NCBI RefSeq assembly: GCF_012272855.1
Contig: NZ_JAAXCQ010000001.1
Span: 124,001-188,000, forward strand
Source of the DNA: Arenibacter sp. 6A1
Lineage (GTDB): Bacteria > Bacteroidota > Bacteroidia > Flavobacteriales > Flavobacteriaceae
Reading direction: 5' to 3'
DNA: 64,000 bases
Shown: in pieces, positions 1 through 64,000 of the stretch
Position numbering within the stretch: the first letter of the stretch is position 1
How the letters are laid out: each line of letters opens with the position of its first letter
Notes under the pieces: model-generated
Database searches by the model: none
Told to the model about the DNA's origin: nothing
Seen by the model: the letters and a program-made list of their open reading frames with translations, nothing else
Made by a program: the position numbers and the translations under genes

Positions 1-51
1 TAAAAGATTATTTGCGTAAATTTAAAGAAACCAAAACCTAAACCACTAATT

Positions 52-2760
52 ATGAGACTATCATTTTTTTTAACTCTAGCATTTGTATTTCACCTCAATA
101 TACTACTGGGTCAGCTTACAGTAACAGGGACAGTTGTAGATGATAGCGGACAGGCGCTAGCAGGTGTTAATATTGTAGAAAAAGGCACCTCCAATGGTAC
201 CGCTACTGATTTTGATGGCAATTATCAAATTTCTGTCGCTCAAAATGCCACCCTTATTTTCAGCTACATCGGCTACAATACCACGGAAAAAATTGTCGAC
301 GGAAACGCGATAATCAATATTACCCTTGAAGAGGGAATGCTATTGTCCGAAGTACAGGTCGTCGGCTCCAGAAGCCCTAAAAGAACAGCTACGGACACTG
401 CTGTCCCAATCGACGTGCTCGATGTTGCCGAAATAGCCACTACCACCGGTAAAGTCGAAGTAAATGACATTCTTCAATATGCCGCCCCTTCCTTCAATGC
501 TAGCAAACAATCAGGATCGGACGGCGCAGATCATATCGTTCCGGCTTCCTTAAGAGGACTAGGACCAGACCAGACCTTAGTGCTTATTAACGGAAAAAGA
601 CGCCACCAATCTTCCTTAGTGAATATTTTTGGTACTCGAGGTCGTGGAAATTCTGGGACAGATCTAAATGCCATCCCCTCCTCTGCTATTAAAAGAATAG
701 AAGTTTTGCGCGATGGAGCTTCGGCACAATACGGGTCCGATGCTATTGCTGGAGTTATCAATATTGTCCTTAAAGATAATAGCCAAGGATTCACTGGCGG
801 CATTACCTATGGCGGAAACAGCACGGCAATTGGCAAAGGCTGGGCCGAAGAATCAGGAGAAACCCTGTACAACGTAGAAGGCAAAAATAGGTTGGACGGA
901 AAAAATAGAAATTTCGATGGTATCACAACCAAAATAGACGCTAATTACGGTATGGCCTTAGGACAAAACGGTGGCTTTGTAAATATTACAACAGAATTGC
1001 TTTCCAAAGAAAAAACCTTGAGACCAGGATTCTCATGGCGAAAAGGATACGGAAGTGCAGCCGTTGACGGATTTAATTTCATGATCAACTCTGCCGTTCC
1101 CGTGGGAGAGAATACAGAAATATATGCCTTTGGAGGAAGAAACTTTAGAGATACAGATGCCAATGCCTTTTCTAGGGACGCTTATGTTCAAGGTGATGCC
1201 GATGCCTCGGACAATAGAACAGTCCCTAGCCTGTACCCAAATGGATTTACACCTAGAATCACTTCCCTGATTACCGATGTATCTGTTTCGGCAGGGATCC
1301 GACATGAAATGGCAAACGGATGGAATGTAGATTTCAACAATACTTACGGTAAAAACAATTTTCACTATTACATCAAGGAAAGCAACAATGCTTCTATGAA
1401 GGAAGCATCTCCTACGGATTTTGATGCTGGAGGCCACTTTTTAGCAATGAACACTACCGGATTGGAATTCAACAAATATTTTGAGGATATTGCTTCTGGA
1501 CTTAATATCGCTTATGGCTTGGAGTATAGAACTGAAAATTTCGGAATTTTTGCCGGAGAAGAATCCTCTTACGCCCTATATGACAACAACGGAACTCCTA
1601 TTAGCAACCCCGCTTCACAAACTGTGGCCACCGACGGAAATGGTCAAGACCTACCTGGAGGCTCCCAAGGATTTCCAGGCTATAGCCCAGATAACGAAGT
1701 AGATAGAAGCAGATCTAATTACGGGATATATGTGGACTCAGAATTAAATATTACGGACGACTTTATGGTTGCAGGAGCCTTGCGCTTTGAAGATTATAGT
1801 GATTTTGGCAACACCTTTAACTTCAAATTGGCCAGTAGATATAAAATCAACAACGACTTATCCTTAAGAGGCTCCATTTCTACTGGTTTTAGAGCCCCTT
1901 CTTTAGCACAGCTATATTACAACCTAATTTTCAATAACATTGTAGCAGGGGAGTCTGTCCCTTCCTTACTATCTGCCAACAATAGTACGGTGACTAAGGC
2001 TTTTGGCATAGGCCAATTAAACGAGGAGAAAGCTTTCAATGCTAGCTTAGGCTTTACTTATAAAAAAAAGGGCTTTACCGCTACCATAGACGCCTACTCG
2101 ATTACTGTTAAGGACAGGATTATTTTAACTGACAACTTTACTGACCAAACTGTTTTAGACCCTCTAAAGGTAGACGCTGCCCAATTTTTCGCCAATGGGG
2201 TAGACACAAGAACATCTGGTCTCGATATGGTATTTTCTTATGAAACTTGGGTAGGCGAAGCTGGAAAAATAAAAGTAGGACTTATCGGAAACATAAACGA
2301 TCTAAAAATAAAAGAGATCAACAATGGCAACCTCAACCAGTTCACCTTTTTTGGCCCCTTTTCCCAAGCTTATTTAAAAGCCGCCGCACCGGATTATAAA
2401 TTTGGTTTAAACATGGGGTATTCTTCGGAAAAATTCGATGCCAACCTAAGTCTAACACAATTTAGTGAAGTTACCCTACAAGATTTTCAATGGGTAGAAA
2501 CACCAGCTACCACCCAAGCTGAGGCAGACGCCTTATTCCCTGTTGCCACGGATATTTACAAAGCTAAAATGGTAACCGACGCCAGCGTGGGATACAAGCT
2601 CAATAGCAACCTCAAGTTTACAGTAGGTGCCAATAACCTATTCAACATTTACCCTACTTCTCAATTTGATGGCTGGACAGATCAAGGAGGTCTGGCCGAC
2701 TCTGTTCAAATGGGATCGGACGGCACCTATGTCTTTGGGAGATTGAATTTTAACTTCTAA
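52..2760 (+). CDS. TonB-dependent receptor with carboxypeptidase-regulatory-like N-terminus
   Basis: Outer-membrane receptor for active, TonB-driven uptake; the substrate is unknown. The 902 residues begin with a signal peptide (about 1-20, ending LLGQ), then a carboxypeptidase-D-regulatory-like beta domain (about 22-95, GTVVDDSGQALAGVNI). The plug follows (about 105-240, with the typical RIEVLRDGASAQYGSDAIAG stretch), then a long beta-barrel ending in FNF, as outer-membrane barrels do. No SusD-like lipoprotein follows, so this is not a standard SusC/SusD glycan pair. It stands alone, with a strong terminator directly downstream. Confidence in the family is high; the ligand cannot be read from sequence. 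Confidence 0.95.
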   Translation: MRLSFFLTLAFVFHLNILLGQLTVTGTVVDDSGQALAGVNIVEKGTSNGTATDFDGNYQISVAQNATLIFSYIGYNTTEKIVDGNAIINITLEEGMLLSEVQVVGSRSPKRTATDTAVPIDVLDVAEIATTTGKVEVNDILQYAAPSFNASKQSGSDGADHIVPASLRGLGPDQTLVLINGKRRHQSSLVNIFGTRGRGNSGTDLNAIPSSAIKRIEVLRDGASAQYGSDAIAGVINIVLKDNSQGFTGGITYGGNSTAIGKGWAEESGETLYNVEGKNRLDGKNRNFDGITTKIDANYGMALGQNGGFVNITTELLSKEKTLRPGFSWRKGYGSAAVDGFNFMINSAVPVGENTEIYAFGGRNFRDTDANAFSRDAYVQGDADASDNRTVPSLYPNGFTPRITSLITDVSVSAGIRHEMANGWNVDFNNTYGKNNFHYYIKESNNASMKEASPTDFDAGGHFLAMNTTGLEFNKYFEDIASGLNIAYGLEYRTENFGIFAGEESSYALYDNNGTPISNPASQTVATDGNGQDLPGGSQGFPGYSPDNEVDRSRSNYGIYVDSELNITDDFMVAGALRFEDYSDFGNTFNFKLASRYKINNDLSLRGSISTGFRAPSLAQLYYNLIFNNIVAGESVPSLLSANNSTVTKAFGIGQLNEEKAFNASLGFTYKKKGFTATIDAYSITVKDRIILTDNFTDQTVLDPLKVDAAQFFANGVDTRTSGLDMVFSYETWVGEAGKIKVGLIGNINDLKIKEINNGNLNQFTFFGPFSQAYLKAAAPDYKFGLNMGYSSEKFDANLSLTQFSEVTLQDFQWVETPATTQAEADALFPVATDIYKAKMVTDASVGYKLNSNLKFTVGANNLFNIYPTSQFDGWTDQGGLADSVQMGSDGTYVFGRLNFNF

Positions 2761-2780
2761 AACATATGTTTTCAAAAAAA

Positions 2781-2815
2781 ATAAAACCCGCAGTTTGCGG
2801 GTTTTATTTTTTTAT
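2781..2815. terminator. Rho-independent terminator, probably bidirectional
   Basis: An 11-bp perfect stem (left arm 2781-2791, right arm 2797-2807) with a 5-base loop is followed by a T-rich run. It lies 20 bases after the TonB receptor stop and 35 bases before the convergent ferredoxin stop. A-rich sequence on the left supplies a T-tract for the minus strand too. Confidence 0.9.
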
Positions 2816-2842
2816 TTACTAGGATAGGAAATAAATCTATAC

Positions 2843-3193
2843 TTATTCCGGATGCATAAAACGCTGCTTTCCTAAAAGAACCTCTTCGGTCTCTACGTTG
2901 CTATCATCGGGCACACAACAGTCTACCGGACATACCGCAGCACACTGTGGCTCCTCGTGAAAACCTTGACATTCTGTACATTTGTCTGGTACTATGTAGT
3001 AAATTTCATCACTAACTGGCTCTTGCGACTCATCGGCATCGACTTCTTTGCCATCAGGTAAGACTACCTTGCCTTTTAGTGATGTACCATCACTATAACG
3101 CCAATCATCTGCACCTTCATAAATTGCAGTATTTGGACACTCAGGTTCACATGCTCCACAATTTATACACTCATCTGTTATTATAATTGCCAT
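2843..3193 (-). CDS. 2[4Fe-4S] ferredoxin
   Basis: Small electron carrier of 116 residues. The first cluster motif is C9-x2-C12-x2-C15-x3-C19-P. The second is C72-x2-C75-x8-C84-x3-C88-P, followed by C92 and C93; the long 8-residue spacing resembles Allochromatium/YfhL-type ferredoxins. An acidic insert (about 25-68) separates the two cluster regions and makes the protein longer than the usual 60-80 residues. It is divergent from the acyl-CoA reductase, with a consensus promoter in the 66-bp gap. The electron donor and acceptor are not identifiable here. Confidence 0.93.
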
Positions 3194-3223
3194 ATTTTTT
3201 TATTTCTAATGCTTACTTTTGCA

Positions 3224-3255
3224 CAAAGGTAAAGCCTAATAAAATCTTTTACAAA
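3224..3255 (-). promoter_or_regulatory. Bacteroidota-type promoter of the ferredoxin gene
   Basis: Read on the minus strand: TTTG (3252-3255), a 20-base spacer, then TACCTTTG (3224-3231). This matches the TTTG-N19-21-TAnnTTTG pattern of the primary Bacteroidota sigma factor. The start codon is 31 bases downstream. On the opposite strand TACTTTTG (3214-3221) is a candidate -7 box for the divergent acyl-CoA reductase, without a good -33 partner. Confidence 0.7.
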
Positions 3256-3259
3256 TATA

Positions 3260-4321
3260 ATGACAGACCTTACACATATATCAAACTCTTTTGTTAAACT
3301 TGGAAGTTTTTTTCATGAATATTACGAATATTCAAAGAATAATGCCGAAATAAACAGTAATCAACAATTATGGTTTCAAAAATTTGACGAAGCTATAACC
3401 TTGTCCGGACATAAAAACGGCTGGTTTACTAAAGAGAATATTCTTTATAGTCTTAAAAGTTGGGCCGAGCAACTGACGGCTGAAAATCTGGAAGAATGGC
3501 TTTCTGCCTATGAGATCGAGAAAAATCAACCAAAAACCGTTGCTATTATAATGGCTGGAAATATTCCTTTGGTAGGTTTTCATGACTTTTTGAGCACCTT
3601 AATTACTGGGAACAGAGTATTAATAAAATTGTCGTCCAATGACACTGTATTATTGCCCTGTGTAGCCCAATACTTGATCGAGTTAGAACCATCCCTGAGG
3701 GAGAAAATTGATTTTGCAGACGGAAAATTAGACTCTTTTGACGCGGTCATAGCTACTGGAAGCAATAACACATCGCGTTATTTTGAACACTACTTTAGCA
3801 AAAAACCCAACCTTATCCGTAAAAGCAGGAATTCTGTTGCGGTCCTTACCAATAAGGAGACCAAAGAACAACTGACTGCCTTAGGAGAGGATATTTTCAG
3901 ATACTATGGTTTAGGCTGCAGAAGTATTTCCAAAATATTTGTTCCTAGAAATTATAATTTTGATCAACTTTATGAGGCCATTTATAGTTATAAGGACATT
4001 TTAGACCAGGCCAAATTCTCCAATAATTACGACTACAATAAAGCTGTCTATTTAATGAGCGAATACAAAATTCTGGACAACGGTTTTTTAATGCTTAAGG
4101 AAGACGCTAATTACGCCTCCCCTATAGCTACTTTATTTTATGAATACTACGATTCTTTGGAAGAACTAAAAAACACACTATCAGCTCATAGTGAAAGATT
4201 GCAATGTATCGTAGCAGACGGTGTTTTAAAAGAAGAAGTTAAATTTGGCCACACACAAAAGCCTTCTTTAAAGGACTATGCAGACAACATAGACACCGTG
4301 GATTTTTTAATAAAAACTTAA
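3260..4321 (+). CDS. acyl-CoA reductase, LuxC-like
   Basis: Predicted NAD(P)H-dependent reductase of acyl-CoA or acyl thioester to aldehyde, of the LuxC/aldehyde-dehydrogenase superfamily, 353 residues and cytoplasmic. Visible features are the nucleotide-binding-type stretch VAIIMAGNIPLVGFHDF (about 94-110) and the candidate catalytic C220 in YYGLGCRS. It is shorter than LuxC of luminous bacteria (about 480), as usual for the Bacteroidota family. It is divergent from the ferredoxin and lies upstream of serC/serA. The true acyl substrate is unknown. Confidence 0.8.
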   Translation: MTDLTHISNSFVKLGSFFHEYYEYSKNNAEINSNQQLWFQKFDEAITLSGHKNGWFTKENILYSLKSWAEQLTAENLEEWLSAYEIEKNQPKTVAIIMAGNIPLVGFHDFLSTLITGNRVLIKLSSNDTVLLPCVAQYLIELEPSLREKIDFADGKLDSFDAVIATGSNNTSRYFEHYFSKKPNLIRKSRNSVAVLTNKETKEQLTALGEDIFRYYGLGCRSISKIFVPRNYNFDQLYEAIYSYKDILDQAKFSNNYDYNKAVYLMSEYKILDNGFLMLKEDANYASPIATLFYEYYDSLEELKNTLSAHSERLQCIVADGVLKEEVKFGHTQKPSLKDYADNIDTVDFLIKT

Positions 4322-4592
4322 TTTAAAAATACCTTTTTTATTTAGCCACATCCTTATAAATTTATCACCTTAATTTCTAGAAAGATTATAACGGTATTCA
4401 CCGAATACAACATTCTTAAAAAGGCCAAAATCCTTTAGAGGTGCAAAAAAATTCTTTCGCCAGAAAACAATAAACAGAACGAATAACAAAAACTCAAATA
4501 GTGACAGGGTGACATAATAGCATTTTAAGGCTTAACCACTATAGAACACCGATATACACTAAGGAGTTATTTTTAATAATAAACAGCAAGTA

Positions 4593-5657
4593 ATGAAAAA
4601 GCATAATTTTAGCGCAGGACCCTGCATTTTACCACAAGAAGTAATGATGAAAGCTTCTGAAGCCGTTTTAGATTTTAATGGTTCTGGACTTTCCTTAATA
4701 GAAATTTCACACAGAAGCAAGGATTTTGTGGCTGTCATGGAAAACGCAAGATCACTAGCTTTAGATCATCTAGGGCTAAAAGGAAAAGGATACCAAGCGT
4801 TATTCCTACAAGGAGGTGCCAGCATGCAATTTTTAATGGTTGCTTATAATTTGTTGGAGAAAAAAGCTGGTTACTTAAATACAGGAACATGGAGCAATAA
4901 CGCTATTAAAGAAGCAAAGCTTTTTGGCGATGTAATAGAAGTTGCATCTTCCAAGGACAAGGGGTATAATTATATTCCGAAGGGTTTTTCGGTGCCAAAT
5001 GACTTGGATTATCTACACATAACTTCCAACAACACTATTTATGGTACACAGATGAAGTCATTCCCTAAGGGAAATATGCCTTTAATATGTGATATGAGTT
5101 CGGATATCTTTTCAAGACAATTAGATTTCTCACAATTCGATTTAATCTATGCAGGAGCACAAAAAAATATGGGGCCCGCTGGTACCACTTTAGTGGTCGT
5201 TAAAGAAGATATCTTAGGAAAGGTGACCAGAAAAATACCTTCTATCCTAAATTACCAATTGCAGATAGAAAAAGAAAGCATGTTTAACACACCTGCTGTT
5301 TTCCCTGTTTATGTCTCAATGCTAACCCTAGAGTGGTTGCAAAACTTAGGCGGCATAGCGGCTATAGAAAAAATAAACAACAAAAAAGCACAGTTATTAT
5401 ATTCAGAAATAGACCTAAACCCAATGTTTAAGGGCTACGCGAAAAAAGAAGACCGCTCCATTATGAACGCAACCTTTAATCTAACAAACGACAAGCTAAA
5501 AGAAGAATTCGACAGCATGTGTAAAGAAGGAGGCATAAACGGTTTAAACGGACATAGATCTGTAGGTGGCTATAGAGCTTCTATGTACAATGCCCTATCC
5601 TTAGATAGTGTTGGTGTTTTGGTAGATATCATGAGCGAGTTAGAGCGAAAAGGATAA
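4593..5657 (+). CDS. serC: 3-phosphoserine aminotransferase
   Basis: PLP enzyme that converts 3-phosphohydroxypyruvate and glutamate to O-phosphoserine, the second step of serine biosynthesis; it also acts in the pyridoxal phosphate pathway of many bacteria. The 354 residues match the family length. It opens with the diagnostic HNFSAGPCILP, contains the LQGGASMQF phosphate-cup region, and has the PLP lysine K191 in GAQKNMGPAG. It ends with the expected NGHRSVGGYRASMYN. It lies directly upstream of serA on the same strand. A weak 8-bp hairpin spans the stop codon. Confidence 0.97.
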   Translation: MKKHNFSAGPCILPQEVMMKASEAVLDFNGSGLSLIEISHRSKDFVAVMENARSLALDHLGLKGKGYQALFLQGGASMQFLMVAYNLLEKKAGYLNTGTWSNNAIKEAKLFGDVIEVASSKDKGYNYIPKGFSVPNDLDYLHITSNNTIYGTQMKSFPKGNMPLICDMSSDIFSRQLDFSQFDLIYAGAQKNMGPAGTTLVVVKEDILGKVTRKIPSILNYQLQIEKESMFNTPAVFPVYVSMLTLEWLQNLGGIAAIEKINNKKAQLLYSEIDLNPMFKGYAKKEDRSIMNATFNLTNDKLKEEFDSMCKEGGINGLNGHRSVGGYRASMYNALSLDSVGVLVDIMSELERKG

Positions 5658-5765
5658 TTTTTTCATCCTTTTACCACAGCTTGAACTAGCTTTAAAAAGT
5701 AACATAAATAATAATAAAAACGCCTTTTTTCAAGTTACATTGAAGAAACAAAAAGGCCACGACTT

Positions 5766-6716
5766 ATGAAAGTATTAGCAAACGACGGAATATCTAAAAG
5801 TGGACAAGAAGCCCTTAACAAGGCAGGTTTTGAAGTCTTAGAAGTAAATGTTGCCCAAGAGCAATTAGCCAAATACATCAACGACCAACAAGTTTCAGTT
5901 TTATTGGTACGTAGTGCCACAAAAGTCACAAAAGAGGTTTTGGACAACTGTCCGACACTTAAGATTATTGGTCGTGGTGGCGTTGGTATGGATAATATAG
6001 AAGTAGAATATGCCAGGTCTAAAGGCCTACATGTCATCAATACCCCTGCAGCTTCCTCATCTTCTGTAGCAGAATTAGTTTTTGCGCATCTGTTTAGCGG
6101 AGTTCGTTTTTTACACGATGCCAATAGAAATATGCCTCTAGAAGGAGATAGTAATTTTAAAAAACTAAAACAAGCCTACGCAAAAGGAGCCGAATTAAGA
6201 GGGAAAACTTTAGGCATCATTGGCTTTGGAAGAATTGGAAGCGAAACCGCAAAAATAGCCTTAGGGATAGGCATGAAAGTACAATTTGTTGATCCTGTTT
6301 TACAAGAAACAACCGTAACGGTTCCATTTTTTGATGGTCAATCTGTTTCTTTTAATTTAAAAAGCACTTCCTTAGAGGAGCTCTTAAAATCATCCGATTT
6401 TATAAGCCTCCATGTTCCTGCCCAAAACAGCTATTTAATCGGCAAAAAAGAATTTGACTTGATGAAGCCAGGTGTAGGTATTGTAAATGCTGCCCGTGGT
6501 GGGGTTTTGGATGAAGTTGCCCTTGTAGACGCCCTAGAAAGCGGAAAGGTTGCCTTTGCCGGTTTGGATGTTTTTGAAACAGAACCCAATCCAGAAATAA
6601 GGATCCTAATGCACCCAGATATTTCCTTAACCCCTCATATTGGTGCATCTACAGCAGAAGCCCAGGATAGAATTGGGTTAGAACTTGCTTCCCAGATCAT
6701 TACTATTTTTAATTAA
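5766..6716 (+). CDS. serA: D-3-phosphoglycerate dehydrogenase
   Basis: Oxidises 3-phosphoglycerate to 3-phosphohydroxypyruvate with NAD+, the committed step of serine synthesis. The 316 residues carry the D-2-hydroxyacid dehydrogenase fold. The nucleotide loop is GIIGFGRIG (about 150-158). The catalytic set is R244 (NAARGG), E273 (DVFETEP) and H291 (LTPHIGAS). The regulatory ACT and substrate-binding C-terminal domains of longer SerA proteins (about 410-530 residues) are absent, so serine feedback through an ACT domain is not expected. It follows serC by 108 bp, and the pair supplies phosphoserine. Confidence 0.93.
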   Translation: MKVLANDGISKSGQEALNKAGFEVLEVNVAQEQLAKYINDQQVSVLLVRSATKVTKEVLDNCPTLKIIGRGGVGMDNIEVEYARSKGLHVINTPAASSSSVAELVFAHLFSGVRFLHDANRNMPLEGDSNFKKLKQAYAKGAELRGKTLGIIGFGRIGSETAKIALGIGMKVQFVDPVLQETTVTVPFFDGQSVSFNLKSTSLEELLKSSDFISLHVPAQNSYLIGKKEFDLMKPGVGIVNAARGGVLDEVALVDALESGKVAFAGLDVFETEPNPEIRILMHPDISLTPHIGASTAEAQDRIGLELASQIITIFN

Positions 6717-6771
6717 TGATCACGGAAAGGCTCTTTTTTGTAACTTGTAAAAAACATTAATTCCACATATT

Positions 6772-7404
6772 ATGTCAGGATTATTAGATTTACTAAGCAG
6801 TTCCACTGGCCAGCAGCTGGTCAGTGGAGTTGCCTCACAAACAGGGCAACCCGAAAGCAAAACCGCAGAGGTTCTAGCCATGGCACTTCCGTTGATCATG
6901 GGTGCCATGAAAAAAAACGCAAGCTCTCCTAGTGGAGCACAAAGTTTAATGAGTGCCTTAAACACGAACCATGACGGGAGCCAATGGGACAATATAGGCC
7001 AAGTATTCAGTGGCGGGGTCAATGATTCGCTAAAGAAAGATGGAGCCGGCATACTGGGACATGTTTTTGGCAACAAACAGAGTACGGTCGAAAATGCCCT
7101 TAGCAAACAATCGGGAATGGACACCAGCACCATTGCAGAAATCCTTAAAATAGCCGCTCCTTTATTGATGGCTTACTTGGCTAAGAACAAGAAACAGTCT
7201 AATATCAATGACGCCAACGGCCTTTCCGGATTGCTCGGACAACTCCTCGGCGGACAATCTACCAAAAACCAAAGCCTGATCACAACCTTATTGGATGCCG
7301 ATGGAGATGGTAGTGTTTTGGACGATGTAGCCGGAATGGTGCTAGGCTCTAAGAAAAAGAAAGGTGGGTTAGGCGGATTAATGGGAGGGCTTTTTAAAAA
7401 ATAA
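6772..7404 (+). CDS. DUF937 domain-containing protein
   Basis: Cytoplasmic protein of unknown function, 210 residues. The DUF937 signature is recognisable: a SGLLDLLSSS start, helical repeats around ALPLIMGAMKKN, then a second helical block IAEILKIAAPLLMAYLAKN. The C-terminal third is Gly/Leu-rich (GLSGLLGQLLGG) and contains the acidic LLDADGDGSVLDDVAGM, which resembles a Ca-binding DxDGDG loop. It sits 55 bp after serA and is closed by its own terminator. No enzymatic role can be assigned. Confidence 0.85.
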   Translation: MSGLLDLLSSSTGQQLVSGVASQTGQPESKTAEVLAMALPLIMGAMKKNASSPSGAQSLMSALNTNHDGSQWDNIGQVFSGGVNDSLKKDGAGILGHVFGNKQSTVENALSKQSGMDTSTIAEILKIAAPLLMAYLAKNKKQSNINDANGLSGLLGQLLGGQSTKNQSLITTLLDADGDGSVLDDVAGMVLGSKKKKGGLGGLMGGLFKK

Positions 7405-7427
7405 GAGCTATTTTAACGATATTTTAG

Positions 7428-7461
7428 AAATGCCATTTGTTTCCCAAATGGCATTTTTTTT
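7428..7461 (+). terminator. Rho-independent terminator after the DUF937 gene
   Basis: A perfect 12-bp stem (7428-7439 with 7445-7456), a 5-base loop and an 8-T run. It lies 24 bases after the DUF937 stop and just 13 bases before the next start codon at 7475. Confidence 0.9.
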
Positions 7462-7474
7462 GTATCTTATCTTT

Positions 7475-7933
7475 ATGAAAATCTGGATAAAAGTAAGCGG
7501 TATTTTTGTATTAACGATGATTTTATCTCTCGCCAGCTGTAATAGCACAAAACAAGCGATTGCCGTTACGGACGAAGAGAAAGTTGCCTTTTCCCAAACC
7601 GAGGGTGATACCATTGCAATAGCAGACGAGAAGACTTCCTATGAAATACTTATCATAGAACCGGGATTTGATTTTTGGCTACAAAGTATCGCCAAACCCG
7701 AAGGTTATTATTCCCAATCATTTTTGGAAAACCGAAATCATTTATATGTGATCGAATGGAATTCAAGAGTTTTACAGCCTTTTAGATACGATCCTAACCT
7801 TTACGAGATGCAAATCGATTATAATCCACAAATAGATTATGGCTATGAAGTAAATTATAAGCTCTATAATTACTTCATTTACTTTCAGCGAAAGTACAAT
7901 CAACGCCTAGGTCCTTTTGTTCCTCGCATATAA
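7475..7933 (+). CDS. putative lipoprotein, DUF6146-like
   Basis: Exported lipoprotein of 152 residues, function unknown. I chose the ATG at 7475 because the upstream extension would run through the terminator hairpin and because MKIWIKVSG then begins a clean lipoprotein signal with lipobox LASC (Cys22). The mature protein is about 130 residues and rich in aromatic residues, with conserved-looking EWNSRVLQP and YEVNYKLYNYFIYFQRKYNQRLG blocks. I recall this as the DUF6146 family of Flavobacteriia, but the number is from memory. It precedes another small membrane protein. Confidence 0.72.
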   Translation: MKIWIKVSGIFVLTMILSLASCNSTKQAIAVTDEEKVAFSQTEGDTIAIADEKTSYEILIIEPGFDFWLQSIAKPEGYYSQSFLENRNHLYVIEWNSRVLQPFRYDPNLYEMQIDYNPQIDYGYEVNYKLYNYFIYFQRKYNQRLGPFVPRI

Positions 7934-7945
7934 AACTTATATTTG
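7916..7945 (+). promoter_or_regulatory. candidate promoter inside the 3' end of the lipoprotein gene
   Basis: TTTG (7916-7919), an 18-base spacer and TATATTTG (7938-7945) lie 20 bases before the start of the 106-residue membrane protein. The spacing is one base short of the usual range. Confidence 0.5.
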
Positions 7946-7965
7946 CTACCGATTTTATAAGATTT

Positions 7966-8286
7966 ATGAAGAAATTAAAAGAGCGATGGGGCGTTACCTC
8001 TAATTTGCAATTGGCCGTTATCTTTATGGTGTTTTCAATTACCGGTTCTTCAGCTGTGTTTGCAGCGAAACCTTTTCTTACATGGATTGGATTAGACCGT
8101 CATAATTTTTCGCCCGATTTTATTTGGGGAGGACTCCTTTATCTAACCTTTAGGATATTGTTGATTTTTCCAATATACCAGATCCTTTTAGTGATTTACG
8201 GATGGTTTTTTGGGCAGTTTAAATTCTTTTGGGCCTTCGAAAAAAAGATGCTGGCAAGATTAGGACTTGGCTTTCTTTTAAAATAA
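7966..8286 (+). CDS. small inner-membrane protein, DUF6787-like
   Basis: Membrane protein of 106 residues with three hydrophobic segments (about 16-38, 50-68 and 72-88). It opens with KKLKERWGVTSNLQLAVIF and ends in the basic-aromatic FKFFWAFEKKMLARLG. I recognise the pattern as a conserved Bacteroidota family (DUF6787 from memory) with no known function. It has its own candidate promoter inside the preceding gene. Confidence 0.7.
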   Translation: MKKLKERWGVTSNLQLAVIFMVFSITGSSAVFAAKPFLTWIGLDRHNFSPDFIWGGLLYLTFRILLIFPIYQILLVIYGWFFGQFKFFWAFEKKMLARLGLGFLLK

Positions 8287-8334
8287 ATACTCTCTCGCCT
8301 TTAAAATTATGCATTTGGGCTGTTATATTTTCAC

Positions 8335-8667
8335 GTGAATTTTAAATTAAAAAAATATATTTTTTCAATTCTTGCTATCTTATTGTTGGCCGCTATCAGT
8401 GTGCCTACAATACTAAAGATACAGCATGCTTTATATGAACATCAGAATTTTGTTTGCAAGGAAAAAGGAAGTTTACATGTTCATGAGATAGAATTTGAAT
8501 GTGATTTTGACACTTTAACCATTACCCATTACTATTTCTGGCCTTTTCAGGAATTCACTAGTTATTCGGCTGTTGAAAAAACTACCAAAATCATTAATTT
8601 CTATCAATTTCTAAGTAAATACCAAAAATTACATTTCTCTAGAAGAGGCCCTCCTTCTTTTTTATAA
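8335..8667 (+). CDS. small membrane-anchored His/Cys protein upstream of a metal-type TonB receptor
   Basis: Predicted exported or membrane-anchored protein of 110 residues with a GTG start; no ATG fits better, since the signal-anchor MNFKLKKYIFSILAILLLA follows immediately. The exported part contains candidate metal ligands spaced as H-x-H-E-(x5)-C (LHVHEIEFECDF) and a further THYY. The gene is 44 bp upstream of a receptor with a histidine-rich loop. Small proteins of this kind precede such receptors in other flavobacteria, by my recollection. A role in metal sensing or binding is inference. Confidence 0.6.
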   Translation: MNFKLKKYIFSILAILLLAAISVPTILKIQHALYEHQNFVCKEKGSLHVHEIEFECDFDTLTITHYYFWPFQEFTSYSAVEKTTKIINFYQFLSKYQKLHFSRRGPPSFL

Positions 8668-8711
8668 CACCAGTACTTACAATTATTTACATTTATTTTA
8701 AGTTTCAAGTT

Positions 8712-11024
8712 ATGAAAAAATCATTCTTGTCGGTGCTTTGCATTTTGACAACCGTGGCAACGTATGCACAAAATTTTTTAGAAGGAACAGCCCTAGATAA
8801 GACCACAAATGAACCTCTAGAGCAGGTTGCCATTTATTTTCCCCAATTAGAACAAGGCGGTATTTCCAATGAAAACGGAACCTACCGAATCAATAATTTA
8901 CCGGAAGGCACTTATAATATCGTAGCCTCTTATATTGGTTTCCAGACATTTTCTAAAACCATCACTATAAAGAAAGGAAAGAATACCTTAGATTTTACTT
9001 TACTTCCAAGTGCTATTGAAATGGAGGAGGTCATTGTATCTACCCCCTTCCACAAACTTCAGAGTGAAAACGTTATGAAGGTAGAATTTGCAAAAATAGC
9101 AGCTCTAAAATCAAAGGGAGCCCCTACCTTAATCGAAGGTATCGGAACGATTCCTGGCGTAGATATGGTTTCTACGGGTATTGGGATCGGAAAACCCGTT
9201 GTAAGAGGATTAACTTCTAACAGGGTTTTAGTCTACACCCAGGGAATACGATTAGAAAACCAACAATTTGGTGCAGAACACGGTCTGGGCGTTAATGAAG
9301 CCGGAATAGAAAGCGTAGAGGTTATAAAAGGTCCCGCTTCCCTACTCTATGGCTCCGATGCCATGGGAGGTGTACTTTATTTAAATCCAGAAAAGTTTGC
9401 AACTTCAAATACTACCGAAGGTGATGTAAACTTGGACTACAACACCAATACTCAAGGAATAACGAGCAATGTGGGGGTAAAATCGTCTGGAGATAAATTT
9501 AAGTTCTTGGCTCGAGCAGCAACCGTCAACCATGTAGATTATAAAGCTGGAGACGGGAATAGAGTTACCAACTCTAGGTTTAATGAAAAAGATCTAAAAA
9601 TGGGTCTTGGCTATCAAGCCACTTCCTTTAAAAGTGAAATCAGATATAACTATAACCAGTCTAACTTAGGAATTCCCGAGACTATTAGCACACAAACCAC
9701 CTCTAGAACACCAGAACTGCCGTATCAAAAAATAAATAACCATATTTTAAGCTCTAAAACCAAGATATTCTTTAAAGACTCAAATTTAGACGTAACACTA
9801 GGATATGTAGGCAATGACCGGAAAGAGTTTGAAGATCACCATCATCATGACCATCATGAGGAACATGAGGATGAGCATGACCATGACCACCATGAAGAGC
9901 ACGCTACAACCGACAACCATGACGAAGAGGAACATATGGAGGCTGCTTTACACATGAAACTCAACACTTTTACTTACGATATACAATACCACCTACCAAA
10001 ATGGAATAAGTTTGAAACCATTATTGGCGCTCAAGGAATACACCAATCCAATACCAATTATGGAGAAGAAATATTAATTCCAGATGCTATTACTAATGAT
10101 ATTGGTGTTTTAGGTACAACGCATTTTCATCTTAACGAAAACAACGATTTTCAATTAGGCTTCCGCTACGACCACAGAAATATAGCCGGAAAGGCCTATG
10201 GGGAATTGGGAGAAGAAGGACATATCCCCGCATTGAACCGTAGCTTCAGTAGCTTTAATGGCGCTTTTGGTTATAAAAATAATATTTCGAAACAATTCAC
10301 CACCCGTTTCAATATCGCTACAGGATTTAGAGCTCCTAATTTAGCGGAGCTAACCTCTTACGGTAGCCATGAAGGCGCCAATAGATTTGAAATTGGAAAT
10401 CCGGATTTAAAAAATGAACAAAATATACAATTCGATTTGGCCTTAGAATTTAAGAATGAACATTTCGAATTTTTTCTAAATGGATTTCACAATACCATCA
10501 AGAATTATATCTTCATCGCTCCCGATGGGACTTTTATAAACGAAAATGTAGTATATAACTACCTACAGGATAATGCCAAGCTCTACGGAGGGGAAATCGG
10601 TTTTCATTTACACCCACATCCCTACGATTGGCTGCATATAGAAAGTAGCTACCAAACGGTATATGGCGAACTAAACAATGGAGAGTCCTTGCCTTTAATT
10701 CCTGCCAACAATTTAACCAACACCTTTAGGGTCGAATTTATTAACGATCACCCTTGGTGGTTAAGCACCAAGGCATTTGTTACGTTAAACACGACATTTA
10801 AACAAGGAAAAGTAAACGTTAATGAAACAGTTAGTCCCGGATACTCCCTTTTAAATGCCGGGTTTGGAAGCGAAGTGAAATTCCTTAAAAAATCTATGAA
10901 TATCAATATCAGCGCAAATAATATTTTAGACAAACGCTATATCGCCCATCTTTCTCGCCTAAAACCCGATGGTATCCCTAATATGGGAAGATCGGTTACT
11001 ATAGGAGTAAATATTCTTTTATAA
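8712..11024 (+). CDS. TonB-dependent receptor with His/Asp/Glu-rich loop, probable metal uptake
   Basis: Outer-membrane receptor of 770 residues. It has a signal peptide (1-20), a carboxypeptidase-regulatory-like domain (about 22-95, PEGTYNIVASYIGFQTF), a plug (about 110-230, GPASLLYGSDAMGGVLYL) and a beta-barrel with an expected C-terminal strand. A run of about 43 residues (about 374-416) is mostly His, Asp and Glu and should sit in an extracellular loop. This resembles ZnuD-type zinc receptors, so zinc or another divalent metal is the likely cargo. The preceding small His/Cys protein supports that. No Zur-like gene is in the window. Confidence 0.88.
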   Translation: MKKSFLSVLCILTTVATYAQNFLEGTALDKTTNEPLEQVAIYFPQLEQGGISNENGTYRINNLPEGTYNIVASYIGFQTFSKTITIKKGKNTLDFTLLPSAIEMEEVIVSTPFHKLQSENVMKVEFAKIAALKSKGAPTLIEGIGTIPGVDMVSTGIGIGKPVVRGLTSNRVLVYTQGIRLENQQFGAEHGLGVNEAGIESVEVIKGPASLLYGSDAMGGVLYLNPEKFATSNTTEGDVNLDYNTNTQGITSNVGVKSSGDKFKFLARAATVNHVDYKAGDGNRVTNSRFNEKDLKMGLGYQATSFKSEIRYNYNQSNLGIPETISTQTTSRTPELPYQKINNHILSSKTKIFFKDSNLDVTLGYVGNDRKEFEDHHHHDHHEEHEDEHDHDHHEEHATTDNHDEEEHMEAALHMKLNTFTYDIQYHLPKWNKFETIIGAQGIHQSNTNYGEEILIPDAITNDIGVLGTTHFHLNENNDFQLGFRYDHRNIAGKAYGELGEEGHIPALNRSFSSFNGAFGYKNNISKQFTTRFNIATGFRAPNLAELTSYGSHEGANRFEIGNPDLKNEQNIQFDLALEFKNEHFEFFLNGFHNTIKNYIFIAPDGTFINENVVYNYLQDNAKLYGGEIGFHLHPHPYDWLHIESSYQTVYGELNNGESLPLIPANNLTNTFRVEFINDHPWWLSTKAFVTLNTTFKQGKVNVNETVSPGYSLLNAGFGSEVKFLKKSMNINISANNILDKRYIAHLSRLKPDGIPNMGRSVTIGVNILL

Positions 11025-11046
11025 AATTTAATAAAAACAAAGCAAT

Positions 11047-11078
11047 ACCTATGGCTTAAGCTTGCTTAAGCCATAGGT
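11047..11078. terminator. bidirectional hairpin overlapping the end of the desaturase-like gene
   Basis: A perfect 14-bp stem (11047-11060 with 11065-11078) with a 4-base loop. It serves the convergent TonB receptor (stop at 11024) and contains the stop codon and last codons of the minus-strand hydroxylase. The T-tract is poor on the plus side. Confidence 0.65.
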
Positions 11079-11924
11079 TATTTGTTTAAAAAAAGACTTC
11101 GGAATTTTGTCATCACCTTCGAATCCCAATTGTAACCTTCCACTATCTTCAGGAATATAATTGGTTTTAAAAATATAGTCCCACAGACTAAGACTAATAC
11201 CGTAATTAACCCCATTTTTTCCTTTTGGCAGTTCATAGGCATGATGATACAAATGCATGACTGGATTGTTGAGCAAATACTTTAATGGGCCCCAGGTTAT
11301 TTTAATGTTGGCGTGGTTTAAATGGCCGATGGTAATCGCAAAAAAGTGAACCATAAAAGCCTGTTCGGGTTCAAACCCTCCTAAAATCATGACCCCAAAC
11401 GTTTTTAACGGTTTATAAAAAATATTTTCCATCCAATGATATCGCAAATGTGCAGCAAAGCCCATTTCCTTGACACTGTGGTGAATTTGATGAAATTTCC
11501 ACAAAACAGGATAGGTATGCAAAAGCACATGAGTAAACCATTGCACAAAATCTAAGACCAAAAAAAACACTAACAATTGTCCCCAATTAGGGAGTTCCGA
11601 GAGGTTAAAAAGAGTTAGACTGCTTTTATCAATCCCTAAATCGTTAAAAAGCAGCCCTATTACCTTATAAAATCCACTGATCGCAATGGCAAAAAGGAAA
11701 AAATTAAAAAACATATAGAAGCCATCTAACCAAAAATCTTTCCGAAAAATAGATTGTTCTTTTCGCCAAGGAAACAAAATTTCCAAGCCCCATACTATTA
11801 AAGATATGATGATTAGGCCCCAGAAATAATTTGAATACCAAGGAACCTCAAAAACGATAGACTTCCCAGTCCAATTTACAGTTCCCATAAAGGCACTCGA
11901 AAACGCCTGTAAATACTTCTCCAA
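11049..11924 (-). CDS. sterol desaturase / fatty acid hydroxylase family protein
   Basis: Integral-membrane di-iron oxygenase-type protein of 291 residues. It has N-terminal transmembrane helices (about 28-48 and 70-95) and the family's histidine clusters: HVLLH, then HQIHH, then HLNH and finally LYHH in HLYHHAYELP. The natural substrate (a lipid) cannot be inferred. It is the last of a minus-strand run after the sulfite dehydrogenase pair, with a 22-bp gap to the cytochrome gene. Its 3' end is embedded in a terminator hairpin. Confidence 0.88.
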   Translation of the reverse strand: MEKYLQAFSSAFMGTVNWTGKSIVFEVPWYSNYFWGLIIISLIVWGLEILFPWRKEQSIFRKDFWLDGFYMFFNFFLFAIAISGFYKVIGLLFNDLGIDKSSLTLFNLSELPNWGQLLVFFLVLDFVQWFTHVLLHTYPVLWKFHQIHHSVKEMGFAAHLRYHWMENIFYKPLKTFGVMILGGFEPEQAFMVHFFAITIGHLNHANIKITWGPLKYLLNNPVMHLYHHAYELPKGKNGVNYGISLSLWDYIFKTNYIPEDSGRLQLGFEGDDKIPKSFFKQITYGLSKLKP

Positions 11925-11946
11925 AATTTTAAATGATTTTTTATTA

Positions 11947-12429
11947 TTACTCCTTTAAGTCGTACCATTCTATATTAGATAAAGCTTCTCTCCTCCCTTT
12001 ACTAACAACAGGATAATTAGTTACCAAATAGTTGACGATTACAGCTTCATTTTTACCTAAATCCCATAAATTTTGGGTTTCCTGCATCCATCGGATGGTA
12101 GCAATCCACCTTTCTTCATTCATCCTGTTTTGTATGACCAATTGCGCCGAATGACAATTAGTACAGTTATTCACGACTGCCATATAACCTTCTGCCACCT
12201 TCAAACCGGTTCGTAAATGAATCCCATTCTCTACCTTATCCCAATCGTCCTCTTCCGAGTCTATGCTTGTGATTTCCATATTGGGAGTATCGCTTGCCAA
12301 TAAAAAAGACTCAGGAGACACCATATAGGTAATCCCAATTAATGCGAACAAGAAAACGATACCGCATAAAACCAAGAGCTGCTTATAAAGCTCTTTTACA
12401 TTGTTTTTAAAACTCCGTTCCTTTTCCAT
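11947..12429 (-). CDS. membrane-anchored monohaem cytochrome c, likely sulfite dehydrogenase partner
   Basis: Electron carrier of 160 residues. It has an N-terminal signal anchor (about 17-37), an acidic linker, and a haem c site C89-T-N-C92-H93. Later methionines (RWMQETQ) could be the axial ligand. Its start codon directly follows the TAA of the upstream molybdoenzyme gene, so the two are translationally coupled. The organisation matches SorA/SorB-type sulfite dehydrogenases, where the cytochrome accepts electrons from the Mo-subunit. Assignment as SorB-like rests on this context. Confidence 0.8.
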   Translation of the reverse strand: MEKERSFKNNVKELYKQLLVLCGIVFLFALIGITYMVSPESFLLASDTPNMEITSIDSEEDDWDKVENGIHLRTGLKVAEGYMAVVNNCTNCHSAQLVIQNRMNEERWIATIRWMQETQNLWDLGKNEAVIVNYLVTNYPVVSKGRREALSNIEWYDLKE

Positions 12430-13650
12430 TTAGCTAATTTTTACGGCTATGCGGTGGCAAGCATTGTTTAGATATCCTTTTGGATTCCATCCAGGCAATA
12501 ACATAGGCTGACTGACTCCGTTAGCATCGGTTGCCTTTGCCCATACTTCGTAATAACCAGATTTTGGAAAAGAAATACTGGCCTTAAAATGTTGCCAGGC
12601 CAATCTGTTTACTGGTTTTTCTAAGTCACATTCGGACCAAGTGGCACCAAAATCTATTGAATAGGACATTTTGGAAACTTCCAATTCTCCTGCCCAAGCA
12701 TGGCCTCTAATATTTAATTTCTTGTTTAAAGGTAGTACCGCACCCGATTTTGGATAAGTAATGAGCGACTTAACTGGCATAGATTCTATGATACGCATAT
12801 CTTCTTCCTTTACATTTTCTCCAGGTGCCACCGGATTTTTAGGAACCTTATAGGAAGACCCGGTCATTTTTTCTCCATCATGGACAATATTTCTTACACT
12901 TATCCCTTGTATCCATTTTCCCGAGGTAGAAGCTGGCCATCCCCCACAAACCAAACGCAAAGGATATCCATGTACCAAGGGAATGTCTTCGCCATTCATT
13001 TTAAAAGCCAACAAGGTCTCTTCTTGCATAGCCTTGCTAATTGGTACCCCCCTTGAAATAGGTTTTTTTGAAGGATCCCTACTCAAATGCTCGTCTATGG
13101 CATGGTATCCAATATAGACCGCATCAGCCTTAACACCCACTACATTAAGAACATCCTTTAAACGCACTCCTGTCCATGATGGACAAGCAACAGCACCAAC
13201 GTCCCATTGATTTCCTTTGGCAGGAGGATCGAATTCTTTTCGGCCATTACCACCACACTCCAAAGTGAGTTGATAGGTATAGTGTTTAAAGTTGTTTTTT
13301 AACTCTTGGAGTGTAAACGTTTTTTTTTGTTTTGCAGATTCCCCATCAATAGTTAACGTCCATTCTTTAGTATTTATGTTTTCCGGAACCAACCCGTTGT
13401 TTCTGACAAACATATATTTATTGGGGGTGATTTTATCATCTAGTAGATGCGCCAGGGATTCCATATTCCATGGCTTACTATTTAAAACCAGCATTTCCTT
13501 ATCCTTATTAAACAAAGCAAACGGATCTGGCTCTTGCATCCCTAGGGGGATATAATCTTCTGGCATTGTTGCACCATAAACAATTTCGGTACCTAAAATA
13601 CTGGCAAGAGACCCTAAAACAGAGCTCTTTACAAAATTTCTTCTTTTCAT
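12430..13650 (-). CDS. sulfite oxidase-family molybdenum oxidoreductase, SorA-like
   Basis: Periplasmic molybdopterin enzyme that probably oxidises sulfite to sulfate. The 406 residues begin with a Tat-type signal (MKRRNFVKSS, then a hydrophobic stretch). The Mo-binding fold follows with the candidate molybdenum-ligating C132 in LECGGNGR, the SRDPSKKPISRGVPI substrate region, and a C-terminal dimerisation domain (about 295-400) ending NACHRIAVKIS. The coupled cytochrome c gene supports electron transfer to the respiratory chain rather than to oxygen. SoxC-like thiosulfate-pathway proteins are the main alternative, but no sox genes are visible. Confidence 0.85.
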   Translation of the reverse strand: MKRRNFVKSSVLGSLASILGTEIVYGATMPEDYIPLGMQEPDPFALFNKDKEMLVLNSKPWNMESLAHLLDDKITPNKYMFVRNNGLVPENINTKEWTLTIDGESAKQKKTFTLQELKNNFKHYTYQLTLECGGNGRKEFDPPAKGNQWDVGAVACPSWTGVRLKDVLNVVGVKADAVYIGYHAIDEHLSRDPSKKPISRGVPISKAMQEETLLAFKMNGEDIPLVHGYPLRLVCGGWPASTSGKWIQGISVRNIVHDGEKMTGSSYKVPKNPVAPGENVKEEDMRIIESMPVKSLITYPKSGAVLPLNKKLNIRGHAWAGELEVSKMSYSIDFGATWSECDLEKPVNRLAWQHFKASISFPKSGYYEVWAKATDANGVSQPMLLPGWNPKGYLNNACHRIAVKIS

Positions 13651-13759
13651 TAATTGATCATAAAATTAAACTATCCCGTAAAACCATGAGGGATTATTGC
13701 GCACCTAAGGCGCTATTGACGATAAAACATATATACATCCACCAAACTAAAGTCTTTTT

Positions 13760-14059
13760 TTATTTGGGAGCCATTGATTTTTCTTCGGAAGGACTAAACA
13801 CGTAGGTATATAACCACATTAAGGTAAACGACGGTATAATATCTAAACCAGGAACAATTTCCTCTATAAAATTGATAACTCCTGCAACCTTACCAATTTT
13901 ACCCTTATAAAGACGAGTCATCAACCAGGCCGAAACAGGAGCCCATATAATATCCGAAAACTCTCCTATTCCAGGTATAACAAAAGAAAGCATTCCTATT
14001 CCGTCAAAAAGAAGGCCTAAAAATAAGTTTCTAAATTTTTTATCCCTTTCTATTGCCAT
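13760..14059 (-). CDS. small conserved membrane protein
   Basis: Predicted inner-membrane protein of 99 residues, function unknown. It has hydrophobic segments at about 11-30 and 75-88, with a Gly/Pro-rich VIPGIGEFSDIIWAPVSAWLMTR in between. A second related stretch, FIEEIVPGLDIIPSFTLMW, hints at an internal repeat of a PG-(x3-4)-D-I-I/x-P motif. I recognise it as a conserved Bacteroidota family but know no function. Confidence 0.72.
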   Translation of the reverse strand: MAIERDKKFRNLFLGLLFDGIGMLSFVIPGIGEFSDIIWAPVSAWLMTRLYKGKIGKVAGVINFIEEIVPGLDIIPSFTLMWLYTYVFSPSEEKSMAPK

Positions 14060-14231
14060 GATTGATAATTTAAAATTCTCGGAATCCCCTTATTGTGATA
14101 TAATAAACATAACCCCTTGTACAATATGGTTTTATGCTATTTTTTTTGATGCTGCTTTTATATCATTCGTTAAAACCTCTCCCCTCCTGTAACCTTTTTA
14201 TATTTTTAAAATGTGTTAATCAAGCTTTGTT

Positions 14232-14831
14232 TTAGGAAAGCTTGGCACTAATTAATTTTAAAAATTCGTTTCTTGTTTCAATCTTTTCAAATTGTCCACG
14301 AAAACCAGATGTTGTAGTAACAGAATTTTGTTTCTGCACCCCTCTCATCATCATACACATATGGGAGGCTTCTATCACTACAGCTACTCCTTTAGGTTTC
14401 AAGGTATTGTTTAAGCACTCTAAGATGTCGTGAGTTAACCTTTCCTGCACCTGCAACCTTCTTGCGAAAACATCGACTACTCGCGGTATCTTACTTAAAC
14501 CAACAATTTGACCATCAGGAATATAAGCAATATGAGCTTTTCCAAAAAAAGGCAACATATGATGCTCACAGAGCGAATAAAGTTCTATATCCTTTATAAT
14601 AACCATATCATCATAGGATTCCTTAAACAAGGCTCCTTCCAATATTTCTACTGCATCTTGTTTGTATCCTTGGGTTAAAAACAACATTGCCTTGGCTGCC
14701 CTTTCTGGCGTTTTTTGAAGGCCCTCCCTCGATACGTCTTCTCCTATTTCATTAATTATGGAGGAGTAACGGTTTTTAACTTCGTCCGTAATTTCTAAAT
14801 TATACTCTTCCAAACTCTTGTATGGTGCCAT
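14232..14831 (-). CDS. folE: GTP cyclohydrolase I
   Basis: Converts GTP to 7,8-dihydroneopterin triphosphate, the first step of folate (and tetrahydrobiopterin or queuosine precursor) synthesis. The 199 residues match the type IA family. The zinc site is C88 and H91 ([16 protein letters not shown]) plus C159 ([11 protein letters not shown]); [11 protein letters not shown] and the C-terminal TTTSGFRG are also diagnostic. It is monocistronic. Confidence 0.97.
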
Positions 14832-15050
14832 AAACTTATGTGTATTTTGTTTTTGTGCCGCTTTAATCGAACACTTTTATTTAAAAAATCTAAATTAATA
14901 TTTAATTTTAACCCGTTGGCAGTTTTTAACCGCCAACTGTGTTAAATACTTGGTAAATTAATAAGAAAACACCCCAAAAAGCAGTGTTTTTAATTCGTTT
15001 TCTAAATTCTGTCCTTATCCAAACTTTTTTTTCCATACCCCCCTTCTTAT

Positions 15051-15081
15051 TTTGAATTCTTGATGGTAATGTTTACTTTCA
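15051..15081 (+). promoter_or_regulatory. candidate promoter of the ABC ATPase operon
   Basis: TTTG (15051-15054), a 19-base spacer and TACTTTCA (15074-15081) lie 19 bases before the ATG at 15100. The -7 box deviates from TAnnTTTG in the last two bases. Confidence 0.5.
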
Positions 15082-15099
15082 GCCCATAAATATTGATGA

Positions 15100-15759
15100 A
15101 TGATCAAGGCAAATAATATTAGAAAATTCTACGGAAACCTTCAAGTTTTAAAAGGGGTCGACGTGCATATTCAAAAAGGGGAGGTCGTCTCTATTGTTGG
15201 CCCTTCCGGTGCTGGAAAAACAACCCTCCTGCAAATACTAGGCACGTTGGATGGATTGACGAATAAGGATGATGGAGAATTAAAAATCAATGGAGAAGAC
15301 GTAACCAGTCTATCAGAGAAGGAGCTGGCCAAATTTAGAAATAAAAACATTGGATTTATTTTTCAATTTCATCAATTATTACCAGAATTTACGGCCTTGG
15401 AAAACGTGTGCATCCCTGCCTTCATTAAGGGAACCCCTAAAAATAATGCCGAAGCCAGAGCTACAGAATTATTGGGGTTTTTAGGATTATCGCACCGAAT
15501 TAATCACAAACCTACCGAGCTTTCAGGTGGAGAACAACAAAGGGTTGCCGTTGCTCGGGCCTTGGTTAATAATCCGGCCGTTGTTTTTGCCGATGAACCC
15601 AGTGGTAATTTAGATTCTGAAAGCGCAGACAAGCTACATAAATTGTTTTTTGATTTAAGGGATAAATTTGGTCAAACCTTTGTTATCGTCACCCACAATG
15701 AGGAATTAGCGAATATGGCCGATAGAAAGCTTACCATGGTAGATGGTGTGATGCAATAA
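15100..15759 (+). CDS. ABC transporter ATP-binding protein, LolD-like
   Basis: ATPase of a LolCDE/MacB-type transporter, likely for lipoprotein release or another mechanotransmission export system, 219 residues. It has Walker [10 protein letters not shown] (34-42), Q-loop [10 protein letters not shown], signature [15 protein letters not shown], Walker [13 protein letters not shown] and the H-loop VTHNEEL. No permease gene is adjacent, so its partner must be elsewhere, as is common for Bacteroidota LolD. It overlaps the next gene by one base (TAATG), giving translational coupling. Confidence 0.9.
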
Positions 15760-16322
15760 TGAAGGTACTCTATAAAGTTTGGAATTTTGTACGGTCTCCT
15801 GCTTATATCAAACTAGAGCAGCCTTCTAGTTCCACTAAAGGGCATCTATTCACTAACTTACTGATACTAGGTGTTGTTTTTGGTGTTGCGATTGGTTTTT
15901 TCAATCAATCCCTGCTCAAACTGTTAAATATTGACCTGGGGGCACATGCAAGCGATCTGTTTATCGCCAAAACATCGGCCATGGGAATATTTTTTTCCGT
16001 TGCCATTGTAGCCCCTGTCTTAGAAGAAGCTATATTTAGAGGTCCTCTTATATTATTTAAAGACAAAAAATATTTTAGGCATTCCCTATATGTTTCCGTA
16101 ATTTTATTTGGAGCCGTGCATTTATTTAACTTTCAATTTTCGAAGGAAATTCTAATCCTTGGACCATTGCTTTCTGCTCCACAAATAATATTAGGGATTT
16201 TCTTAGCGTACATCCGAATAAAACTAGGCTTATTATGGGCCATACTACTGCATGCCAGCTATAATGCTATCTTTTTAGGACCTATAATTATTTTAAAACT
16301 ATTTAATATTTCTTTGGAATGA
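15759..16322 (+). CDS. CPBP family intramembrane metalloprotease
   Basis: Multi-pass membrane protein of 187 residues of the CAAX protease/bacteriocin-processing (abortive infection-type) family. It has the motif-1 glutamates E89-E90 with R94 in LEEAIFRGP, a motif-2 histidine in FGAVHLFNF, and a motif-3 HASYNAIF. Substrates of bacterial members are mostly unknown. It is coupled to the upstream ATPase by a one-base overlap and to the downstream gene by an ATGA overlap, so the three are probably one operon. Confidence 0.9.
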   Translation: MKVLYKVWNFVRSPAYIKLEQPSSSTKGHLFTNLLILGVVFGVAIGFFNQSLLKLLNIDLGAHASDLFIAKTSAMGIFFSVAIVAPVLEEAIFRGPLILFKDKKYFRHSLYVSVILFGAVHLFNFQFSKEILILGPLLSAPQIILGIFLAYIRIKLGLLWAILLHASYNAIFLGPIIILKLFNISLE

Positions 16323-17083
16323 CCAAAAAAGAGTTAAAAGAATTTTTAGACGCCAAGGTAATTCAATATAATCTCCCCGAATTTTTAGAATCGGATCCTA
16401 TTCAAATCCCCCACCTGTTTTCTCTTAAGGAGGACATAGAGATAAGCGGATTTTTAACGGCCACCATTGCTTGGGGTAATCGAAAAAGTATTATTACCAA
16501 TGCCAACAAAATGATGGAGTTGATGGATTCATCTCCCTATGATTTTGTAATGAACCATCAGACCAGTGATTTGGAAAAACTGCAAGGCTTTGTCCATCGC
16601 ACCTTTAATGGAGATGACCTGACCTTTTTTGTCCGCAGCTTAAACAACATATACAAGCATCACCATGGCTTGGAAGATGTTTTTTCCAAGGCAACGGACA
16701 CCTTGCCATTGCAAGCCGCAATTTCTAATTTTAAATCTGTATTTTTTGAAATCCCCCATCCTCCCAGAACTACCAAACACATTTCGGACCCTTCAAAAGG
16801 CTCCGCAGCAAAACGCATCAACATGTTTTTAAGATGGATGGTCCGAGATAATACGACTGGTGTAGATTTTGGTATTTGGAAAAAGCTTGCCCCCTCCCAA
16901 TTGTCCTGTCCTTTGGATGTTCATTCTGGGAATGTGGCCCGTAAATTAGGCCTGATTAAAAGAAAACAGAACGATGCCAAGGCCTTGGCAGAATTGGACA
17001 CAAATCTTCGGAAATTAGATCCCATGGATCCTGTAAAATACGATTTTGCCTTATTCGGATTGGGAGTATTTGAGAAATTCTAA
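16319..17083 (+). CDS. TIGR02757 family protein
   Basis: Cytoplasmic protein of 254 residues and unknown function, matching what I know as TIGR02757 (conserved in Bacteroidota and some other phyla). Recognisable blocks are AWGNRKSIITNANKMMELMD, FFVRSLNNIYKHH and the GSAAKRINMFLRWMVRDN region followed by CPLDVHSGNVARKLG. The fold of that last part resembles helix-hairpin-helix DNA-glycosylase-type proteins, which is only my impression. It overlaps the CPBP gene by 4 bases (ATGA). Confidence 0.85.
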   Translation: MTKKELKEFLDAKVIQYNLPEFLESDPIQIPHLFSLKEDIEISGFLTATIAWGNRKSIITNANKMMELMDSSPYDFVMNHQTSDLEKLQGFVHRTFNGDDLTFFVRSLNNIYKHHHGLEDVFSKATDTLPLQAAISNFKSVFFEIPHPPRTTKHISDPSKGSAAKRINMFLRWMVRDNTTGVDFGIWKKLAPSQLSCPLDVHSGNVARKLGLIKRKQNDAKALAELDTNLRKLDPMDPVKYDFALFGLGVFEKF

Positions 17084-17236
17084 CAGCGTTTTTCCGTCGT
17101 TGTGAACACAACTCGCGCAAAACGATAGCTTCTAAAAAAACAACCCGCCATTAATATATCACTACTTAAAACAGACATAAAGTTTAAAACCTAAATAAAT
17201 TTCCTATTTTTAAACGGACACTAACCTAGATAAATA

Positions 17237-18730
17237 ATGATTAAAAAGAACTCCCTATTACTACTTGTTTTTTTAATGCTATTCGGAGCTGCTGAGGCCC
17301 AGGAACGCAAAATCCCAACAGACACTATCGTAGTCACCAAACATAGCGTTACCGCCAACGGAACTTCTTTTTCCTACACCGCCCAAACAGGAATGCTACC
17401 GCTTTGGGACGAGTTGGGTGCTCCTATAGCGACCTTAAACTACACCTATTACACCCGAGACAACATAAAGAACCGAGCAGAAAGACCATTGTTGATTTCT
17501 TTTAATGGCGGGCCAGGCTCTGCTTCTGTATGGATGCAGTTGGCTTATACAGGCCCCAGGATTTTGAATATTGACGATGAAGGGTACCCGGTTCAGCCAT
17601 ACGGCGTAAAAGAAAACCCTTATACCATCCTGGACATCGCAGATATTGTCTATGTGAATCCCGTAAACACTGGCTACTCTAGAACCATTCCGGAAAGCGG
17701 GAAAGATGTAGACCGCAGCAAATTTTTTGGCATTAATGCCGACATAAAGTATTTGGCAGAATGGCTTAATACTTTTGTTACCAGAAACAACCGATGGCAA
17801 TCGCCTAAATATATCGTTGGCGAAAGTTATGGCGGTACCCGCGTAGCCGGTCTTGCCCTTGCCTTACAAAACCAGCAATGGATGTATTTAAATGGGGTGA
17901 TTATGGTATCTCCGGCAGACTATAAGGTACTCCGTACCGGCGGACCTGTTTCCGAAGCGCTAAATTTACCTTACTATACTGCCGCAGCCTGGTATCACAA
18001 GGCATTAAACCCTGACCTCCAAGAAAAGGATTTGTCTGAGATTTTACCAGAATCTGAAGCCTATACCATTAATACCCTAATCCCAGCTCTTGCAAAAGGA
18101 GGCTTTATTTCGGAAGCAGAAAAGAACGACGTAGCTACTAAAATGGCTCATTTTTCAGGATTGAGTAAAAAGGAAATTTTAGACCACAATTTATCAGTAC
18201 CGACAAAATATTTCTGGAAAGCACTCCTTAGAGATAAAGGAGGCTATAACATTGGCCGCTTAGACTCTCGTTACCTAGGGATCGACAGACAACTTGCCGG
18301 GAATTCGCCCGATTATAGTGCTGAGCTTACCTCTTGGCTTCATTCCTTTACCCCTGCCATTAATTATTATTTACAGGAAGAATTGAAATTTAGAACCGAC
18401 GTTAAATACAATATGTTCGGAAATGTACATCCCTGGAACAATGAAAATGACAATACCTTGGACAATTTACGTCAAGCCATGGCACAGAACCCTTATTTAC
18501 ATGTCTTGTATCAGGCGGGGTATTATGACGGGGCTACAACCTATTTTAATAGTAAGTACAGCATGTGGCAGGTAGACCCCAGCGGTAGACTTAAAGATCG
18601 ATTTAGTTTTAAAGGGTACCGAAGCGGACACATGATGTACTTGCGAAAAGAAGATTTAAAACAAGCAAATGACGATATTAGAATCTTTATTAAAAACACC
18701 TTAACAAACGGAAAACCAGCAAAATACTAA
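17237..18730 (+). CDS. S10 family serine carboxypeptidase
   Basis: Exported peptidase that removes C-terminal residues, 497 residues. It has a signal peptide (about 1-21, ending AEAQ) and the oxyanion/substrate region FNGGPGSASVWMQL. The catalytic triad can be placed at S197 (GESYGGTR), D431 (YYDGAT) and H465 (RSGHMMYL). It probably works in the periplasm or as a secreted scavenging enzyme. It overlaps the next membrane-protein gene by one base. Confidence 0.93.
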   Translation: MIKKNSLLLLVFLMLFGAAEAQERKIPTDTIVVTKHSVTANGTSFSYTAQTGMLPLWDELGAPIATLNYTYYTRDNIKNRAERPLLISFNGGPGSASVWMQLAYTGPRILNIDDEGYPVQPYGVKENPYTILDIADIVYVNPVNTGYSRTIPESGKDVDRSKFFGINADIKYLAEWLNTFVTRNNRWQSPKYIVGESYGGTRVAGLALALQNQQWMYLNGVIMVSPADYKVLRTGGPVSEALNLPYYTAAAWYHKALNPDLQEKDLSEILPESEAYTINTLIPALAKGGFISEAEKNDVATKMAHFSGLSKKEILDHNLSVPTKYFWKALLRDKGGYNIGRLDSRYLGIDRQLAGNSPDYSAELTSWLHSFTPAINYYLQEELKFRTDVKYNMFGNVHPWNNENDNTLDNLRQAMAQNPYLHVLYQAGYYDGATTYFNSKYSMWQVDPSGRLKDRFSFKGYRSGHMMYLRKEDLKQANDDIRIFIKNTLTNGKPAKY

Positions 18731-19230
18731 TGAATTCAGACGCTAATAAACCCCAGACCCCCAAAAGCTTTATGCGCACTATGACTGTATTACATGCTGT
18801 ATTGACAACGGGAGTTTTCATCGTCCTTGTAGCGGTCTACGCTGGTAGCGATGCCCTCGTTATAGGATTTCAAGACACCGAAGATATTTACAGGATTATA
18901 ATCCCCCTAGTAGCTATGATTGGTTATTTTGGTGGTAATTTAATATTTAAAAAACAATTGGATGCCATTGATCCGAAAGCGTCATTAAAGTCAATATTAA
19001 GTCGTTATTTTTCGGCCTCCATCGTAAAATACGCATTTATTGAGGGGGCCGCTATTATTAGTATCATCGCTTTTTCGAGGATAAACAACGTTTTTTACCT
19101 TGTAATATCTGTATTGCTTCTTTTATATTTATGGTCCCAAAGACCTACTAAGAAAAAAGTAATGAGCGATTTGAAATTAAATAGAGATTACGAAGAATTG
19201 TTTATGAAAGATGAAGAAACACTCCCTTAA
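18730..19230 (+). CDS. four-helix membrane protein of unknown function
   Basis: Inner-membrane protein of 166 residues with hydrophobic segments at about 18-42, 54-72, 99-115 and 118-134. A charged C-terminal tail follows (RPTKKKVMSDLKLNRDYEEL). I do not recognise a named family, though similar four-helix proteins are widespread in Flavobacteriia. The TAATG overlap with the S10 peptidase suggests co-translation, with no functional link known. Confidence 0.75.
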   Translation: MNSDANKPQTPKSFMRTMTVLHAVLTTGVFIVLVAVYAGSDALVIGFQDTEDIYRIIIPLVAMIGYFGGNLIFKKQLDAIDPKASLKSILSRYFSASIVKYAFIEGAAIISIIAFSRINNVFYLVISVLLLLYLWSQRPTKKKVMSDLKLNRDYEELFMKDEETLP

Positions 19231-19282
19231 ACACTTGTTTTAAATAGAAGCCAACACATCAATATCCAACACAAATAAAGGT

Positions 19283-19972
19283 ATGAAGTTTAATACGATC
19301 AATCTATGTGCCCTCCTTTTTATTTTATTAAATATGCAAGTAATAATGGCTCAAGATTGGCCGGCACTGCAACATTTTAAAGAAGACAATGCAAAAATCG
19401 GGCTTCCAAAGGAGGGCGAAAACAGAGTGGTTTTTATGGGGAATTCTATTACCATAGGCTGGTTGCAAATGCAGCCCGATTTTTTCCAAGACACTCCTTA
19501 TATCAATAGAGGTATCAGCGGACAAACCACACCTCAGATGTTGGTGAGATTTAGGCAGGATGTTATCAACCTTCACCCTGCGGTTGTGGTGATATTGGCC
19601 GGCACCAATGATATAGCCGGAAATACCGGTCCGGCTACTGTAGAAATGATACAGGACAATATTGTCTCTATGGCCGAATTGGCCAGGGCTAACGGGATTA
19701 AAGTGGTGCTTTCGTCCGTATTACCTGTTTTTGACTACCCCTGGAAACCCGGGCTTGAACCGGCAGAAAAAATCGTAAAATTAAACAGTTTCCTTAAAAA
19801 ATACAGCCAAGATAATAATATGGTGTACCTCGATTATTTTTCTGCTCTGGCCGATGCTCGCAACGGATTACCAAAAAAATATTCGGAAGACGGGGTGCAT
19901 CCTACTATTGAAGGCTATAAAATAATGGCACCCTTAGCTCAAGAGGCTATTGACAAAGCCTTATCGCAATAA
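19283..19972 (+). CDS. SGNH/GDSL-type esterase
   Basis: Exported lipase/acylhydrolase-like enzyme of 229 residues, probably removing acyl or acetyl groups from sugars or lipids. It has a signal peptide (about 1-23). The SGNH blocks are present: nucleophile S55 in FMGNSITIG, block II glycine in RGISGQTT, N109 in AGTNDIAGN, and D203/H206 in DGVHPT. The block II/III pattern resembles GDSL proteins of polysaccharide-degrading Bacteroidota, but no carbohydrate-active genes are adjacent. Confidence 0.92.
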   Translation: MKFNTINLCALLFILLNMQVIMAQDWPALQHFKEDNAKIGLPKEGENRVVFMGNSITIGWLQMQPDFFQDTPYINRGISGQTTPQMLVRFRQDVINLHPAVVVILAGTNDIAGNTGPATVEMIQDNIVSMAELARANGIKVVLSSVLPVFDYPWKPGLEPAEKIVKLNSFLKKYSQDNNMVYLDYFSALADARNGLPKKYSEDGVHPTIEGYKIMAPLAQEAIDKALSQ

Positions 19973-20186
19973 GGAAAAAAATCCCCGATAATTAATTCGA
20001 CCAAAAACCAGGCAAATAAAAGAGTGAGCTTTGACTTCCCTAGCCATCCCTCCCGCCAGAAATCCATAGCCTGTCTTGACCATAAAAACACTTTCCTAAA
20101 AGCAATTACAAATTAAAACCTCCACCTTCAACATTCCCTTCATATAGAGTGACCGTATTTAATTATCATTGGTTAATTTTGTACGT

Positions 20187-21194
20187 ATGCAAAATCCGAA
20201 AGTTAGCGTCTTAATTCCTTTTAAAAACACAGAAGAGTTCCTTCCAGAATGTATCTCCTCTATTATAGATCAAACCTATCAAAACTGGGAAGTTTTGGCA
20301 GTCAACGACAGCTCCGACGACAATAGTTGCCAAATAATGGACGATTATGCCAAACAAGATTCTAGAATTACGGTTTTACAAAATGAAGGTCAAGGGATTA
20401 TTCACGCGCTGAGAACAGCCTATAGTAAAAGTAGCGGCTCCCTTATTACCCGTATGGATTCTGATGATATAATGACTCCCAACAAACTACAGCTTATGAC
20501 CAGTGCCCTATTAAATAACGGTCTTGGGCATGTAGCCTTGGGAAAAGTTTTTTATTTCTCTAAAGGAGGGGTCTCTAATGGCTATAAAAGTTATGAAAAG
20601 TGGCTGAACCGCCTAAGTGAAAAAGGAACGAATTTTTCAGAAATATATAAAGAATGCGTAATTCCCTCTCCCTGTTGGATGGTGCACAGAAGCGATTTGG
20701 ATAAGGCAAAAGCCTTTATTCCCGACCAATATCCTGAAGACTATGACCTTGCTTTTCGGTTTTATGAAAAACAATTTAAGTGTATCCCATCAGAAAGTGT
20801 TCTTCATTATTGGCGCGATTACCAAGACAGGACCTCCCGAACGAGCGAACATTACGCTCAAAATTATTTTTTGGACCTGAAAATGCACTACTTTTTAAAA
20901 CTCGATCATGATAAAAATAGACCATTAGTCCTTTGGGGTGCAGGAAAAAAAGGAAAAAACATTGCTAAAATCTTAATAGAACAAGGAGTCCCATTTTTCT
21001 GGTTGTGCAATAATCAGCAAAAAATAGGGAAAAACATTTATGGCCAAAACATGTTATCCTACAAACATTTGCCCCAGCTCAAGCGTCCACAAGTAATCGT
21101 TACCGTAGCCAATAAAGAAGCTCAAGAGTTTATAAAGGAGTATCTAGGAGGAATGAATATGCTTTTGGCAGAGGACTATTTTTTATTTTGCTAA
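20187..21194 (+). CDS. GT2 glycosyltransferase with C-terminal Rossmann-like domain
   Basis: Predicted sugar transferase of 335 residues. I use the ATG at 20187, since the upstream TTG at 20169 would add residues encoded across the -7 box TAATTTTG (20174-20181). Residues 1-220 form the GT-A domain, with KVSVLIPFKNTEEFL, AVNDSSDDNS and the metal-binding MDSDD (90-94). From about 247 on there is a second domain starting LVLWGAGKKGKNIAKIL, a dinucleotide-binding-type loop also seen in sugar-modifying enzymes. It is a single gene, not in a polysaccharide cluster. Confidence 0.85.
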   Translation: MQNPKVSVLIPFKNTEEFLPECISSIIDQTYQNWEVLAVNDSSDDNSCQIMDDYAKQDSRITVLQNEGQGIIHALRTAYSKSSGSLITRMDSDDIMTPNKLQLMTSALLNNGLGHVALGKVFYFSKGGVSNGYKSYEKWLNRLSEKGTNFSEIYKECVIPSPCWMVHRSDLDKAKAFIPDQYPEDYDLAFRFYEKQFKCIPSESVLHYWRDYQDRTSRTSEHYAQNYFLDLKMHYFLKLDHDKNRPLVLWGAGKKGKNIAKILIEQGVPFFWLCNNQQKIGKNIYGQNMLSYKHLPQLKRPQVIVTVANKEAQEFIKEYLGGMNMLLAEDYFLFC

Positions 21195-21333
21195 GAGCAA
21201 ACAAACCCTAAGCTACTGGCGTTAAACACGCTAATCTAAGCTTCTTGCCATTGTTTTTTAGACGAAAATCCATTTTGTTTTTTGATTCCTTTTCCTAAAT
21301 ACTTTTCTTATATTTGTGAAATTAAATATGGGA

Positions 21334-23256
21334 ATGCTATTTAAACATCCGGAACTTCTTTGGGCCTTATTTCTGCTACTAATTCCTATATTTATCCACC
21401 TTGTTCAGTTACGTAGATTTAAGAAAACTCCTTTTACCAACGTAAAATTATTACAAGAAATAATTTCGGAGTCTAGACGAAGTAAATCCATAAAAAAATG
21501 GCTCTTATTAATAACTAGAATGTTGTTAATAACCGCCTTGGTTTTTGCATTTTCCCAACCTTTTTTTGCAGGAAATGCTGCACTAAAGAAAAAAGAAAGG
21601 GTCATTTACTTGGACAACTCCTTTAGCATGCAAGCAAAGTTTAGCAACGGAACTTTATTGGAGAATGCAGTACAAGAAATTATAAAGCACGTTCCTGAGG
21701 ATCAAAAATTTTCTCTCTTTACCAATGATAGAGTGTTTAAGGAAGTTTTTATAAAAGATATTAAAAACAAGCTGCTATCCCTTTCCTATTCGACCAATCA
21801 ATTATCCCTGGAGGAGGTTTATTTAAAGGCAAATACCTTTTTCAGGCACCATTTAGAGACTGTGAACGATCTGATTCTGATTTCGGATTTTCAAAAAAAC
21901 ATGGTTTCTGAACGCCAAGATTACCCTGGGAACATCCAAACCCACCTGATACAAATTACTCCCGACAACAATATTAATGTCGCTATAGACACCGCTTATA
22001 TTTCTAACACATCTTCCGAAAATATAACCTTGACAGGACATTTATCGAGTAATGGTCAAATAAAAAGCACCCCAGTATCCCTATTTAACGAGATACAACT
22101 TATTGCGAAAACAGCCGCTATTTTTGATGCTGACAATAAGGCCTTGGTGACTTTTACCCTGCCCCAAAACGAAACCATAAATGGCCTCATAGAGGTTTCG
22201 GACCCTGTCCTTCACTATGATAACGAACTCTATTTTACCATCAATAAAAAGGAAAAAATAAAGGTATTATCTATAGGAGATCACAACAGTAATTATCTTG
22301 GACGTATCTTCTCTAAAGGAGAATTTGATTATACAAACAGTAGTCTAAGGACATTAAACTATAGTGTTTTGGGAGCGCAAAACCTTATTATAATCAATGA
22401 ACTCCAAGACCTTCCCGAAGCCCTTCAATCGGCTTTGATCACTTATAAAAACAATGGTGGAAGTCTGGTTTTTGTGCCTGCCTCCAAGACCGAATTTAAA
22501 GATTATAATAATTTCTTGAATCAGGTAATGGAATCGTCCTTTACTTCTCTTGTTTCGGAAAACCGTATCATAAGCAATATTAATTTTTCCCACCCCTTAT
22601 ATCGCAATGTATTCGACAAGGAAGTCAACAATTTCCAATACCCATCTGTACAGCAATATTATAAGCTTACATCAGAACTGCCGAATATACTTTCGTATGC
22701 CAACAAAGAACCTTTTTTATGCGGAATAGAGGGTACCTACCTGTTTACATCACCCCTTTCCGATCAATATTCCAATATAACTAAATCGCCTTTAATTGTA
22801 CCTACCTTCTATAAAATAGGGGTTAACAGTCTAAAATTGCCTTCTATTTATGAGGCTTTAGGGCAAAACACCGCAATTGATATTCCCATAGTATTGACCA
22901 AGGATAATATCTTATCGGTAGCGAACAACCAAATACAGTATATTCCTAGGCAACAGGCCTTTGCTAATAAAACTACGCTCTTTTTTGATAAGGACCTGGC
23001 CACAGCCGGTATTTATAGCATTCTAAATGATAAAACCCCTATTCAAAACATCAGTTTTAATCCCTCTAGAAAAGAAAGTCAACTTAATTATATAGACCTC
23101 AAAAACCTTACTGCTACTACTAAAAATAACGCCATAGCTAGCTTCTTCGATCAATTAGAAAAAGAGAATAGCATCGAGGAGCTTTGGAAATGGTTTGTTA
23201 TTTTAGCCTTAGCATTTATCCTTATCGAAGTTCTTATCCAAAAATACCTGAAATGA
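21334..23256 (+). CDS. BatA / aerotolerance-type membrane protein with von Willebrand A domain
   Basis: Inner-membrane protein of 640 residues. I prefer the ATG at 21334 (MLFKHPELLW), because family members start like this and the GTG at 21316 overlaps a -7 box TATATTTG (21309-21316). The N-terminus holds two transmembrane helices (about 4-22 and 50-72) around the PFTNVKLLQEI signature. A vWA-like segment follows with MIDAS residues in YLDNSFSM. A large periplasmic region and a final helix before the C-terminus complete it. It overlaps the dihydroorotase-like gene by 4 bases. Confidence 0.85.
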   Translation: MLFKHPELLWALFLLLIPIFIHLVQLRRFKKTPFTNVKLLQEIISESRRSKSIKKWLLLITRMLLITALVFAFSQPFFAGNAALKKKERVIYLDNSFSMQAKFSNGTLLENAVQEIIKHVPEDQKFSLFTNDRVFKEVFIKDIKNKLLSLSYSTNQLSLEEVYLKANTFFRHHLETVNDLILISDFQKNMVSERQDYPGNIQTHLIQITPDNNINVAIDTAYISNTSSENITLTGHLSSNGQIKSTPVSLFNEIQLIAKTAAIFDADNKALVTFTLPQNETINGLIEVSDPVLHYDNELYFTINKKEKIKVLSIGDHNSNYLGRIFSKGEFDYTNSSLRTLNYSVLGAQNLIIINELQDLPEALQSALITYKNNGGSLVFVPASKTEFKDYNNFLNQVMESSFTSLVSENRIISNINFSHPLYRNVFDKEVNNFQYPSVQQYYKLTSELPNILSYANKEPFLCGIEGTYLFTSPLSDQYSNITKSPLIVPTFYKIGVNSLKLPSIYEALGQNTAIDIPIVLTKDNILSVANNQIQYIPRQQAFANKTTLFFDKDLATAGIYSILNDKTPIQNISFNPSRKESQLNYIDLKNLTATTKNNAIASFFDQLEKENSIEELWKWFVILALAFILIEVLIQKYLK

Positions 23257-24506
23257 ACATACTTATAAAAAAAGCACAGATAGTAGACCCTTCTAACAAA
23301 GAATACCATTTAAAAAAGCACGATATTCTTATTAAGGACGGAATAATTGCAGAAATCGGTACTAATATCCAAGCAGGGGAAAATATTGAAATCCTTGAAA
23401 GGGACAACCTACATGTTTCCACAGGTTGGTTTGACAGTAGCGTTAGTTTTGGAGAACCTGGATATGAAGAAAGAGAGACCATTAAACACGGGCTATTCGT
23501 AGCAGCAAAAAGCGGTTATACAGATATTGTGCTCAACCCTAATACCAACCCTATTCCGGACAGTAGTTCGGACATTGTATTTTTAAAAAATGCAGCCAAG
23601 GAAAGTGCCACAAGCTTATATCCTTTAGGAGCCCTTACTGTTGGAGCGGAAGGAGAAGCCCTTGCAGAACTTTACGACATGAAAAATGCCGGAGCGGTAG
23701 GGTTCTATGATTACAAACACCCTTTAAAGAACGCCAATCTATTAAAGATTGCCTTGCAATACAACCAAAACTTCAATGGCCTTGTGCATTCCTTTCCTCT
23801 AGACAAGCAAATTTCAGGAAAAGGAATTGTCAGCGAAGGAGAAATGTCTACCAAACTAGGGCTAAAAGGTATCCCCCACCTAGCAGAAGAACTGTTTATA
23901 GCAAGAGATCTTTATATTTTGGAATATACCGGTGGAAAATTACATATTCCCACCATATCTACTGCCAAGGGAGTAAAACTCATTGCAGAAGCCAAGAAAA
24001 AAGGATTGGACGTCAGCTGTAGTGTTGCTATTCACAATTTATATTTTACCGATGCGTCTTTGGAAGGTTTCGATTCTCATTTTAAGCTTATGCCTCCTCT
24101 GCGTACCAAAGAAGATAGCAAAGCCTTAATAGCAGGTTTAAAAGACGGTACCATAGATTATGTTACCACAGACCATAGACCTATGGATATAGAGCTTAAA
24201 AGAGTAGAATTCGACAATGCCGAAGACGGGACCCTAGGCTTGGAAAGCGCCTTTGGTGTTTTAAATCAACTATTTGATTTGGAAACCTTAATTTCCTTGT
24301 TGACCAAAGGACGGGAACGCTATGGTATTCCTACTCCAAAACTACAAGTGGGCGAAACCGCAACCTTAACCCTTTTTAATCCTGAACCAGAATTTACTTT
24401 TGACACGGAAAACATCCTTTCGGCTTCTAAAAACAGCTGTTTTATTGGGAGCACCCTAAAGGGAAAAGTATATGGCAGCATTGCTAAAAAACAATTAATT
24501 TACTAA
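23253..24506 (+). CDS. dihydroorotase-like protein lacking metal ligands
   Basis: Amidohydrolase-fold protein of 417 residues, aligned by eye to class I dihydroorotases (LKGIPHLAEE, MPPLRTKEDSKALI, DGTIDYVTTDHRP, GLESAFG). The metal-binding H-x-H of the family, normally just before EPG, is replaced by S63-V-S65 in FDSSVSFGEPG. The HCED histidine region reads HSFP, and the two later metal histidines also look substituted. It is therefore unlikely to hydrolyse dihydroorotate. A structural partner role for aspartate carbamoyltransferase, as for PyrC' of pseudomonads, is an inference. The start at 23253 gives an ATGA overlap with batA. Confidence 0.85.
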   Translation: MNILIKKAQIVDPSNKEYHLKKHDILIKDGIIAEIGTNIQAGENIEILERDNLHVSTGWFDSSVSFGEPGYEERETIKHGLFVAAKSGYTDIVLNPNTNPIPDSSSDIVFLKNAAKESATSLYPLGALTVGAEGEALAELYDMKNAGAVGFYDYKHPLKNANLLKIALQYNQNFNGLVHSFPLDKQISGKGIVSEGEMSTKLGLKGIPHLAEELFIARDLYILEYTGGKLHIPTISTAKGVKLIAEAKKKGLDVSCSVAIHNLYFTDASLEGFDSHFKLMPPLRTKEDSKALIAGLKDGTIDYVTTDHRPMDIELKRVEFDNAEDGTLGLESAFGVLNQLFDLETLISLLTKGRERYGIPTPKLQVGETATLTLFNPEPEFTFDTENILSASKNSCFIGSTLKGKVYGSIAKKQLIY

Positions 24507-24529
24507 ACATAACATATAATCCTTAAAAA

Positions 24530-24847
24530 ATGAATCAGACAACTATCACCGAAGGCAAAACTATGGCCGTCATCAGTTACGTAACAGTAATTGGACTCCT
24601 CATTGCCTATATCGCCAATAATAGCAAGCAAAATCAATACACAAAGTTCCATATCGGACAATCGATTCGAGTGTGGATCCTTTCTATCGTTATCTCTATC
24701 AGTTTGGGATTATTGAATTCATTATTAGGTATTTATTTCCTAGAAGCACTTCGTTGGCTTCCCTTCATTTTTGCAATTATGGGCGCCGTAAATGCCTATA
24801 ATGGAAAATTGACAAAATTGCCTTTTATTGGAACTATTGGTGAATAA
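24530..24847 (+). CDS. small DUF4870-like membrane protein, first of a tandem pair
   Basis: Membrane protein of 105 residues with three hydrophobic segments (about 13-28, 47-68 and 73-88). The conserved pattern EGKTMAVISYVTVIGLLIAYIAN is followed by FHIGQSIR and ends GAVNAYNGKLTKLPFIG. This is like the DUF4870/TIC20-like small proteins. It is followed by a terminator and then by a diverged paralogue. Confidence 0.72.
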   Translation: MNQTTITEGKTMAVISYVTVIGLLIAYIANNSKQNQYTKFHIGQSIRVWILSIVISISLGLLNSLLGIYFLEALRWLPFIFAIMGAVNAYNGKLTKLPFIGTIGE

Positions 24848-24868
24848 AAACTAACACTTTCAACAATC

Positions 24869-24893
24869 AAAAGAGGTCACAAAGACCTCTTTT
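24869..24893. terminator. Rho-independent terminator between two membrane-protein paralogues
   Basis: A perfect 10-bp stem (24869-24878 with 24884-24893) with a 5-base loop, A-rich before and T-rich at the end. It separates transcription of the two paralogues. Confidence 0.75.
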
Positions 24894-24931
24894 AATTGTG
24901 CATACTTTAAACTTGAGCTAACTTAGATTTC

Positions 24932-25255
24932 ATGAACACTATTAAAGAAGGAAAAACTACTGCAATTGTCGCTTACCTAACTATGGTAGGTGCTCTAATT
25001 GCCATTTCAATGAATTCAGATGCTAAGAACGATTTTGCACGCTTTCATACAAGACAAGCATTTGGATTACACCTTGTTTTTCTTGGTTTTGCCATATTTT
25101 TAAGTAATTGGTACAACGAATATGCATGGTATGGCCTATATGTATTTTATATCGTCCTATGGTTTTACGGATTTCTGGGAGCCCTAAACGAGAAAAAAAT
25201 AAGCGTTCCCTTAGTCGGTAATTATTTTCAAAAATGGTTTACTTTTATTCAATAA
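24932..25255 (+). CDS. small DUF4870-like membrane protein, second of a tandem pair
   Basis: Membrane protein of 107 residues with the same plan as its neighbour: EGKTTAIVAYLTMVGALIAI, then FHTRQAFGLHL, then a third helix and GALNEKKISVPLVG. The shared EGKT, FH-x2-Q and GA-x-N motifs show common ancestry, although overall identity is modest. It is followed 1 bp later by the esterase gene, so those two are probably co-transcribed. Confidence 0.72.
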   Translation: MNTIKEGKTTAIVAYLTMVGALIAISMNSDAKNDFARFHTRQAFGLHLVFLGFAIFLSNWYNEYAWYGLYVFYIVLWFYGFLGALNEKKISVPLVGNYFQKWFTFIQ

Positions 25256-25256
25256 G

Positions 25257-25916
25257 ATGACAACAGCACCACTTTCACTAGAGCACATCATAAGACCATC
25301 TTCCATTACTTCCTCTAAACCCCCGGTACTCTTTATGTTCCACGGGTATGGTAGTAATGAAGAAGATTTATTTTCTTTTGCCGAGGAATTGCCAAAAGAG
25401 CTTTGTATTATTTCTGTCCGCGCCCCCTACCCTATGCAACCCTATGGCAATGCCTGGTATGCGATTAATTTTGAAGCCGATAAAGGCAAATGGAACGATG
25501 AGGAACAGGCGGCCCTATCTCGGGATAAAATAAAAAACTTTATCGATGAAGCTTGTAGCACTTATGGCCTGGACCAGACCAACGTAAGTTTGTTAGGGTT
25601 TAGCCAAGGCACCATCCTTAGCTATGCCGTAGCCTTGTCTTACCCAGAAAAAATTAAAAATGTTATTGCTTTAAGCGGTTACATTAACGAAAATATTATC
25701 CTCGATAATTATAAAGAGAATAACTATAGCCACCTAAGTATTTATGCCTCCCATGGTAACGTAGACCAAGTTATTCCAGTCTCTTGGGCGCAAAAGGCCC
25801 CAGAATTCTTGAAAAGTTTAGATATAGATCACCTTTATCAAGAATTCCCGGTCGGCCATGGTGTTGCGCCTCAAAACTTTTACGCCTTTAAAGAGTGGCT
25901 AAGCCAAAAAATCTAA
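25257..25916 (+). CDS. alpha/beta hydrolase, phospholipase/carboxylesterase family
   Basis: Cytoplasmic esterase of 219 residues. The catalytic triad can be placed at S116 (GFSQGT), D170 (HGNVDQVIP) and H201 (VGHGVAP), with the oxyanion region FHGYGSNEEDL. This fits the YpfH/EstB-type carboxylesterase family, which hydrolyses short acyl esters. It overlaps the convergent coiled-coil protein gene by 4 bases at the stop codons. Confidence 0.92.
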   Translation: MTTAPLSLEHIIRPSSITSSKPPVLFMFHGYGSNEEDLFSFAEELPKELCIISVRAPYPMQPYGNAWYAINFEADKGKWNDEEQAALSRDKIKNFIDEACSTYGLDQTNVSLLGFSQGTILSYAVALSYPEKIKNVIALSGYINENIILDNYKENNYSHLSIYASHGNVDQVIPVSWAQKAPEFLKSLDIDHLYQEFPVGHGVAPQNFYAFKEWLSQKI

Positions 25917-26407
25917 TGACTTCTTGTATATAAAAGATGATCTGTTAAGGAAAAATCGATTCCCAGATCATCTTTTAATTCATATTTGATCAATAACTCC
26001 CCCCAATATTTTCCATCAGAGAAATCCGCTAAGATCCATTTGTGGTTCAGCACCTTTATTTTATTGATCTTAAAATCGTTTTCCATTCCTTCATAAGGAA
26101 TCAAGGGGTTATCGCCCTTATTTTCATTGGTTTCCAATAATTTATCGGAAATATAAAGACTGACATCTTTTATATCAAGATGGTCGTAATAAGCAAGGGC
26201 GTCATCATTGTTTTCCAAAGAAAAGTACTGCAACCCTAGAACTTTTAATTGTAATTTTTGAACCGAATCTTCTAATTGCTCTATTCGTGCTTGTTTTGCT
26301 TCTATAGCCTTATTTTTTGCCTGCACCATATTACTGGTACTTACAAATTGGTAAAGGGTAATCATTGACACAAAAATAAATAGGTAGAAATAAATCTTTT
26401 TCTTCAT
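25913..26407 (-). CDS. membrane-anchored coiled-coil protein of unknown function
   Basis: Protein of 164 residues with an N-terminal signal anchor (about 4-22). A charged coiled-coil follows (about 30-58, KAIEAKQARIEQLEDSVQKL), then a globular C-terminal region (about 90-155) with HKWILADFSDGKYWGELL. It should project into the periplasm. No known family is recognised. It sits 12 bp downstream of the MBL-fold gene on the same strand, so co-transcription is likely. Confidence 0.7.
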   Translation of the reverse strand: MKKKIYFYLFIFVSMITLYQFVSTSNMVQAKNKAIEAKQARIEQLEDSVQKLQLKVLGLQYFSLENNDDALAYYDHLDIKDVSLYISDKLLETNENKGDNPLIPYEGMENDFKINKIKVLNHKWILADFSDGKYWGELLIKYELKDDLGIDFSLTDHLLYTRSH

Positions 26408-26419
26408 TCAATACTTTTC

Positions 26420-27184
26420 TTAAATGTATAAACTTAAATTATCGTAGGCCAAATGTACATTTTTTGGCAATTGTTTTTCCATTTCATCATGAAAACCTAG
26501 GTGATGACTTATATGGGTCAAATAGGCTTTATCGGGTTTCACCTCTTTAATAAAGGTCAAAGCTTCCTCTAAATTAAAATGCGAATGATGCGGCTCTAAT
26601 CGCAAGGCATTAATTACCAATACTTTTACCCCTTTAATTTTTTCTATTTCTTCTGAAACAATTCGCTTTACATCCGTTAAATAGGCGAAATCCTGAATTC
26701 GATACCCAAAAACTTGAATCCTGTTATGTTCTGCATCAATGGGGATAGCTTTCGTATTCCCTATTTTAAAGGGTACGTTATTTTCCACTATATTAATTTC
26801 CACCGCTGGGGCCCCGGGATATCGGTTGACATCCGAAAATATATAATCGAACCTAGTCTTTATGGAATTAATGACTCTCTCATGGGCAAAAACCGGAATA
26901 TCCCCTTGTCTAAAGAAAAAAGGCCTAATATCGTCTATCCCAGCAGTATGGTCCGAATGCTCATGGGTAAACAATATGCCATCTATTTTTGTAACCTGAT
27001 TAACAAGCATCTGCTGCCTAAAATCGGGTCCACAATCAATGATGTAGTTATAGTTGTCCCACTCGACCATTACCGACACTCTAAGCCGTTTATCCTTCGG
27101 GTTTTTACTTAAGCAAACAGGGTGTTTACTACCTATAACTGGGATTCCTTGTGATGTTCCGGTTCCTAAAAATGTTATTTTCAC
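26420..27184 (-). CDS. MBL-fold metallo-hydrolase, PhnP/RNase Z-like
   Basis: Cytoplasmic metallo-beta-lactamase-fold enzyme of 254 residues. The zinc motif HEHSDH is at 74-79, preceded by FLGTGTSQGIPVIG and IDCGPDFRQQML. A later LRLEPHHSHF and the TLTHISHHLG-like ending supply further ligands. The GTGTSQGIP start is typical of PhnP-like phosphodiesterases acting on small cyclic phosphates. The flavobacterial members are uncharacterised as far as I know. Confidence 0.88.
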   Translation of the reverse strand: MKITFLGTGTSQGIPVIGSKHPVCLSKNPKDKRLRVSVMVEWDNYNYIIDCGPDFRQQMLVNQVTKIDGILFTHEHSDHTAGIDDIRPFFFRQGDIPVFAHERVINSIKTRFDYIFSDVNRYPGAPAVEINIVENNVPFKIGNTKAIPIDAEHNRIQVFGYRIQDFAYLTDVKRIVSEEIEKIKGVKVLVINALRLEPHHSHFNLEEALTFIKEVKPDKAYLTHISHHLGFHDEMEKQLPKNVHLAYDNLSLYI

Positions 27185-27275
27185 TGCGATATATCTATTT
27201 AATCCAAATTTATAACTTATTTACTTAAATTGATAACGCAATCTTTTTAACTTTGCCACAAGCAAAAACCACTAC

Positions 27276-28733
27276 ATGTCTATTTTTAAAAAAGAAATTG
27301 CTTTTACTAACGTACCATCAACAAAAGCAAAAACCTTACGGATAAATTTAAATCCGGATATCTATGGAACCTTTTCCGAAATAGGAGCCGGGCAAGAAAC
27401 TTCTGGTCATTTTTTTAAATCGGGAGGAGCTTCGGGAACTATCGCCAAAGCAATGAGTGCCTATGATAAAGATTTTAGTGATGCTATATATGGCATTGAA
27501 GAAGATGGCAGATATGTCACTCAATCGAGGCTGAAAAAAATGTTGAGTCACGAAATGGCTCATATGGACGAAAGAATAAGTCGAGAAAAACACCCCGACA
27601 GATTATTTTTCTCCTATGCCAATACCGTGGCCACGATTGATTTTTCAAAACGCTATAAAGGCCATGGCTGGGTTGGAATACGTTACCAACTAGATCCTAA
27701 CCAAACCGAACTTAACGAAATTATCCTCCACCTGCGTTTTAAACAAAACGAGGCGCGATTGCAACAAGAAACTTTGGGTATATTAGGGGTTAACTTAATC
27801 TATGGTGCTTTCTATAAACACGACAAGCCTAGAAAATTATTAAAATACCTATACGACCATATTGATAAGGATACCATAGAAATTGATATGATCAATTTTT
27901 CTGGCCCTAACTTTAGCGAAGTAGACAACAGATTAATGAGTCTACAGCTGGTTAAAAATGATATGACCGATGCGGTGATGTTTGGCCCAGATGGCAACAA
28001 CCTGTTGCCGGCCGCTATCTTATACAAAAAGAACCTCTTGGCGTTACGCGGAAGTTTTAGACCGGTGACCAAGGTAAATATGGATATGTTTCAAAAATCA
28101 TATGAAATATTTATCCGCGAAAACAGTGTTGAAGAAGAAAACACCGTCGTTATTTTTGAAATTACCCTCTCTAACCTAAGGGCTTCCGGCGAAATTGATG
28201 AACGCGATTTTATGGACCGGGCAGAACTTTTGTGCTCCTTGGGCCATACGGTAATGATATCTAAATTCCAGGAGTACTTTAAATTGGTAGAATACTTTAG
28301 CAACTATACCAAAGCAAGGATTGGACTCACCATGGGAGTTAACAACCTGGTCGATATCTTTGATGAAAAATACTATAGACACCTAAGTGGTGGTATTCTT
28401 GAAGCCTTTGGAAAACTGTTCTTTAAAGACCTTAAAGTGTACCTATACCCTATGAGGAATGACGAAACAGGGCAAATAATGACCAGTAATACCGTGAAGG
28501 TTCACCCTAGAATGAAAGAATTGTACAAATTCTTCAAATACAACGGTAAGGTAATGGACATTATTGATTACGACCCAGAAATATTACATGTTTTCTCTAG
28601 GGATGTTCTTAAACAAATATCTAATGGTGAAGAGGGCTGGGAAACTGTACTACCGGAAGGAATTGCAGAAATCATCAAAAAGAAACATCTTTTTGGATAT
28701 AATCCCACGAATGAAATAGCAAAAATCGAATAA
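27276..28733 (+). CDS. conserved 485-residue cytoplasmic protein of unknown function
   Basis: Large soluble protein with no signal peptide or transmembrane helix. Conserved-looking blocks are TFSEIGAGQETSGHFFKSGGASGTIAK (about 29-55), SAYDKDFSDAIYG, YVTQSRLKKML, MINFSGPNFSEVDNR, VMFGPDGNNLLPAAILYKKN and FSRDVLKQISNGEEGWE. I know the family from flavobacteria, cyanobacteria and proteobacteria. Automated names disagree there (some call it a TonB receptor, which this clearly is not). A -7 box TAACTTTG (27248-27255) lies upstream. I cannot assign a reaction. Confidence 0.85.
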   Translation: MSIFKKEIAFTNVPSTKAKTLRINLNPDIYGTFSEIGAGQETSGHFFKSGGASGTIAKAMSAYDKDFSDAIYGIEEDGRYVTQSRLKKMLSHEMAHMDERISREKHPDRLFFSYANTVATIDFSKRYKGHGWVGIRYQLDPNQTELNEIILHLRFKQNEARLQQETLGILGVNLIYGAFYKHDKPRKLLKYLYDHIDKDTIEIDMINFSGPNFSEVDNRLMSLQLVKNDMTDAVMFGPDGNNLLPAAILYKKNLLALRGSFRPVTKVNMDMFQKSYEIFIRENSVEEENTVVIFEITLSNLRASGEIDERDFMDRAELLCSLGHTVMISKFQEYFKLVEYFSNYTKARIGLTMGVNNLVDIFDEKYYRHLSGGILEAFGKLFFKDLKVYLYPMRNDETGQIMTSNTVKVHPRMKELYKFFKYNGKVMDIIDYDPEILHVFSRDVLKQISNGEEGWETVLPEGIAEIIKKKHLFGYNPTNEIAKIE

Positions 28734-28736
28734 AAT

Positions 28737-28768
28737 AAAAAGCCCCATTAAATTGGGGCTTTTTTTAT
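28737..28768. terminator. bidirectional Rho-independent terminator
   Basis: A perfect 10-bp stem (28737-28746 with 28753-28762), a 6-base loop and T-tracts on both sides. It lies between the convergent 485-residue protein gene and bcp. Confidence 0.9.
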
Positions 28769-28777
28769 AGCTTCTTT

Positions 28778-29236
28778 TTATACGCCCTCCAATATCTGGG
28801 CAGCATGATCTTTCGTTTTTACCTTTTCGATCACCTTCTCTACTACGCCTTCTCCATTAATTATAAAGGTCATTCTGTGAATACCGTCATATTTTTTTCC
28901 CATAAAACTCTTTGGCCCCCAAACACCAAAGGCTTCTATCACCGTGCGGTCTTCATCGGCCAATAACGGAAAAGGAAATTCGTATTTATTTCTAAAATTA
29001 GATTGTCTTTTAGCAGAATCTGCACTTACTCCTAGCAACTCATACCCTTGGGCCTGCAATTCTGCATAATTATCGCGCAGGTTGCAAGCTTCGGCAGTAC
29101 ATCCTGGGGTGCTCGCTTTTGGATAGAAAAACACCACTAATTTTTTCCCTTGGTAATCAGAAAGATTAATAGTATTGTTGTCTTGATCTATTGCCGAAAA
29201 TGAAGGAACCTTATCCCCTACTTTTAATGTGTCCAT
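28778..29236 (-). CDS. bcp: thioredoxin-dependent peroxiredoxin, BCP/PrxQ type
   Basis: Reduces hydrogen peroxide and organic peroxides using thioredoxin; cytoplasmic, 152 residues. The peroxidatic C46 and resolving C51 have the five-residue spacing of PrxQ/BCP (ASTPGCTAEACNLRD). The active-site arginine region KTYDGIHR-like and an FYPK strand are also present. It is divergent from nth with a 54-bp gap. Confidence 0.95.
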   Translation of the reverse strand: MDTLKVGDKVPSFSAIDQDNNTINLSDYQGKKLVVFFYPKASTPGCTAEACNLRDNYAELQAQGYELLGVSADSAKRQSNFRNKYEFPFPLLADEDRTVIEAFGVWGPKSFMGKKYDGIHRMTFIINGEGVVEKVIEKVKTKDHAAQILEGV

Positions 29237-29290
29237 AGTTTAAATTTAAGTAAATTTATAGATTAAAATTACCATAAAACTACGTAATAA

Positions 29291-29953
29291 ATGACAAAAG
29301 CCGAAAAAGTTGAATTTACGATACAAACCCTGCAAAAGCTTTACCCTAGTATCCCCGTACCTTTAAACCACAAAGACCCTTATACACTGTTAATTGCAGT
29401 TTTGTTATCGGCACAAAGCACCGATGTTCGGGTAAATATGATTACCCCGCTACTGTTCAAAGTAGCCGACAATCCATACGATATGGTAAAATTAAGTGTC
29501 GATGAAATTAGGGAAATCATTAAGCCGGTCGGACTCTCCCCTATGAAGGCGAAAGGAATCCATGGGCTATCAAAAATGCTCATAGAAAAATACGATGGCG
29601 TAGTCCCACAGGATATGGCCTTGTTAGAAGAGTTTCCTGCGGTAGGCCATAAAACAGCTGGTGTCGTTGTAGCCCAAGCCTTTGGTATACCTGCCTTTCC
29701 GGTCGATACCCATATTCATAGACTTATGTATCGATGGGGATTTACCAATGGCAAAAATGTAGTACAAACCGAAAAAGATGCCAAACGCTTATTTCCAAAA
29801 GAGCTATGGAACGACCTTCACCTACAGATCATTTGGTACGGCAGGGAATACTCGCCGGCCAGAGGCTGGGATTTAGAAAAAGACATTATTACCAAAACCA
29901 TCGGTAGAAAAACAGTGCTAGACCAATATTATAAACTAAAAAAGACCAATTGA
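29291..29953 (+). CDS. nth: endonuclease III-like DNA glycosylase without an iron-sulfur cluster
   Basis: Base-excision repair glycosylase/AP lyase for oxidised pyrimidines, 220 residues. The helix-hairpin-helix region is FPAVGHKTAGVVV with catalytic lysine K121 and aspartate D139 (PVDTHIHR). The C-terminal C-x6-C-x2-C-x5-C cluster loop of E. coli Nth is replaced by GREYSPARGWDLEKDI, and the whole protein contains no cysteine at all. Folding therefore must not need the cluster. The stop codon lies in the loop of a terminator. Confidence 0.92.
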   Translation: MTKAEKVEFTIQTLQKLYPSIPVPLNHKDPYTLLIAVLLSAQSTDVRVNMITPLLFKVADNPYDMVKLSVDEIREIIKPVGLSPMKAKGIHGLSKMLIEKYDGVVPQDMALLEEFPAVGHKTAGVVVAQAFGIPAFPVDTHIHRLMYRWGFTNGKNVVQTEKDAKRLFPKELWNDLHLQIIWYGREYSPARGWDLEKDIITKTIGRKTVLDQYYKLKKTN

Positions 29954-29970
29954 TCATTGGTCTTTTTTAG
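29938..29970 (+). terminator. Rho-independent terminator of nth
   Basis: A 13-bp stem (29938-29950 with 29956-29968) around a 5-base loop that contains the nth TGA stop, followed by T residues. It also separates nth from the convergent small ORF. Confidence 0.85.
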
Positions 29971-29972
29971 GT

Positions 29973-30116
29973 CTAGTTTAAATTACTTTCGAACTGCATA
30001 TTGTTGCATTCAACAATTTGTAAGGATTTGGAATAACTCATCAAAAACGCTATAGTTTCCGAATTAGCCTTGGTAAGTTTACACTTGCTTTGATTTTCAG
30101 AGTAAATTTTTTCCAT
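29973..30116 (-). CDS. 47-residue small protein downstream of an ECF sigma gene
   Basis: Short ORF with ATG start, MEKIYSENQSKCKLTKANSE at the N-terminus, then a TIAFLMSYSKSL helix and the C-terminus MQFESNLN. It lies 73 bases downstream of the sigma-factor stop, on the same strand, and ends next to the nth terminator. I have seen similar small proteins with an ETIAFL-x2-YSK core in flavobacterial genomes. No function is known to me. The second sigma gene lacks such a neighbour. Confidence 0.55.
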   Translation of the reverse strand: MEKIYSENQSKCKLTKANSETIAFLMSYSKSLQIVECNNMQFESNLN

Positions 30117-30189
30117 AGTATAAAAGTATTGTTATGATAAGATAACGCCACTTACTTGAATATATTGCTCTGTAGATTGTAAGTTGTGA

Positions 30190-30771
30190 TTAATTCGTTA
30201 AAACGATATTGTTTTTATCTATGATTTTTCGAAGATTAATAAGGGCATAACGCATTCTTCCCAAAGCTGTATTAATGCTGACACCAGTGTTTTCGGAGAT
30301 TTCCTTAAAGCTCATATCCTTGTAAATGCGCATTACCAGCACTTCTTTCTGATCTTCTGGAAGCTCCTCTATCATTACATTTAAATCAGAATCTATCTGA
30401 TCTTTGATCATCTGTTTCTCTACATTTAACTTTTGATCCCCAATGACAGAAAAAATATTAAAATCATCGGTTCCTTCAAACTTAGGCATCCTTTTATTTC
30501 TTCTAAAATGATCGATGACCAGGTTATGTGAAATTCTCATTACCCAAGGTAAAAATTTACCTTCTTCACTGTATTTCCCTCTTTTTAGGGTGTTGATTAC
30601 CTTTATAAATGTATCCTGAAAAATATCTTGGGTAATATCTTTGTCCAATACTTTCGAGTAAATAAAGCTACTAATACGTTGGTTGTGACGGTTAATTAAT
30701 ACCTCCAGAGCCTTTTCGTTACCTTTTATATAGTCTTTTACTAATACTGAATCGTCTATCTGCAGTTCCAT
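30190..30771 (-). CDS. ECF-type sigma-70 family RNA polymerase sigma factor, copy 1
   Basis: Alternative sigma factor of 193 residues. Region 2 lies at about 20-90 (NRHNQRISSFIYSK, DIFQDTFIKV, KFLPWVMRISHNLVIDHFRR) and region 4 at about 130-185 (LPEDQKEVLVMRIYKDMSFK, then ISENTGVSINTALGRMRYAL). No anti-sigma gene is next to it. It is a close paralogue (about 70% identical by eye) of the sigma gene at 31524-32105. The regulon is unknown. Confidence 0.93.
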   Translation of the reverse strand: MELQIDDSVLVKDYIKGNEKALEVLINRHNQRISSFIYSKVLDKDITQDIFQDTFIKVINTLKRGKYSEEGKFLPWVMRISHNLVIDHFRRNKRMPKFEGTDDFNIFSVIGDQKLNVEKQMIKDQIDSDLNVMIEELPEDQKEVLVMRIYKDMSFKEISENTGVSINTALGRMRYALINLRKIIDKNNIVLTN

Positions 30772-31243
30772 ACAAATTTTGTTTTAAGGATTAAACTAGA
30801 TGCCTTGCCTATACGGGTCGGACTTCATTTTTGTCAAAGTTTACTAAAGTGCTGCAGCTTTAATAAATGTTGTTATTTTCTTACATCATAAAAGTATAGA
30901 AAACATGAAGTATGGTAAAAAGTATGTTGTAAAACGCCTTTATTGTGATGTCAAATGCCAATTTTATATTTCTTTACTATAATAATAGTCCAATATCGCA
31001 GTTAGATAGAAAAGAAAGCCATTTATAGCAAACATGCTTAAGGTTAAAAAACACCCTACACAACGCCTTTAATATCAGATAAATAGAATACCCTTATTTT
31101 AATTTATTGGAATTACCCCAGTATTTTCTCGTGAACAGGGTGGTCTTAACTCTATCCTTGGAAGCCCAAAAAGCTTTAAATCTGGTAGATCTGTCCTAAA
31201 TACCGATTGCTTTTATAAGGTATATATAGAAGTATAAATATTT

Positions 31244-31323
31244 GGGCGTTCCCTCCTACGTCGGTCGGGCACTTGGCTGTATCCCTTGCTCCGCTGCGGG
31301 GATGCCGCCGCGGTCCCTAACGC
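31244..31323 (-). repeat. 80-bp structured dispersed repeat, copy A
   Basis: On the minus strand it begins GCGTTAGGGACCGCGGCGGC and ends GGAGGGAACGCCC. It differs from copy B at 2 of 80 positions (33 and 66 of the element). It can fold as a three-way junction: closing stem 1-5/74-78, hairpin one 18-25 with 39-49 (bulged), and hairpin two 55-61 with 68-73. It lies 3' of sigma copy 2 in the same orientation, beyond a hairpin at 31407-31453. Confidence 0.85.
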
Positions 31324-31406
31324 AGATCATCTAAAAAAGTAGCACCAACCAGAATTCACACCAGACCCCTACTAGGTGGTAGCACAGGAAGTTTACCCTA
31401 TATAAC

Positions 31407-31453
31407 AATAGCCCCCTATAAAAGCATTTGTTTTGCTTCTATAGGGGGCTATT
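31407..31453. terminator. long hairpin downstream of sigma copy 2
   Basis: A 20-bp stem with one mismatch (31407-31426 with 31434-31453) and a 7-base loop, 71 bases after the minus-strand sigma stop. It lacks a good T-tract, so it could be a terminator or an mRNA 3'-end stabiliser. Confidence 0.55.
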
Positions 31454-31523
31454 GGTGAAGTTATTACACGAACAATTTATAAAATCTCCCTTTTCATTCT
31501 TTATTGCGATTCCTTAGTAGCTA

Positions 31524-32105
31524 TTAATTCGTCAGCGTAAGTTGATGCTTCTCTACCATTTTTCGAAGATTTATCAAGGCATATCGCATTCTTCCCAAAG
31601 CAGTATTGATACTCACTCCTGTATTTTCCGATATTTCCTTAAAACTCATATCCCTATAAATGCGCATTTCTACCACCTCTCTTTGGTCTGCTGGCAATTC
31701 CTTTACCATTAGCGCTAGCTCTATATCTATCTGGTCTTTTATGAGTCTCCTTTCCGCGTTTAAATGGTCGTCTCCCATAACAGAGAAAATATTAAAATTC
31801 TTAGACACCTCAAACTTGGGCATTCTATTGTTTTTTCTAAAATAGTCTATGATTAGATTATGGGATATCCGCATTACCCAGGGCAAAAATTTCCCTTCTT
31901 CAACATACATTCCCTTTTTTAAGGTTTTAATCACCTTTATAAAAGTATCCTGAAATATGTCTTCGGTAACGACCCTGTCTTGAACTTTGGAGTAAATAAA
32001 GCTACTAAGGCGTTGATTGTGACGGTTTATCAATATTTCCAGAGACTTTTCGTCTCCATTGATATAATTGCTTACCAGTACTGAGTCTTCAATTAATAGT
32101 TCCAT
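31524..32105 (-). CDS. ECF-type sigma-70 family RNA polymerase sigma factor, copy 2
   Basis: Same length (193 residues) and same architecture as copy 1. The HNQRLSSFIYSK, FLPWVMRISHNLIIDYFR and MSFKEISENTGVSINTALGR blocks are conserved, but there are substitutions in region 2 (VVTEDIFQ against DITQDIFQ) and region 4 (REVVEMRIYRDMSF). A -7 box TATATTTG (minus, 32233-32240) lies upstream. No anti-sigma gene is adjacent. It is divergent from uvrA. The pair reads as a local tandem duplication. Confidence 0.93.
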   Translation of the reverse strand: MELLIEDSVLVSNYINGDEKSLEILINRHNQRLSSFIYSKVQDRVVTEDIFQDTFIKVIKTLKKGMYVEEGKFLPWVMRISHNLIIDYFRKNNRMPKFEVSKNFNIFSVMGDDHLNAERRLIKDQIDIELALMVKELPADQREVVEMRIYRDMSFKEISENTGVSINTALGRMRYALINLRKMVEKHQLTLTN

Positions 32106-32356
32106 ATAAATTACTTTTTAGGAGCCTAATAGCAAGCTTCTCTTTTTTGTAAAAAAAAAGCTATTTGGCAATTCCATTATTTTTTAAAAAAGTAATTTCA
32201 GGTCTATAGGTCGTTGGTACTAGGATTTGACCCAAATATATAAAAAATTCGGGTTTCCCCTAAAAGATTGTCATAAACAATAGCATTTTAATTGTATTAT
32301 GACTGCTGGCATTTTATAAAAACACATATTGTATCTTTGCTTTCTTAAATAGGCAT

Positions 32357-35140
32357 ATGGCTTCAATTAAAGATATAAATCCAAGGGAAAACATTATAAT
32401 TAAAGGAGCAAAGCTCCATAATTTAAAAAATATAGATGTCGTAATTCCTAGAAACAAATTAGTGGTGATCACTGGTTTGTCGGGATCTGGAAAATCGAGT
32501 TTGGCCTTTGACACCTTATATGCAGAGGGACAGAGAAGATATGTAGAGAGTTTATCTTCCTATGCGCGACAGTTTTTAGGCAAACTAGACAAGCCCAAGG
32601 TCGATTATATTAAGGGAATAGCCCCGGCCATAGCCATAGAACAAAAGGTAAATTCTACCAACCCTAGATCTACCGTAGGCACCACTACGGAAATATATGA
32701 TTATTTAAAATTGCTCTTTGCCCGTATCGGGCGCACCATTTCGCCCGTATCCGGAGAAGAAGTAAAAAAACATACGGTTACCGATGTTGTAGAGCACATT
32801 AAGTCCTTTGAGGAAGGCACCAAGTTATTATTGCTTGCCCCTATAACTATCAGTAAAGACAGAGACCCAATAAAATCCCTTCAACTATTCTCCAAACAAG
32901 GATATGCCAGAATATTTTACAAGGGCGAGGTTCTCCGAATAGATGATGATATTGAAGAAATAGATCGTGAGTTTCAGTTGGTCATAGACAGGATTATCTT
33001 CAAAAACGATGAAGATTTTTTCAATCGTCTGGCCAATGCTATTGACACGGCCTTTTTCGAAGGCAAGGGCGAATGCATCATTCAGGAATTAGCTTCGGGA
33101 AACAACACCCATTTTAGCAATAAATTTGAATTGGACGGCATGCAGTTCTTAGAGCCCAATGTTCATTTGTTTAGCTTTAACAATCCCTACGGAGCCTGCC
33201 CTAACTGTGAAGGCTATGGGGATATCGTAGGTATAGACGAAGATTTGGTGGTTCCCAATACAGCCTTGTCCGTATATGAAAATGCTATTTTCCCCTGGAA
33301 AGGAGAAAGTATGGGCGCCTATAGGGATCAACTGGTTAATGCGGCCTATAAATTTGACTTCCCCATTCACAAACCTTGGTACCAACTAAGCGAAGCCCAA
33401 AGACAATTAGTGTGGGACGGCAACAGCCATTTTACGGGCTTAACCGAGTTTTTTGAGATTTTAGAGGAAAAAAACTATAAAATCCAAAACAGGGTGATGC
33501 TATCTCGTTACCGTGGAAAGACCAAGTGTAATAGCTGTAAGGGAAAACGGTTGCGAAAGGAAACAGATTATGTTAGAGTTTGTGAAAAATCTATTTCGGA
33601 CCTCGTTGAAATGCCTATCGAAAACCTGATTCCATTTTTTAAGGAGATACAACTGAATGAAAATGATCAAAAAATAGCCCATCGCCTACTGCAAGAAATA
33701 AACAGTAGACTAGGGTTCCTTAACAATGTAGGCCTAAGCTATTTAACCTTGAACAGAAAATCGAACTCCCTATCCGGAGGCGAGAGTCAGCGTATTAATT
33801 TAGCCACCTCCCTAGGCAGCAGCCTTGTAGGTTCTATGTATATCTTGGATGAGCCCAGTATTGGCCTTCATCCAAAAGATACCGAAAATTTGATCGTAGT
33901 ACTAAAATCGCTCCGCGATTTAGGCAATACGGTTATTGTAGTAGAGCACGATGAAGACATTATGAGGGCTGCCGATGAAGTCATCGATATAGGGCCCAAA
34001 GCCGGTACCCATGGCGGGGAAGTAGTCGCGCATGGTACCATGGATCAAATCCTACAATCGAACTCCCTCACAGCTGCCTATTTAAATGGTAGCAAGAAAA
34101 TTGAGGTGCCCAAACAAAGAAGGGCCTATAAGAATTATATCACCATAAGGGGAGCCAGGGAAAATAACCTCAAGAATATCGATGTCACCTTCCCTCTCAA
34201 TGCGCTAACGGTTATTACCGGCGTGTCGGGGAGCGGTAAAAGTACCCTGGTGAAAAAACTATTATACCCGATTATCCTGAAGGAAATTGGCGGATATGGC
34301 GAAAAATCAGGTCAGTTCACTTCCGTAGAAGGTAATTATAAGGATATAAAACATATAGAGTTTGTAGACCAAAACCCAATAGGCAGGTCCTCTCGATCTA
34401 ATCCGGTTACCTATATAAAGGCCTATGATGATATTAGGAATCTTTTCGCCAACCAAAAATTAAGTCAATTAAGAGGCTATCAACCAAAACACTTTTCTTT
34501 TAATGTAGACGGGGGCCGCTGCGAGAAATGTAAGGGCGATGGTGAAATCACCGTGGAGATGCAGTTCATGGCCGATGTGTACTTGGAATGCGAGACCTGT
34601 TCAGGAAAACGATTCAAAAAAGAAGTCCTTGAAGTAAAATTCCATGAAGCCAACATAGACGATGTCCTTTCTATGACCATAGACGATGCCGTTGAATTTT
34701 TTGAAAAAAACAAACAGAACAAAATAGTAGGCAAATTAAAACCCCTACAAGATGTTGGCCTGGGCTATGTTACCCTAGGACAGTCCTCTTCTACCCTTTC
34801 CGGTGGCGAAGCACAACGTATAAAGCTAGCTTCCTTTTTGGTAAAAGGGAATACGGCCGATAAAGCCTTGTTTATTTTTGACGAACCTACCACGGGCTTA
34901 CATTTCCACGATATTAAAAAATTACTAAAATCCTTTAACGCCCTCATAGAAAAAGGCCATTCCATAACCGTTATAGAACACAATATAGATCTTATAAAAT
35001 GTGCCGATTATATTATCGATCTCGGATTGCAAGGCGGGGATAAAGGGGGCGATCTTATTGCACAGGGAACTCCGGAAGAAGTCGCCAAAAATAAAACCTC
35101 CTATACAGCAACCTACCTAAGGCCAAAGCTAAAAGCTTAG
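32357..35140 (+). CDS. uvrA: excinuclease ABC subunit A
   Basis: DNA-damage recognition ATPase of nucleotide excision repair, 927 residues. It has two ABC modules: Walker A GLSGSGKSS (40-48) and GVSGSGKST (about 622), with signatures LSGGESQRI and LSGGEAQRI. Zinc-finger cysteines are at CPNCEGYG (about 281) with CNSCKGKR (about 391), and at CEKCKGDG (about 722) with CETCSGKR (about 745). A -7 box TATCTTTG (32332-32339) lies 17 bases before the ATG. Repeat copy B follows 101 bp after the stop. Confidence 0.98.
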   Translation: MASIKDINPRENIIIKGAKLHNLKNIDVVIPRNKLVVITGLSGSGKSSLAFDTLYAEGQRRYVESLSSYARQFLGKLDKPKVDYIKGIAPAIAIEQKVNSTNPRSTVGTTTEIYDYLKLLFARIGRTISPVSGEEVKKHTVTDVVEHIKSFEEGTKLLLLAPITISKDRDPIKSLQLFSKQGYARIFYKGEVLRIDDDIEEIDREFQLVIDRIIFKNDEDFFNRLANAIDTAFFEGKGECIIQELASGNNTHFSNKFELDGMQFLEPNVHLFSFNNPYGACPNCEGYGDIVGIDEDLVVPNTALSVYENAIFPWKGESMGAYRDQLVNAAYKFDFPIHKPWYQLSEAQRQLVWDGNSHFTGLTEFFEILEEKNYKIQNRVMLSRYRGKTKCNSCKGKRLRKETDYVRVCEKSISDLVEMPIENLIPFFKEIQLNENDQKIAHRLLQEINSRLGFLNNVGLSYLTLNRKSNSLSGGESQRINLATSLGSSLVGSMYILDEPSIGLHPKDTENLIVVLKSLRDLGNTVIVVEHDEDIMRAADEVIDIGPKAGTHGGEVVAHGTMDQILQSNSLTAAYLNGSKKIEVPKQRRAYKNYITIRGARENNLKNIDVTFPLNALTVITGVSGSGKSTLVKKLLYPIILKEIGGYGEKSGQFTSVEGNYKDIKHIEFVDQNPIGRSSRSNPVTYIKAYDDIRNLFANQKLSQLRGYQPKHFSFNVDGGRCEKCKGDGEITVEMQFMADVYLECETCSGKRFKKEVLEVKFHEANIDDVLSMTIDDAVEFFEKNKQNKIVGKLKPLQDVGLGYVTLGQSSSTLSGGEAQRIKLASFLVKGNTADKALFIFDEPTTGLHFHDIKKLLKSFNALIEKGHSITVIEHNIDLIKCADYIIDLGLQGGDKGGDLIAQGTPEEVAKNKTSYTATYLRPKLKA

Positions 35141-35503
35141 GCTTTAGGCCTGTTTGCTTCTTTGATCCGCTAAAACCTAGGTGTTCCTCGGCTATAAACA
35201 TGGTGAAAAAACAATAAACTTCACTACTACCCTGTTTTTTTGCGTTAGGGACCGCGGCGGCATCCCCGCAGCGCAGCAAGGGATACAGCCAAGTGCCCGA
35301 CCGACGAAGGAGGGAACGCCCAAGCCATAAAAAACTGCACTACAATTACTTACAAGAATAACACCATTGTTTTCGCAATCCAATACTCTTTAAATCCCCC
35401 TCTTTTGTATCAGCGCTTTTTTGTTTAGTACCGTTTTTGGCATGTTGTTTGTATAGTTCTAATCGAATGTCAATAGTAGCATTCTGAATTAAAACCTTAT
35501 GAT
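35141..35503. other. 363-bp gene-free region with repeat copy B
   Basis: It contains the 80-bp repeat at 35242-35321 and the leader of the exported Arg/Tyr-rich protein. An antisense ORF across the repeat is an artefact of the repeat. No other signal was recognised. Confidence 0.6.
35242..35321 (+). repeat. 80-bp structured dispersed repeat, copy B
   Basis: It begins GCGTTAGGGACCGCGGCGGC and ends GGAGGGAACGCCC. It is 78/80 identical to copy A and 71/80 identical to copy C. Stems of the three-way-junction model: 1-5 with 74-78; 18-20 with 47-49 and 21-25 with 39-43, extended by 27-28 with 35-36; 55-57 with 71-73 and 60-61 with 68-69. It lies downstream of uvrA in the same orientation. Confidence 0.88.
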
Positions 35504-36763
35504 ATGAGAAATTTACTACTACTTGTTACTGCGCTAATTTTAGGTACTGCCCCTACCTTTGCGACTTCTCCTGAAGATAAGGCAACGATAAGCGATGCAT
35601 ATAGAAATCAAAACTCTTTTATATTTGTTGAAAGCGGCATTACTTTTTCCGTATACCCTGATGGGGAGTTCGATTTTTATATAGATGACCGTGTTGGTGG
35701 TATAAATGCCAATGTAAACTTTGGACGTACGAACATTACCTTCAACAGTGGTTACAACTATGACCCCTATGTTCAATACGACGATTACGGGGCGATTTTA
35801 CAAATTGAAAACGTACCTATTTACTACGATTATTACGGTAGGGTATCCCAAATAGGGAATGTCGATATCCGATACAGAAATTCTAGGGTTTCTAGAGTTG
35901 GTGGGCTACATGTTTACTACGACCATAGAGGATATTTTAGTCACCACAGAGGCTATATAAATGTGTATAACAGGCATTATGTTTACAGACCGTTCCACAA
36001 TTATTTTGCACGCCCAGCGGTAGGTTTCCACATGGTATACAATAGACCTTATAGAAGGTACTACGAGCCGGTAAGATACAGCTATTACAGACCATACCAC
36101 TATAACCCAAGGAGAGCACATGTGCATGTTGGCAAGCATTATAAATACCACCCTAAAAAACACAAAAAAGAAAAAATTTATAGAAATGACAAAAGAGTAG
36201 CTGTTAGGGACCATGGGTATAGAACCACCCCTGCGTCGAGGTCTAACAGGACTGTACAGCAATATAACGATCGGAATCATTATAGAAACTCTTCTTCGAG
36301 ATCTAATGCTGTTCAGGTGAACCATGATAGAAATAGAGACTCTAAAGACAGGGATTCGTACAAAAACAATAATGGTCATAGAAACTATAGGGATGCTGGG
36401 GACAGGTCTAGAACCCATAGATCGGTAACCAAAAAGGAAGTGACCACTACAAGAAGTAAAGGTACAGATCCAGGTTACCAAGATCGCAACAACAGCTCTA
36501 GGGCTTCGCGCTCTACCAGGGTCAGTACTAGAACATCGACTAAAAAGGAGGTTTATAATCAGCCGCAAAGAAATGTAACTAGGAATACTAGTGCTACAAA
36601 AAATAGACATGAAAAAATCCGTAAGGACGCTCCTTCTGAAAGATCAAAAGCGAGCTCAAGAACTGCTTCGAGAAGGTCTTCTGATAGGGAATCGTCTGGA
36701 AGGGTAAGAAGTAATGTATCCGGTTCAAATACATCAAGAACTGGAAATGTAAGAGGAAATTAA
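35504..36763 (+). CDS. exported Tyr/Arg/Ser-rich basic protein
   Basis: Secreted or envelope protein of 419 residues, function unknown. It has a signal peptide (about 1-20, ending TFA). Residues 35-135 form repeated beta-like segments (GGINANVNFG, IGNVDIRYRN, VGGLHVYYDH). A Tyr/His/Arg-rich stretch (about 140-230) is followed by a strongly basic, low-complexity Arg/Ser/Asn/Asp tail (about 235-419) that should be disordered. The N-terminal repeats recur in flavobacterial hypothetical proteins. The basic tail might bind DNA, anionic polysaccharide or surface glycans (speculation). Confidence 0.8.
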   Translation: MRNLLLLVTALILGTAPTFATSPEDKATISDAYRNQNSFIFVESGITFSVYPDGEFDFYIDDRVGGINANVNFGRTNITFNSGYNYDPYVQYDDYGAILQIENVPIYYDYYGRVSQIGNVDIRYRNSRVSRVGGLHVYYDHRGYFSHHRGYINVYNRHYVYRPFHNYFARPAVGFHMVYNRPYRRYYEPVRYSYYRPYHYNPRRAHVHVGKHYKYHPKKHKKEKIYRNDKRVAVRDHGYRTTPASRSNRTVQQYNDRNHYRNSSSRSNAVQVNHDRNRDSKDRDSYKNNNGHRNYRDAGDRSRTHRSVTKKEVTTTRSKGTDPGYQDRNNSSRASRSTRVSTRTSTKKEVYNQPQRNVTRNTSATKNRHEKIRKDAPSERSKASSRTASRRSSDRESSGRVRSNVSGSNTSRTGNVRGN

Positions 36764-36788
36764 GTTAGTTTTAGGTTAGTTGGTTGTA

Positions 36789-36829
36789 TAGCCCTGTTGT
36801 GAAATTTTTGCAACAGGGCTATTTTTTTT
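36789..36829 (+). terminator. Rho-independent terminator
   Basis: A perfect 11-bp stem (36789-36799 with 36811-36821), an 11-base loop and an 8-T run, 26 bases after the Arg/Tyr-rich protein stop. Confidence 0.92.
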
Positions 36830-36929
36830 GATTCCAAAAAGTTCCTTTACATAAATTCGGATAATGAAACTACTAACTTTATTGTTCTGGAGCTCTTAAA
36901 GGCAGAAAAAGGTTTACCTTGAAAAGAGG

Positions 36930-38399
36930 TTACATTCTTGTCCTTAATTTTTCTATATACTTGGCCAGTATCCTATACACATCTTCCGATATTTTAAACC
37001 GGTACAGGGCTATAACGTACACGAGCACTATTAAGGCGCTCTTAAGCGCGATATTAATTACCGGATGAAAAGGAAGCCGTATAAAATGAAAAAGCCCCCC
37101 TACCACAATTAAAAGCAGTACAACTTTAAAGGTATCTATAGTTATAGGCTGAATATGGAATTTAGATTTCACATAAATCAGTTTTATGCTATTATAAATG
37201 AAAAACGCCATAAAACTAGCAATTGCAGCGCCATCCAACCCATATTTAGGGATTAACCAAAGGTTCAACAATATAGTGAGTACGGCCAAAAGCACCCCTA
37301 AAAGCAACAGGGTTCTGTAAAAATCGGAATTATACAGAATGGCATTGTTGTTTCCCAGCAAGGCATCATATACTTTGGCCAGGCCTATAATGACAACAAT
37401 AATATAGCCCCCTCTATAACTATCGGGCAGTAAATCGAATAAATTATCTAGGTTTAAAATTATTAATAGAAACAAAAGTCCCGATACTATAAAAAGTGTC
37501 AGTGAGCTTTTCCTATATAAACTTTTTAAGGCTTGGTGGTCTTGTTTATGTAGAATTTCTGCGGTCAACGGATAGGTTATATTGTGCATGGACCTAGACG
37601 GAACAGCTATCACCGTGGCAATATACCCTGCCACACTATAATAAGCTACATTTTCTATGGCAATGAACTGATTGATCATCACCTTATCTACCTCCAACAG
37701 GACGATGGCTGCCGATCCTCCCAATATAATCAAGGCACTATAGCTAATGATTTCAGGGGTGTTTTTAGGGAAATTAAAATTTAGTCGTAGCTGTTGCAGT
37801 CGAAGCGCGTACAGCTTCATAACCACGGTCCGTAGCACATAAAGACCAACCAAGGCATTTAGAAATTGAGGCACAGAAATAAGGTTCCAATACACCAACA
37901 TCAAAAGCACCGTCACCCCTATCCTACTAAAAACCTCTTTCATGAAATTGCCAAAAACAGATTTCATACGCACTTTGGCCCAGGCATAGTAGACTTCAAA
38001 ATAAGCCATAGCCACCCCCACGATAAATATATGCCAAACGTACCCTTTTACGATCGGATTCTCCCTGGACAAAAACAGCCCTATAGCCTCATTGGCAATA
38101 TAGGATAGCACACCAATAGGCACTACTAATAAAAGTGGCAATAGTAGCATTAAGCTTAAAAAACCGTCGGTTTTTTGACGGGCTTGGAATCCAGCATAGT
38201 ATTTCACCAAGGCATTGGGAACCCCAAATGCCAGCACAGGCATTATCACTGCTGAAGCCGATAAAATAACGTTGACCAATCCAAAGTATTCATCGCTTAA
38301 AAAACGCGTATATAGAAACAGTAGATTTATTCCCCCAATGGCAAATCCAAAGTAGGTGATCAGGGTATTGCTCAAGGATTGCTTTAAAACTATTCCCAT
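36930..38399 (-). CDS. polysaccharide/oligosaccharide flippase, Wzx-like
   Basis: Inner-membrane transporter of the MATE/MOP superfamily, 489 residues, with about 12-14 predicted helices. It opens with SLSNTLITYFGFAIGGINLLFLYTRFLS-type sequence and has FGVPNALVKYYAGFQ in helix 2-3, typical of lipid-linked sugar flippases. It is the last gene of the DUF4834-YfhO-GT4-flippase run and overlaps the glycosyltransferase gene by 10 bases. Likely role: moving undecaprenyl-linked glycan across the membrane. Confidence 0.88.
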   Translation of the reverse strand: MGIVLKQSLSNTLITYFGFAIGGINLLFLYTRFLSDEYFGLVNVILSASAVIMPVLAFGVPNALVKYYAGFQARQKTDGFLSLMLLLPLLLVVPIGVLSYIANEAIGLFLSRENPIVKGYVWHIFIVGVAMAYFEVYYAWAKVRMKSVFGNFMKEVFSRIGVTVLLMLVYWNLISVPQFLNALVGLYVLRTVVMKLYALRLQQLRLNFNFPKNTPEIISYSALIILGGSAAIVLLEVDKVMINQFIAIENVAYYSVAGYIATVIAVPSRSMHNITYPLTAEILHKQDHQALKSLYRKSSLTLFIVSGLLFLLIILNLDNLFDLLPDSYRGGYIIVVIIGLAKVYDALLGNNNAILYNSDFYRTLLLLGVLLAVLTILLNLWLIPKYGLDGAAIASFMAFFIYNSIKLIYVKSKFHIQPITIDTFKVVLLLIVVGGLFHFIRLPFHPVINIALKSALIVLVYVIALYRFKISEDVYRILAKYIEKLRTRM

Positions 38400-39670
38400 T
38401 GTAAATATTTGGACAATTTTCTGGTCAACTCCCTTCTATGGTATTGTCCTATATTGGCCGATGGCAGTATTAGCTCCTTCGTTTTATAGGCCATAAACCA
38501 TTCTAACAGCTGTTTTTTTATAAGCTCTTTTTCTTGATATTCAAAGGTTTTACCGGTATGGGTATTGGCTACGATCTGTCCTACTTCCCATCCCTTAGGA
38601 CCAATTCCCAAGATAGGCCTTTTGGCCGCCATATATTCGAAAACCTTGCCGGGAATAATTCCTTTTGTTTCCTCAGAATCGATCTCGACCAATAACAGTA
38701 CTTGCGATTTTTTTTGAAAACGCAAAGCTTCTTCATGAGAAACATACCCTAAGAGCTCGGTATAAGGCTTTAGACCAGCACCATATACACTCTCTAGGAC
38801 ATCTTCACTGACAACCCCTGCCAATTGCAATGTAAAGCTTTCTTTAAAACTTCCATTCTCATCAATCAGTTCGGCCAGGGCCTTCCATAAACTAGCCGGA
38901 TTACGGCCAGAAAGCAAGGAGCCTATATGCGAAATGGTAAAAGATTCGTCTAAGGGTACCGGTACATCCTCCTTGGTATCAAAACCGTTAGTAATGACTT
39001 CAATGGGTTTATTGGTAATGACCGAAAATTCGTTTTTGGTCGTATGGCTAGTAACCAAAATTTTATCGGCCCCGTTCAATACCAAATTCTCTAGATATTC
39101 GTGTTTTTTTCTTGAAACGCGACTGAGTTTTAACTTTTCGTGATACCCTATAGATGTCCAAGGGTCTCTAAAATCGGCCAGCCAATTTATAGAATGACGT
39201 TTTTTTAAGCCATGCCCAATAAGGTGTACACTGTGTGGTGGGCCCGTAGTAATAATGGTTTCGATGTTTTCTTTTTGAAGCACTTCTGCTAAAAACTTCA
39301 CAGAAGGTTTTACCCAAAATTTTCTGGCATCCGGAATAAATAAATTGCCCCGCACCCACAACAAGGCTTTTTCTAGGAGGGTCTGATTTTTTGTCGTTAT
39401 GATTCCGGCACTGATTTGGGCCGTCTTTTTTGATGAAAAAATACTAGCAAGCCCATAGGGTTCAAATATTGGATGGCGATACATTTTTATTCCCTCTGGT
39501 ACCTCGTCTACAAAAGATTCATCGGTCATGGGGTAATGGGGATTTTTAGGCACATACAATACCGGTTCTATATTAAAATCCCTAAGATACTTTACAAATT
39601 TTAACCATCGCTGAACCCCTGGTCCTCCTGCTGGGGGCCAATAATAGGTAATTATGAGAACCTTCTGCAT
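38390..39670 (-). CDS. GT4-family glycosyltransferase
   Basis: GT-B-fold sugar transferase of 426 residues. The N-terminus KVLIITYYWPPAGGPGVQRWLKF carries the typical glycine-rich acceptor loop. The C-terminal half has TNGFDTKEDVP, SHIGSLLSGRNP and the donor-binding LVEIDSEETKGIIPGKVFEYMAAKRP with the conserved E-x7-E-like pair. It overlaps both neighbours (1 base with yfhO-like, 10 bases with the flippase), so the three are translationally coupled. The sugar transferred is unknown. Confidence 0.9.
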   Translation of the reverse strand: MQKVLIITYYWPPAGGPGVQRWLKFVKYLRDFNIEPVLYVPKNPHYPMTDESFVDEVPEGIKMYRHPIFEPYGLASIFSSKKTAQISAGIITTKNQTLLEKALLWVRGNLFIPDARKFWVKPSVKFLAEVLQKENIETIITTGPPHSVHLIGHGLKKRHSINWLADFRDPWTSIGYHEKLKLSRVSRKKHEYLENLVLNGADKILVTSHTTKNEFSVITNKPIEVITNGFDTKEDVPVPLDESFTISHIGSLLSGRNPASLWKALAELIDENGSFKESFTLQLAGVVSEDVLESVYGAGLKPYTELLGYVSHEEALRFQKKSQVLLLVEIDSEETKGIIPGKVFEYMAAKRPILGIGPKGWEVGQIVANTHTGKTFEYQEKELIKKQLLEWFMAYKTKELILPSANIGQYHRRELTRKLSKYLQWE

Positions 39671-42102
39671 TAAGACACTGTTTTGTTCTGGCGCTTCTTA
39701 TAGCTATACCCTAACCCCATTAGTATGATAAGTCCAATCAATATGGACACGGCCATGGTAATCTTTCCTCCTGTTTTTACGACTTCAGGTTCAAATTTAA
39801 ATTCTACGAGGTGTTTTCCGGCGGGTATTGCCAGGGCTCTAAGTACATAATTTACCTCAAAATGATCTTTTAGTTCCCCATCTATATAGGCATTCCATCC
39901 ATTGGCATAGTACATCTCCGAAAACACAGCGATTCCCTCATGTTCGTTATTAGCGATATATTTAAGATAATTGGGCTTATATTCTACGAGTTCAATACTC
40001 GCTGTAGAATCTTTTTTATAAGTAAAGGTCGTAAGCTGCTCGAACTTTTGGGTATTTACCACAGCCTTTTCTTTGAGGTCCAACCCACCCAAAGTGGATA
40101 TTTCTTCATCGGCAGATTTTACGGGTACAAGTTCCTTTACAAACCAAGCATTGCCATTGGCATCTGGATTCAGTGCCGGATACTTTTGTCCTTCTTCTTC
40201 CTGGATGACATATTTTACATTAAGCATGTTTAGGATCCCAATATTATTTTTTGCGATCTGATAATCGAACAGGTCTTGGATTCCGGCTGGTTTTGCCGCA
40301 TGATAGCCTCCAATAGATTGATTAAAATAAGAGGTTCTTGCCCCATTTAACCCCTCGGAAGGATCAAACACCCTAAAAACGGTAGTGTCCTTACTCAATT
40401 CCTTTTCCAAAGCAGTCTCTTGAAAAGGTGCTGTCATTCTTCTTTGGGCAACAAAATCGTCCTTGTCTACATATCTCTTGGCAACGCCTACCAAATCAAA
40501 AACGATTAAAACCCCTATGGCCAAAATGGCCCAATGTTGTTTGATCTTATCTTTTATAAAGAACCAAATAACCAAGGCCGCCAAAGCCACATAGGTGATC
40601 GATCTAAAAATGTCCTGGGAGTATACCGCCTTACGATCGGCCTTTATCAAGGACACTATATCGTCTCCGTAATATTGTCGGTACATCTCGTCGCTGGGCC
40701 CTTCAAAATTAAACATTCCCTTGACAAGCAATAACAGCCCGCCCACTCCTAAGGTTATAATAAGGGCGATTTTTAAGTCCTTTATTTTTTTAGAAGTTGC
40801 AATAGCGGTATTAAATAACGCCACTAAGGTTAACATGGCCATAATTGGCACACACAACTCTAATATTACTTGAATGGAAGAAACAGCTCTAAATTTATTG
40901 TATAGCGGAAAATAATCGATCATAAAATCGGTCAGTGCTCCAAAGTTCTTCCCCCAAGACAGTACAAGGGACATTACTGTTCCTCCTACGAGCCACCATT
41001 TAGATTTTCCTTGCACCAAAAACAACCCGAGTACAAAAAGGAAAATTACAATAGCTCCTATATATGCAGGAGCAGCAACAATAGGCTGCTCTCCCCAATA
41101 CAGCGGTAAGCCACTGGCAAATTCCAAGGCTTTTGTTCTTGGGATCCCATTTTCGGTCAAAAAAGCATAGGTCTTAGAATCTGCCCCTAAATTCTCATTC
41201 CCAGACCCACCAAAAAGTCTCGGAACGAACAAATTCAAGGATTCCGAAATCCCGTAACTGTACTGAGTAATATATTCCCTGTCTAGTCCCGATTTATTTT
41301 CTTTGGGTGTTCCGTTGGGGGTTATGGTTAATTCAGAGGCACCTCTGGTACTCCAATCGGCATATTCCTTGGTAGCCATTAAACTGGTGGCGTTTGCCGC
41401 CACTCCTAAAATGACCGCTCCTACTAATATCCCAACAGCGATTCCAAAATGTTTAAGAGTCTGTTTTTTAATAGCATCGACAAGGTATACCGCTCCCAAA
41501 ATCAGCACCAACAACATAAAATAAAATGTCATTTGATAATGGTTGGCACCTACTTCCAATGCCATGGCTACGGCCGTAAGAATAAACCCCCATAAATATT
41601 TTTTTCTAAAAACAAGTACGATTCCTCCCAGCAACATTGGGAAATACCCAATAGCATGTGCCTTCGCATTATGCCCTACTCCTAAAATAATAATCAAATA
41701 GGTAGAAAAACCAAAGGTAAGGGCTCCCAATACTGCTAGTTTGTAGTCTACTTTTAAACAACAAAGCAAAATGTAGAAACCTATAAAATATAAAAATAGG
41801 TAATCTGCCGGGCGTGGTAAAAAACGGATGACCCTATCGAGTTTTTTAACGTAGTCGTGCGGATAATAGGCCCCTAATTGATAGGTAGGCATACCCCCAA
41901 AGGCACTATTCGTCCAATAGGGTTCCTCTCCGGTAGCTTTCCGGAAGTCTATCTGCTCTTTGGCCATTCCGGTAAACTGAACAATATCAGACTGCTGAAT
42001 GACCTTCCCCTGTAAAACAGGATAAAAATAAGCTAGTGCGGCAATTATAAAAAATACAAGAACAAAAAAATGGGTAAAAAAGGCTTTAAGACCGTTCCTC
42101 AT
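39670..42102 (-). CDS. YfhO family membrane protein
   Basis: Large polytopic membrane protein of 810 residues with about 12-14 N-terminal helices, an extracytoplasmic C-terminal domain (about 570-770) and a last helix (about 775-795). The N-terminal QSDIVQFTGMAKE and ANHYQMTFYFMLL blocks are typical of the family. YfhO proteins are GT-C-type glycosyltransferases; in Firmicutes they glycosylate lipoteichoic acid. Bacteroidota lack that polymer, so the acceptor is unknown. The coupled GT4 and flippase suggest an undecaprenyl-linked donor. Confidence 0.9.
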   Translation of the reverse strand: MRNGLKAFFTHFFVLVFFIIAALAYFYPVLQGKVIQQSDIVQFTGMAKEQIDFRKATGEEPYWTNSAFGGMPTYQLGAYYPHDYVKKLDRVIRFLPRPADYLFLYFIGFYILLCCLKVDYKLAVLGALTFGFSTYLIIILGVGHNAKAHAIGYFPMLLGGIVLVFRKKYLWGFILTAVAMALEVGANHYQMTFYFMLLVLILGAVYLVDAIKKQTLKHFGIAVGILVGAVILGVAANATSLMATKEYADWSTRGASELTITPNGTPKENKSGLDREYITQYSYGISESLNLFVPRLFGGSGNENLGADSKTYAFLTENGIPRTKALEFASGLPLYWGEQPIVAAPAYIGAIVIFLFVLGLFLVQGKSKWWLVGGTVMSLVLSWGKNFGALTDFMIDYFPLYNKFRAVSSIQVILELCVPIMAMLTLVALFNTAIATSKKIKDLKIALIITLGVGGLLLLVKGMFNFEGPSDEMYRQYYGDDIVSLIKADRKAVYSQDIFRSITYVALAALVIWFFIKDKIKQHWAILAIGVLIVFDLVGVAKRYVDKDDFVAQRRMTAPFQETALEKELSKDTTVFRVFDPSEGLNGARTSYFNQSIGGYHAAKPAGIQDLFDYQIAKNNIGILNMLNVKYVIQEEEGQKYPALNPDANGNAWFVKELVPVKSADEEISTLGGLDLKEKAVVNTQKFEQLTTFTYKKDSTASIELVEYKPNYLKYIANNEHEGIAVFSEMYYANGWNAYIDGELKDHFEVNYVLRALAIPAGKHLVEFKFEPEVVKTGGKITMAVSILIGLIILMGLGYSYKKRQNKTVS

Positions 42103-42123
42103 GGCTGGTTTTATGGTAAAGGG

Positions 42124-42387
42124 TTATTCAATTTCCTCAAAATCTATATATTCTCCGACTTTTTTTGAGGGCTTCGTTTTTTTGGAGTTCTTTTTCTCTA
42201 TGATGATCTCTCCATTTTGTTCTTCGGTATAGTTATTTTGTTGAGTATAACCTCCAAATTTTTTATTAAAATGATCCTGTGTTTTTTTAGCAGCATATCG
42301 CAATAGTATTGGCCCAAGCCATTTTGCTAGAATTTTAAGCAAATAGTATACTAATAGTATAATTAATATCGTTCTTAAGAAACCCAT
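42124..42387 (-). CDS. DUF4834 family small membrane protein
   Basis: Protein of 87 residues with an N-terminal transmembrane helix (about 4-26) and a charged C-terminal half rich in Lys, Gln and Glu (FGGYTQQNNYTEEQNGEI). It matches the flavobacterial DUF4834 family (number from memory), of unknown function. It is the first gene of the minus-strand envelope cluster, 21 bp before the YfhO gene. Transcription probably starts at the palindromic divergent promoter upstream. Confidence 0.75.
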   Translation of the reverse strand: MGFLRTILIILLVYYLLKILAKWLGPILLRYAAKKTQDHFNKKFGGYTQQNNYTEEQNGEIIIEKKNSKKTKPSKKVGEYIDFEEIE

Positions 42388-42406
42388 ATTATTAATAAAT
42401 TTAAAC

Positions 42407-42438
42407 CCAAAAATACAATTCTATCGTTGTATTTTTGG
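42407..42438. promoter_or_regulatory. palindromic divergent promoter region
   Basis: A perfect 12-bp inverted repeat (42407-42418 with 42427-42438) has one TAnnTTTG box in each arm: TATTTTTG on the plus strand at 42430-42437, and the same on the minus strand at 42408-42415. The boxes face the plus-strand gene at 42474 and the minus-strand gene starting at 42387. No clear -33 boxes are seen. Confidence 0.5.
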
Positions 42439-42473
42439 TGCTAAAGTCATAAAATAATAATAAAATAGCATCC

Positions 42474-43484
42474 ATGGCATACCTTTCTAAAATTAAATAC
42501 TTTAAAAGGATCGTTCTCTTGGGATTTATTTTTTCCTATACGCTAAGCTTTTCCCAATATACCGATGTCATCAATTCTAATCGCCCAGGCGAATCGGTGA
42601 GTGCCTATGCTATTGGAAGAAATGTTTTACAGGCCGAAGCGGGACTTTCTTTTGAGCAGCAAGATCATTCTCGACTACTTACAGAATCGGATATTTTCGG
42701 AGTAGACCTATCCCTACGTTATGGGCTGCTTTGGGAACGCCTAGAAATTAACTACGAAGGCATCTTTAACAATCAGGACAAGCTAGATATAAACACTGGT
42801 GTCACCAATAAGAATACCGACTTTTACAGAAACAGGTTTGGGTTAAAATATTTACTCTACGACCCCTTTAAAAACGAAGAAAGGAACAAGCCCAACCTTT
42901 TCAGCTGGAAAGCCAACAATAAATTTAAGTTAAAGAACCTACTTCCAGCGATCAGTATTTATGCCGGCGCTAATTTTGTATTTGGCGATAACCCTTACTA
43001 TAAAAACGCCCCCATCGCATCGCCAAGAGTTATGATCGCCACCCAAAGCAGAATAACGCCTAGGTTTGTTCTAATTTCCAATATTGCCTATGATAAAATA
43101 GGGACCGATTTTGAGGAATGGAATTATTCCGTATCCTTGTCCCATTCTTTCAGAGACCCTAAATGGAGTGTATTCATAGAAAACCAAGGAATCAAGGGAG
43201 AGCTGTATTCCGATATTTTATTCAGGAGCGGTGTCGCCCATTTAATTACAAACAACCTACAGGCCGATATTAATTTTGGCGCTAGTTTTAAAAGCACTCC
43301 TAGCAGAATATTCGGGGCCTTGGGAATGTCTTACAGGTTAGATATGCACCAATATAAAGAAACTCCGATCTCCGATGTAGAGGGCGGCCCTATAAAGAAG
43401 AACAGCATGAAAAAGAAGGGCAAAAAGCAGCAGAAAAACGATAAAAAAAACACCAAGAAAAACAAGGGGGAAATTGACTTCTAA
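42474..43484 (+). CDS. outer-membrane transporter-like beta-barrel protein with Lys-rich tail
   Basis: Exported protein of 336 residues. It has a signal peptide (about 1-27, ending SFSQ) and NSNRPGESVSAYAIGRNVLQAEAG, typical of the MetA-pathway phenol-degradation-like transporter family (Phenol_MetA_deg). Alternating beta-strand pattern follows to about residue 300. The last 30 residues are a Lys/Asn-rich tail, unusual for a barrel that normally ends in an aromatic residue. The substrate is unknown. It is divergent from DUF4834. Confidence 0.78.
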   Translation: MAYLSKIKYFKRIVLLGFIFSYTLSFSQYTDVINSNRPGESVSAYAIGRNVLQAEAGLSFEQQDHSRLLTESDIFGVDLSLRYGLLWERLEINYEGIFNNQDKLDINTGVTNKNTDFYRNRFGLKYLLYDPFKNEERNKPNLFSWKANNKFKLKNLLPAISIYAGANFVFGDNPYYKNAPIASPRVMIATQSRITPRFVLISNIAYDKIGTDFEEWNYSVSLSHSFRDPKWSVFIENQGIKGELYSDILFRSGVAHLITNNLQADINFGASFKSTPSRIFGALGMSYRLDMHQYKETPISDVEGGPIKKNSMKKKGKKQQKNDKKNTKKNKGEIDF

Positions 43485-43581
43485 TGACACCAAAATTTAA
43501 GCCTTTTGCAGGAACAAAATAACTTTTCTGTTTTTTCTATAAATTAATATCCCTAATATTGAACCATACAAACACAATCGT

Positions 43582-44700
43582 ATGGTTACCTTAAAAGAAG
43601 CTACAACAAAATCAGAATTAAAAGAATTCGTAAAATTTCCATTTTCCCTCTATAAAGATTCCCCTTATTGGGTTCCCCCAATCATCGCTGACGAATTAGC
43701 ATCCTTTGACAAGGATAAAAATCCGGTTTTCAAAGATGCCGATGCGTGGTTCTTTTTAGCCTATAAAAACAATAAAATTGTAGGAAGGGTTGCCGCCATT
43801 GTGAACCATATAGAGATTAACCAACAAAAGGTTAAAAAGATGCGTTTTGGCTGGTTCGATTTTATAGATGACACAGAAGTTAGCGAGGCCCTTTTACAAA
43901 AGGTCTCCGAGATTGGGCAAAAACACCAGCTCAGCTATATGGAAGGTCCGGTTGGATTCTCCAACATGGACAAGGTTGGTGTCCTAACCGAAGGGTACGA
44001 CCATATTGGCTCTATGATTACCTGGTACAACTACCCTTATTACGTACAGCATATAGAGCGTCTTGGTTTTACCGTGGAAAAAGAATATGTAGAAAACAAA
44101 TTTCCTTTTGCCAATGCCGATCCTATTTTCTTTGAAAAGGCCAATCTGTTGGTAAAGAAAAGATACGGCGTTAAAGAGCTTAATTTCACCAAAACGGAAG
44201 AAGTTATGACCATGGCCGATGAAATGTTCGATCTTTTCAACGAGAGCTACGCCAAACTATCTTCCTTTGTTCCGATCACCGATATCCAGAAAGAGTACTT
44301 TAAAAAGAAGTACATCAGTTTTATTAATCCAGAATACATAAAATTTGTTGTTGACAAGGACGATAAGCTGATCGCCTTTGGAATTGTGATGCCTTCCTTT
44401 TCTACTGCCCTGCAAAAAGCCAAGGGAAAATTGTTCCCCTTTGGTCTTTTTCACCTACTATGGGCGAAGAAAAAAAGCAAGGAAGTACTTTTCTATTTAA
44501 TTGGGGTACACCCAGAATACCAAAACAAGGGGGTTACCGCTGTTATTTTCAACCAGTACCATGAAACTTTTTCAAAAAAAGGAATTGAAACCTGTATTAG
44601 AACCCCAGAATTGGCCGACAATGTAGCAATTCGTCAATTATGGAAGCATTTTGATCCAAAAATATATAAAAGAAGAAGTACTTATCGCAAGGATTTGTAA
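43582..44700 (+). CDS. GNAT-family N-acetyltransferase
   Basis: Cytoplasmic protein of 372 residues, longer than a single GNAT domain (about 150). It starts VTLKEATTKSELKEFVKFPFSLYKDSPYWVPP, a pattern found in large Bacteroidota and actinobacterial acetyltransferase-like proteins. The acetyl-CoA loop is recognisable near residue 310 (GVHPEYQNKGVTAVIF). The substrate is unknown. Its start codon lies within the right arm of an 8-bp inverted repeat (43562-43569 with 43580-43587). Confidence 0.82.
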   Translation: MVTLKEATTKSELKEFVKFPFSLYKDSPYWVPPIIADELASFDKDKNPVFKDADAWFFLAYKNNKIVGRVAAIVNHIEINQQKVKKMRFGWFDFIDDTEVSEALLQKVSEIGQKHQLSYMEGPVGFSNMDKVGVLTEGYDHIGSMITWYNYPYYVQHIERLGFTVEKEYVENKFPFANADPIFFEKANLLVKKRYGVKELNFTKTEEVMTMADEMFDLFNESYAKLSSFVPITDIQKEYFKKKYISFINPEYIKFVVDKDDKLIAFGIVMPSFSTALQKAKGKLFPFGLFHLLWAKKKSKEVLFYLIGVHPEYQNKGVTAVIFNQYHETFSKKGIETCIRTPELADNVAIRQLWKHFDPKIYKRRSTYRKDL

Positions 44701-44731
44701 TCACAAACCCAATACAGACCATTTAAATCTA

Positions 44732-44765
44732 AAAAGCCCACTCATGGATTCATGAGTGGGCTTTT
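44732..44765. terminator. bidirectional Rho-independent terminator
   Basis: A perfect 15-bp stem (44732-44746 with 44751-44765) with a 4-base loop, A-rich on the left and T-rich on the right, between convergent genes. Confidence 0.93.
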
Positions 44766-44785
44766 AACTATTGTACTATAAAAGT

Positions 44786-46045
44786 TTATTCTCCCATTGC
44801 AGCACTTACTGCGGCAGATAATCTTTTATAAGTTCCATTTTGCAAACGCTCTCTAATCACAGAGAAAGCCTCCAATGTTTCCGAAACATCTACCAAGGTA
44901 TGCGTTGCAGTAGGAATCATTCTAAGCAAGATCAATCCTTTTGGAATAACAGGATATACTACAATAGAGCAGAATATACCAAAGTTTTCCCTTAGGTCTT
45001 TTACCAAGGCCATTGCTTCTGGAATACTACCGTTAAGATAAACAGGCGTAACACAACTAGAGGTCGTTCCGATATCAAAACCTCTTTCTTTAAGTCCGTT
45101 TTGCAGGGCATTTACATTTTCCCAAAGTTTAGCTTTAAGCTCTGGCTGTGTACGTAACATATCCAAACGCTTTAATGCTCCTTTTACATAAATCATTGGT
45201 AATGACTTAGCAAACATCTGAGAACGCAAGTTATATTTCAGGTAATCTATAATTTCCTTATCAGCAGCTAAAAAAGCACCGATTCCGGCCATAGATTTAG
45301 CAAAGGTAGCGAAGTATACATCGATACCGTCCTGAATACCCTGCTCTTCACCTGCACCTGCTCCTGTAGCCCCTAAGGTACCAAAACCATGAGCGTCATC
45401 TACAAATAATCTGAAGTTGTATTTTTCTTTTAGAGCAACAATCTCTTTTAGTTTACCTTGCTCTCCTCTCATTCCAAAAACCCCTTCGGAGATCACCAAG
45501 ATACCACCTCCGGTCTGCTCGGCCATTTTAACGGCACGTTCTAGGTTTTTCTCAAGGCTTTCAATGTCATTGTGCTTAAAGGTAAAACGTTTCCCCATAT
45601 GCAAACGCACACCATCAATAATACAAGCATGAGAATCTACATCGTATACGATGATATCGTCTTTAGAAACCAAAGCATCAATGGCAGAAACCATTCCTTG
45701 ATATCCAAAGTTTAACAAATATGCTGATTCTTTCTGAACGAAATCGGCCAATTCTTGCTCCAATTGCTCATGGAATTCTGTATGACCACTCATCATCCTT
45801 GCTCCCATTGGGAAGGCAGCACCGTACTCTAGGGCCGCGTCGCCATCTACCTTTTTCACTTCTGGCAAATTGGCAAGTCCTAAATAATCATTAATACTCC
45901 AAGTAATAACTTCTTTTCCTTGGAACTTCATCCTATTAGAAATCGGACCTTCTAATTTAGGGAATACAAAATACCCTTCTGCTTGGGATGCCCATTTTCC
46001 TAATGGACCTTTATTTTCAATAATTCTTTCAAATAAATCTCTCAT
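44786..46045 (-). CDS. alpha-oxoamine synthase, candidate cysteate fatty acyltransferase
   Basis: PLP enzyme of 419 residues of the KBL/8-amino-7-oxononanoate synthase/serine palmitoyltransferase family. The PLP lysine is K250 (TFAKSMAGIG), with H139 (DSHAC) and DDAHGFGTLG (216-225). In gliding Bacteroidota a member of this family condenses cysteate with fatty acyl-CoA to make the capnine backbone of sulfonolipids. The adjacent CysK-like gene supports that reading. Serine palmitoyltransferase is the main alternative. A consensus promoter lies upstream. Confidence 0.82.
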   Translation of the reverse strand: MRDLFERIIENKGPLGKWASQAEGYFVFPKLEGPISNRMKFQGKEVITWSINDYLGLANLPEVKKVDGDAALEYGAAFPMGARMMSGHTEFHEQLEQELADFVQKESAYLLNFGYQGMVSAIDALVSKDDIIVYDVDSHACIIDGVRLHMGKRFTFKHNDIESLEKNLERAVKMAEQTGGGILVISEGVFGMRGEQGKLKEIVALKEKYNFRLFVDDAHGFGTLGATGAGAGEEQGIQDGIDVYFATFAKSMAGIGAFLAADKEIIDYLKYNLRSQMFAKSLPMIYVKGALKRLDMLRTQPELKAKLWENVNALQNGLKERGFDIGTTSSCVTPVYLNGSIPEAMALVKDLRENFGIFCSIVVYPVIPKGLILLRMIPTATHTLVDVSETLEAFSVIRERLQNGTYKRLSAAVSAAMGE

Positions 46046-46068
46046 CTAGCCTACATTGGTTATGATTA

Positions 46069-46100
46069 CAAAAGTATATATTTTTAATAAGCATTCACAA
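46069..46100 (-). promoter_or_regulatory. Bacteroidota-type promoter of the alpha-oxoamine synthase gene
   Basis: On the minus strand: GTTG core TTG (46098-46100), a 21-base spacer and TACTTTTG (46069-46076), 24 bases before the start codon. It indicates that the gene can be transcribed separately from the upstream CysK-like gene. Confidence 0.6.
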
Positions 46101-46171
46101 CTTATTTAATACATAAAAGCAACGGTATATTAAACCGTTGCTTTTACAGCTTTAGAATGCTTTTAAACTTT

Positions 46172-47212
46172 TCACTTTACAAATTCTATCTTTTTAGGCT
46201 CTTCAACATTTTTACTGTCAAAAAAACCTTGATCGCCCATCCACTGGTCGCTGTATATCTTACTCATATATCGGGAACCATGATCGGGGAATATAACAAC
46301 TACATTGCTATTTTCATCAAACTCGCCTAATGCGTCAAGTTGCTTTACTGCTTGCATTACGGCACCACTTGTGTACCCGGCAAATATGCCTTCGGTTCGC
46401 GATATGTTTCTTGCCATATGGGCACTTTCTTCATCGGTCACCTTAACAAACTCGTCAATTACCTCGAAAATGGTCGCGGTTGGAATTAAATTTTTCCCTA
46501 AGCCTTCTATACGGTAGGGATAAATTTCATTAGGATCGAGCTCTTTTGTTTCGTGATATTTTTTCAATACCGAACCAAAAGCATCAACGCCAATAACCCT
46601 AACATCTGGATTTTGTTCTTTTAAATATTTTGCTGTTCCCGAAATAGTACCCCCAGTACCGCTACAAGCAATCAAATGGGTAATATGGCCATTGGTTTGT
46701 TTCCAAATTTCCGGACCGGTACTCTTATAATGGGCATCGGTATTTAAGTCGTTAAAATACTGGTTGATATAAATAGAACCTTCTGTTTCTTGATGAAGTC
46801 TCTTCGCTACCTCATAATACGACCTAGGATCATCTGCACTGACATGGGCAGGGCAAACATACACTTGCGCCCCCATAGATCTTAACATATCTATTTTGTC
46901 CTTTGATGATTTTGAACTGACGGCCAAAATACAGTCGTACCCTTTTATGATACTAATCATGGCAATACTAAAACCAGTATTCCCCGAGGTCGTTTCTATA
47001 ATGGTACTTCCTTCTTTTAGAATTCCCCTACGTTCTGCCTCTTCAATAATATGAAGGGCTATTCTATCTTTAGAGGAGTGTCCGGGATTAAATGCCTCTA
47101 CCTTGGCGAAGAAATTACCTTTAAAGGCTGAAGCGATTTTATTTAGCTTAATAAGTGGAGTGTTTCCTACAAGTTCCAGGAGGTTATTATAGGCATCTAT
47201 CTTATTTTCCAT
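46172..47212 (-). CDS. CysK-family PLP enzyme, candidate cysteate synthase
   Basis: Fold-type II PLP enzyme of 346 residues. I start at the ATG at 47212; the TTG at 47218 would add two residues only. The PLP lysine is in [10 protein letters not shown] (K48 with this start), the phosphate/substrate loop is [11 protein letters not shown], and GTGGTISG binds the PLP phosphate. Such enzymes make cysteine or cystathionine from activated serine. In the capnine pathway a homologue makes cysteate from O-phosphoserine and sulfite. Placement next to the acyltransferase favours that role; ordinary cysteine synthase cannot be excluded. Confidence 0.8.
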
Positions 47213-47294
47213 AAACAATTACTAGGTTTTTTGTGCTTCTTGAGTTTTACATAAACTTCAATATAGCTAGGACAAAATTAGTCTTTTTTTTTAA

Positions 47295-49355
47295 TTATTG
47301 AATTTTATGCTCCAATTCTAATAAAAATGCATATTCTTTGGCCTCTTCTTTTAATGACTCAAATCGTCCTGAAGCACCGCCATGCCCCGCTTCCATGTTA
47401 ATATTGAACAACAATAAATTTTTATCAGTTTTTAGCTCTCTTAATCGCGCCACCCACTTTGCCGGCTCAAAATACTGCACTTGAGAATCGTGTAAGCCTG
47501 TGGTCACCAACATATGAGGGTACTTTTGCGCCTTCACGTTATCATAGGGCGAATACGACATCATATAATCATAATATTCTTTTGTATTAGGATTTCCCCA
47601 TTCGTCGTATTCTCCTGTAGTCAATGGAATAGAATCGTCTAACATCGTTGTAACCACATCTACAAAGGGAACGGCTGCTATAATTCCGTTATATAATTCT
47701 GGAGCCATATTTACTACGGCCCCCATCAATAACCCACCTGCAGATCCTCCTGAAGCATACAAATGTGCTGGACTTGTATATTTTTCCGCGATCAAATATT
47801 TAGAACAATCGATAAAATCGGTAAACGTATTTTTCTTTTTCAACAGTTTCCCATCTTCATACCATTTACGACCAAGGTATTCCCCTCCCCTTACATGGGC
47901 AATGGCATAAATAAAGCCGCGGTCTAAAAGACTTAAACGCACAGTAGAAAAATAAGGGTCAATAGTATACCCATAAGACCCGTAGGCGTACTGCAACAAC
48001 GGACTACTGCCATCTAAAGGGGTGTCTTTGTGGTACACTAGCGATATAGGCACTTTAACTCCATCTTGGGCCGTTGCCCAAACCCTTTCAGAGGTATAGT
48101 TTTCCTTGTCGAATTTTCCGCCTAGCACTTCTTGTTCCTTTTTAACCTCCTTGGCTTTGGTATCCATATTAAAATCGATCACCGAGCTGGGGGTTGTCAA
48201 GGAGTTATACACATAGCGAAGAATATTGGTCTCAAAATCGGGATTAGTCCCTACATAGGTGGTATATGTTTCGTTGTCGAAAGGCAGGTAGTAACTCTCT
48301 TTCCCGTCCCAACGCACAATTTTTATTTGATTAAGACCATTTTCGCGTTCGGACAACACATAATGTTCAGAAAAGATCTCAATATCTTCCAAGAGAACTT
48401 CTTCCCTATGGGCAATAAATTCTTCCCAGTGCTCCGAACTCGTCTGTTGCTCATTTACCCGCATGACCTTAAAGTTGGTAGCTCCGTCTTTATTGGTCAG
48501 GATATAGAACTTATCTTCGTAATGGGCCAAGGAATACTCTACCCCTCGTTCTCTTTTAGAAAACATTTGAAAGGCCCCTTCAGGCTTGTCCGATCTTAAA
48601 ATTTGATACTCGGATGTCAGGGTACTTGAAGAACCGATAACGATATATTTTTTAGACTTTGTTTTATAGACAAAAGTCGAGTACGTATCGTCTTTTTCAC
48701 AAAACACCAATACATCTTCCTCGCTAGAGGTTCCTAGAATATGTTTGTAAATTTTATCGGAACGCAATGTTACAGGGTCCTTTTTACAGTAAAACACTGT
48801 TTTATTATCATCGGCCCATACAGCGCTCCCAGTGGTATTTTCTATTTTATCGCCAAACACTTCTCCCGTCAGAAGGTTTTTGAACTGTAGGACATATTGT
48901 CGTCTAGAAACGGTATCTACTCCAAAGGCTGCTAGTTGATTATTAGGACTAATAGACAGTCCCCCTAATTTGAAATAATCAAAACCTTTTGCCATTTCAT
49001 TACAGTTGAAGATTACTTCCTCGGCGGCATCCTCTCTCTCAAATCGTCTTCCAAAAATTGGATATTCTTTACCTATTTCATACCGTGTGGCATACCAATA
49101 CCCATTACTTTTATAAGGCACGGAGGAATCGTCTTCCTTGATCCTAGATTTCATTTCTTCGAATAACGTTCCTTGAAAATCCTTGGTATTTGAAGTAAGG
49201 GTATCGTAAAATGCATTTTCCTGCTCCAAATATGCAATAACATCGGGATTCTCTGGATCATTTAACCAATAGTACTCGTCTATTCTTCGCTCCCCATGAG
49301 CTATTAGTTCTTTTGGTATTTTTTTTACACTAGGTGCTTTCAATTCTGTTGACAT
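47295..49355 (-). CDS. S9 family peptidase, oligopeptidase B-like
   Basis: Serine oligopeptidase of 686 residues with no signal peptide. It has an N-terminal seven-bladed-propeller-type region (about 1-400) and a C-terminal alpha/beta-hydrolase domain with nucleophile S538 (GGSAGGLLMG), an aspartate in TTGLHDSQVQ and a histidine in EAGHGGASGR. The RVWATAQDGVKVPISLVYHKD junction is typical of PtrB, which cleaves after basic residues in short peptides. It is divergent from ybaB, with a -7 box at 49384-49391. Confidence 0.93.
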   Translation of the reverse strand: MSTELKAPSVKKIPKELIAHGERRIDEYYWLNDPENPDVIAYLEQENAFYDTLTSNTKDFQGTLFEEMKSRIKEDDSSVPYKSNGYWYATRYEIGKEYPIFGRRFEREDAAEEVIFNCNEMAKGFDYFKLGGLSISPNNQLAAFGVDTVSRRQYVLQFKNLLTGEVFGDKIENTTGSAVWADDNKTVFYCKKDPVTLRSDKIYKHILGTSSEEDVLVFCEKDDTYSTFVYKTKSKKYIVIGSSSTLTSEYQILRSDKPEGAFQMFSKRERGVEYSLAHYEDKFYILTNKDGATNFKVMRVNEQQTSSEHWEEFIAHREEVLLEDIEIFSEHYVLSERENGLNQIKIVRWDGKESYYLPFDNETYTTYVGTNPDFETNILRYVYNSLTTPSSVIDFNMDTKAKEVKKEQEVLGGKFDKENYTSERVWATAQDGVKVPISLVYHKDTPLDGSSPLLQYAYGSYGYTIDPYFSTVRLSLLDRGFIYAIAHVRGGEYLGRKWYEDGKLLKKKNTFTDFIDCSKYLIAEKYTSPAHLYASGGSAGGLLMGAVVNMAPELYNGIIAAVPFVDVVTTMLDDSIPLTTGEYDEWGNPNTKEYYDYMMSYSPYDNVKAQKYPHMLVTTGLHDSQVQYFEPAKWVARLRELKTDKNLLLFNINMEAGHGGASGRFESLKEEAKEYAFLLELEHKIQ

Positions 49356-49497
49356 ATCCCTTTTTGAATTTTACAAGAAAGGGCAAAAGTAAGACTTAAT
49401 AAAAAATAATGCTGCCTTTTTGGTAGCAGATCTCCTCATAGCGAAAATCCCGATGCAATTTTGTAATTTTGTCCACTTAACTTTTAAATTAGATACT

Positions 49498-49824
49498 ATG
49501 TTTGGAGATATGATGGGCATGTTAGGAAAACTAAAAGAGACCCAAGAAAAAGTAAAGGCTACCAAAGAGCGATTAAATACGGTTATTATAGATGAACAAT
49601 CATCGGACGAGCTTTTAAAAGTGAGCCTTACCGCCAATAGAACAATCAAATCTATCACTATCGATGACCAGTTGATGGAAGACAAGGAACAGTTAGAAGA
49701 CTATTTGATTCTTGTATTGAATAAAGCCATAGAAAAGGCTACCAATGTGAACGAAGCCGAATTGGCCGCTGTCGCTAAAGAGGGTATGCCGAACATCCCG
49801 GGAATGGATTCCTTTTTAAAATAA
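49498..49824 (+). CDS. YbaB/EbfC family nucleoid-associated protein
   Basis: DNA-binding protein of 108 residues. The ATG at 49498 gives the family start [20 protein letters not shown], with the helical N-terminus. The core strand [19 protein letters not shown] and a C-terminal helix ending [12 protein letters not shown] follow. A -7 box TAATTTTG (49464-49471) lies upstream, which rules out the longer in-frame start at 49420. It probably acts as a dimer that bends or bridges DNA. Confidence 0.88.
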
Positions 49825-49922
49825 AACCAACAAGCTTAGCTTCTATATGAAATGAGCATGCCCGAAAATTGGACACAAAGGCGAATTACATATGATCGTT
49901 AAGTAATCATAAATACCTACAG

Positions 49923-50372
49923 ATGAAAAGAATATTATTTTTATTGTTTTTCCCTATGCTCCTTTCCGGGCAAGTGGCTTCTAAAGCAACAGACACCTAT
50001 TGGGTAACGAATTACAAGGACGCCCTTAGCTTGGCTAAAGAAAACAATAAAAATATTCTTATTTATTTTACCGGTAGCGATTGGTGCCCTCCATGTAGGG
50101 CTCTTAAAAACGACCTATTCGATACCGCAAAGTTTAAGGATCTGGCAAACAATTATGTGCTACTTTATGTAGATATTCCTAGAAACAAAAAGCTCATTTC
50201 TGTAGAAGAAATGAATCACAACAAAGAATTGTTGGCTAAATGGAACAAAAAGGGGGTTTTCCCAGCCATTAGCGTGGTTAGCCCCCTACAAAAAGAAGTC
50301 GCCTATATGTCTGGTTACGGCTCCAAAAACGATCTGCCTAAATACGCCGATTTTCTTCAGACACATCGCTAA
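49923..50372 (+). CDS. exported thioredoxin-fold protein
   Basis: Periplasmic thiol-disulfide protein of 149 residues. It has a signal peptide (about 1-17) and an active site C55-P-P-C58 in FTGSDWCPPCRAL. It has the DsbD-gamma/DUF255-like extension NDLFDTAKFKDLANNYVLLYVDIPRNK and a cis-proline region GVFPAISVV. The CPPC motif suggests a reductase or isomerase role for secreted proteins. It is a single gene. Confidence 0.9.
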   Translation: MKRILFLLFFPMLLSGQVASKATDTYWVTNYKDALSLAKENNKNILIYFTGSDWCPPCRALKNDLFDTAKFKDLANNYVLLYVDIPRNKKLISVEEMNHNKELLAKWNKKGVFPAISVVSPLQKEVAYMSGYGSKNDLPKYADFLQTHR

Positions 50373-50491
50373 CCCTTTGTATAGAAAAACTCTAGGATTG
50401 TGCACAAGTCCCTCCTAAGAGTTTACCCTATTAAGAATTCAATCACCGACACTTACCTAGTGATTTCTGTAGCACTAAGATTTTGACGCAC

Positions 50492-50926
50492 CTATTCTAG
50501 CGGAATGATCAGTACCGGAATTTTTGATTTCTTCATAATCTGAGTGGACACACTCCCTATAAAGGCATTGAATAGAAAACTATGTTTATGGTGCCCTGCC
50601 ACTATTAAATCGGCATTTAATTTCTTAGACTCCTTGATGACCATTTCTATAGTCGCCCCTTGTATTAACAAACCTTCTGCCACAATTTTATTATTTCTAA
50701 GAAACGCCACATGTTCCTGAATTTTTCGGTGTTCATACCTAAGTTCCTCGGCCCTGCTATCGCGAATATATTGTGGCCCTACTCCATATCCTACGAATTC
50801 AGGATCTGGTGCCGCTATATGCAATACCCACACTTTAGAACCAAAGGCCTTAGCTAACAGAAAAGCCTTTTCGATGAGTATACTTTCATTGTCGTTAAAG
50901 TCGATAGCTACTAAGATGTTTTTCAT
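50492..50926 (-). CDS. universal stress protein, UspA family
   Basis: Cytoplasmic stress protein of 144 residues with the Rossmann-like Usp fold. N-terminal KNILVAIDFNDNE supplies the nucleotide-binding aspartate. The C-terminal loop AGHHKHSFLFNAFIGSVS corresponds to the ATP-binding G-x2-G-x9-G-S/T motif, with the second glycine replaced by lysine. ATP binding is therefore likely but not certain. It is monocistronic and divergent from trpB. Confidence 0.93.
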   Translation of the reverse strand: MKNILVAIDFNDNESILIEKAFLLAKAFGSKVWVLHIAAPDPEFVGYGVGPQYIRDSRAEELRYEHRKIQEHVAFLRNNKIVAEGLLIQGATIEMVIKESKKLNADLIVAGHHKHSFLFNAFIGSVSTQIMKKSKIPVLIIPLE

Positions 50927-51291
50927 TTTTGATTCTTTTATTTAAATAGCACTCCTAATTGATACCAAGTTTATAAGCTACAAAAGAGATTCAAGTAGCT
51001 ACTTCCCTATACAATGTACTACTTATTAGCAAGTTATACATTCATTCAAGTATTTTTTTCTTTCTTATAAGCATAAGTCTTTTGCTATCCTCCTTAGCCA
51101 GCATTCCATAATACATCAAAACCACCATATCTTATATCACTAAAACATTTCTATAGGCCTGCCGATAACAATAACCAGCCTCGCAAGGGGTTATTTTAGA
51201 TTATGAAAACCAATAGTTCCTTTCAAATTTGTTATTATTGTAGATGAAATCAAGTTTATTTTTCACTACTTAATTAATACTGATACCCTAT
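50927..51291. other. 365-bp intergenic region upstream of trpB
   Basis: AT-rich, with no supported ORF, tRNA or terminator. I looked for a Trp-codon leader peptide in front of trpB and did not find one. Confidence 0.5.
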
Positions 51292-52503
51292 ATGACTGAT
51301 AATTATTTTAAAACCTTTCCAAACAAGGAAGGTTTTTTTGAATCCTATGGAGGCGCATTTATACCTCCTGTTCTAGAGGAGGAAATGAAAAAAATAACCG
51401 ATGCCTATTTTGCCATAAGCAAATCGCATGCTTTTATTTCCGAATTAAGAAGTATCCGCAAACATTACCAAGGAAGGCCTACACCTGTTTATTATTGCAA
51501 CCGTTTATCCGAAAAATACGGCGGACGCATTTATTTAAAGCGAGAAGACCTAAACCATACTGGAGCTCACAAATTAAACCATTGCATGGGCGAGGCGCTA
51601 TTAGCGAAGCACATGGGCAAGAAGAAACTAATTGCCGAAACCGGTGCAGGACAGCACGGGGTTGCTTTGGCTACTGCCGCAGCTTATTTTGGATTGGAAT
51701 GTGAGATTCACATGGGCGAGGTGGATATGGCAAAGGAGCACCCGAATGTTGTACGAATGAAAATTTTAGGGGCCACGGTAGTACCGGTATCCCACGGGCT
51801 AAAAACCTTGAAAGAAGCTGTAGACTCTGCCTTTGAAGCGTATTTAAAGGATCCTATTAACACCATCTATTGTATCGGATCTGTAGTAGGACCACACCCT
51901 TTTCCTATGATCGTAAGGGATTTTCAACGCATTATAGGCATAGAAGCCAAGGATCAGTTTTTTGACATGACTGGCGAATTACCAGATAATGTAGTCGCAT
52001 GTGTTGGCGGAGGAAGTAATGCTATGGGAATTTTCTCGGCCTTTTTGGACGACAAAGAGTGTTCCCTTTACGGGGTTGAACCCGGAGGCCGGTCTTTGGA
52101 ATACGGAGAACATGCCGCCACAATGACCTTAGGATCTCCTGGCGTAATCCATGGCTTTAAATGCTATATGCTCAAAGACGAAAACGGAGAACCAGGTGCG
52201 GTACATTCTGTAGCCAGTGGGTTAGATTATCCCGGCGTAGGTCCAGAACACAGTATGCTCAAAGACCAAGAGAAAGTAACTTACGATTCTGTTTCCGACC
52301 AAGAGACTATAGATGCTTTTTATGAGTTGAGCCGTTTAGAAGGAATTATTCCTGCTTTAGAAAGCGCCCATGCGGTAGCTTATGCTATAAAATTAGCGCA
52401 AAAGAACCCACAATCATCCATTTTAGTCAACCTCAGTGGTAGAGGTGATAAGGATATCGATTTTATAGTGGATACTTACGGACTACCAAGTGATAACAAA
52501 TAA
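51292..52503 (+). CDS. trpB: tryptophan synthase beta subunit, solitary copy
   Basis: Condenses indole with serine to make tryptophan, 403 residues. All key residues of the standard enzyme are visible: H93-K94 (PLP lysine, HTGAHKLNH), E116 ([11 protein letters not shown]), the phosphate loop GGGSNAMG and SGRGDKDID at the C-terminus. [12 protein letters not shown] and PALESAHA are also canonical. It stands alone, with no trpA or other trp genes on either side and a hairpin downstream. A second complete trp operon elsewhere is likely but not shown. Confidence 0.93.
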
Positions 52504-52856
52504 GGAGTCCAAAACAAAGGGCGTTTATGAGACTAAAGTTTCATAAACGCCCTTTCATACAGCTTTTTAAAAAAAAATCCATTCGCTTTCTAGAAATTCC
52601 TTAAAAAAACAAGATTCAACTTTCTTTATATATTGTTCATTCATGACTTTCTAAATGCCAAAAAACAGATATCGCTCTTATCCTAAAGTAAAAAACATGG
52701 ATGGGATAAAACGATTTCAACTTTTTTTCTACCTCCCTACTTCCCGTAATTACACCAAAGTCTCACCGTAAGATAATTATTCCCAATGATATAAAATTAA
52801 CTAGGGGCAGGATTCGGTTTTTTTATGTATTTTTAAAAGAAAAGTTACCCAGCCAT
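52504..52856. other. 353-bp intergenic region after trpB
   Basis: It starts with the trpB terminator-like hairpin; the rest is AT-rich with only one unsupported 38-codon ORF (52655-52771). No other element was recognised. Confidence 0.5.
52516..52555 (+). terminator. hairpin downstream of trpB
   Basis: A perfect 15-bp stem (52516-52530 with 52541-52555) and a 10-base loop, 13 bases after the stop. The T-tract is short, so termination may be partial. Confidence 0.7.
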
Positions 52857-53186
52857 ATGATAACAATAACAAAAGATAACGACAACACTCACATCTTTAG
52901 TCTACAATCCGATACGGGACAGTCTCTTCTAAAAAGCGTCCCTTACACTACTAAAGAATCTATGCATAAAACCCTTACCGACCTTAAGGTTTTAGTGACG
53001 CTGTCCTCTGCTTTTGAACGCAAGACAAATTACCACGGTAAATTTTTCTTTATATTAAAGGACAAGGAGGGAAAAATTATTGGAAACTCTATGTTTTACA
53101 CCTCTGAAGCCGGCATGGAAAATGGGATCAAAAATTTAAAAAAAATAGTGGATCTACTTCCCGACACCGGGCTTGTAGACCTATAG
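52857..53186 (+). CDS. DUF1508 (YegP-like) protein
   Basis: Small cytoplasmic protein of 109 residues made of two DUF1508 repeats. The first (about 10-50, FSLQSDTGQSLLKSVPYTTKE) is degenerate. The second (about 60-105, FFILKDKEGKIIGNSMFYTS then EAGMENGIKNLKK) is canonical, with the YTSEAGMENGI signature. The function is unknown. The gene overlaps the convergent threonine aldolase gene by 6 bases. Confidence 0.85.
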   Translation: MITITKDNDNTHIFSLQSDTGQSLLKSVPYTTKESMHKTLTDLKVLVTLSSAFERKTNYHGKFFFILKDKEGKIIGNSMFYTSEAGMENGIKNLKKIVDLLPDTGLVDL

Positions 53187-54203
53187 TTTCACCAATATTT
53201 CCAATAGTTTTTCATGCATCTCTTGGGTATAATCTAGATGGGTCACAATACGCAATTTGCCTTGCCCCATATCTATAATCTGTATATTATGAGCCTTTAG
53301 CTTTTGCATAAAAGCAGCCATACTCATGAAGCTTTCATCGAGTTCAAAAATGATAATATTGGTCTCGGTGGGCGCCACTTCTTTTATAAAAGGCAAGCCT
53401 TGCAGCACTGTACTGATTTCTTTGGCCTTGCTATGATCTTCGGCAAGTCTTTCTATATGGTTATCCAGGGCATAGATTCCGGCTGCAGCCAGATATCCTG
53501 CTTGCCGCATATTTCCCCCGAACACTTTCCTTATCCGTAAAGCCTTATTCATATCTTCTTTACTGCCAACAAGGACAGAACCTACAGGACAGCCTAGTCC
53601 TTTACTTAAACAAACACTTATAGTGTCGAACAAAGCTCCGTATTGCAATGCCGATTCGTTTTTTGCGACCAGGGCATTCCATAACCGGGCTCCATCTAAG
53701 TGGTATTTTAACTGATGGCGATCGCACACTTCCCTGATAGCCTTTAGTTCCTGAAAATCCCAACAGGCCCCACCACCTTTATTGGTGGTATTCTCTATAG
53801 AAACCAAAGATGTTAATGGACTGTGATAGAAGTCTGGAGGATTGATAGCTTCCTTTACCTGGTTTGCTGTCATCATTCCACGATGTCCATCTACCAACTT
53901 ACAAGAAACACCACTATTGAAACTAACACCACCACCTTCATAATGAAAGATATGCGAATATTTATCGCAGATTAATTGCTCTCCCGGCTGGGTATGCAAT
54001 TTTATAGCAGTTTGGTTGGCCATGGTACCGCTTGGAAAAAACAGCGCAGCTTCCATCCCAAACATATCGGCTATTTTTTTCTCCAAAGCATTTACGGAAG
54101 GGTCGTTTTTAAAAACGTCATCACCGACTTCGGCGCTCATCATAGCTTCTAGCATACCTTTCGTTGGCTTGGTTATAGTATCGCTGATTAGATTTATTTG
54201 CAT
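53181..54203 (-). CDS. ltaE: low-specificity L-threonine aldolase
   Basis: PLP enzyme that cleaves L-threonine or L-allo-threonine to glycine and acetaldehyde, 340 residues. The PLP lysine is K201 (CLSKGLGCPVGS). SDTITKPTKGMLEAMMSAEVGDD, PSGTMANQ, HLDGARLWNA and ENTTNKGGG are all diagnostic. It supports glycine/serine/one-carbon balance. It is monocistronic and ends tail-to-tail with DUF1508. Confidence 0.95.
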   Translation of the reverse strand: MQINLISDTITKPTKGMLEAMMSAEVGDDVFKNDPSVNALEKKIADMFGMEAALFFPSGTMANQTAIKLHTQPGEQLICDKYSHIFHYEGGGVSFNSGVSCKLVDGHRGMMTANQVKEAINPPDFYHSPLTSLVSIENTTNKGGGACWDFQELKAIREVCDRHQLKYHLDGARLWNALVAKNESALQYGALFDTISVCLSKGLGCPVGSVLVGSKEDMNKALRIRKVFGGNMRQAGYLAAAGIYALDNHIERLAEDHSKAKEISTVLQGLPFIKEVAPTETNIIIFELDESFMSMAAFMQKLKAHNIQIIDMGQGKLRIVTHLDYTQEMHEKLLEILVKL

Positions 54204-54487
54204 ACGGTATTGAATTTATATGAAGCTTAAAGGAATACACTAGCGCTTCCTTTAAAAAATTAGTTTTTAAAATTATATAAAAAAGATGTCACCACCATAC
54301 GCTTAGGATATTTTGAAAATATCAACTCATAAAAGAAGGAAAAAAACCTCTTGGACCCTCCTTAAAAGCAGGGGGTAACAAGATAACAGCTCATTTGGTT
54401 TTTAATAGCGGCCGAGCCCCCAAAAAAGTTAAATTTTTCCCGGCACTATTCTCCTTTATTATTCTATTTTTGTTAAAAAATGAAGAT

Positions 54488-55589
54488 ATGATAATTAGTT
54501 CAGACCAATACAAAGGTCTTTTAGATCGCCTTGGTGCGTTAAGGAGGTATCTTTGACGTCGATGCCAAGCTTATAGAAATAGAAAACGAGGAAGAAAAGA
54601 CCTTAGCGCCAGACTTTTGGAACAATCCGCAAGAAGCTCAGGAACAGATGAAGTTAATCCAATCCAAAAAACAATGGGTAGACGACTTTAACGCTGCAAA
54701 AAGCCTAGTGGGTGATTTGGAAATTTTTCTAGAATTCCACAAGGAAGGAGAAATGTCCGAAAACGACTTAAGGAGCCACTATGAAAAAACCGTGGACGCT
54801 ATTGAGAAACTTGAGTTTAAGAACATGCTTTCTTCTGAGGGTGATGAATTGACGGCCGTGCTTCAGATTACTGCTGGAGCTGGAGGTACAGAGAGCTGTG
54901 ATTGGGCTGCCATGTTAATGCGCATGTATATGATGTGGAGCGAAAAACACGGCTATAAGGTAAAAGAACTCAACTACCAAGAGGGCGATGTGGCCGGTAT
55001 AAAAACTGTGACCCTAGAAATTGAGGGCGACTTTGGTTTTGGATGGCTAAAAGGTGAAAATGGCGTGCACCGTTTGGTGCGTATTTCTCCATTTGATAGT
55101 AATGCCAAGCGCCACACCTCCTTTGCTTCGGTATATGTGTACCCCTTGGTCGATGATAGCATTGAAATTGATATCAATCCGGCCGATATTGAAATAACCA
55201 CAGCAAGATCAAGCGGTGCGGGAGGTCAGAATGTCAACAAGGTAGAGACAAAGGTGCAGTTGACCCATAAGCCTACCGGGATTCAAATTTCCTGTTCAGA
55301 CTCTAGGTCGCAACACGACAATAGAGCCACGGCCTTAAAAATGCTAAAATCGCAACTCTATGAGATAGAATTGCGCAAAAAATTAGAGGCCCGACAAGAA
55401 ATTGAAGCCACCAAAATGAAGATAGAATGGGGTTCGCAAATAAGAAATTATGTGATGCACCCCTATAAATTGGCGAAAGACGTTCGAACGGGTGAAGAAA
55501 CAGGGAATGTAGATGCTGTAATGGACGGAAATATAGACCAGTTTCTTAAGGCTTATTTAATGATGATGGGGCAAAAGGATTCTGATTAA
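54488..55589 (+). CDS. prfB: peptide chain release factor 2 with programmed +1 frameshift
   Basis: Releases nascent chains at UGA and UAA codons. Translation starts at ATG 54488 and runs 22 codons to the in-frame TGA at 54554-54556. The site reads AGG AGG TAT CTT TGA C, so a +1 slip at CTT lets reading resume with GAC at 54555. The joined product is 366 residues, the normal RF2 length, beginning [20 protein letters not shown] and continuing [13 protein letters not shown]. The SPF motif ([15 protein letters not shown]) and GGQ motif ([13 protein letters not shown]) are intact. A -7 box TATTTTTG lies at 54465-54472. Confidence 0.97.
54539..54557 (+). promoter_or_regulatory. RF2 autoregulatory frameshift site
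   Basis: TAAGGAGGT (54540-54548) is a nine-base match to the complement of the 16S rRNA tail. It is followed by the slippery CTT and the in-frame stop TGA C (54554-54557). Low RF2 levels favour the +1 shift and thus more RF2. The three-base gap from AGGAGG to CTT equals the E. coli arrangement. Confidence 0.9.
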
Positions 55590-55686
55590 TCATAATACCC
55601 CAGAGCATCCCTTTGAATAATAGGGGAAACCATCATTTTTAAAACGCATAAAATTTTAAAATAATTTAATTGTCAAAAATTAAACC

Positions 55687-56031
55687 ATGATCAAAATTTA
55701 TCACAATCCCAGATGTAGTAAATCTAGAGAAGGATTAAAATTACTGGAAAACTCTGGTAAGGATTTTCAGGTCATTAAATACCTCGAAGACATCCCTACA
55801 AAAGAAGAACTTCGTATGTTATTGAATTATCTTTCTATCACCGCCGAAAATTTGGTACGGAAAAACGAAGCTATTTGGAAAGAGAATTTTAAGGGCAAAC
55901 TACTTTCTGAAGAGGAGATTATAGATGCCATGATTGCGAATCCTAAATTAATAGAACGCCCCATTGTGGTGAAAGGTGAAAAGGCCGTTATAGGAAGACC
56001 GACCGAAAAAATAAACGATATTTTAGCCTAA
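55687..56031 (+). CDS. arsC: arsenate reductase (glutaredoxin-type), ArsC/Spx family
   Basis: Small thioredoxin-fold protein of 114 residues. The catalytic cysteine is C10 in YHNPRCSKSREGL, and the family block LIERPIVVKGEKAVIGRP carries the conserved arginine. It can reduce arsenate to arsenite with glutathione or glutaredoxin. No ars efflux or regulator genes are near, so it may instead have a general redox role, as with other YffB-type members. Confidence 0.88.
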   Translation: MIKIYHNPRCSKSREGLKLLENSGKDFQVIKYLEDIPTKEELRMLLNYLSITAENLVRKNEAIWKENFKGKLLSEEEIIDAMIANPKLIERPIVVKGEKAVIGRPTEKINDILA

Positions 56032-56199
56032 GAACTCTATAATCTTATCTTATAAACCCCCTATAGGCATGCAACAGATTTAATAAGATCTACTTGCATG
56101 CCTATTTACAATAAACCACCTCAGACTATTTAACAAACCTTTAACCTTAGCAGGTTAAACCATCCTTTAAATTTAGAATCTTATAAAACAGTTACTATT

Positions 56200-56688
56200 A
56201 TGAAAATTAAGAACAAAATATTTTTAAGTTTTTCTTTCATTTTACTATCCTTCCCTGTGGTAAGTGCCCAATACGGTTACGGAAACGGCTATGGATATGG
56301 TAATGGATACGGGTATGGTGGCAGACAAAGAAACAGTCTTCCACAGATTCAGGAAACACCAAAAGAGCCAGAAAAGCTAACTGCCCAACAAATGGTAGAT
56401 GCCGAAATGCCAAATTTGACGGAAATTTTGGGACTAAATGAATTTGAAAAAGCAATTTTAAGCACCACATTAACCAAGTACTTACAAGAACGTATCGAAT
56501 TACAGATTTTAAAACTCAGTCCCGAAAAAATGAAGGAGGGTTTTGAGAGAATCACAGAAAGACAAGACGAAGATCTTAAATCCGGGCTTCCAATTGAAAA
56601 ATATGAAGCTTTTGTAGAGCTTCAGAAAAACGGATTTAAAAACAAAAAGAAGAAGAAGAAAAACCGAAAAAGAAAATCAAAAGATTAG
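56200..56688 (+). CDS. exported small protein with GYG repeats and Lys-rich tail
   Basis: Periplasmic or surface protein of 162 residues, function unknown. It has a signal peptide (about 1-23, ending VSAQ) and a Gly/Tyr/Asn low-complexity segment (about 24-41, YGYGNGYGYGNG). An acidic-helical core (about 58-135, TAQQMVDAEMPNLTEILGLN) precedes the basic tail (about 145-162, mostly Lys/Arg). It ends 1 base before the TonB-type outer-membrane protein, so the two are probably co-expressed and may interact. Confidence 0.75.
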   Translation: MKIKNKIFLSFSFILLSFPVVSAQYGYGNGYGYGNGYGYGGRQRNSLPQIQETPKEPEKLTAQQMVDAEMPNLTEILGLNEFEKAILSTTLTKYLQERIELQILKLSPEKMKEGFERITERQDEDLKSGLPIEKYEAFVELQKNGFKNKKKKKKNRKRKSKD

Positions 56689-56689
56689 C

Positions 56690-59200
56690 ATGAAAAGATT
56701 ACTCCCTATTACCTTATTCTTTATTTCCCTACTCACCTTTGCACAAGGGCCTCAAGACAACCAAAGGCTAGTAAAAATAACGGGGACCGTGTTAGATGAA
56801 GAGACAAAAGAACCCTTGGAATACGCCACTCTTGTCTTGCAAAGTGTTAGGAATCCGGATAAGATTACAGGGGGAATCACTAATGCCGAAGGTAAGTTTG
56901 AGGTTGAAGCCTCTGCCGGGAACTACAACATCAGCATTGAATATATATCATTCAGGTCTCACAAGCTTCCGAATTACAGCTTGAGATCTGATACCGAACT
57001 CGGTATCATAAACTTAGGTCTCGATGTGGCACAACTCGAGGGTATTGAGCTTGTTGGAGAACGGACCACCGTTGAGCTCCGATTGGATAAAAAAGTATAC
57101 AACGTAGGTTCCGATCTAACGGTTAAAGGAGGATCTGTGACCGATGTTTTGGGGAATGTTCCCTCAGTAAACGTCGATGTGGAAGGAAATATAAGCTTAA
57201 GAGGTAATGAAAGCGTCCGCATCCTTATTAACGGTAAGCCCTCTGCCCTATCTGGTCTAAGTCCGGAAGCCCTACAACAGCTACCAGCCGATGCTATTGA
57301 AAAGGTAGAAGTCATTACCAACCCATCTGCAAGATATGATGCCGAAGGTACCGCAGGGATCTTAAACATCATTTTAAAACAAAGCAAAACAGCCGGACTG
57401 AATGGTTCTGTAAACGTATACGCCGGGAATCCCGATAATTTTGGAGGAGCCGTTAGCTTAAATTTACGACGCGAAAAACTAAACTTTTTCACCAATACTA
57501 CCTATAGGTACAGAAATGGACCAGGGAATGCCCTTTTTGAACAAGAGAACTTTGACGAAAACGGCAATACCCGTAACTATCAAAATGAAATTAGAAAGTA
57601 CGATAGAAAGGATAAAAGTTTTAACACCAATATCGGATTCGAATTTTTCCTGGACGAGAACAGCAGTATCACCAACTCCCTAGTTTTTGGAAGGTCTAAT
57701 GGTGATAACACCGTTGATGTAGATTTCTTTAATTTCGATGCCAATAGAAATCCGACCATCCAAAGAAACAGGTTTACCACTGAGGATGAATTTGAGGAAG
57801 AGGTACAGTACTCCTTAAATTACCAGAAAAAATTTGATAAGGACGGACATGAACTAAAATTCGATTATCAATATTCGAAAGGTACGGACGATGAGGATTC
57901 TGTCATTAGTGAAGTCATCTTGGGCGATAATATAGCCTTGGACACCGAAAAAACCCTAAATGCAGAAACACAAATCACCCAATTACTACAATTAGATTAC
58001 GTTTTGCCTTTTGGATCCGACAACCAATCTCAATTTGAATTAGGGTATAGAGGTACTTTCAACAATAATAACACCGATTTTGATTTTGGTATTTTAGAAG
58101 ACAATGGTGGTTTTAATAGTGACCCTAACTTTAGCAATGAATTAAACTACAAAGAGTATGTAAATGCTGCCTACACTCAATTAGGAACTAAAATAGATAA
58201 AATCAGTGTTCTTGGTGGACTAAGAGTTGAAGCTTCGGACATTGAAATAGAACTCCTTAACAACAACGAAATCTCTAAAAAGAACTATGTAAATTGGTTC
58301 CCATCGGTATTCCTAGGATATGAGTTTTCTGAAAAGGAACAGTTAACCCTTAGCTATAGCAAGCGACTTAGAAGACCAAGGTCTAGGTTTATAAACCCAT
58401 TCCCTTCTAGATCTAGCAACACCAACCTTTTTCAGGGTAATCCAGACTTAGATCCGACCTTTACCAATGCTTTTGACTTAGGGTATTTAAAACGTTGGGA
58501 CAAAATAACCTTTAACACCTCTGGATATTTCAATAGATCTACCGGCGTTTTTCAATTTATCACCAAAGAAACTGGAGATTTTGTAAGCATTGAGAATCCA
58601 GACGATCCGGAAAATCCAATTGTAGTACCAGTACAGGCAATGACCCCGACTAATTTGGCTACAGAAGACCGCTATGGGATGGAGTTTACCACTACTTATA
58701 CTCCCTTGCGCAACTGGAGGTTAACTTGGAACGTAAATGCTTTCCAAAGGGAAACACAAGGAGATTATATCTACACCAATAGTAATAACGAAGAAATAGT
58801 TCAGAATTTTGATTCTAAAAACTTCTCTTGGTTTACAAGATTCAGTGCCAAATTACCATTACCGGGGAAAATTGACTTTCAAACAAACTTCTTTTATATG
58901 GGTGCTTCCAAAAATGCCCAAAGCAATAATAAGGGTATGTTAAGTTCTGACTTAGCTTTAAGCAAGGATGTTTTAAACAAAAAAGGGTCGATTTCGTTGA
59001 ACGTGGGCGATATTTTTAATACTAGAAAACGCAGAAGGGAAACCAGAACAGAAAACGTATTATCATATAGCGAATTTCAATGGAGAGAAAGACAAATTAC
59101 CTTATCTTTTCAGTACCGCTTTAACCAGCCTCTAAACCAGAAGCAAAGGAGCGGACCGGGATCTGGAAACGGTGATAACGATATGGAGTTTGGAGGATAA
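56690..59200 (+). CDS. TonB-dependent receptor-like outer-membrane beta-barrel protein
   Basis: Outer-membrane protein of 836 residues. It has a signal peptide (about 1-18), a carboxypeptidase-regulatory-like domain (about 28-110, GTVLDEETKEPLEYATLVLQ), a plug-like region (about 130-235, LRGNESVRILINGKPSALSG then EKVEVITNPSARYDAEG) and a long barrel. It matches the outer membrane beta-barrel family that lacks a classical TonB box. The tail after the barrel is Gly/Asp-rich (SGPGSGNGDNDMEFGG) rather than ending in an aromatic residue. It is translationally linked to the GYG protein. Confidence 0.9.
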   Translation: MKRLLPITLFFISLLTFAQGPQDNQRLVKITGTVLDEETKEPLEYATLVLQSVRNPDKITGGITNAEGKFEVEASAGNYNISIEYISFRSHKLPNYSLRSDTELGIINLGLDVAQLEGIELVGERTTVELRLDKKVYNVGSDLTVKGGSVTDVLGNVPSVNVDVEGNISLRGNESVRILINGKPSALSGLSPEALQQLPADAIEKVEVITNPSARYDAEGTAGILNIILKQSKTAGLNGSVNVYAGNPDNFGGAVSLNLRREKLNFFTNTTYRYRNGPGNALFEQENFDENGNTRNYQNEIRKYDRKDKSFNTNIGFEFFLDENSSITNSLVFGRSNGDNTVDVDFFNFDANRNPTIQRNRFTTEDEFEEEVQYSLNYQKKFDKDGHELKFDYQYSKGTDDEDSVISEVILGDNIALDTEKTLNAETQITQLLQLDYVLPFGSDNQSQFELGYRGTFNNNNTDFDFGILEDNGGFNSDPNFSNELNYKEYVNAAYTQLGTKIDKISVLGGLRVEASDIEIELLNNNEISKKNYVNWFPSVFLGYEFSEKEQLTLSYSKRLRRPRSRFINPFPSRSSNTNLFQGNPDLDPTFTNAFDLGYLKRWDKITFNTSGYFNRSTGVFQFITKETGDFVSIENPDDPENPIVVPVQAMTPTNLATEDRYGMEFTTTYTPLRNWRLTWNVNAFQRETQGDYIYTNSNNEEIVQNFDSKNFSWFTRFSAKLPLPGKIDFQTNFFYMGASKNAQSNNKGMLSSDLALSKDVLNKKGSISLNVGDIFNTRKRRRETRTENVLSYSEFQWRERQITLSFQYRFNQPLNQKQRSGPGSGNGDNDMEFGG

Positions 59201-59220
59201 TTCCTGAAACAATTAAAATT

Positions 59221-59250
59221 AAAAGCTGCCCGAAAAGGCAGCTTTTTTTA
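59221..59250 (+). terminator. Rho-independent terminator
   Basis: A perfect 10-bp stem (59221-59230 with 59237-59246), a 6-base loop and T residues, 20 bases after the outer-membrane protein stop. Confidence 0.92.
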
Positions 59251-59353
59251 TGTCTTAATTTAGGCAACTTTCCATAAGGCTCTATAACCGATCAACACAA
59301 ATCAGCAAAGTAGACCAGGAATAGTATTAATTACTAATCGTTTATGAATCTGC

Positions 59354-59433
59354 GCGTTAGGGATAGCGGCGGCATCCCCGCAGCATCGCAAGGGATATAG
59401 CCAATAGCCCGACCGACCAAGGAGGGAACGCCC
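59354..59433 (+). repeat. 80-bp structured dispersed repeat, copy C
   Basis: It begins GCGTTAGGGATAGCGGCGGC and ends GGAGGGAACGCCC, and differs from copy B at nine positions (11, 12, 32, 33, 34, 45, 52, 53 and 65). All are unpaired in the three-way-junction model. It lies 153 bases 3' of the TonB-type gene, beyond that gene's terminator, in the same orientation. Confidence 0.88.
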
Positions 59434-59572
59434 AAACCCATATTCGCCTTAGGACCAAAAATATCACAAATAGCTTCCGGATTACAGTCGTTTCTTTTGT
59501 ACAACAAACACATAAAAGCGGTATGTGGCACTTTTAGAACCACAGAAAAAGAATTAGATACTTCTTCTAAAC

Positions 59573-59604
59573 AAAAAAAGCTGCCCATTGGTTATGGACA
59601 GCTT
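59573..59604 (-). terminator. minus-strand Rho-independent terminator
   Basis: An 11-bp stem (59578-59588 with 59594-59604), in which the one irregular pair is G-U in minus-strand RNA. It is followed on that strand by a 7-T run. It lies 27 bases after the stop of the 57-residue membrane protein. Confidence 0.75.
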
Positions 59605-59630
59605 CGTTTATTGTAAAAATAAGATATATT

Positions 59631-59804
59631 TTAAGCGTTTTGCTTTGCTTTTTTAGCGTCGCGCTTTTCTTTCAGAAATTCAAGAAGCGATCCCCCTACC
59701 CAATAAGGTATCACAAAAGTCAATAGAAATATCATTAACCAAAAACCGATGGTTAAAATGGTTAAGAAAGCTATAAACCCTAAGTATTGGCCAAAATCGA
59801 ACAT
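59631..59804 (-). CDS. 57-residue membrane protein
   Basis: Small ORF with ATG start (MFDFGQYLGFIAFLTILTIG), two hydrophobic segments separated only briefly (about 7-24 and 25-36), and a basic tail (LKEKRDAKKAKQNA). It has its own consensus promoter upstream (59832-59863) and its own terminator downstream, so it is very likely a real gene. No function is recognised. Confidence 0.7.
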   Translation of the reverse strand: MFDFGQYLGFIAFLTILTIGFWLMIFLLTFVIPYWVGGSLLEFLKEKRDAKKAKQNA

Positions 59805-59831
59805 GATAATTTTAATTTTTAAATAACGCTA

Positions 59832-59863
59832 CAAATATATCAAAATCTTACTTGTATATGCAA
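59832..59863 (-). promoter_or_regulatory. Bacteroidota-type promoter of the 57-residue membrane protein
   Basis: On the minus strand: TTG (59861-59863), a 21-base spacer and TATATTTG (59832-59839), 27 bases before the start codon at 59804. Confidence 0.65.
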
Positions 59864-59986
59864 TATCCGACGAAAATATTTTATGATATTTTTAATGAAT
59901 TTAGCCCTAGAGCAGCCAAATCACTCCAAAAAATCCCCTCGCATTAATTTTCTATTAGCAAAACCTCTAAAGACCGCCTTTTTAGT

Positions 59987-61159
59987 CTACTTTAAATTGT
60001 TTAAGATAAAATCTAAGGTCTCATTTTTGTTCATGTTTTTCTTATAGGCAATATTGCCATGAGCAGGCTGCAGAACCAATCCCAATTCTTTCATTCTCAA
60101 CATAGTGCTTTCGTATTCCAAACTCACTTTCCCCGTCAGCAAAGTATCCATCGATAGCCCGCTTTTATAACGTTTATGTATTTTCCTTAGACCACTTAAA
60201 TACAGACGGTCTTTGGTAAAGCCTCCTCCCCTATGCGCTCTTAAAGTAATCGTAAAGGCATCGTCCCGATTGAGCTTATATTTACTGTGAATCATATCGA
60301 AGGTGTCTGCAAAGCTATACCCCTTAATAAGGCTATCGGAAGCCAATACCCTATACGCCAACTCTTTTAATCGTTTTAAGGTAAGGGCGCCGCTCATATA
60401 CTCGCTAAATACCGCCAAGCCTTCCTGAGTCTCCACATTTCTGGGCAGTCCGTTAGAAAAAACTTTTAGCGGTTGTAGCATGGCATTATAGGTGGTAACC
60501 AAGTGTACTCCTATTTCGTGATTCGCCAAAGTAAGCAACTGGTTTTTACTGAATACAGCATTCTTTTTGATCAAAAGCGACTGCGAACTATTTTGAACCA
60601 TGGCATCGGCAGCGATACTGGTAGAATAGGCAATATTCAAGGGGAAATTATACTGTTCGACAAAATTTTCAAAAAACAACCTTGCATCTTCCGGAGAATA
60701 CTTTTTTTCCATATCCTCGGAAAGCGGCTCATCGCTAAAATGAAGAATAAATTTAGCATTCTGTACATCCTTTTTTGTGGGGGTTCCATAGGTACTCAAG
60801 GAGTTGTAAAAAAACTTCTTTCCTTGACCAATAGTTTCTATGCATTGAATCATATTAGCATAGAAGTAAATAACGTCTTGGTAAAAATCTCGAATCTGCT
60901 CATCCTTGATACGATCAATCTGTTGTGAAAAAAATAGCTGATGTAATTTATAGGGATCAAATTGTAGTTTCCGATATTTAAAAACAGGGGATTCCACATA
61001 TTTAGAAGCAAAAAAGCGCTGTTTCTCCGTTTCTATATTTAATGGATTTACATAACTTATCAGTTCTATTTTCTTTACTAATTGGTCTAAATTTGCATCA
61101 ATTTTAAACAATTGCGGGTATTGTAACCGCTTTTCCTTTAGCACTTCTTCTTTACTCAT
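59987..61159 (-). CDS. QEGLA-motif (DUF1704) zinc metalloprotease-like protein
   Basis: Protein of 390 residues of the family named for flavohaemoglobin-expression modulation. The zinc-binding H214-E215-x3-H219 is in LANHEIGVHLVTTYN and the diagnostic Q245-E-G-L-A249 in VETQEGLAVFSEY. An Arg-Arg-x-type recognition region (ITLRAHRGGGFTKDRLYLSG) follows. Eukaryotic relatives (MATCAP) are tubulin carboxypeptidases, so a carboxypeptidase activity is plausible; the bacterial substrate is unknown. It is probably monocistronic. Confidence 0.88.
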   Translation of the reverse strand: MSKEEVLKEKRLQYPQLFKIDANLDQLVKKIELISYVNPLNIETEKQRFFASKYVESPVFKYRKLQFDPYKLHQLFFSQQIDRIKDEQIRDFYQDVIYFYANMIQCIETIGQGKKFFYNSLSTYGTPTKKDVQNAKFILHFSDEPLSEDMEKKYSPEDARLFFENFVEQYNFPLNIAYSTSIAADAMVQNSSQSLLIKKNAVFSKNQLLTLANHEIGVHLVTTYNAMLQPLKVFSNGLPRNVETQEGLAVFSEYMSGALTLKRLKELAYRVLASDSLIKGYSFADTFDMIHSKYKLNRDDAFTITLRAHRGGGFTKDRLYLSGLRKIHKRYKSGLSMDTLLTGKVSLEYESTMLRMKELGLVLQPAHGNIAYKKNMNKNETLDFILNNLK

Positions 61160-61270
61160 TTTTAAATATATCCTTAATTAGCCTATTCTAGGCCAGTATT
61201 AATCAAAACATTCAATTCTATGGCAATTTTAGCTTCTTTTGTTGCCACTATTGCCTTAGTGGCCTGACAA

Positions 61271-61630
61271 CTATCTTATTCCATACTGCACCTCTTTATC
61301 GATGATATCATTAAAAAGGCAGAAGGCGTTGGTCTTTTGCGATATACCACTTTCTACCCCAGAAGCACTATTTACAACAACACCGTTGACTAGCATGATC
61401 AGTATCGATACTCCAAAAATTATCGGAAAAGGAAAACTACCAAGCTTCAGCGTGCTGATACCGGGAACAGCTGCTACTTGTTGTATTGGGTACATTAAAA
61501 TTAAATGGGCCGAAAGTAACCAGGACAGCTTAAAAAAAATAGATTCGAATAAATAGATCCGCCTTTCAATAAGCGCTATGCTTCTAGATACTTCCAGAAA
61601 CAAAAATCTAAAAAGAAGCCCTATAAACAT
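61271..61630 (-). CDS. doubtful 119-residue hydrophobic ORF
   Basis: An open frame with a hydrophobic N-terminal half and a possible second helix (FPFPIIFGVSILIMLVNGVV). It lies in a 600-bp space between the QEGLA gene and the symporter terminator. It has no recognisable family, promoter or terminator, and a plus-strand frame overlaps it. It may be a small membrane protein, a decayed gene or chance. The rest of the space (61160-61270, 61631-61700) shows nothing. Confidence 0.3.
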   Translation of the reverse strand: MFIGLLFRFLFLEVSRSIALIERRIYLFESIFFKLSWLLSAHLILMYPIQQVAAVPGISTLKLGSFPFPIIFGVSILIMLVNGVVVNSASGVESGISQKTNAFCLFNDIIDKEVQYGIR

Positions 61631-61706
61631 CTAATAGGGAAAGGAGGGGTTTTCATAACTTCAAAAAAGAAAGCGCTAATTTATAAGAACAATCCTTTGA
61701 AATTAC

Positions 61707-61743
61707 AAACCCCCGAAAAATATTTTATATGTTTCGGGGGTTT
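61707..61743 (-). terminator. terminator of the symporter gene
   Basis: A perfect 12-bp stem (61707-61718 with 61732-61743) with a 13-base loop, 17 bases after the minus-strand symporter stop. The GC-rich core and flanking A/T-rich sequence fit a Rho-independent terminator. Confidence 0.8.
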
Positions 61744-61759
61744 AAAAAATAAGATTTAA

Positions 61760-63067
61760 TTATACTGCTTTTTTATAGGTATCATCCCAGTTTTTCACTT
61801 TTGGCTTTCCTAATTTACCAACAGATTTGCCTACGATCATAGAAACGGCCGCATCTCCTGTAACGTTCACAACGGTACGACACATATCCAAGGGGCGATC
61901 GACCGCAAAAATCAATGCTAATCCGGCTTCAGGAATCCCAGCTTGTGCCAAAACAATCACTAGCATCACCATTCCTGCTCCAGGAACTGCAGCACTCCCA
62001 ATAGAGGCCAAGGTAGCTGTTACTATGATCCCCAATTGGGTTGCAAAACTTAAATCCATACCAAAAGCCTGGGCGATAAAAACTGCTGCAACTGCCTGGT
62101 ATAGGCTCGTACCGTCCATATTGATAGTTGCCCCGATAGGAAGTACAAAACTTGCCACTTCTTCTTCAACCCCAAGGTGTTCTTCTACCCGTTCCATAGT
62201 CACTGGCAAGGTAGCGGCGCTAGAACTAGTTGAGAAGGCCAAGAGCTGAGCAGGGGAAATCCCCTTTAAAAAGAAGGAAGGACTTCGCTTTGTAAACACC
62301 CATACAAGCAGCACATATGCCGTAATCATAAGGGTCAGCCCTAGCACTACACATAAGGCATACCATGCCAAGGCCTTAAACAGATCTAAGCTGGGCGATT
62401 CTACTATTAACGCTGCCAACAAGGCAAACACCCCATAAGGGGCCGCTAACATGATAAGATCGATCAGTTTTAGGATTACCTCGTTAAAACCGTCAAAGAA
62501 TTTCTTAACAGGACTCGCCTGTTCTTCGGGTATCAAAATCAATCCAACGCCAAAAAAGATAGCAAAAAAGATTACCTGCAACATATTGCCATTATCGCTG
62601 GCAGCGCTGAAGATATTACTGGGCACCAAATCTTCCAAAGCCTGTAAGGGTCCCGATTCCTTTTGCTTATTGGCCTGTGCAATTTTTGAATCTGCATCTC
62701 CTTTATAGTTTTCAACAAGCTCGGTTCTAGTCTCTTCACTTATCGAATTCCCCGGCTTTATAAGGTTCACAAGGGTCAACCCTATAGATACCGCTATAAC
62801 CGTAGTAAGAATATAGATCCCTATGGTCCTCCCCCCCATTTTAGAGAGTTTGGAAATATCCTTTAAATCGGAGACTCCTTTTATCAGTGAGCCTAGAATT
62901 AATGGAACCGCAATTAACTTTAAGGAATTGATGAAGATATTACCGAATGGCTTAACCCAATCCGAAACGACCTTAGGTCCCCATTCAAATTGAATCATCA
63001 GCAGTGCAAAAAGCACACCGCCAACCATTCCCAATAAAATTCGCCAATGCAATTCCAGTTTTTTCAT
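61760..63067 (-). CDS. dicarboxylate/amino acid:cation symporter (DAACS)
   Basis: Sodium- or proton-coupled importer of glutamate, aspartate or C4-dicarboxylates in the inner membrane, 435 residues. The serine-rich re-entrant loop FSTSSSAATLPVT, the cation site GATINMDGTSLYQ and the C-terminal DRPLDMCRTVVNVTGD are the core of the Glt/EAAT fold. A charged insert of about 35 residues (near 120-155, EETRTELVENYKGDADSK) between helices is longer than in GltP. It lies 62 bp downstream of aroC on the same strand. Confidence 0.95.
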   Translation of the reverse strand: MKKLELHWRILLGMVGGVLFALLMIQFEWGPKVVSDWVKPFGNIFINSLKLIAVPLILGSLIKGVSDLKDISKLSKMGGRTIGIYILTTVIAVSIGLTLVNLIKPGNSISEETRTELVENYKGDADSKIAQANKQKESGPLQALEDLVPSNIFSAASDNGNMLQVIFFAIFFGVGLILIPEEQASPVKKFFDGFNEVILKLIDLIMLAAPYGVFALLAALIVESPSLDLFKALAWYALCVVLGLTLMITAYVLLVWVFTKRSPSFFLKGISPAQLLAFSTSSSAATLPVTMERVEEHLGVEEEVASFVLPIGATINMDGTSLYQAVAAVFIAQAFGMDLSFATQLGIIVTATLASIGSAAVPGAGMVMLVIVLAQAGIPEAGLALIFAVDRPLDMCRTVVNVTGDAAVSMIVGKSVGKLGKPKVKNWDDTYKKAV

Positions 63068-63129
63068 AAAAATTATTTTTGAGCTGGTAAGATACTATTT
63101 TGCAGCACAAAGCTCCAAGAAAGCCTCTT

Positions 63130-64000
63130 TTAAAATTTAATCGTCCTATTTAACAAAGTATAATCTGCCATCACCAATGCAGCCATTGCTTCTACAATGG
63201 GCACTGCCCTTGGAACCACACATGGGTCGTGTCTTCCTTTTCCTTGAGTGGCAACTTTATTCCCTTCTTTATCTATAGTATCGTATGCTTGTATAACTGT
63301 GGCCACAGGCTTAAAGGCTACATTGAAGTAAATATCCATACCATTGCTTATACCGCCCTGTATACCTCCGCTATAGTTGGTTTTGGTAGTCCCATCGGTA
63401 TTAAACTGGTCATTATGTGCGCTACCTTTCATTTTTACCCCTTCAAAACCGCTACCATATTCAAAGCCCTTCACGGCATTTATAGACAACATGGCCTTTC
63501 CCAGTTCTGCATGGAGCTTATCGAATACAGGTTCTCCAAGACCTATTGGGACATTTTGGATCACACAGGTAATGACACCACCTATAGTATCGCCTTCTTT
63601 TTTTATTTTTTTGATATACTCCTCCATTTTGGCGGCAGTCTCTTGATCTGGACAACGTACAGGATTAGCCTCTATCAGGGAGAAATCTAATTCCGTATAA
63701 TTTTTATCCAATTGCAGTTCCCCTACTTGAGAAACAAAGGCGTTTATTTTCATATCGCCCAAAAACTGTTTCGCTATAGCACCGGCCACCACCCTACTGG
63801 CGGTTTCACGTGCCGAACTTCGTCCTCCTCCACGATAATCTCTAAAGCCATACTTCTGATCGTACACATAATCGGCATGAGAAGGTCTGTAAGAATCCTT
63901 GATATGCGAGTAATCATGTGATTTCTGATTAGTATTGTGAATAGCAAAACCAATGGGGGTCCCCGTTGTTTTCCCTTCAAAAATCCCGGAATAAAATTCT
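63130..64000 (-). CDS. aroC: chorismate synthase, N-terminus cut by the window edge
   Basis: Converts EPSP to chorismate, the last common step of aromatic amino acid synthesis, using reduced FMN. About 289 of the usual 350-360 residues are visible; the N-terminal part lies beyond base 64000. In-frame coding continues to the edge ([14 protein letters not shown], then [16 protein letters not shown]), so the GTG at 63867 is not the start. The conserved [17 protein letters not shown] and [13 protein letters not shown] motifs are present. Confidence 0.95.

Follow-up and report, generated by a model that had tools for sequence, protein, structure and literature searches.

Flavo-1-related three-way-junction repeats of Bacteroidota as probable REP/BIME-like interspersed DNA elements

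The window, a 64-kb stretch of DNA from Arenibacter sp. 6A1, carries three copies of an 80-bp element that belongs to a Bacteroidota-wide family. This family has the P2/P3 hairpin in common with the Flavo-1 RNA (Rfam RF01705), to which it adds P1 as the closing stem and P4 as a further, third arm. The elements are intergenic, stay out of promoter gaps and lie in either orientation; copies are intact in place, and neighbouring copies change in concert. Some copies are paired head to head in inverted orientation, the two partners belonging to different subfamilies and enclosing a mosaic spacer. We regard the family as probably an interspersed DNA element similar to repetitive extragenic palindromes (REP) and their mosaic composites (BIME), because divergent gene gaps are avoided, the completely scanned contig C58 holds no decayed copy, neighbours change in concert, and 18 inverted pairs are heterotypic.

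The three copies (Table 1) have exactly the coordinates and strands given in the earlier note, and they are the sole hits of our model in the window, at 66-70 bits. Their flanks are unrelated and each copy lies 3' of a same-strand gene, as that note had claimed; Pfam assigns these genes as a sigma factor, UvrA and a TonB-type receptor. The ten positions at which the copies differ are 11, 12, 32-34, 45, 52, 53, 65 and 66. All three places are occupied in the sister genome G009, with 77 of 80 positions identical for copy 1 and 75 of 80 for copy 2. A search for predicted terminators near copy 1 found none, and copy 3 has one on either side.

Table 1. Coordinates of the elements, of helices of copy 2 and of adjoining features in the window
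Feature	Position	Strand	Description
Copy 1	31244..31323	minus	A subfamily three-way-junction element; 200 bp 3' of sigma-70-family gene; model R1 66.7 bits
Copy 2	35242..35321	plus	A subfamily; 101 bp 3' of uvrA; R1 66.4 bits
P1 of copy 2	5' arm 35242..35246; 3' arm 35315-35319	plus	GCGTT and AACGC; covariation, 95 homologues
P2 5' arm of copy 2	35248..35253; partners 35293-35294, 35296-35298	plus	Positions 7-9, 11-12
P3 hairpin of copy 2	35257..35290	plus	Positions 16-49; G.A mismatches and bulged C
P4 hairpin of copy 2	35301..35313	plus	Positions 60-72; GNA loop; P4 covariation
3' flank of copy 2	35322..35333	plus	Genome-wide consensus here AAATTATTATGC (80 copies); copy 2 deviates after AA
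Copy 3	59354..59433	plus	A subfamily; 153 bp 3' of TonB-type receptor gene; R1 70.4 bits
Predicted terminator beside copy 3	59221-59246	plus	
Predicted terminator beside copy 3	59577-59605	minus	

Counts with a pattern from the 5' part of the element gave 221 copies in this genome and 205 in the sister genome, versus 2-9 in 16 other congeners, which suggests that copies have spread in bursts. A 27-base 3' pattern, allowing up to three mismatches, matches 162 sites in this genome and its reversed form none, far above chance. Relatives are present across Bacteroidota, and the three-way junction ranges in size from about 70 to more than 160 nt. Only 3 of 80 copies overlap an open reading frame of at least 90 codons. 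A wider search gave 115 loci (L235-L349), from which the 80 listed were examined; 63 of these, together with 23 of 30 loci from a per-genome model scan, entered later comparison. That scan scored no more than 29 candidates in each genome, so per-genome counts from it are at least the numbers found. The 5' flank shows a pyrimidine at -1 and T-richness only, both in 80 copies here and at other Bacteroidota loci, and the 3' flank at 76 other Bacteroidota loci follows a weaker W-A-A-N-N-A. The set of 80 copies used for flanks and orientation was taken from the better-matching copies. Phages and plasmids searched with copy 2 gave no match, and a B-type pattern occurs in one viral contig stretch.

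The earlier note suggested selection on RNA or cruciform DNA structure. Selection on a single-strand fold is strongly supported by covariation, because double-sided pair changes fill 200 cells versus 52.8 in shuffles (95 homologues) and occur in all four helices. P1 is 100% paired in these homologues, with changes on both sides in three of its five pairs; it varies among the 30 of 95 rows that do not match the 5' pattern, loci L235-L314 having been picked by that pattern, so that columns 1-11, 13, 15, 16 and 18-24 were bound to be invariant among the copies picked. Alignment A5 was fitted to the structure. The fold drawn earlier from one copy is half right: its stem 55-57/71-73 gives way to 7-9/55-57, P4 is formed by 60-61/71-72, and positions 11-12 and 52-53 pair. 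Likewise, the claim that variation is confined to unpaired positions is accurate for 32-34 and 65-66, which are loops (32 correlates with 34, and 67 of 78 copies have G at 65), but not for 11/53 and 12/52, which are paired and covary, nor for 45, which partners 19, mostly as a wobble. Among 78 copies, pair 12/52 is CG in 63, AT in 5, GC in 1, TA in 1 and unpaired in 8; in the 95 homologues it is UA in 44, AU in 34, GC in 12, CG in 1, GU in 1 and otherwise in 3. Pair 11/53 is CG in 35 and TA in 13 of the 78, with 30 unpaired, mostly C.T. The first two window copies carry this C.T mismatch, and in the third 11/53 and 12/52 are both paired. At one orthologous locus, P2 differs by a change from TA/TA to CC/GG, accompanied by two loop changes. 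The P3 and P4 arms are hypervariable and covarying, P3 is much longer in other subfamilies, and P4 may include inner tandem G.A pairs.

A structured RNA, either the Flavo-1 small RNA (sRNA) or a 3'-UTR stability or processing element selected transcript by transcript, would agree with the strong covariation, with the location of the window copies 3' of genes and with the frequent G.U at 19/45 (53 of 95 rows). Such a wobble is what RNA would allow, and it was counted against a DNA reading. We consider the RNA explanation unlikely. RNA folding energies of the element are no better than those of shuffles (z -1.2, 0.51 and -0.53). Small P4 loops (n=61) are CTTGT in 14, the commonest, GNA in 14 and TTTA in 4, and the GNRA and UNCG classes are almost absent (1 and 0). 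This loop spectrum was counted in favour of DNA, as was the deficit of wobbles in the P3/P4 arms relative to tRNA stems (29/1096 versus 16/270, p=0.012); CTTGT itself is a hallmark of neither DNA nor RNA. DNA energy rules recover the fold of diverse copies better than RNA rules (0.760 versus 0.597), and the reverse is seen for A copies (0.399 versus 0.538).

Orientation bears on the same question. Tandem gene gaps of this genome hold 22 sense and 12 antisense copies (p=0.12), a lean that may be real, whereas antisense is as frequent as sense in other taxa (15 sense, 19 antisense). The pooled 37 sense and 31 antisense copies (p=0.54) give no sign of the fixed orientation to a gene that was sought as a mark of a cis-acting 3'-UTR RNA. 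Passages of a published Flavobacterium psychrophilum transcriptome (PMC9723704) describe Flavo-1 matches as indistinctly sense or antisense of transcripts, with many outside transcribed regions, although several 5' transcribed regions coincide with matches. Transcription of the matches is not consistent in that map. An RNA function is disfavoured since there is no significant sense/antisense preference here and these passages report the same. Among the candidate functions offered in the earlier note, a REP-like element fits best, and a 3'-UTR signal or a small RNA fits poorly with these counts and with the location of copy 3 between predicted terminators of opposite strands.

The earlier note was right that related elements exist in flavobacterial genomes, as the family overlaps Flavo-1, described in Genome Biol. 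2010 (PMC2864571) and filed by Rfam as 'Gene; sRNA'. Both come from the same phylum and have a P2/P3 hairpin with internal mismatches, namely G.A at 13/72 and 18/67 and A.G at 10/75 in 48 of 48 rows of alignment A2, where the 5' letters of most rows are fixed by the way the rows were chosen. This alignment comprises the window copies, L092 and 44 of the 58 short copies that were extracted. One model picks up both A-type and B-type elements. In contrast, the Rfam model is a single hairpin lacking P1 and P4, and it misses the A subfamily of the window and some other subfamilies: it has no match in the window, and none around copy 2 at E values up to 10. Its matches in this genome are B-type relatives (42.7-55.4 bits here and 42.3-65.3 elsewhere; gathering score 42), including inverted-pair partners of A copies, and it finds 3 of 9 elements on seven stretches of C58. 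At 18 other loci, 20 of 21 Rfam matches sit on three-way elements; a hairpin-only form also exists (L314:5933-6006). The 'sRNA' label is not supported here.

Copies avoid divergent, promoter-bearing gaps (4 of 75 here, 2 of 45 elsewhere) and are enriched in convergent ones (37 of 75). On C58, none of 18 placed elements lies in a divergent gap, though 9100 of 37946 gap bases are divergent by a crude open reading frame caller. This complete contig has 13 A copies with 0-1 mismatches over 65 fixed positions and none with 2-26 in an ungapped scan, which would miss copies with indels; all 20 model hits, from a search with speed filters, are full length. In 19 orthologous pairs the element is identical at 1474 of 1531 positions versus 2184 of 2862 in adjacent flanks; in other congeners, genes align at about 75% and intergenic DNA does not align. 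Across four syntenic stretches, each of the 10 A copies recurs in the sister species; insertion polymorphism, the mark sought for a DNA transposon or MITE, was not seen, so that any recent mobility would be conjectural. The lack of decayed copies, the conservation in place, the sharing of these 10 copies and the enrichment in convergent gaps would also suit a domesticated DNA site (for nucleoid, gyrase or replication restart) selected at each place, with mobility as history only, as would a spacing on C58 slightly more even than random (CV 0.63, as low in 5.1% of simulations). We find this explanation improbable: the 2-9 copies in 16 congeners argue against a general cell need, and a simple protein site needs no hypervariable, covarying P3/P4 arms. 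GC skew revealed no replication-strand bias.

Neighbouring copies change in concert. Of 6 same-stretch pairs, 3 show concerted changes, at 8 sites altogether, versus an average of 0.185 for each of 130 other pairs (p=0.002); this test used 17 of 19 orthologue pairs and a list of variable positions made after viewing the copies, and two of the six neighbour pairs are more than 10 kb apart. Copies less than 10 kb apart are more similar (p=0.0002; 95 of 100 listed rows, leaving out the C8:69386 duplicate and four 2-mismatch rows). Among places scanned, all 18 close pairs (<1.1 kb) are inverted (p=8e-6), all 18 combine two different subfamilies, and 16 have their 5' ends facing (p=2e-8 at 1/4). 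Their spacers share modules in a mosaic fashion; a spacer-arm profile was too weak (7 of 80). A pair 1.2 kb apart in another genome (G150:C18) has the opposite arrangement.

Being intergenic, abundant, foldable and arranged in inverted pairs and mosaic composites, the family resembles REP, BIME and REPIN systems as characterised in passages of PMC6006769. It differs in that it forms a three-way junction instead of a short hairpin, its close pairs are heterotypic, no RAYT gene adjoins it, and no GT[AG]G foot was found in the flanks of 80 copies here or at other Bacteroidota loci. True REPs of a RAYT, such as the Bacteroidetes subclass 2.6 of TnpA-REP, described in those passages as having genes flanked by 'atypical secondary structures', are a largely refuted and very improbable explanation. 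This genome does have RAYT-like genes with roughly matching motifs, and RAYT genes and the element co-occur over 148 genomes (16/23 versus 17/125), but the association is gone within the host's own taxonomic family (p=0.31). The sister genome combines 205 copies with one Y1 gene of 147 codons. The element occurs at only 2 of 30 RAYT loci (one from this genome) and, in the genus, at 5 of 32 Y1 loci. Two of these five are in this element-rich genome and three are a single orthologous locus of three congeners; there a RAYT-like gene is 1.1-1.3 kb away from the element, another gene intervenes, and the RAYT-like gene has its own, different flanking repeat.

Searches of neighbours and Y1 loci found no spreading enzyme. 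The Y1 protein of locus L090, whose Y motif is similar to the one quoted for subclass 1.2 in PMC6006769, has the element at 1 of 30 loci (its own); its association is 20/34 across the 148 genomes and is absent within the host's own taxonomic family (p=0.12). The element is like IS200/IS605 ends in its structured subterminal DNA, but the L090 gene carries unrelated end repeats of its own. For 100 of 101 neighbour proteins of 54 loci, no gene was constant, the commonest among the 25 of 175 Pfam families listed being MORN_2, with 4. Stand-alone GIY-YIG nucleases were rejected as well (Pfam GIY-YIG in 2 of 100 neighbour proteins; a motif scan of all loci picked up a UvrC and, twice, the same false frame), and a loose match at L161:71-154 is coding sequence. 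Kinship with attC sites was likewise dismissed on inspection, the two ends being GTT...AAC, the reverse of the attC order. The missing enzyme, the lack of GC-skew bias, the lack of insertion polymorphism, the sense lean in this genome, the poorer recovery of A copies by DNA energy rules, the unpaired 11/53 in 30 of 78 A copies and the G150:C18 pair were counted against the DNA reading.

As a REP/BIME-like element, the fold would be read as single-stranded DNA (ssDNA) exposed during replication or repair. Its reader would be a putative trans-acting enzyme that recognises ssDNA structure and that spread the element in bursts; the same enzyme may still drive conversion between copies. Broken copies would be removed by purifying selection, conversion, or both. 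Heterotypic pairs may be survivors, since close perfect inverted repeats are unstable. More tentatively, and with rather less confidence, Flavo-1 as a whole might at heart be folded DNA, a REP/REPIN-like three-way-junction system of Bacteroidota that a non-Y1 enzyme spreads and homogenises and whose replicating unit is the heterotypic head-to-head pair.

Known before was the Flavo-1 hairpin, filed as RNA since 2010 with a model that lacks P1, P4 and the A subfamily. If the present reading is true, a widespread Rfam 'small RNA' family becomes a DNA element, sRNA annotations in Bacteroidota genomes would need correcting, and a new ssDNA-structure protein is predicted in Bacteroidota. A single 268-kb contig with its 20 intact copies offers a clean test system for studying how hundreds of non-coding repeats stay intact in bacteria.

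The three copies lie exactly where the earlier note had placed them and are the only matches to the covariance model within the window. The element is a three-way junction composed of helix P1, a long helix, P2/P3, that contains A.G and G.A mismatches, and P4. Covariation, which the earlier note had proposed as a check, is evident among 95 model matches, in which 96.2% of cells are paired, both-sided changes occur at 19 of 24 pairs and occupy 200 cells, far above the 52.8 of shuffles, and shifting the partner by one base lowers pairing to 45–47%. In the 48-sequence alignment, 93.5% of cells are paired versus 84.5% in shuffles. Covariation of P1 (GCGTT/AACGC) is untestable in pattern-selected copies, but 3 of its 5 pairs are changed on both sides among the 30 unselected rows of the 95; the A.G/G.A mismatches are present in 48/48 aligned sequences, their 5' letters being mostly fixed by this selection. 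Across 78 copies of the A subfamily, the window's type, mutual information is highest for 15/49, 32/34, 11/53, and 12/52, of which 12/52 pairs in 70 copies with four pair types and 11/53 in only 48. The claim that variation avoids pairs was therefore wrong for positions 11, 12, 52, and 53, and the proposed stem 55-57/71-73 gives way to 7-9/55-57 and P4, a pairing not deducible from three copies alone. As to RNA or DNA, folding energies gave a mixed outcome.

Coordinates of the window copies and of neighboring or related features (L, extracted locus; C58, a complete 268-kb contig of the window's genome, G000)
Feature	Location	Strand	Remarks
Copy 1	window:31244-31323	-	
Copy 2	window:35242-35321	+	
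Copy 3	window:59354-59433	+	
Two neighboring sigma-70-family genes	window:30190-30771 and 31524-32105	-	74% identical over 300 bases; beside copy 1
Pfam MATCAP protein	window:59987-61159	-	match in a bacterium; named microtubule-associated tyrosine carboxypeptidase
B-type element	L126:5044-5132 and 5829-5916		~700 bases upstream of 16S rRNA gene start, short contig
Hairpin-only Flavo-1	L314:5933-6006		different ends UUUUAGCCC...GGAAAUAGC; same Polaribacter contig stretch also holds three-way element
RAYT-like gene, two near-identical direct copies and a third, degenerate one	L124:8725-9291 and 10347-10886; G000:C58:256368-256955		direct copies 1.6 kb apart
~180-base repeat bracketing RAYT-like gene	L138:987-1491 and 2045-2263; L151:917-1465 and 2045-2247		orthologous locus of congeners

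The sigma-70-family gene pair looks like a tandem duplication.

An Rfam search of the window returned no match, but Rfam does recognize Flavo-1 (RF01705, filed as sRNA) in B-type relatives of greater length, both from other genomes and from this one, among them the elements paired with A copies at L007 and L010. The Flavo-1 model is a single hairpin equal to P2/P3, without P1 and P4, and 20 of its 21 matches in 18 loci fall on three-way elements, the remaining one being hairpin-only. The element and Flavo-1 thus have a common core, and the A subfamily falls outside the Rfam model. Flavo-1 is treated in passages of PMC2864571, PMC9723704, and PMC9029176; the literature searched, with few subscription papers or supplements, holds no report of the three-way form, a DNA reading, or the pairs described below. 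This structure might be listed for subclass 2.6 in the REP table of PMC6006769.

Genome-wide (4.67 Mb, 60 contigs), the 3' pattern occurs at 162 places and the full 80-mer at 147, each with at most 3 mismatches. A 5'-pattern count gives 221 copies here and 205 in the sister species (G009) versus 2–9 in 16 congeners, which points to a burst predating the G000–G009 split; massive loss in the other congeners is a less simple reading. An Arenibacter nanhaiticus contig also carries an A-type copy. Scanning with a 5' pattern recovered at least 115 stretches with relatives, and all 80 listed are Bacteroidota by record title (Flavobacteriales, Bacteroidales, Cytophagaceae, and others), with P3 and P4 arms wildly variable in length and sequence. 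At +1 to +12 to the right of 80 copies, a strong consensus, AAATTATTATGC, follows a conserved CCC, then fades, continuing more weakly to about +33; it may mark either the end of the element or a preference for certain targets. A number of the B copies sit near the ends of contigs.

The sister genomes are 92–94% identical over syntenic DNA and have 10/10 A copies of four syntenic stretches in common. At 19 orthologous sites the elements are 96.3% identical, while their adjacent 80-base flanks, whose alignment also contains 356 gap columns, are 76.3% identical where bases align. Three of 55 changes in 17 full-80-mer pairs fall outside the positions listed as variable, and one ortholog pair (L161/L208) exchanges TA/TA for CC/GG together with two loop changes. 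Because C58 holds 13 A copies with 0–1 mismatches and none with 2–26 (besides 7 B/C copies), and matches are full length in stretches of G009 (12, plus one at chance level) and in other taxa (94/95, the other being the hairpin-only form), the copies lack the decay of dead insertions. Neighboring copies resemble each other (p=0.0002), and concerted change between species affects 8 sites in 3/6 same-stretch pairs (p=0.002), with at least one such site in 22/130 other pairs; together these observations point to gene conversion between copies.

Gene context and loop chemistry bear on whether RNA or DNA is the relevant form. Tandem contexts are 22 sense and 12 antisense here (75/80 copies classified, 3 overlapping an ORF) and 15 sense and 19 antisense in other taxa (45 of 54 loci classified, 4 overlapping an ORF). 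Divergent, promoter-bearing gaps hold 4/75 and 2/45, respectively; on C58 they make up 24% of gap bases with 0/18 placed elements, and convergent gaps 22% with 8/18. Predicted terminators flank copy 3 (59221-59246 and 59577-59605), and none was predicted near copy 1. Wobble pairs are rarer in P3/P4 arms (29/1096) than in tRNA stems (16/270); the modeled pair 19/45 is wobble in 53/95 rows. Among 61 small P4 loops, GNA and CTTGT are level as commonest (14 each); TTTA accounts for 4, GNRA for 1, and UNCG for 0. DNA hairpins are particularly stable with a GNA loop. In the Flavobacterium psychrophilum transcriptome, passages of PMC9723704 describe several 5' transcribed regions coinciding with Flavo-1, with matches "indistinctly" sense or antisense and many outside transcribed regions.

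A second element lies within 1.1 kb in 11 of 71 3-kb loci, nearly all centered on A copies, at 4 places on C58, and in 3/18 B-centered loci. Each of the 18 close pairs is inverted and combines two different subfamilies, and in 16 (all except L035 and L444) the 5' ends face inward (p=2e-8 at 1/4). The closest A-A pair observed has a 1295-bp spacer (L156); closer ones are presumably absent since perfect inverted repeats are unstable. Outside the genus, one inward-facing pair (L294, 140-bp spacer) and one of the opposite kind (G150:C18, 1.2 kb) were seen. Thirteen spacers have mosaic modules in common, most with ATTG-rich arms; the modules, for example at L007:1581-2031, include the hairpin GCAAATGCAA-CGAC-TTGCATTTGC. 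This hairpin module and the 7-base periodic ATTG-rich arms are common to several intergenic regions, and TAACTGA repeats of Beggiatoaceae (PMC4679880) look similar. The pairs have the same layout as BIMEs and REPINs, two known interspersed DNA repeats, but are built of other parts.

Genes neighboring the element are ordinary and diverse. RAYT, the transposase usual for REP-type repeats and the obvious candidate here, is unsupported as the enzyme, with the element at 2/30 RAYT loci and no within-family association, and an L090-type Y1 protein is likewise unsupported. Within the genus, 5/32 Y1 loci carry the element, two in this element-rich genome and three representing one locus orthologous among three congeners, where it lies 1.1–1.3 kb from a RAYT-like gene with another gene between. 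That RAYT-like gene has a different, ~180-base repeat on both sides, distinct from the three-way element, which may be its own REP. Of the direct RAYT-like copies at L124, the second has a differing end and looks frameshifted; a third copy nearby is degenerate and contains stops. The folded single strand would most likely be the functional form of the element, which a trans-acting DNA enzyme would most likely have spread.
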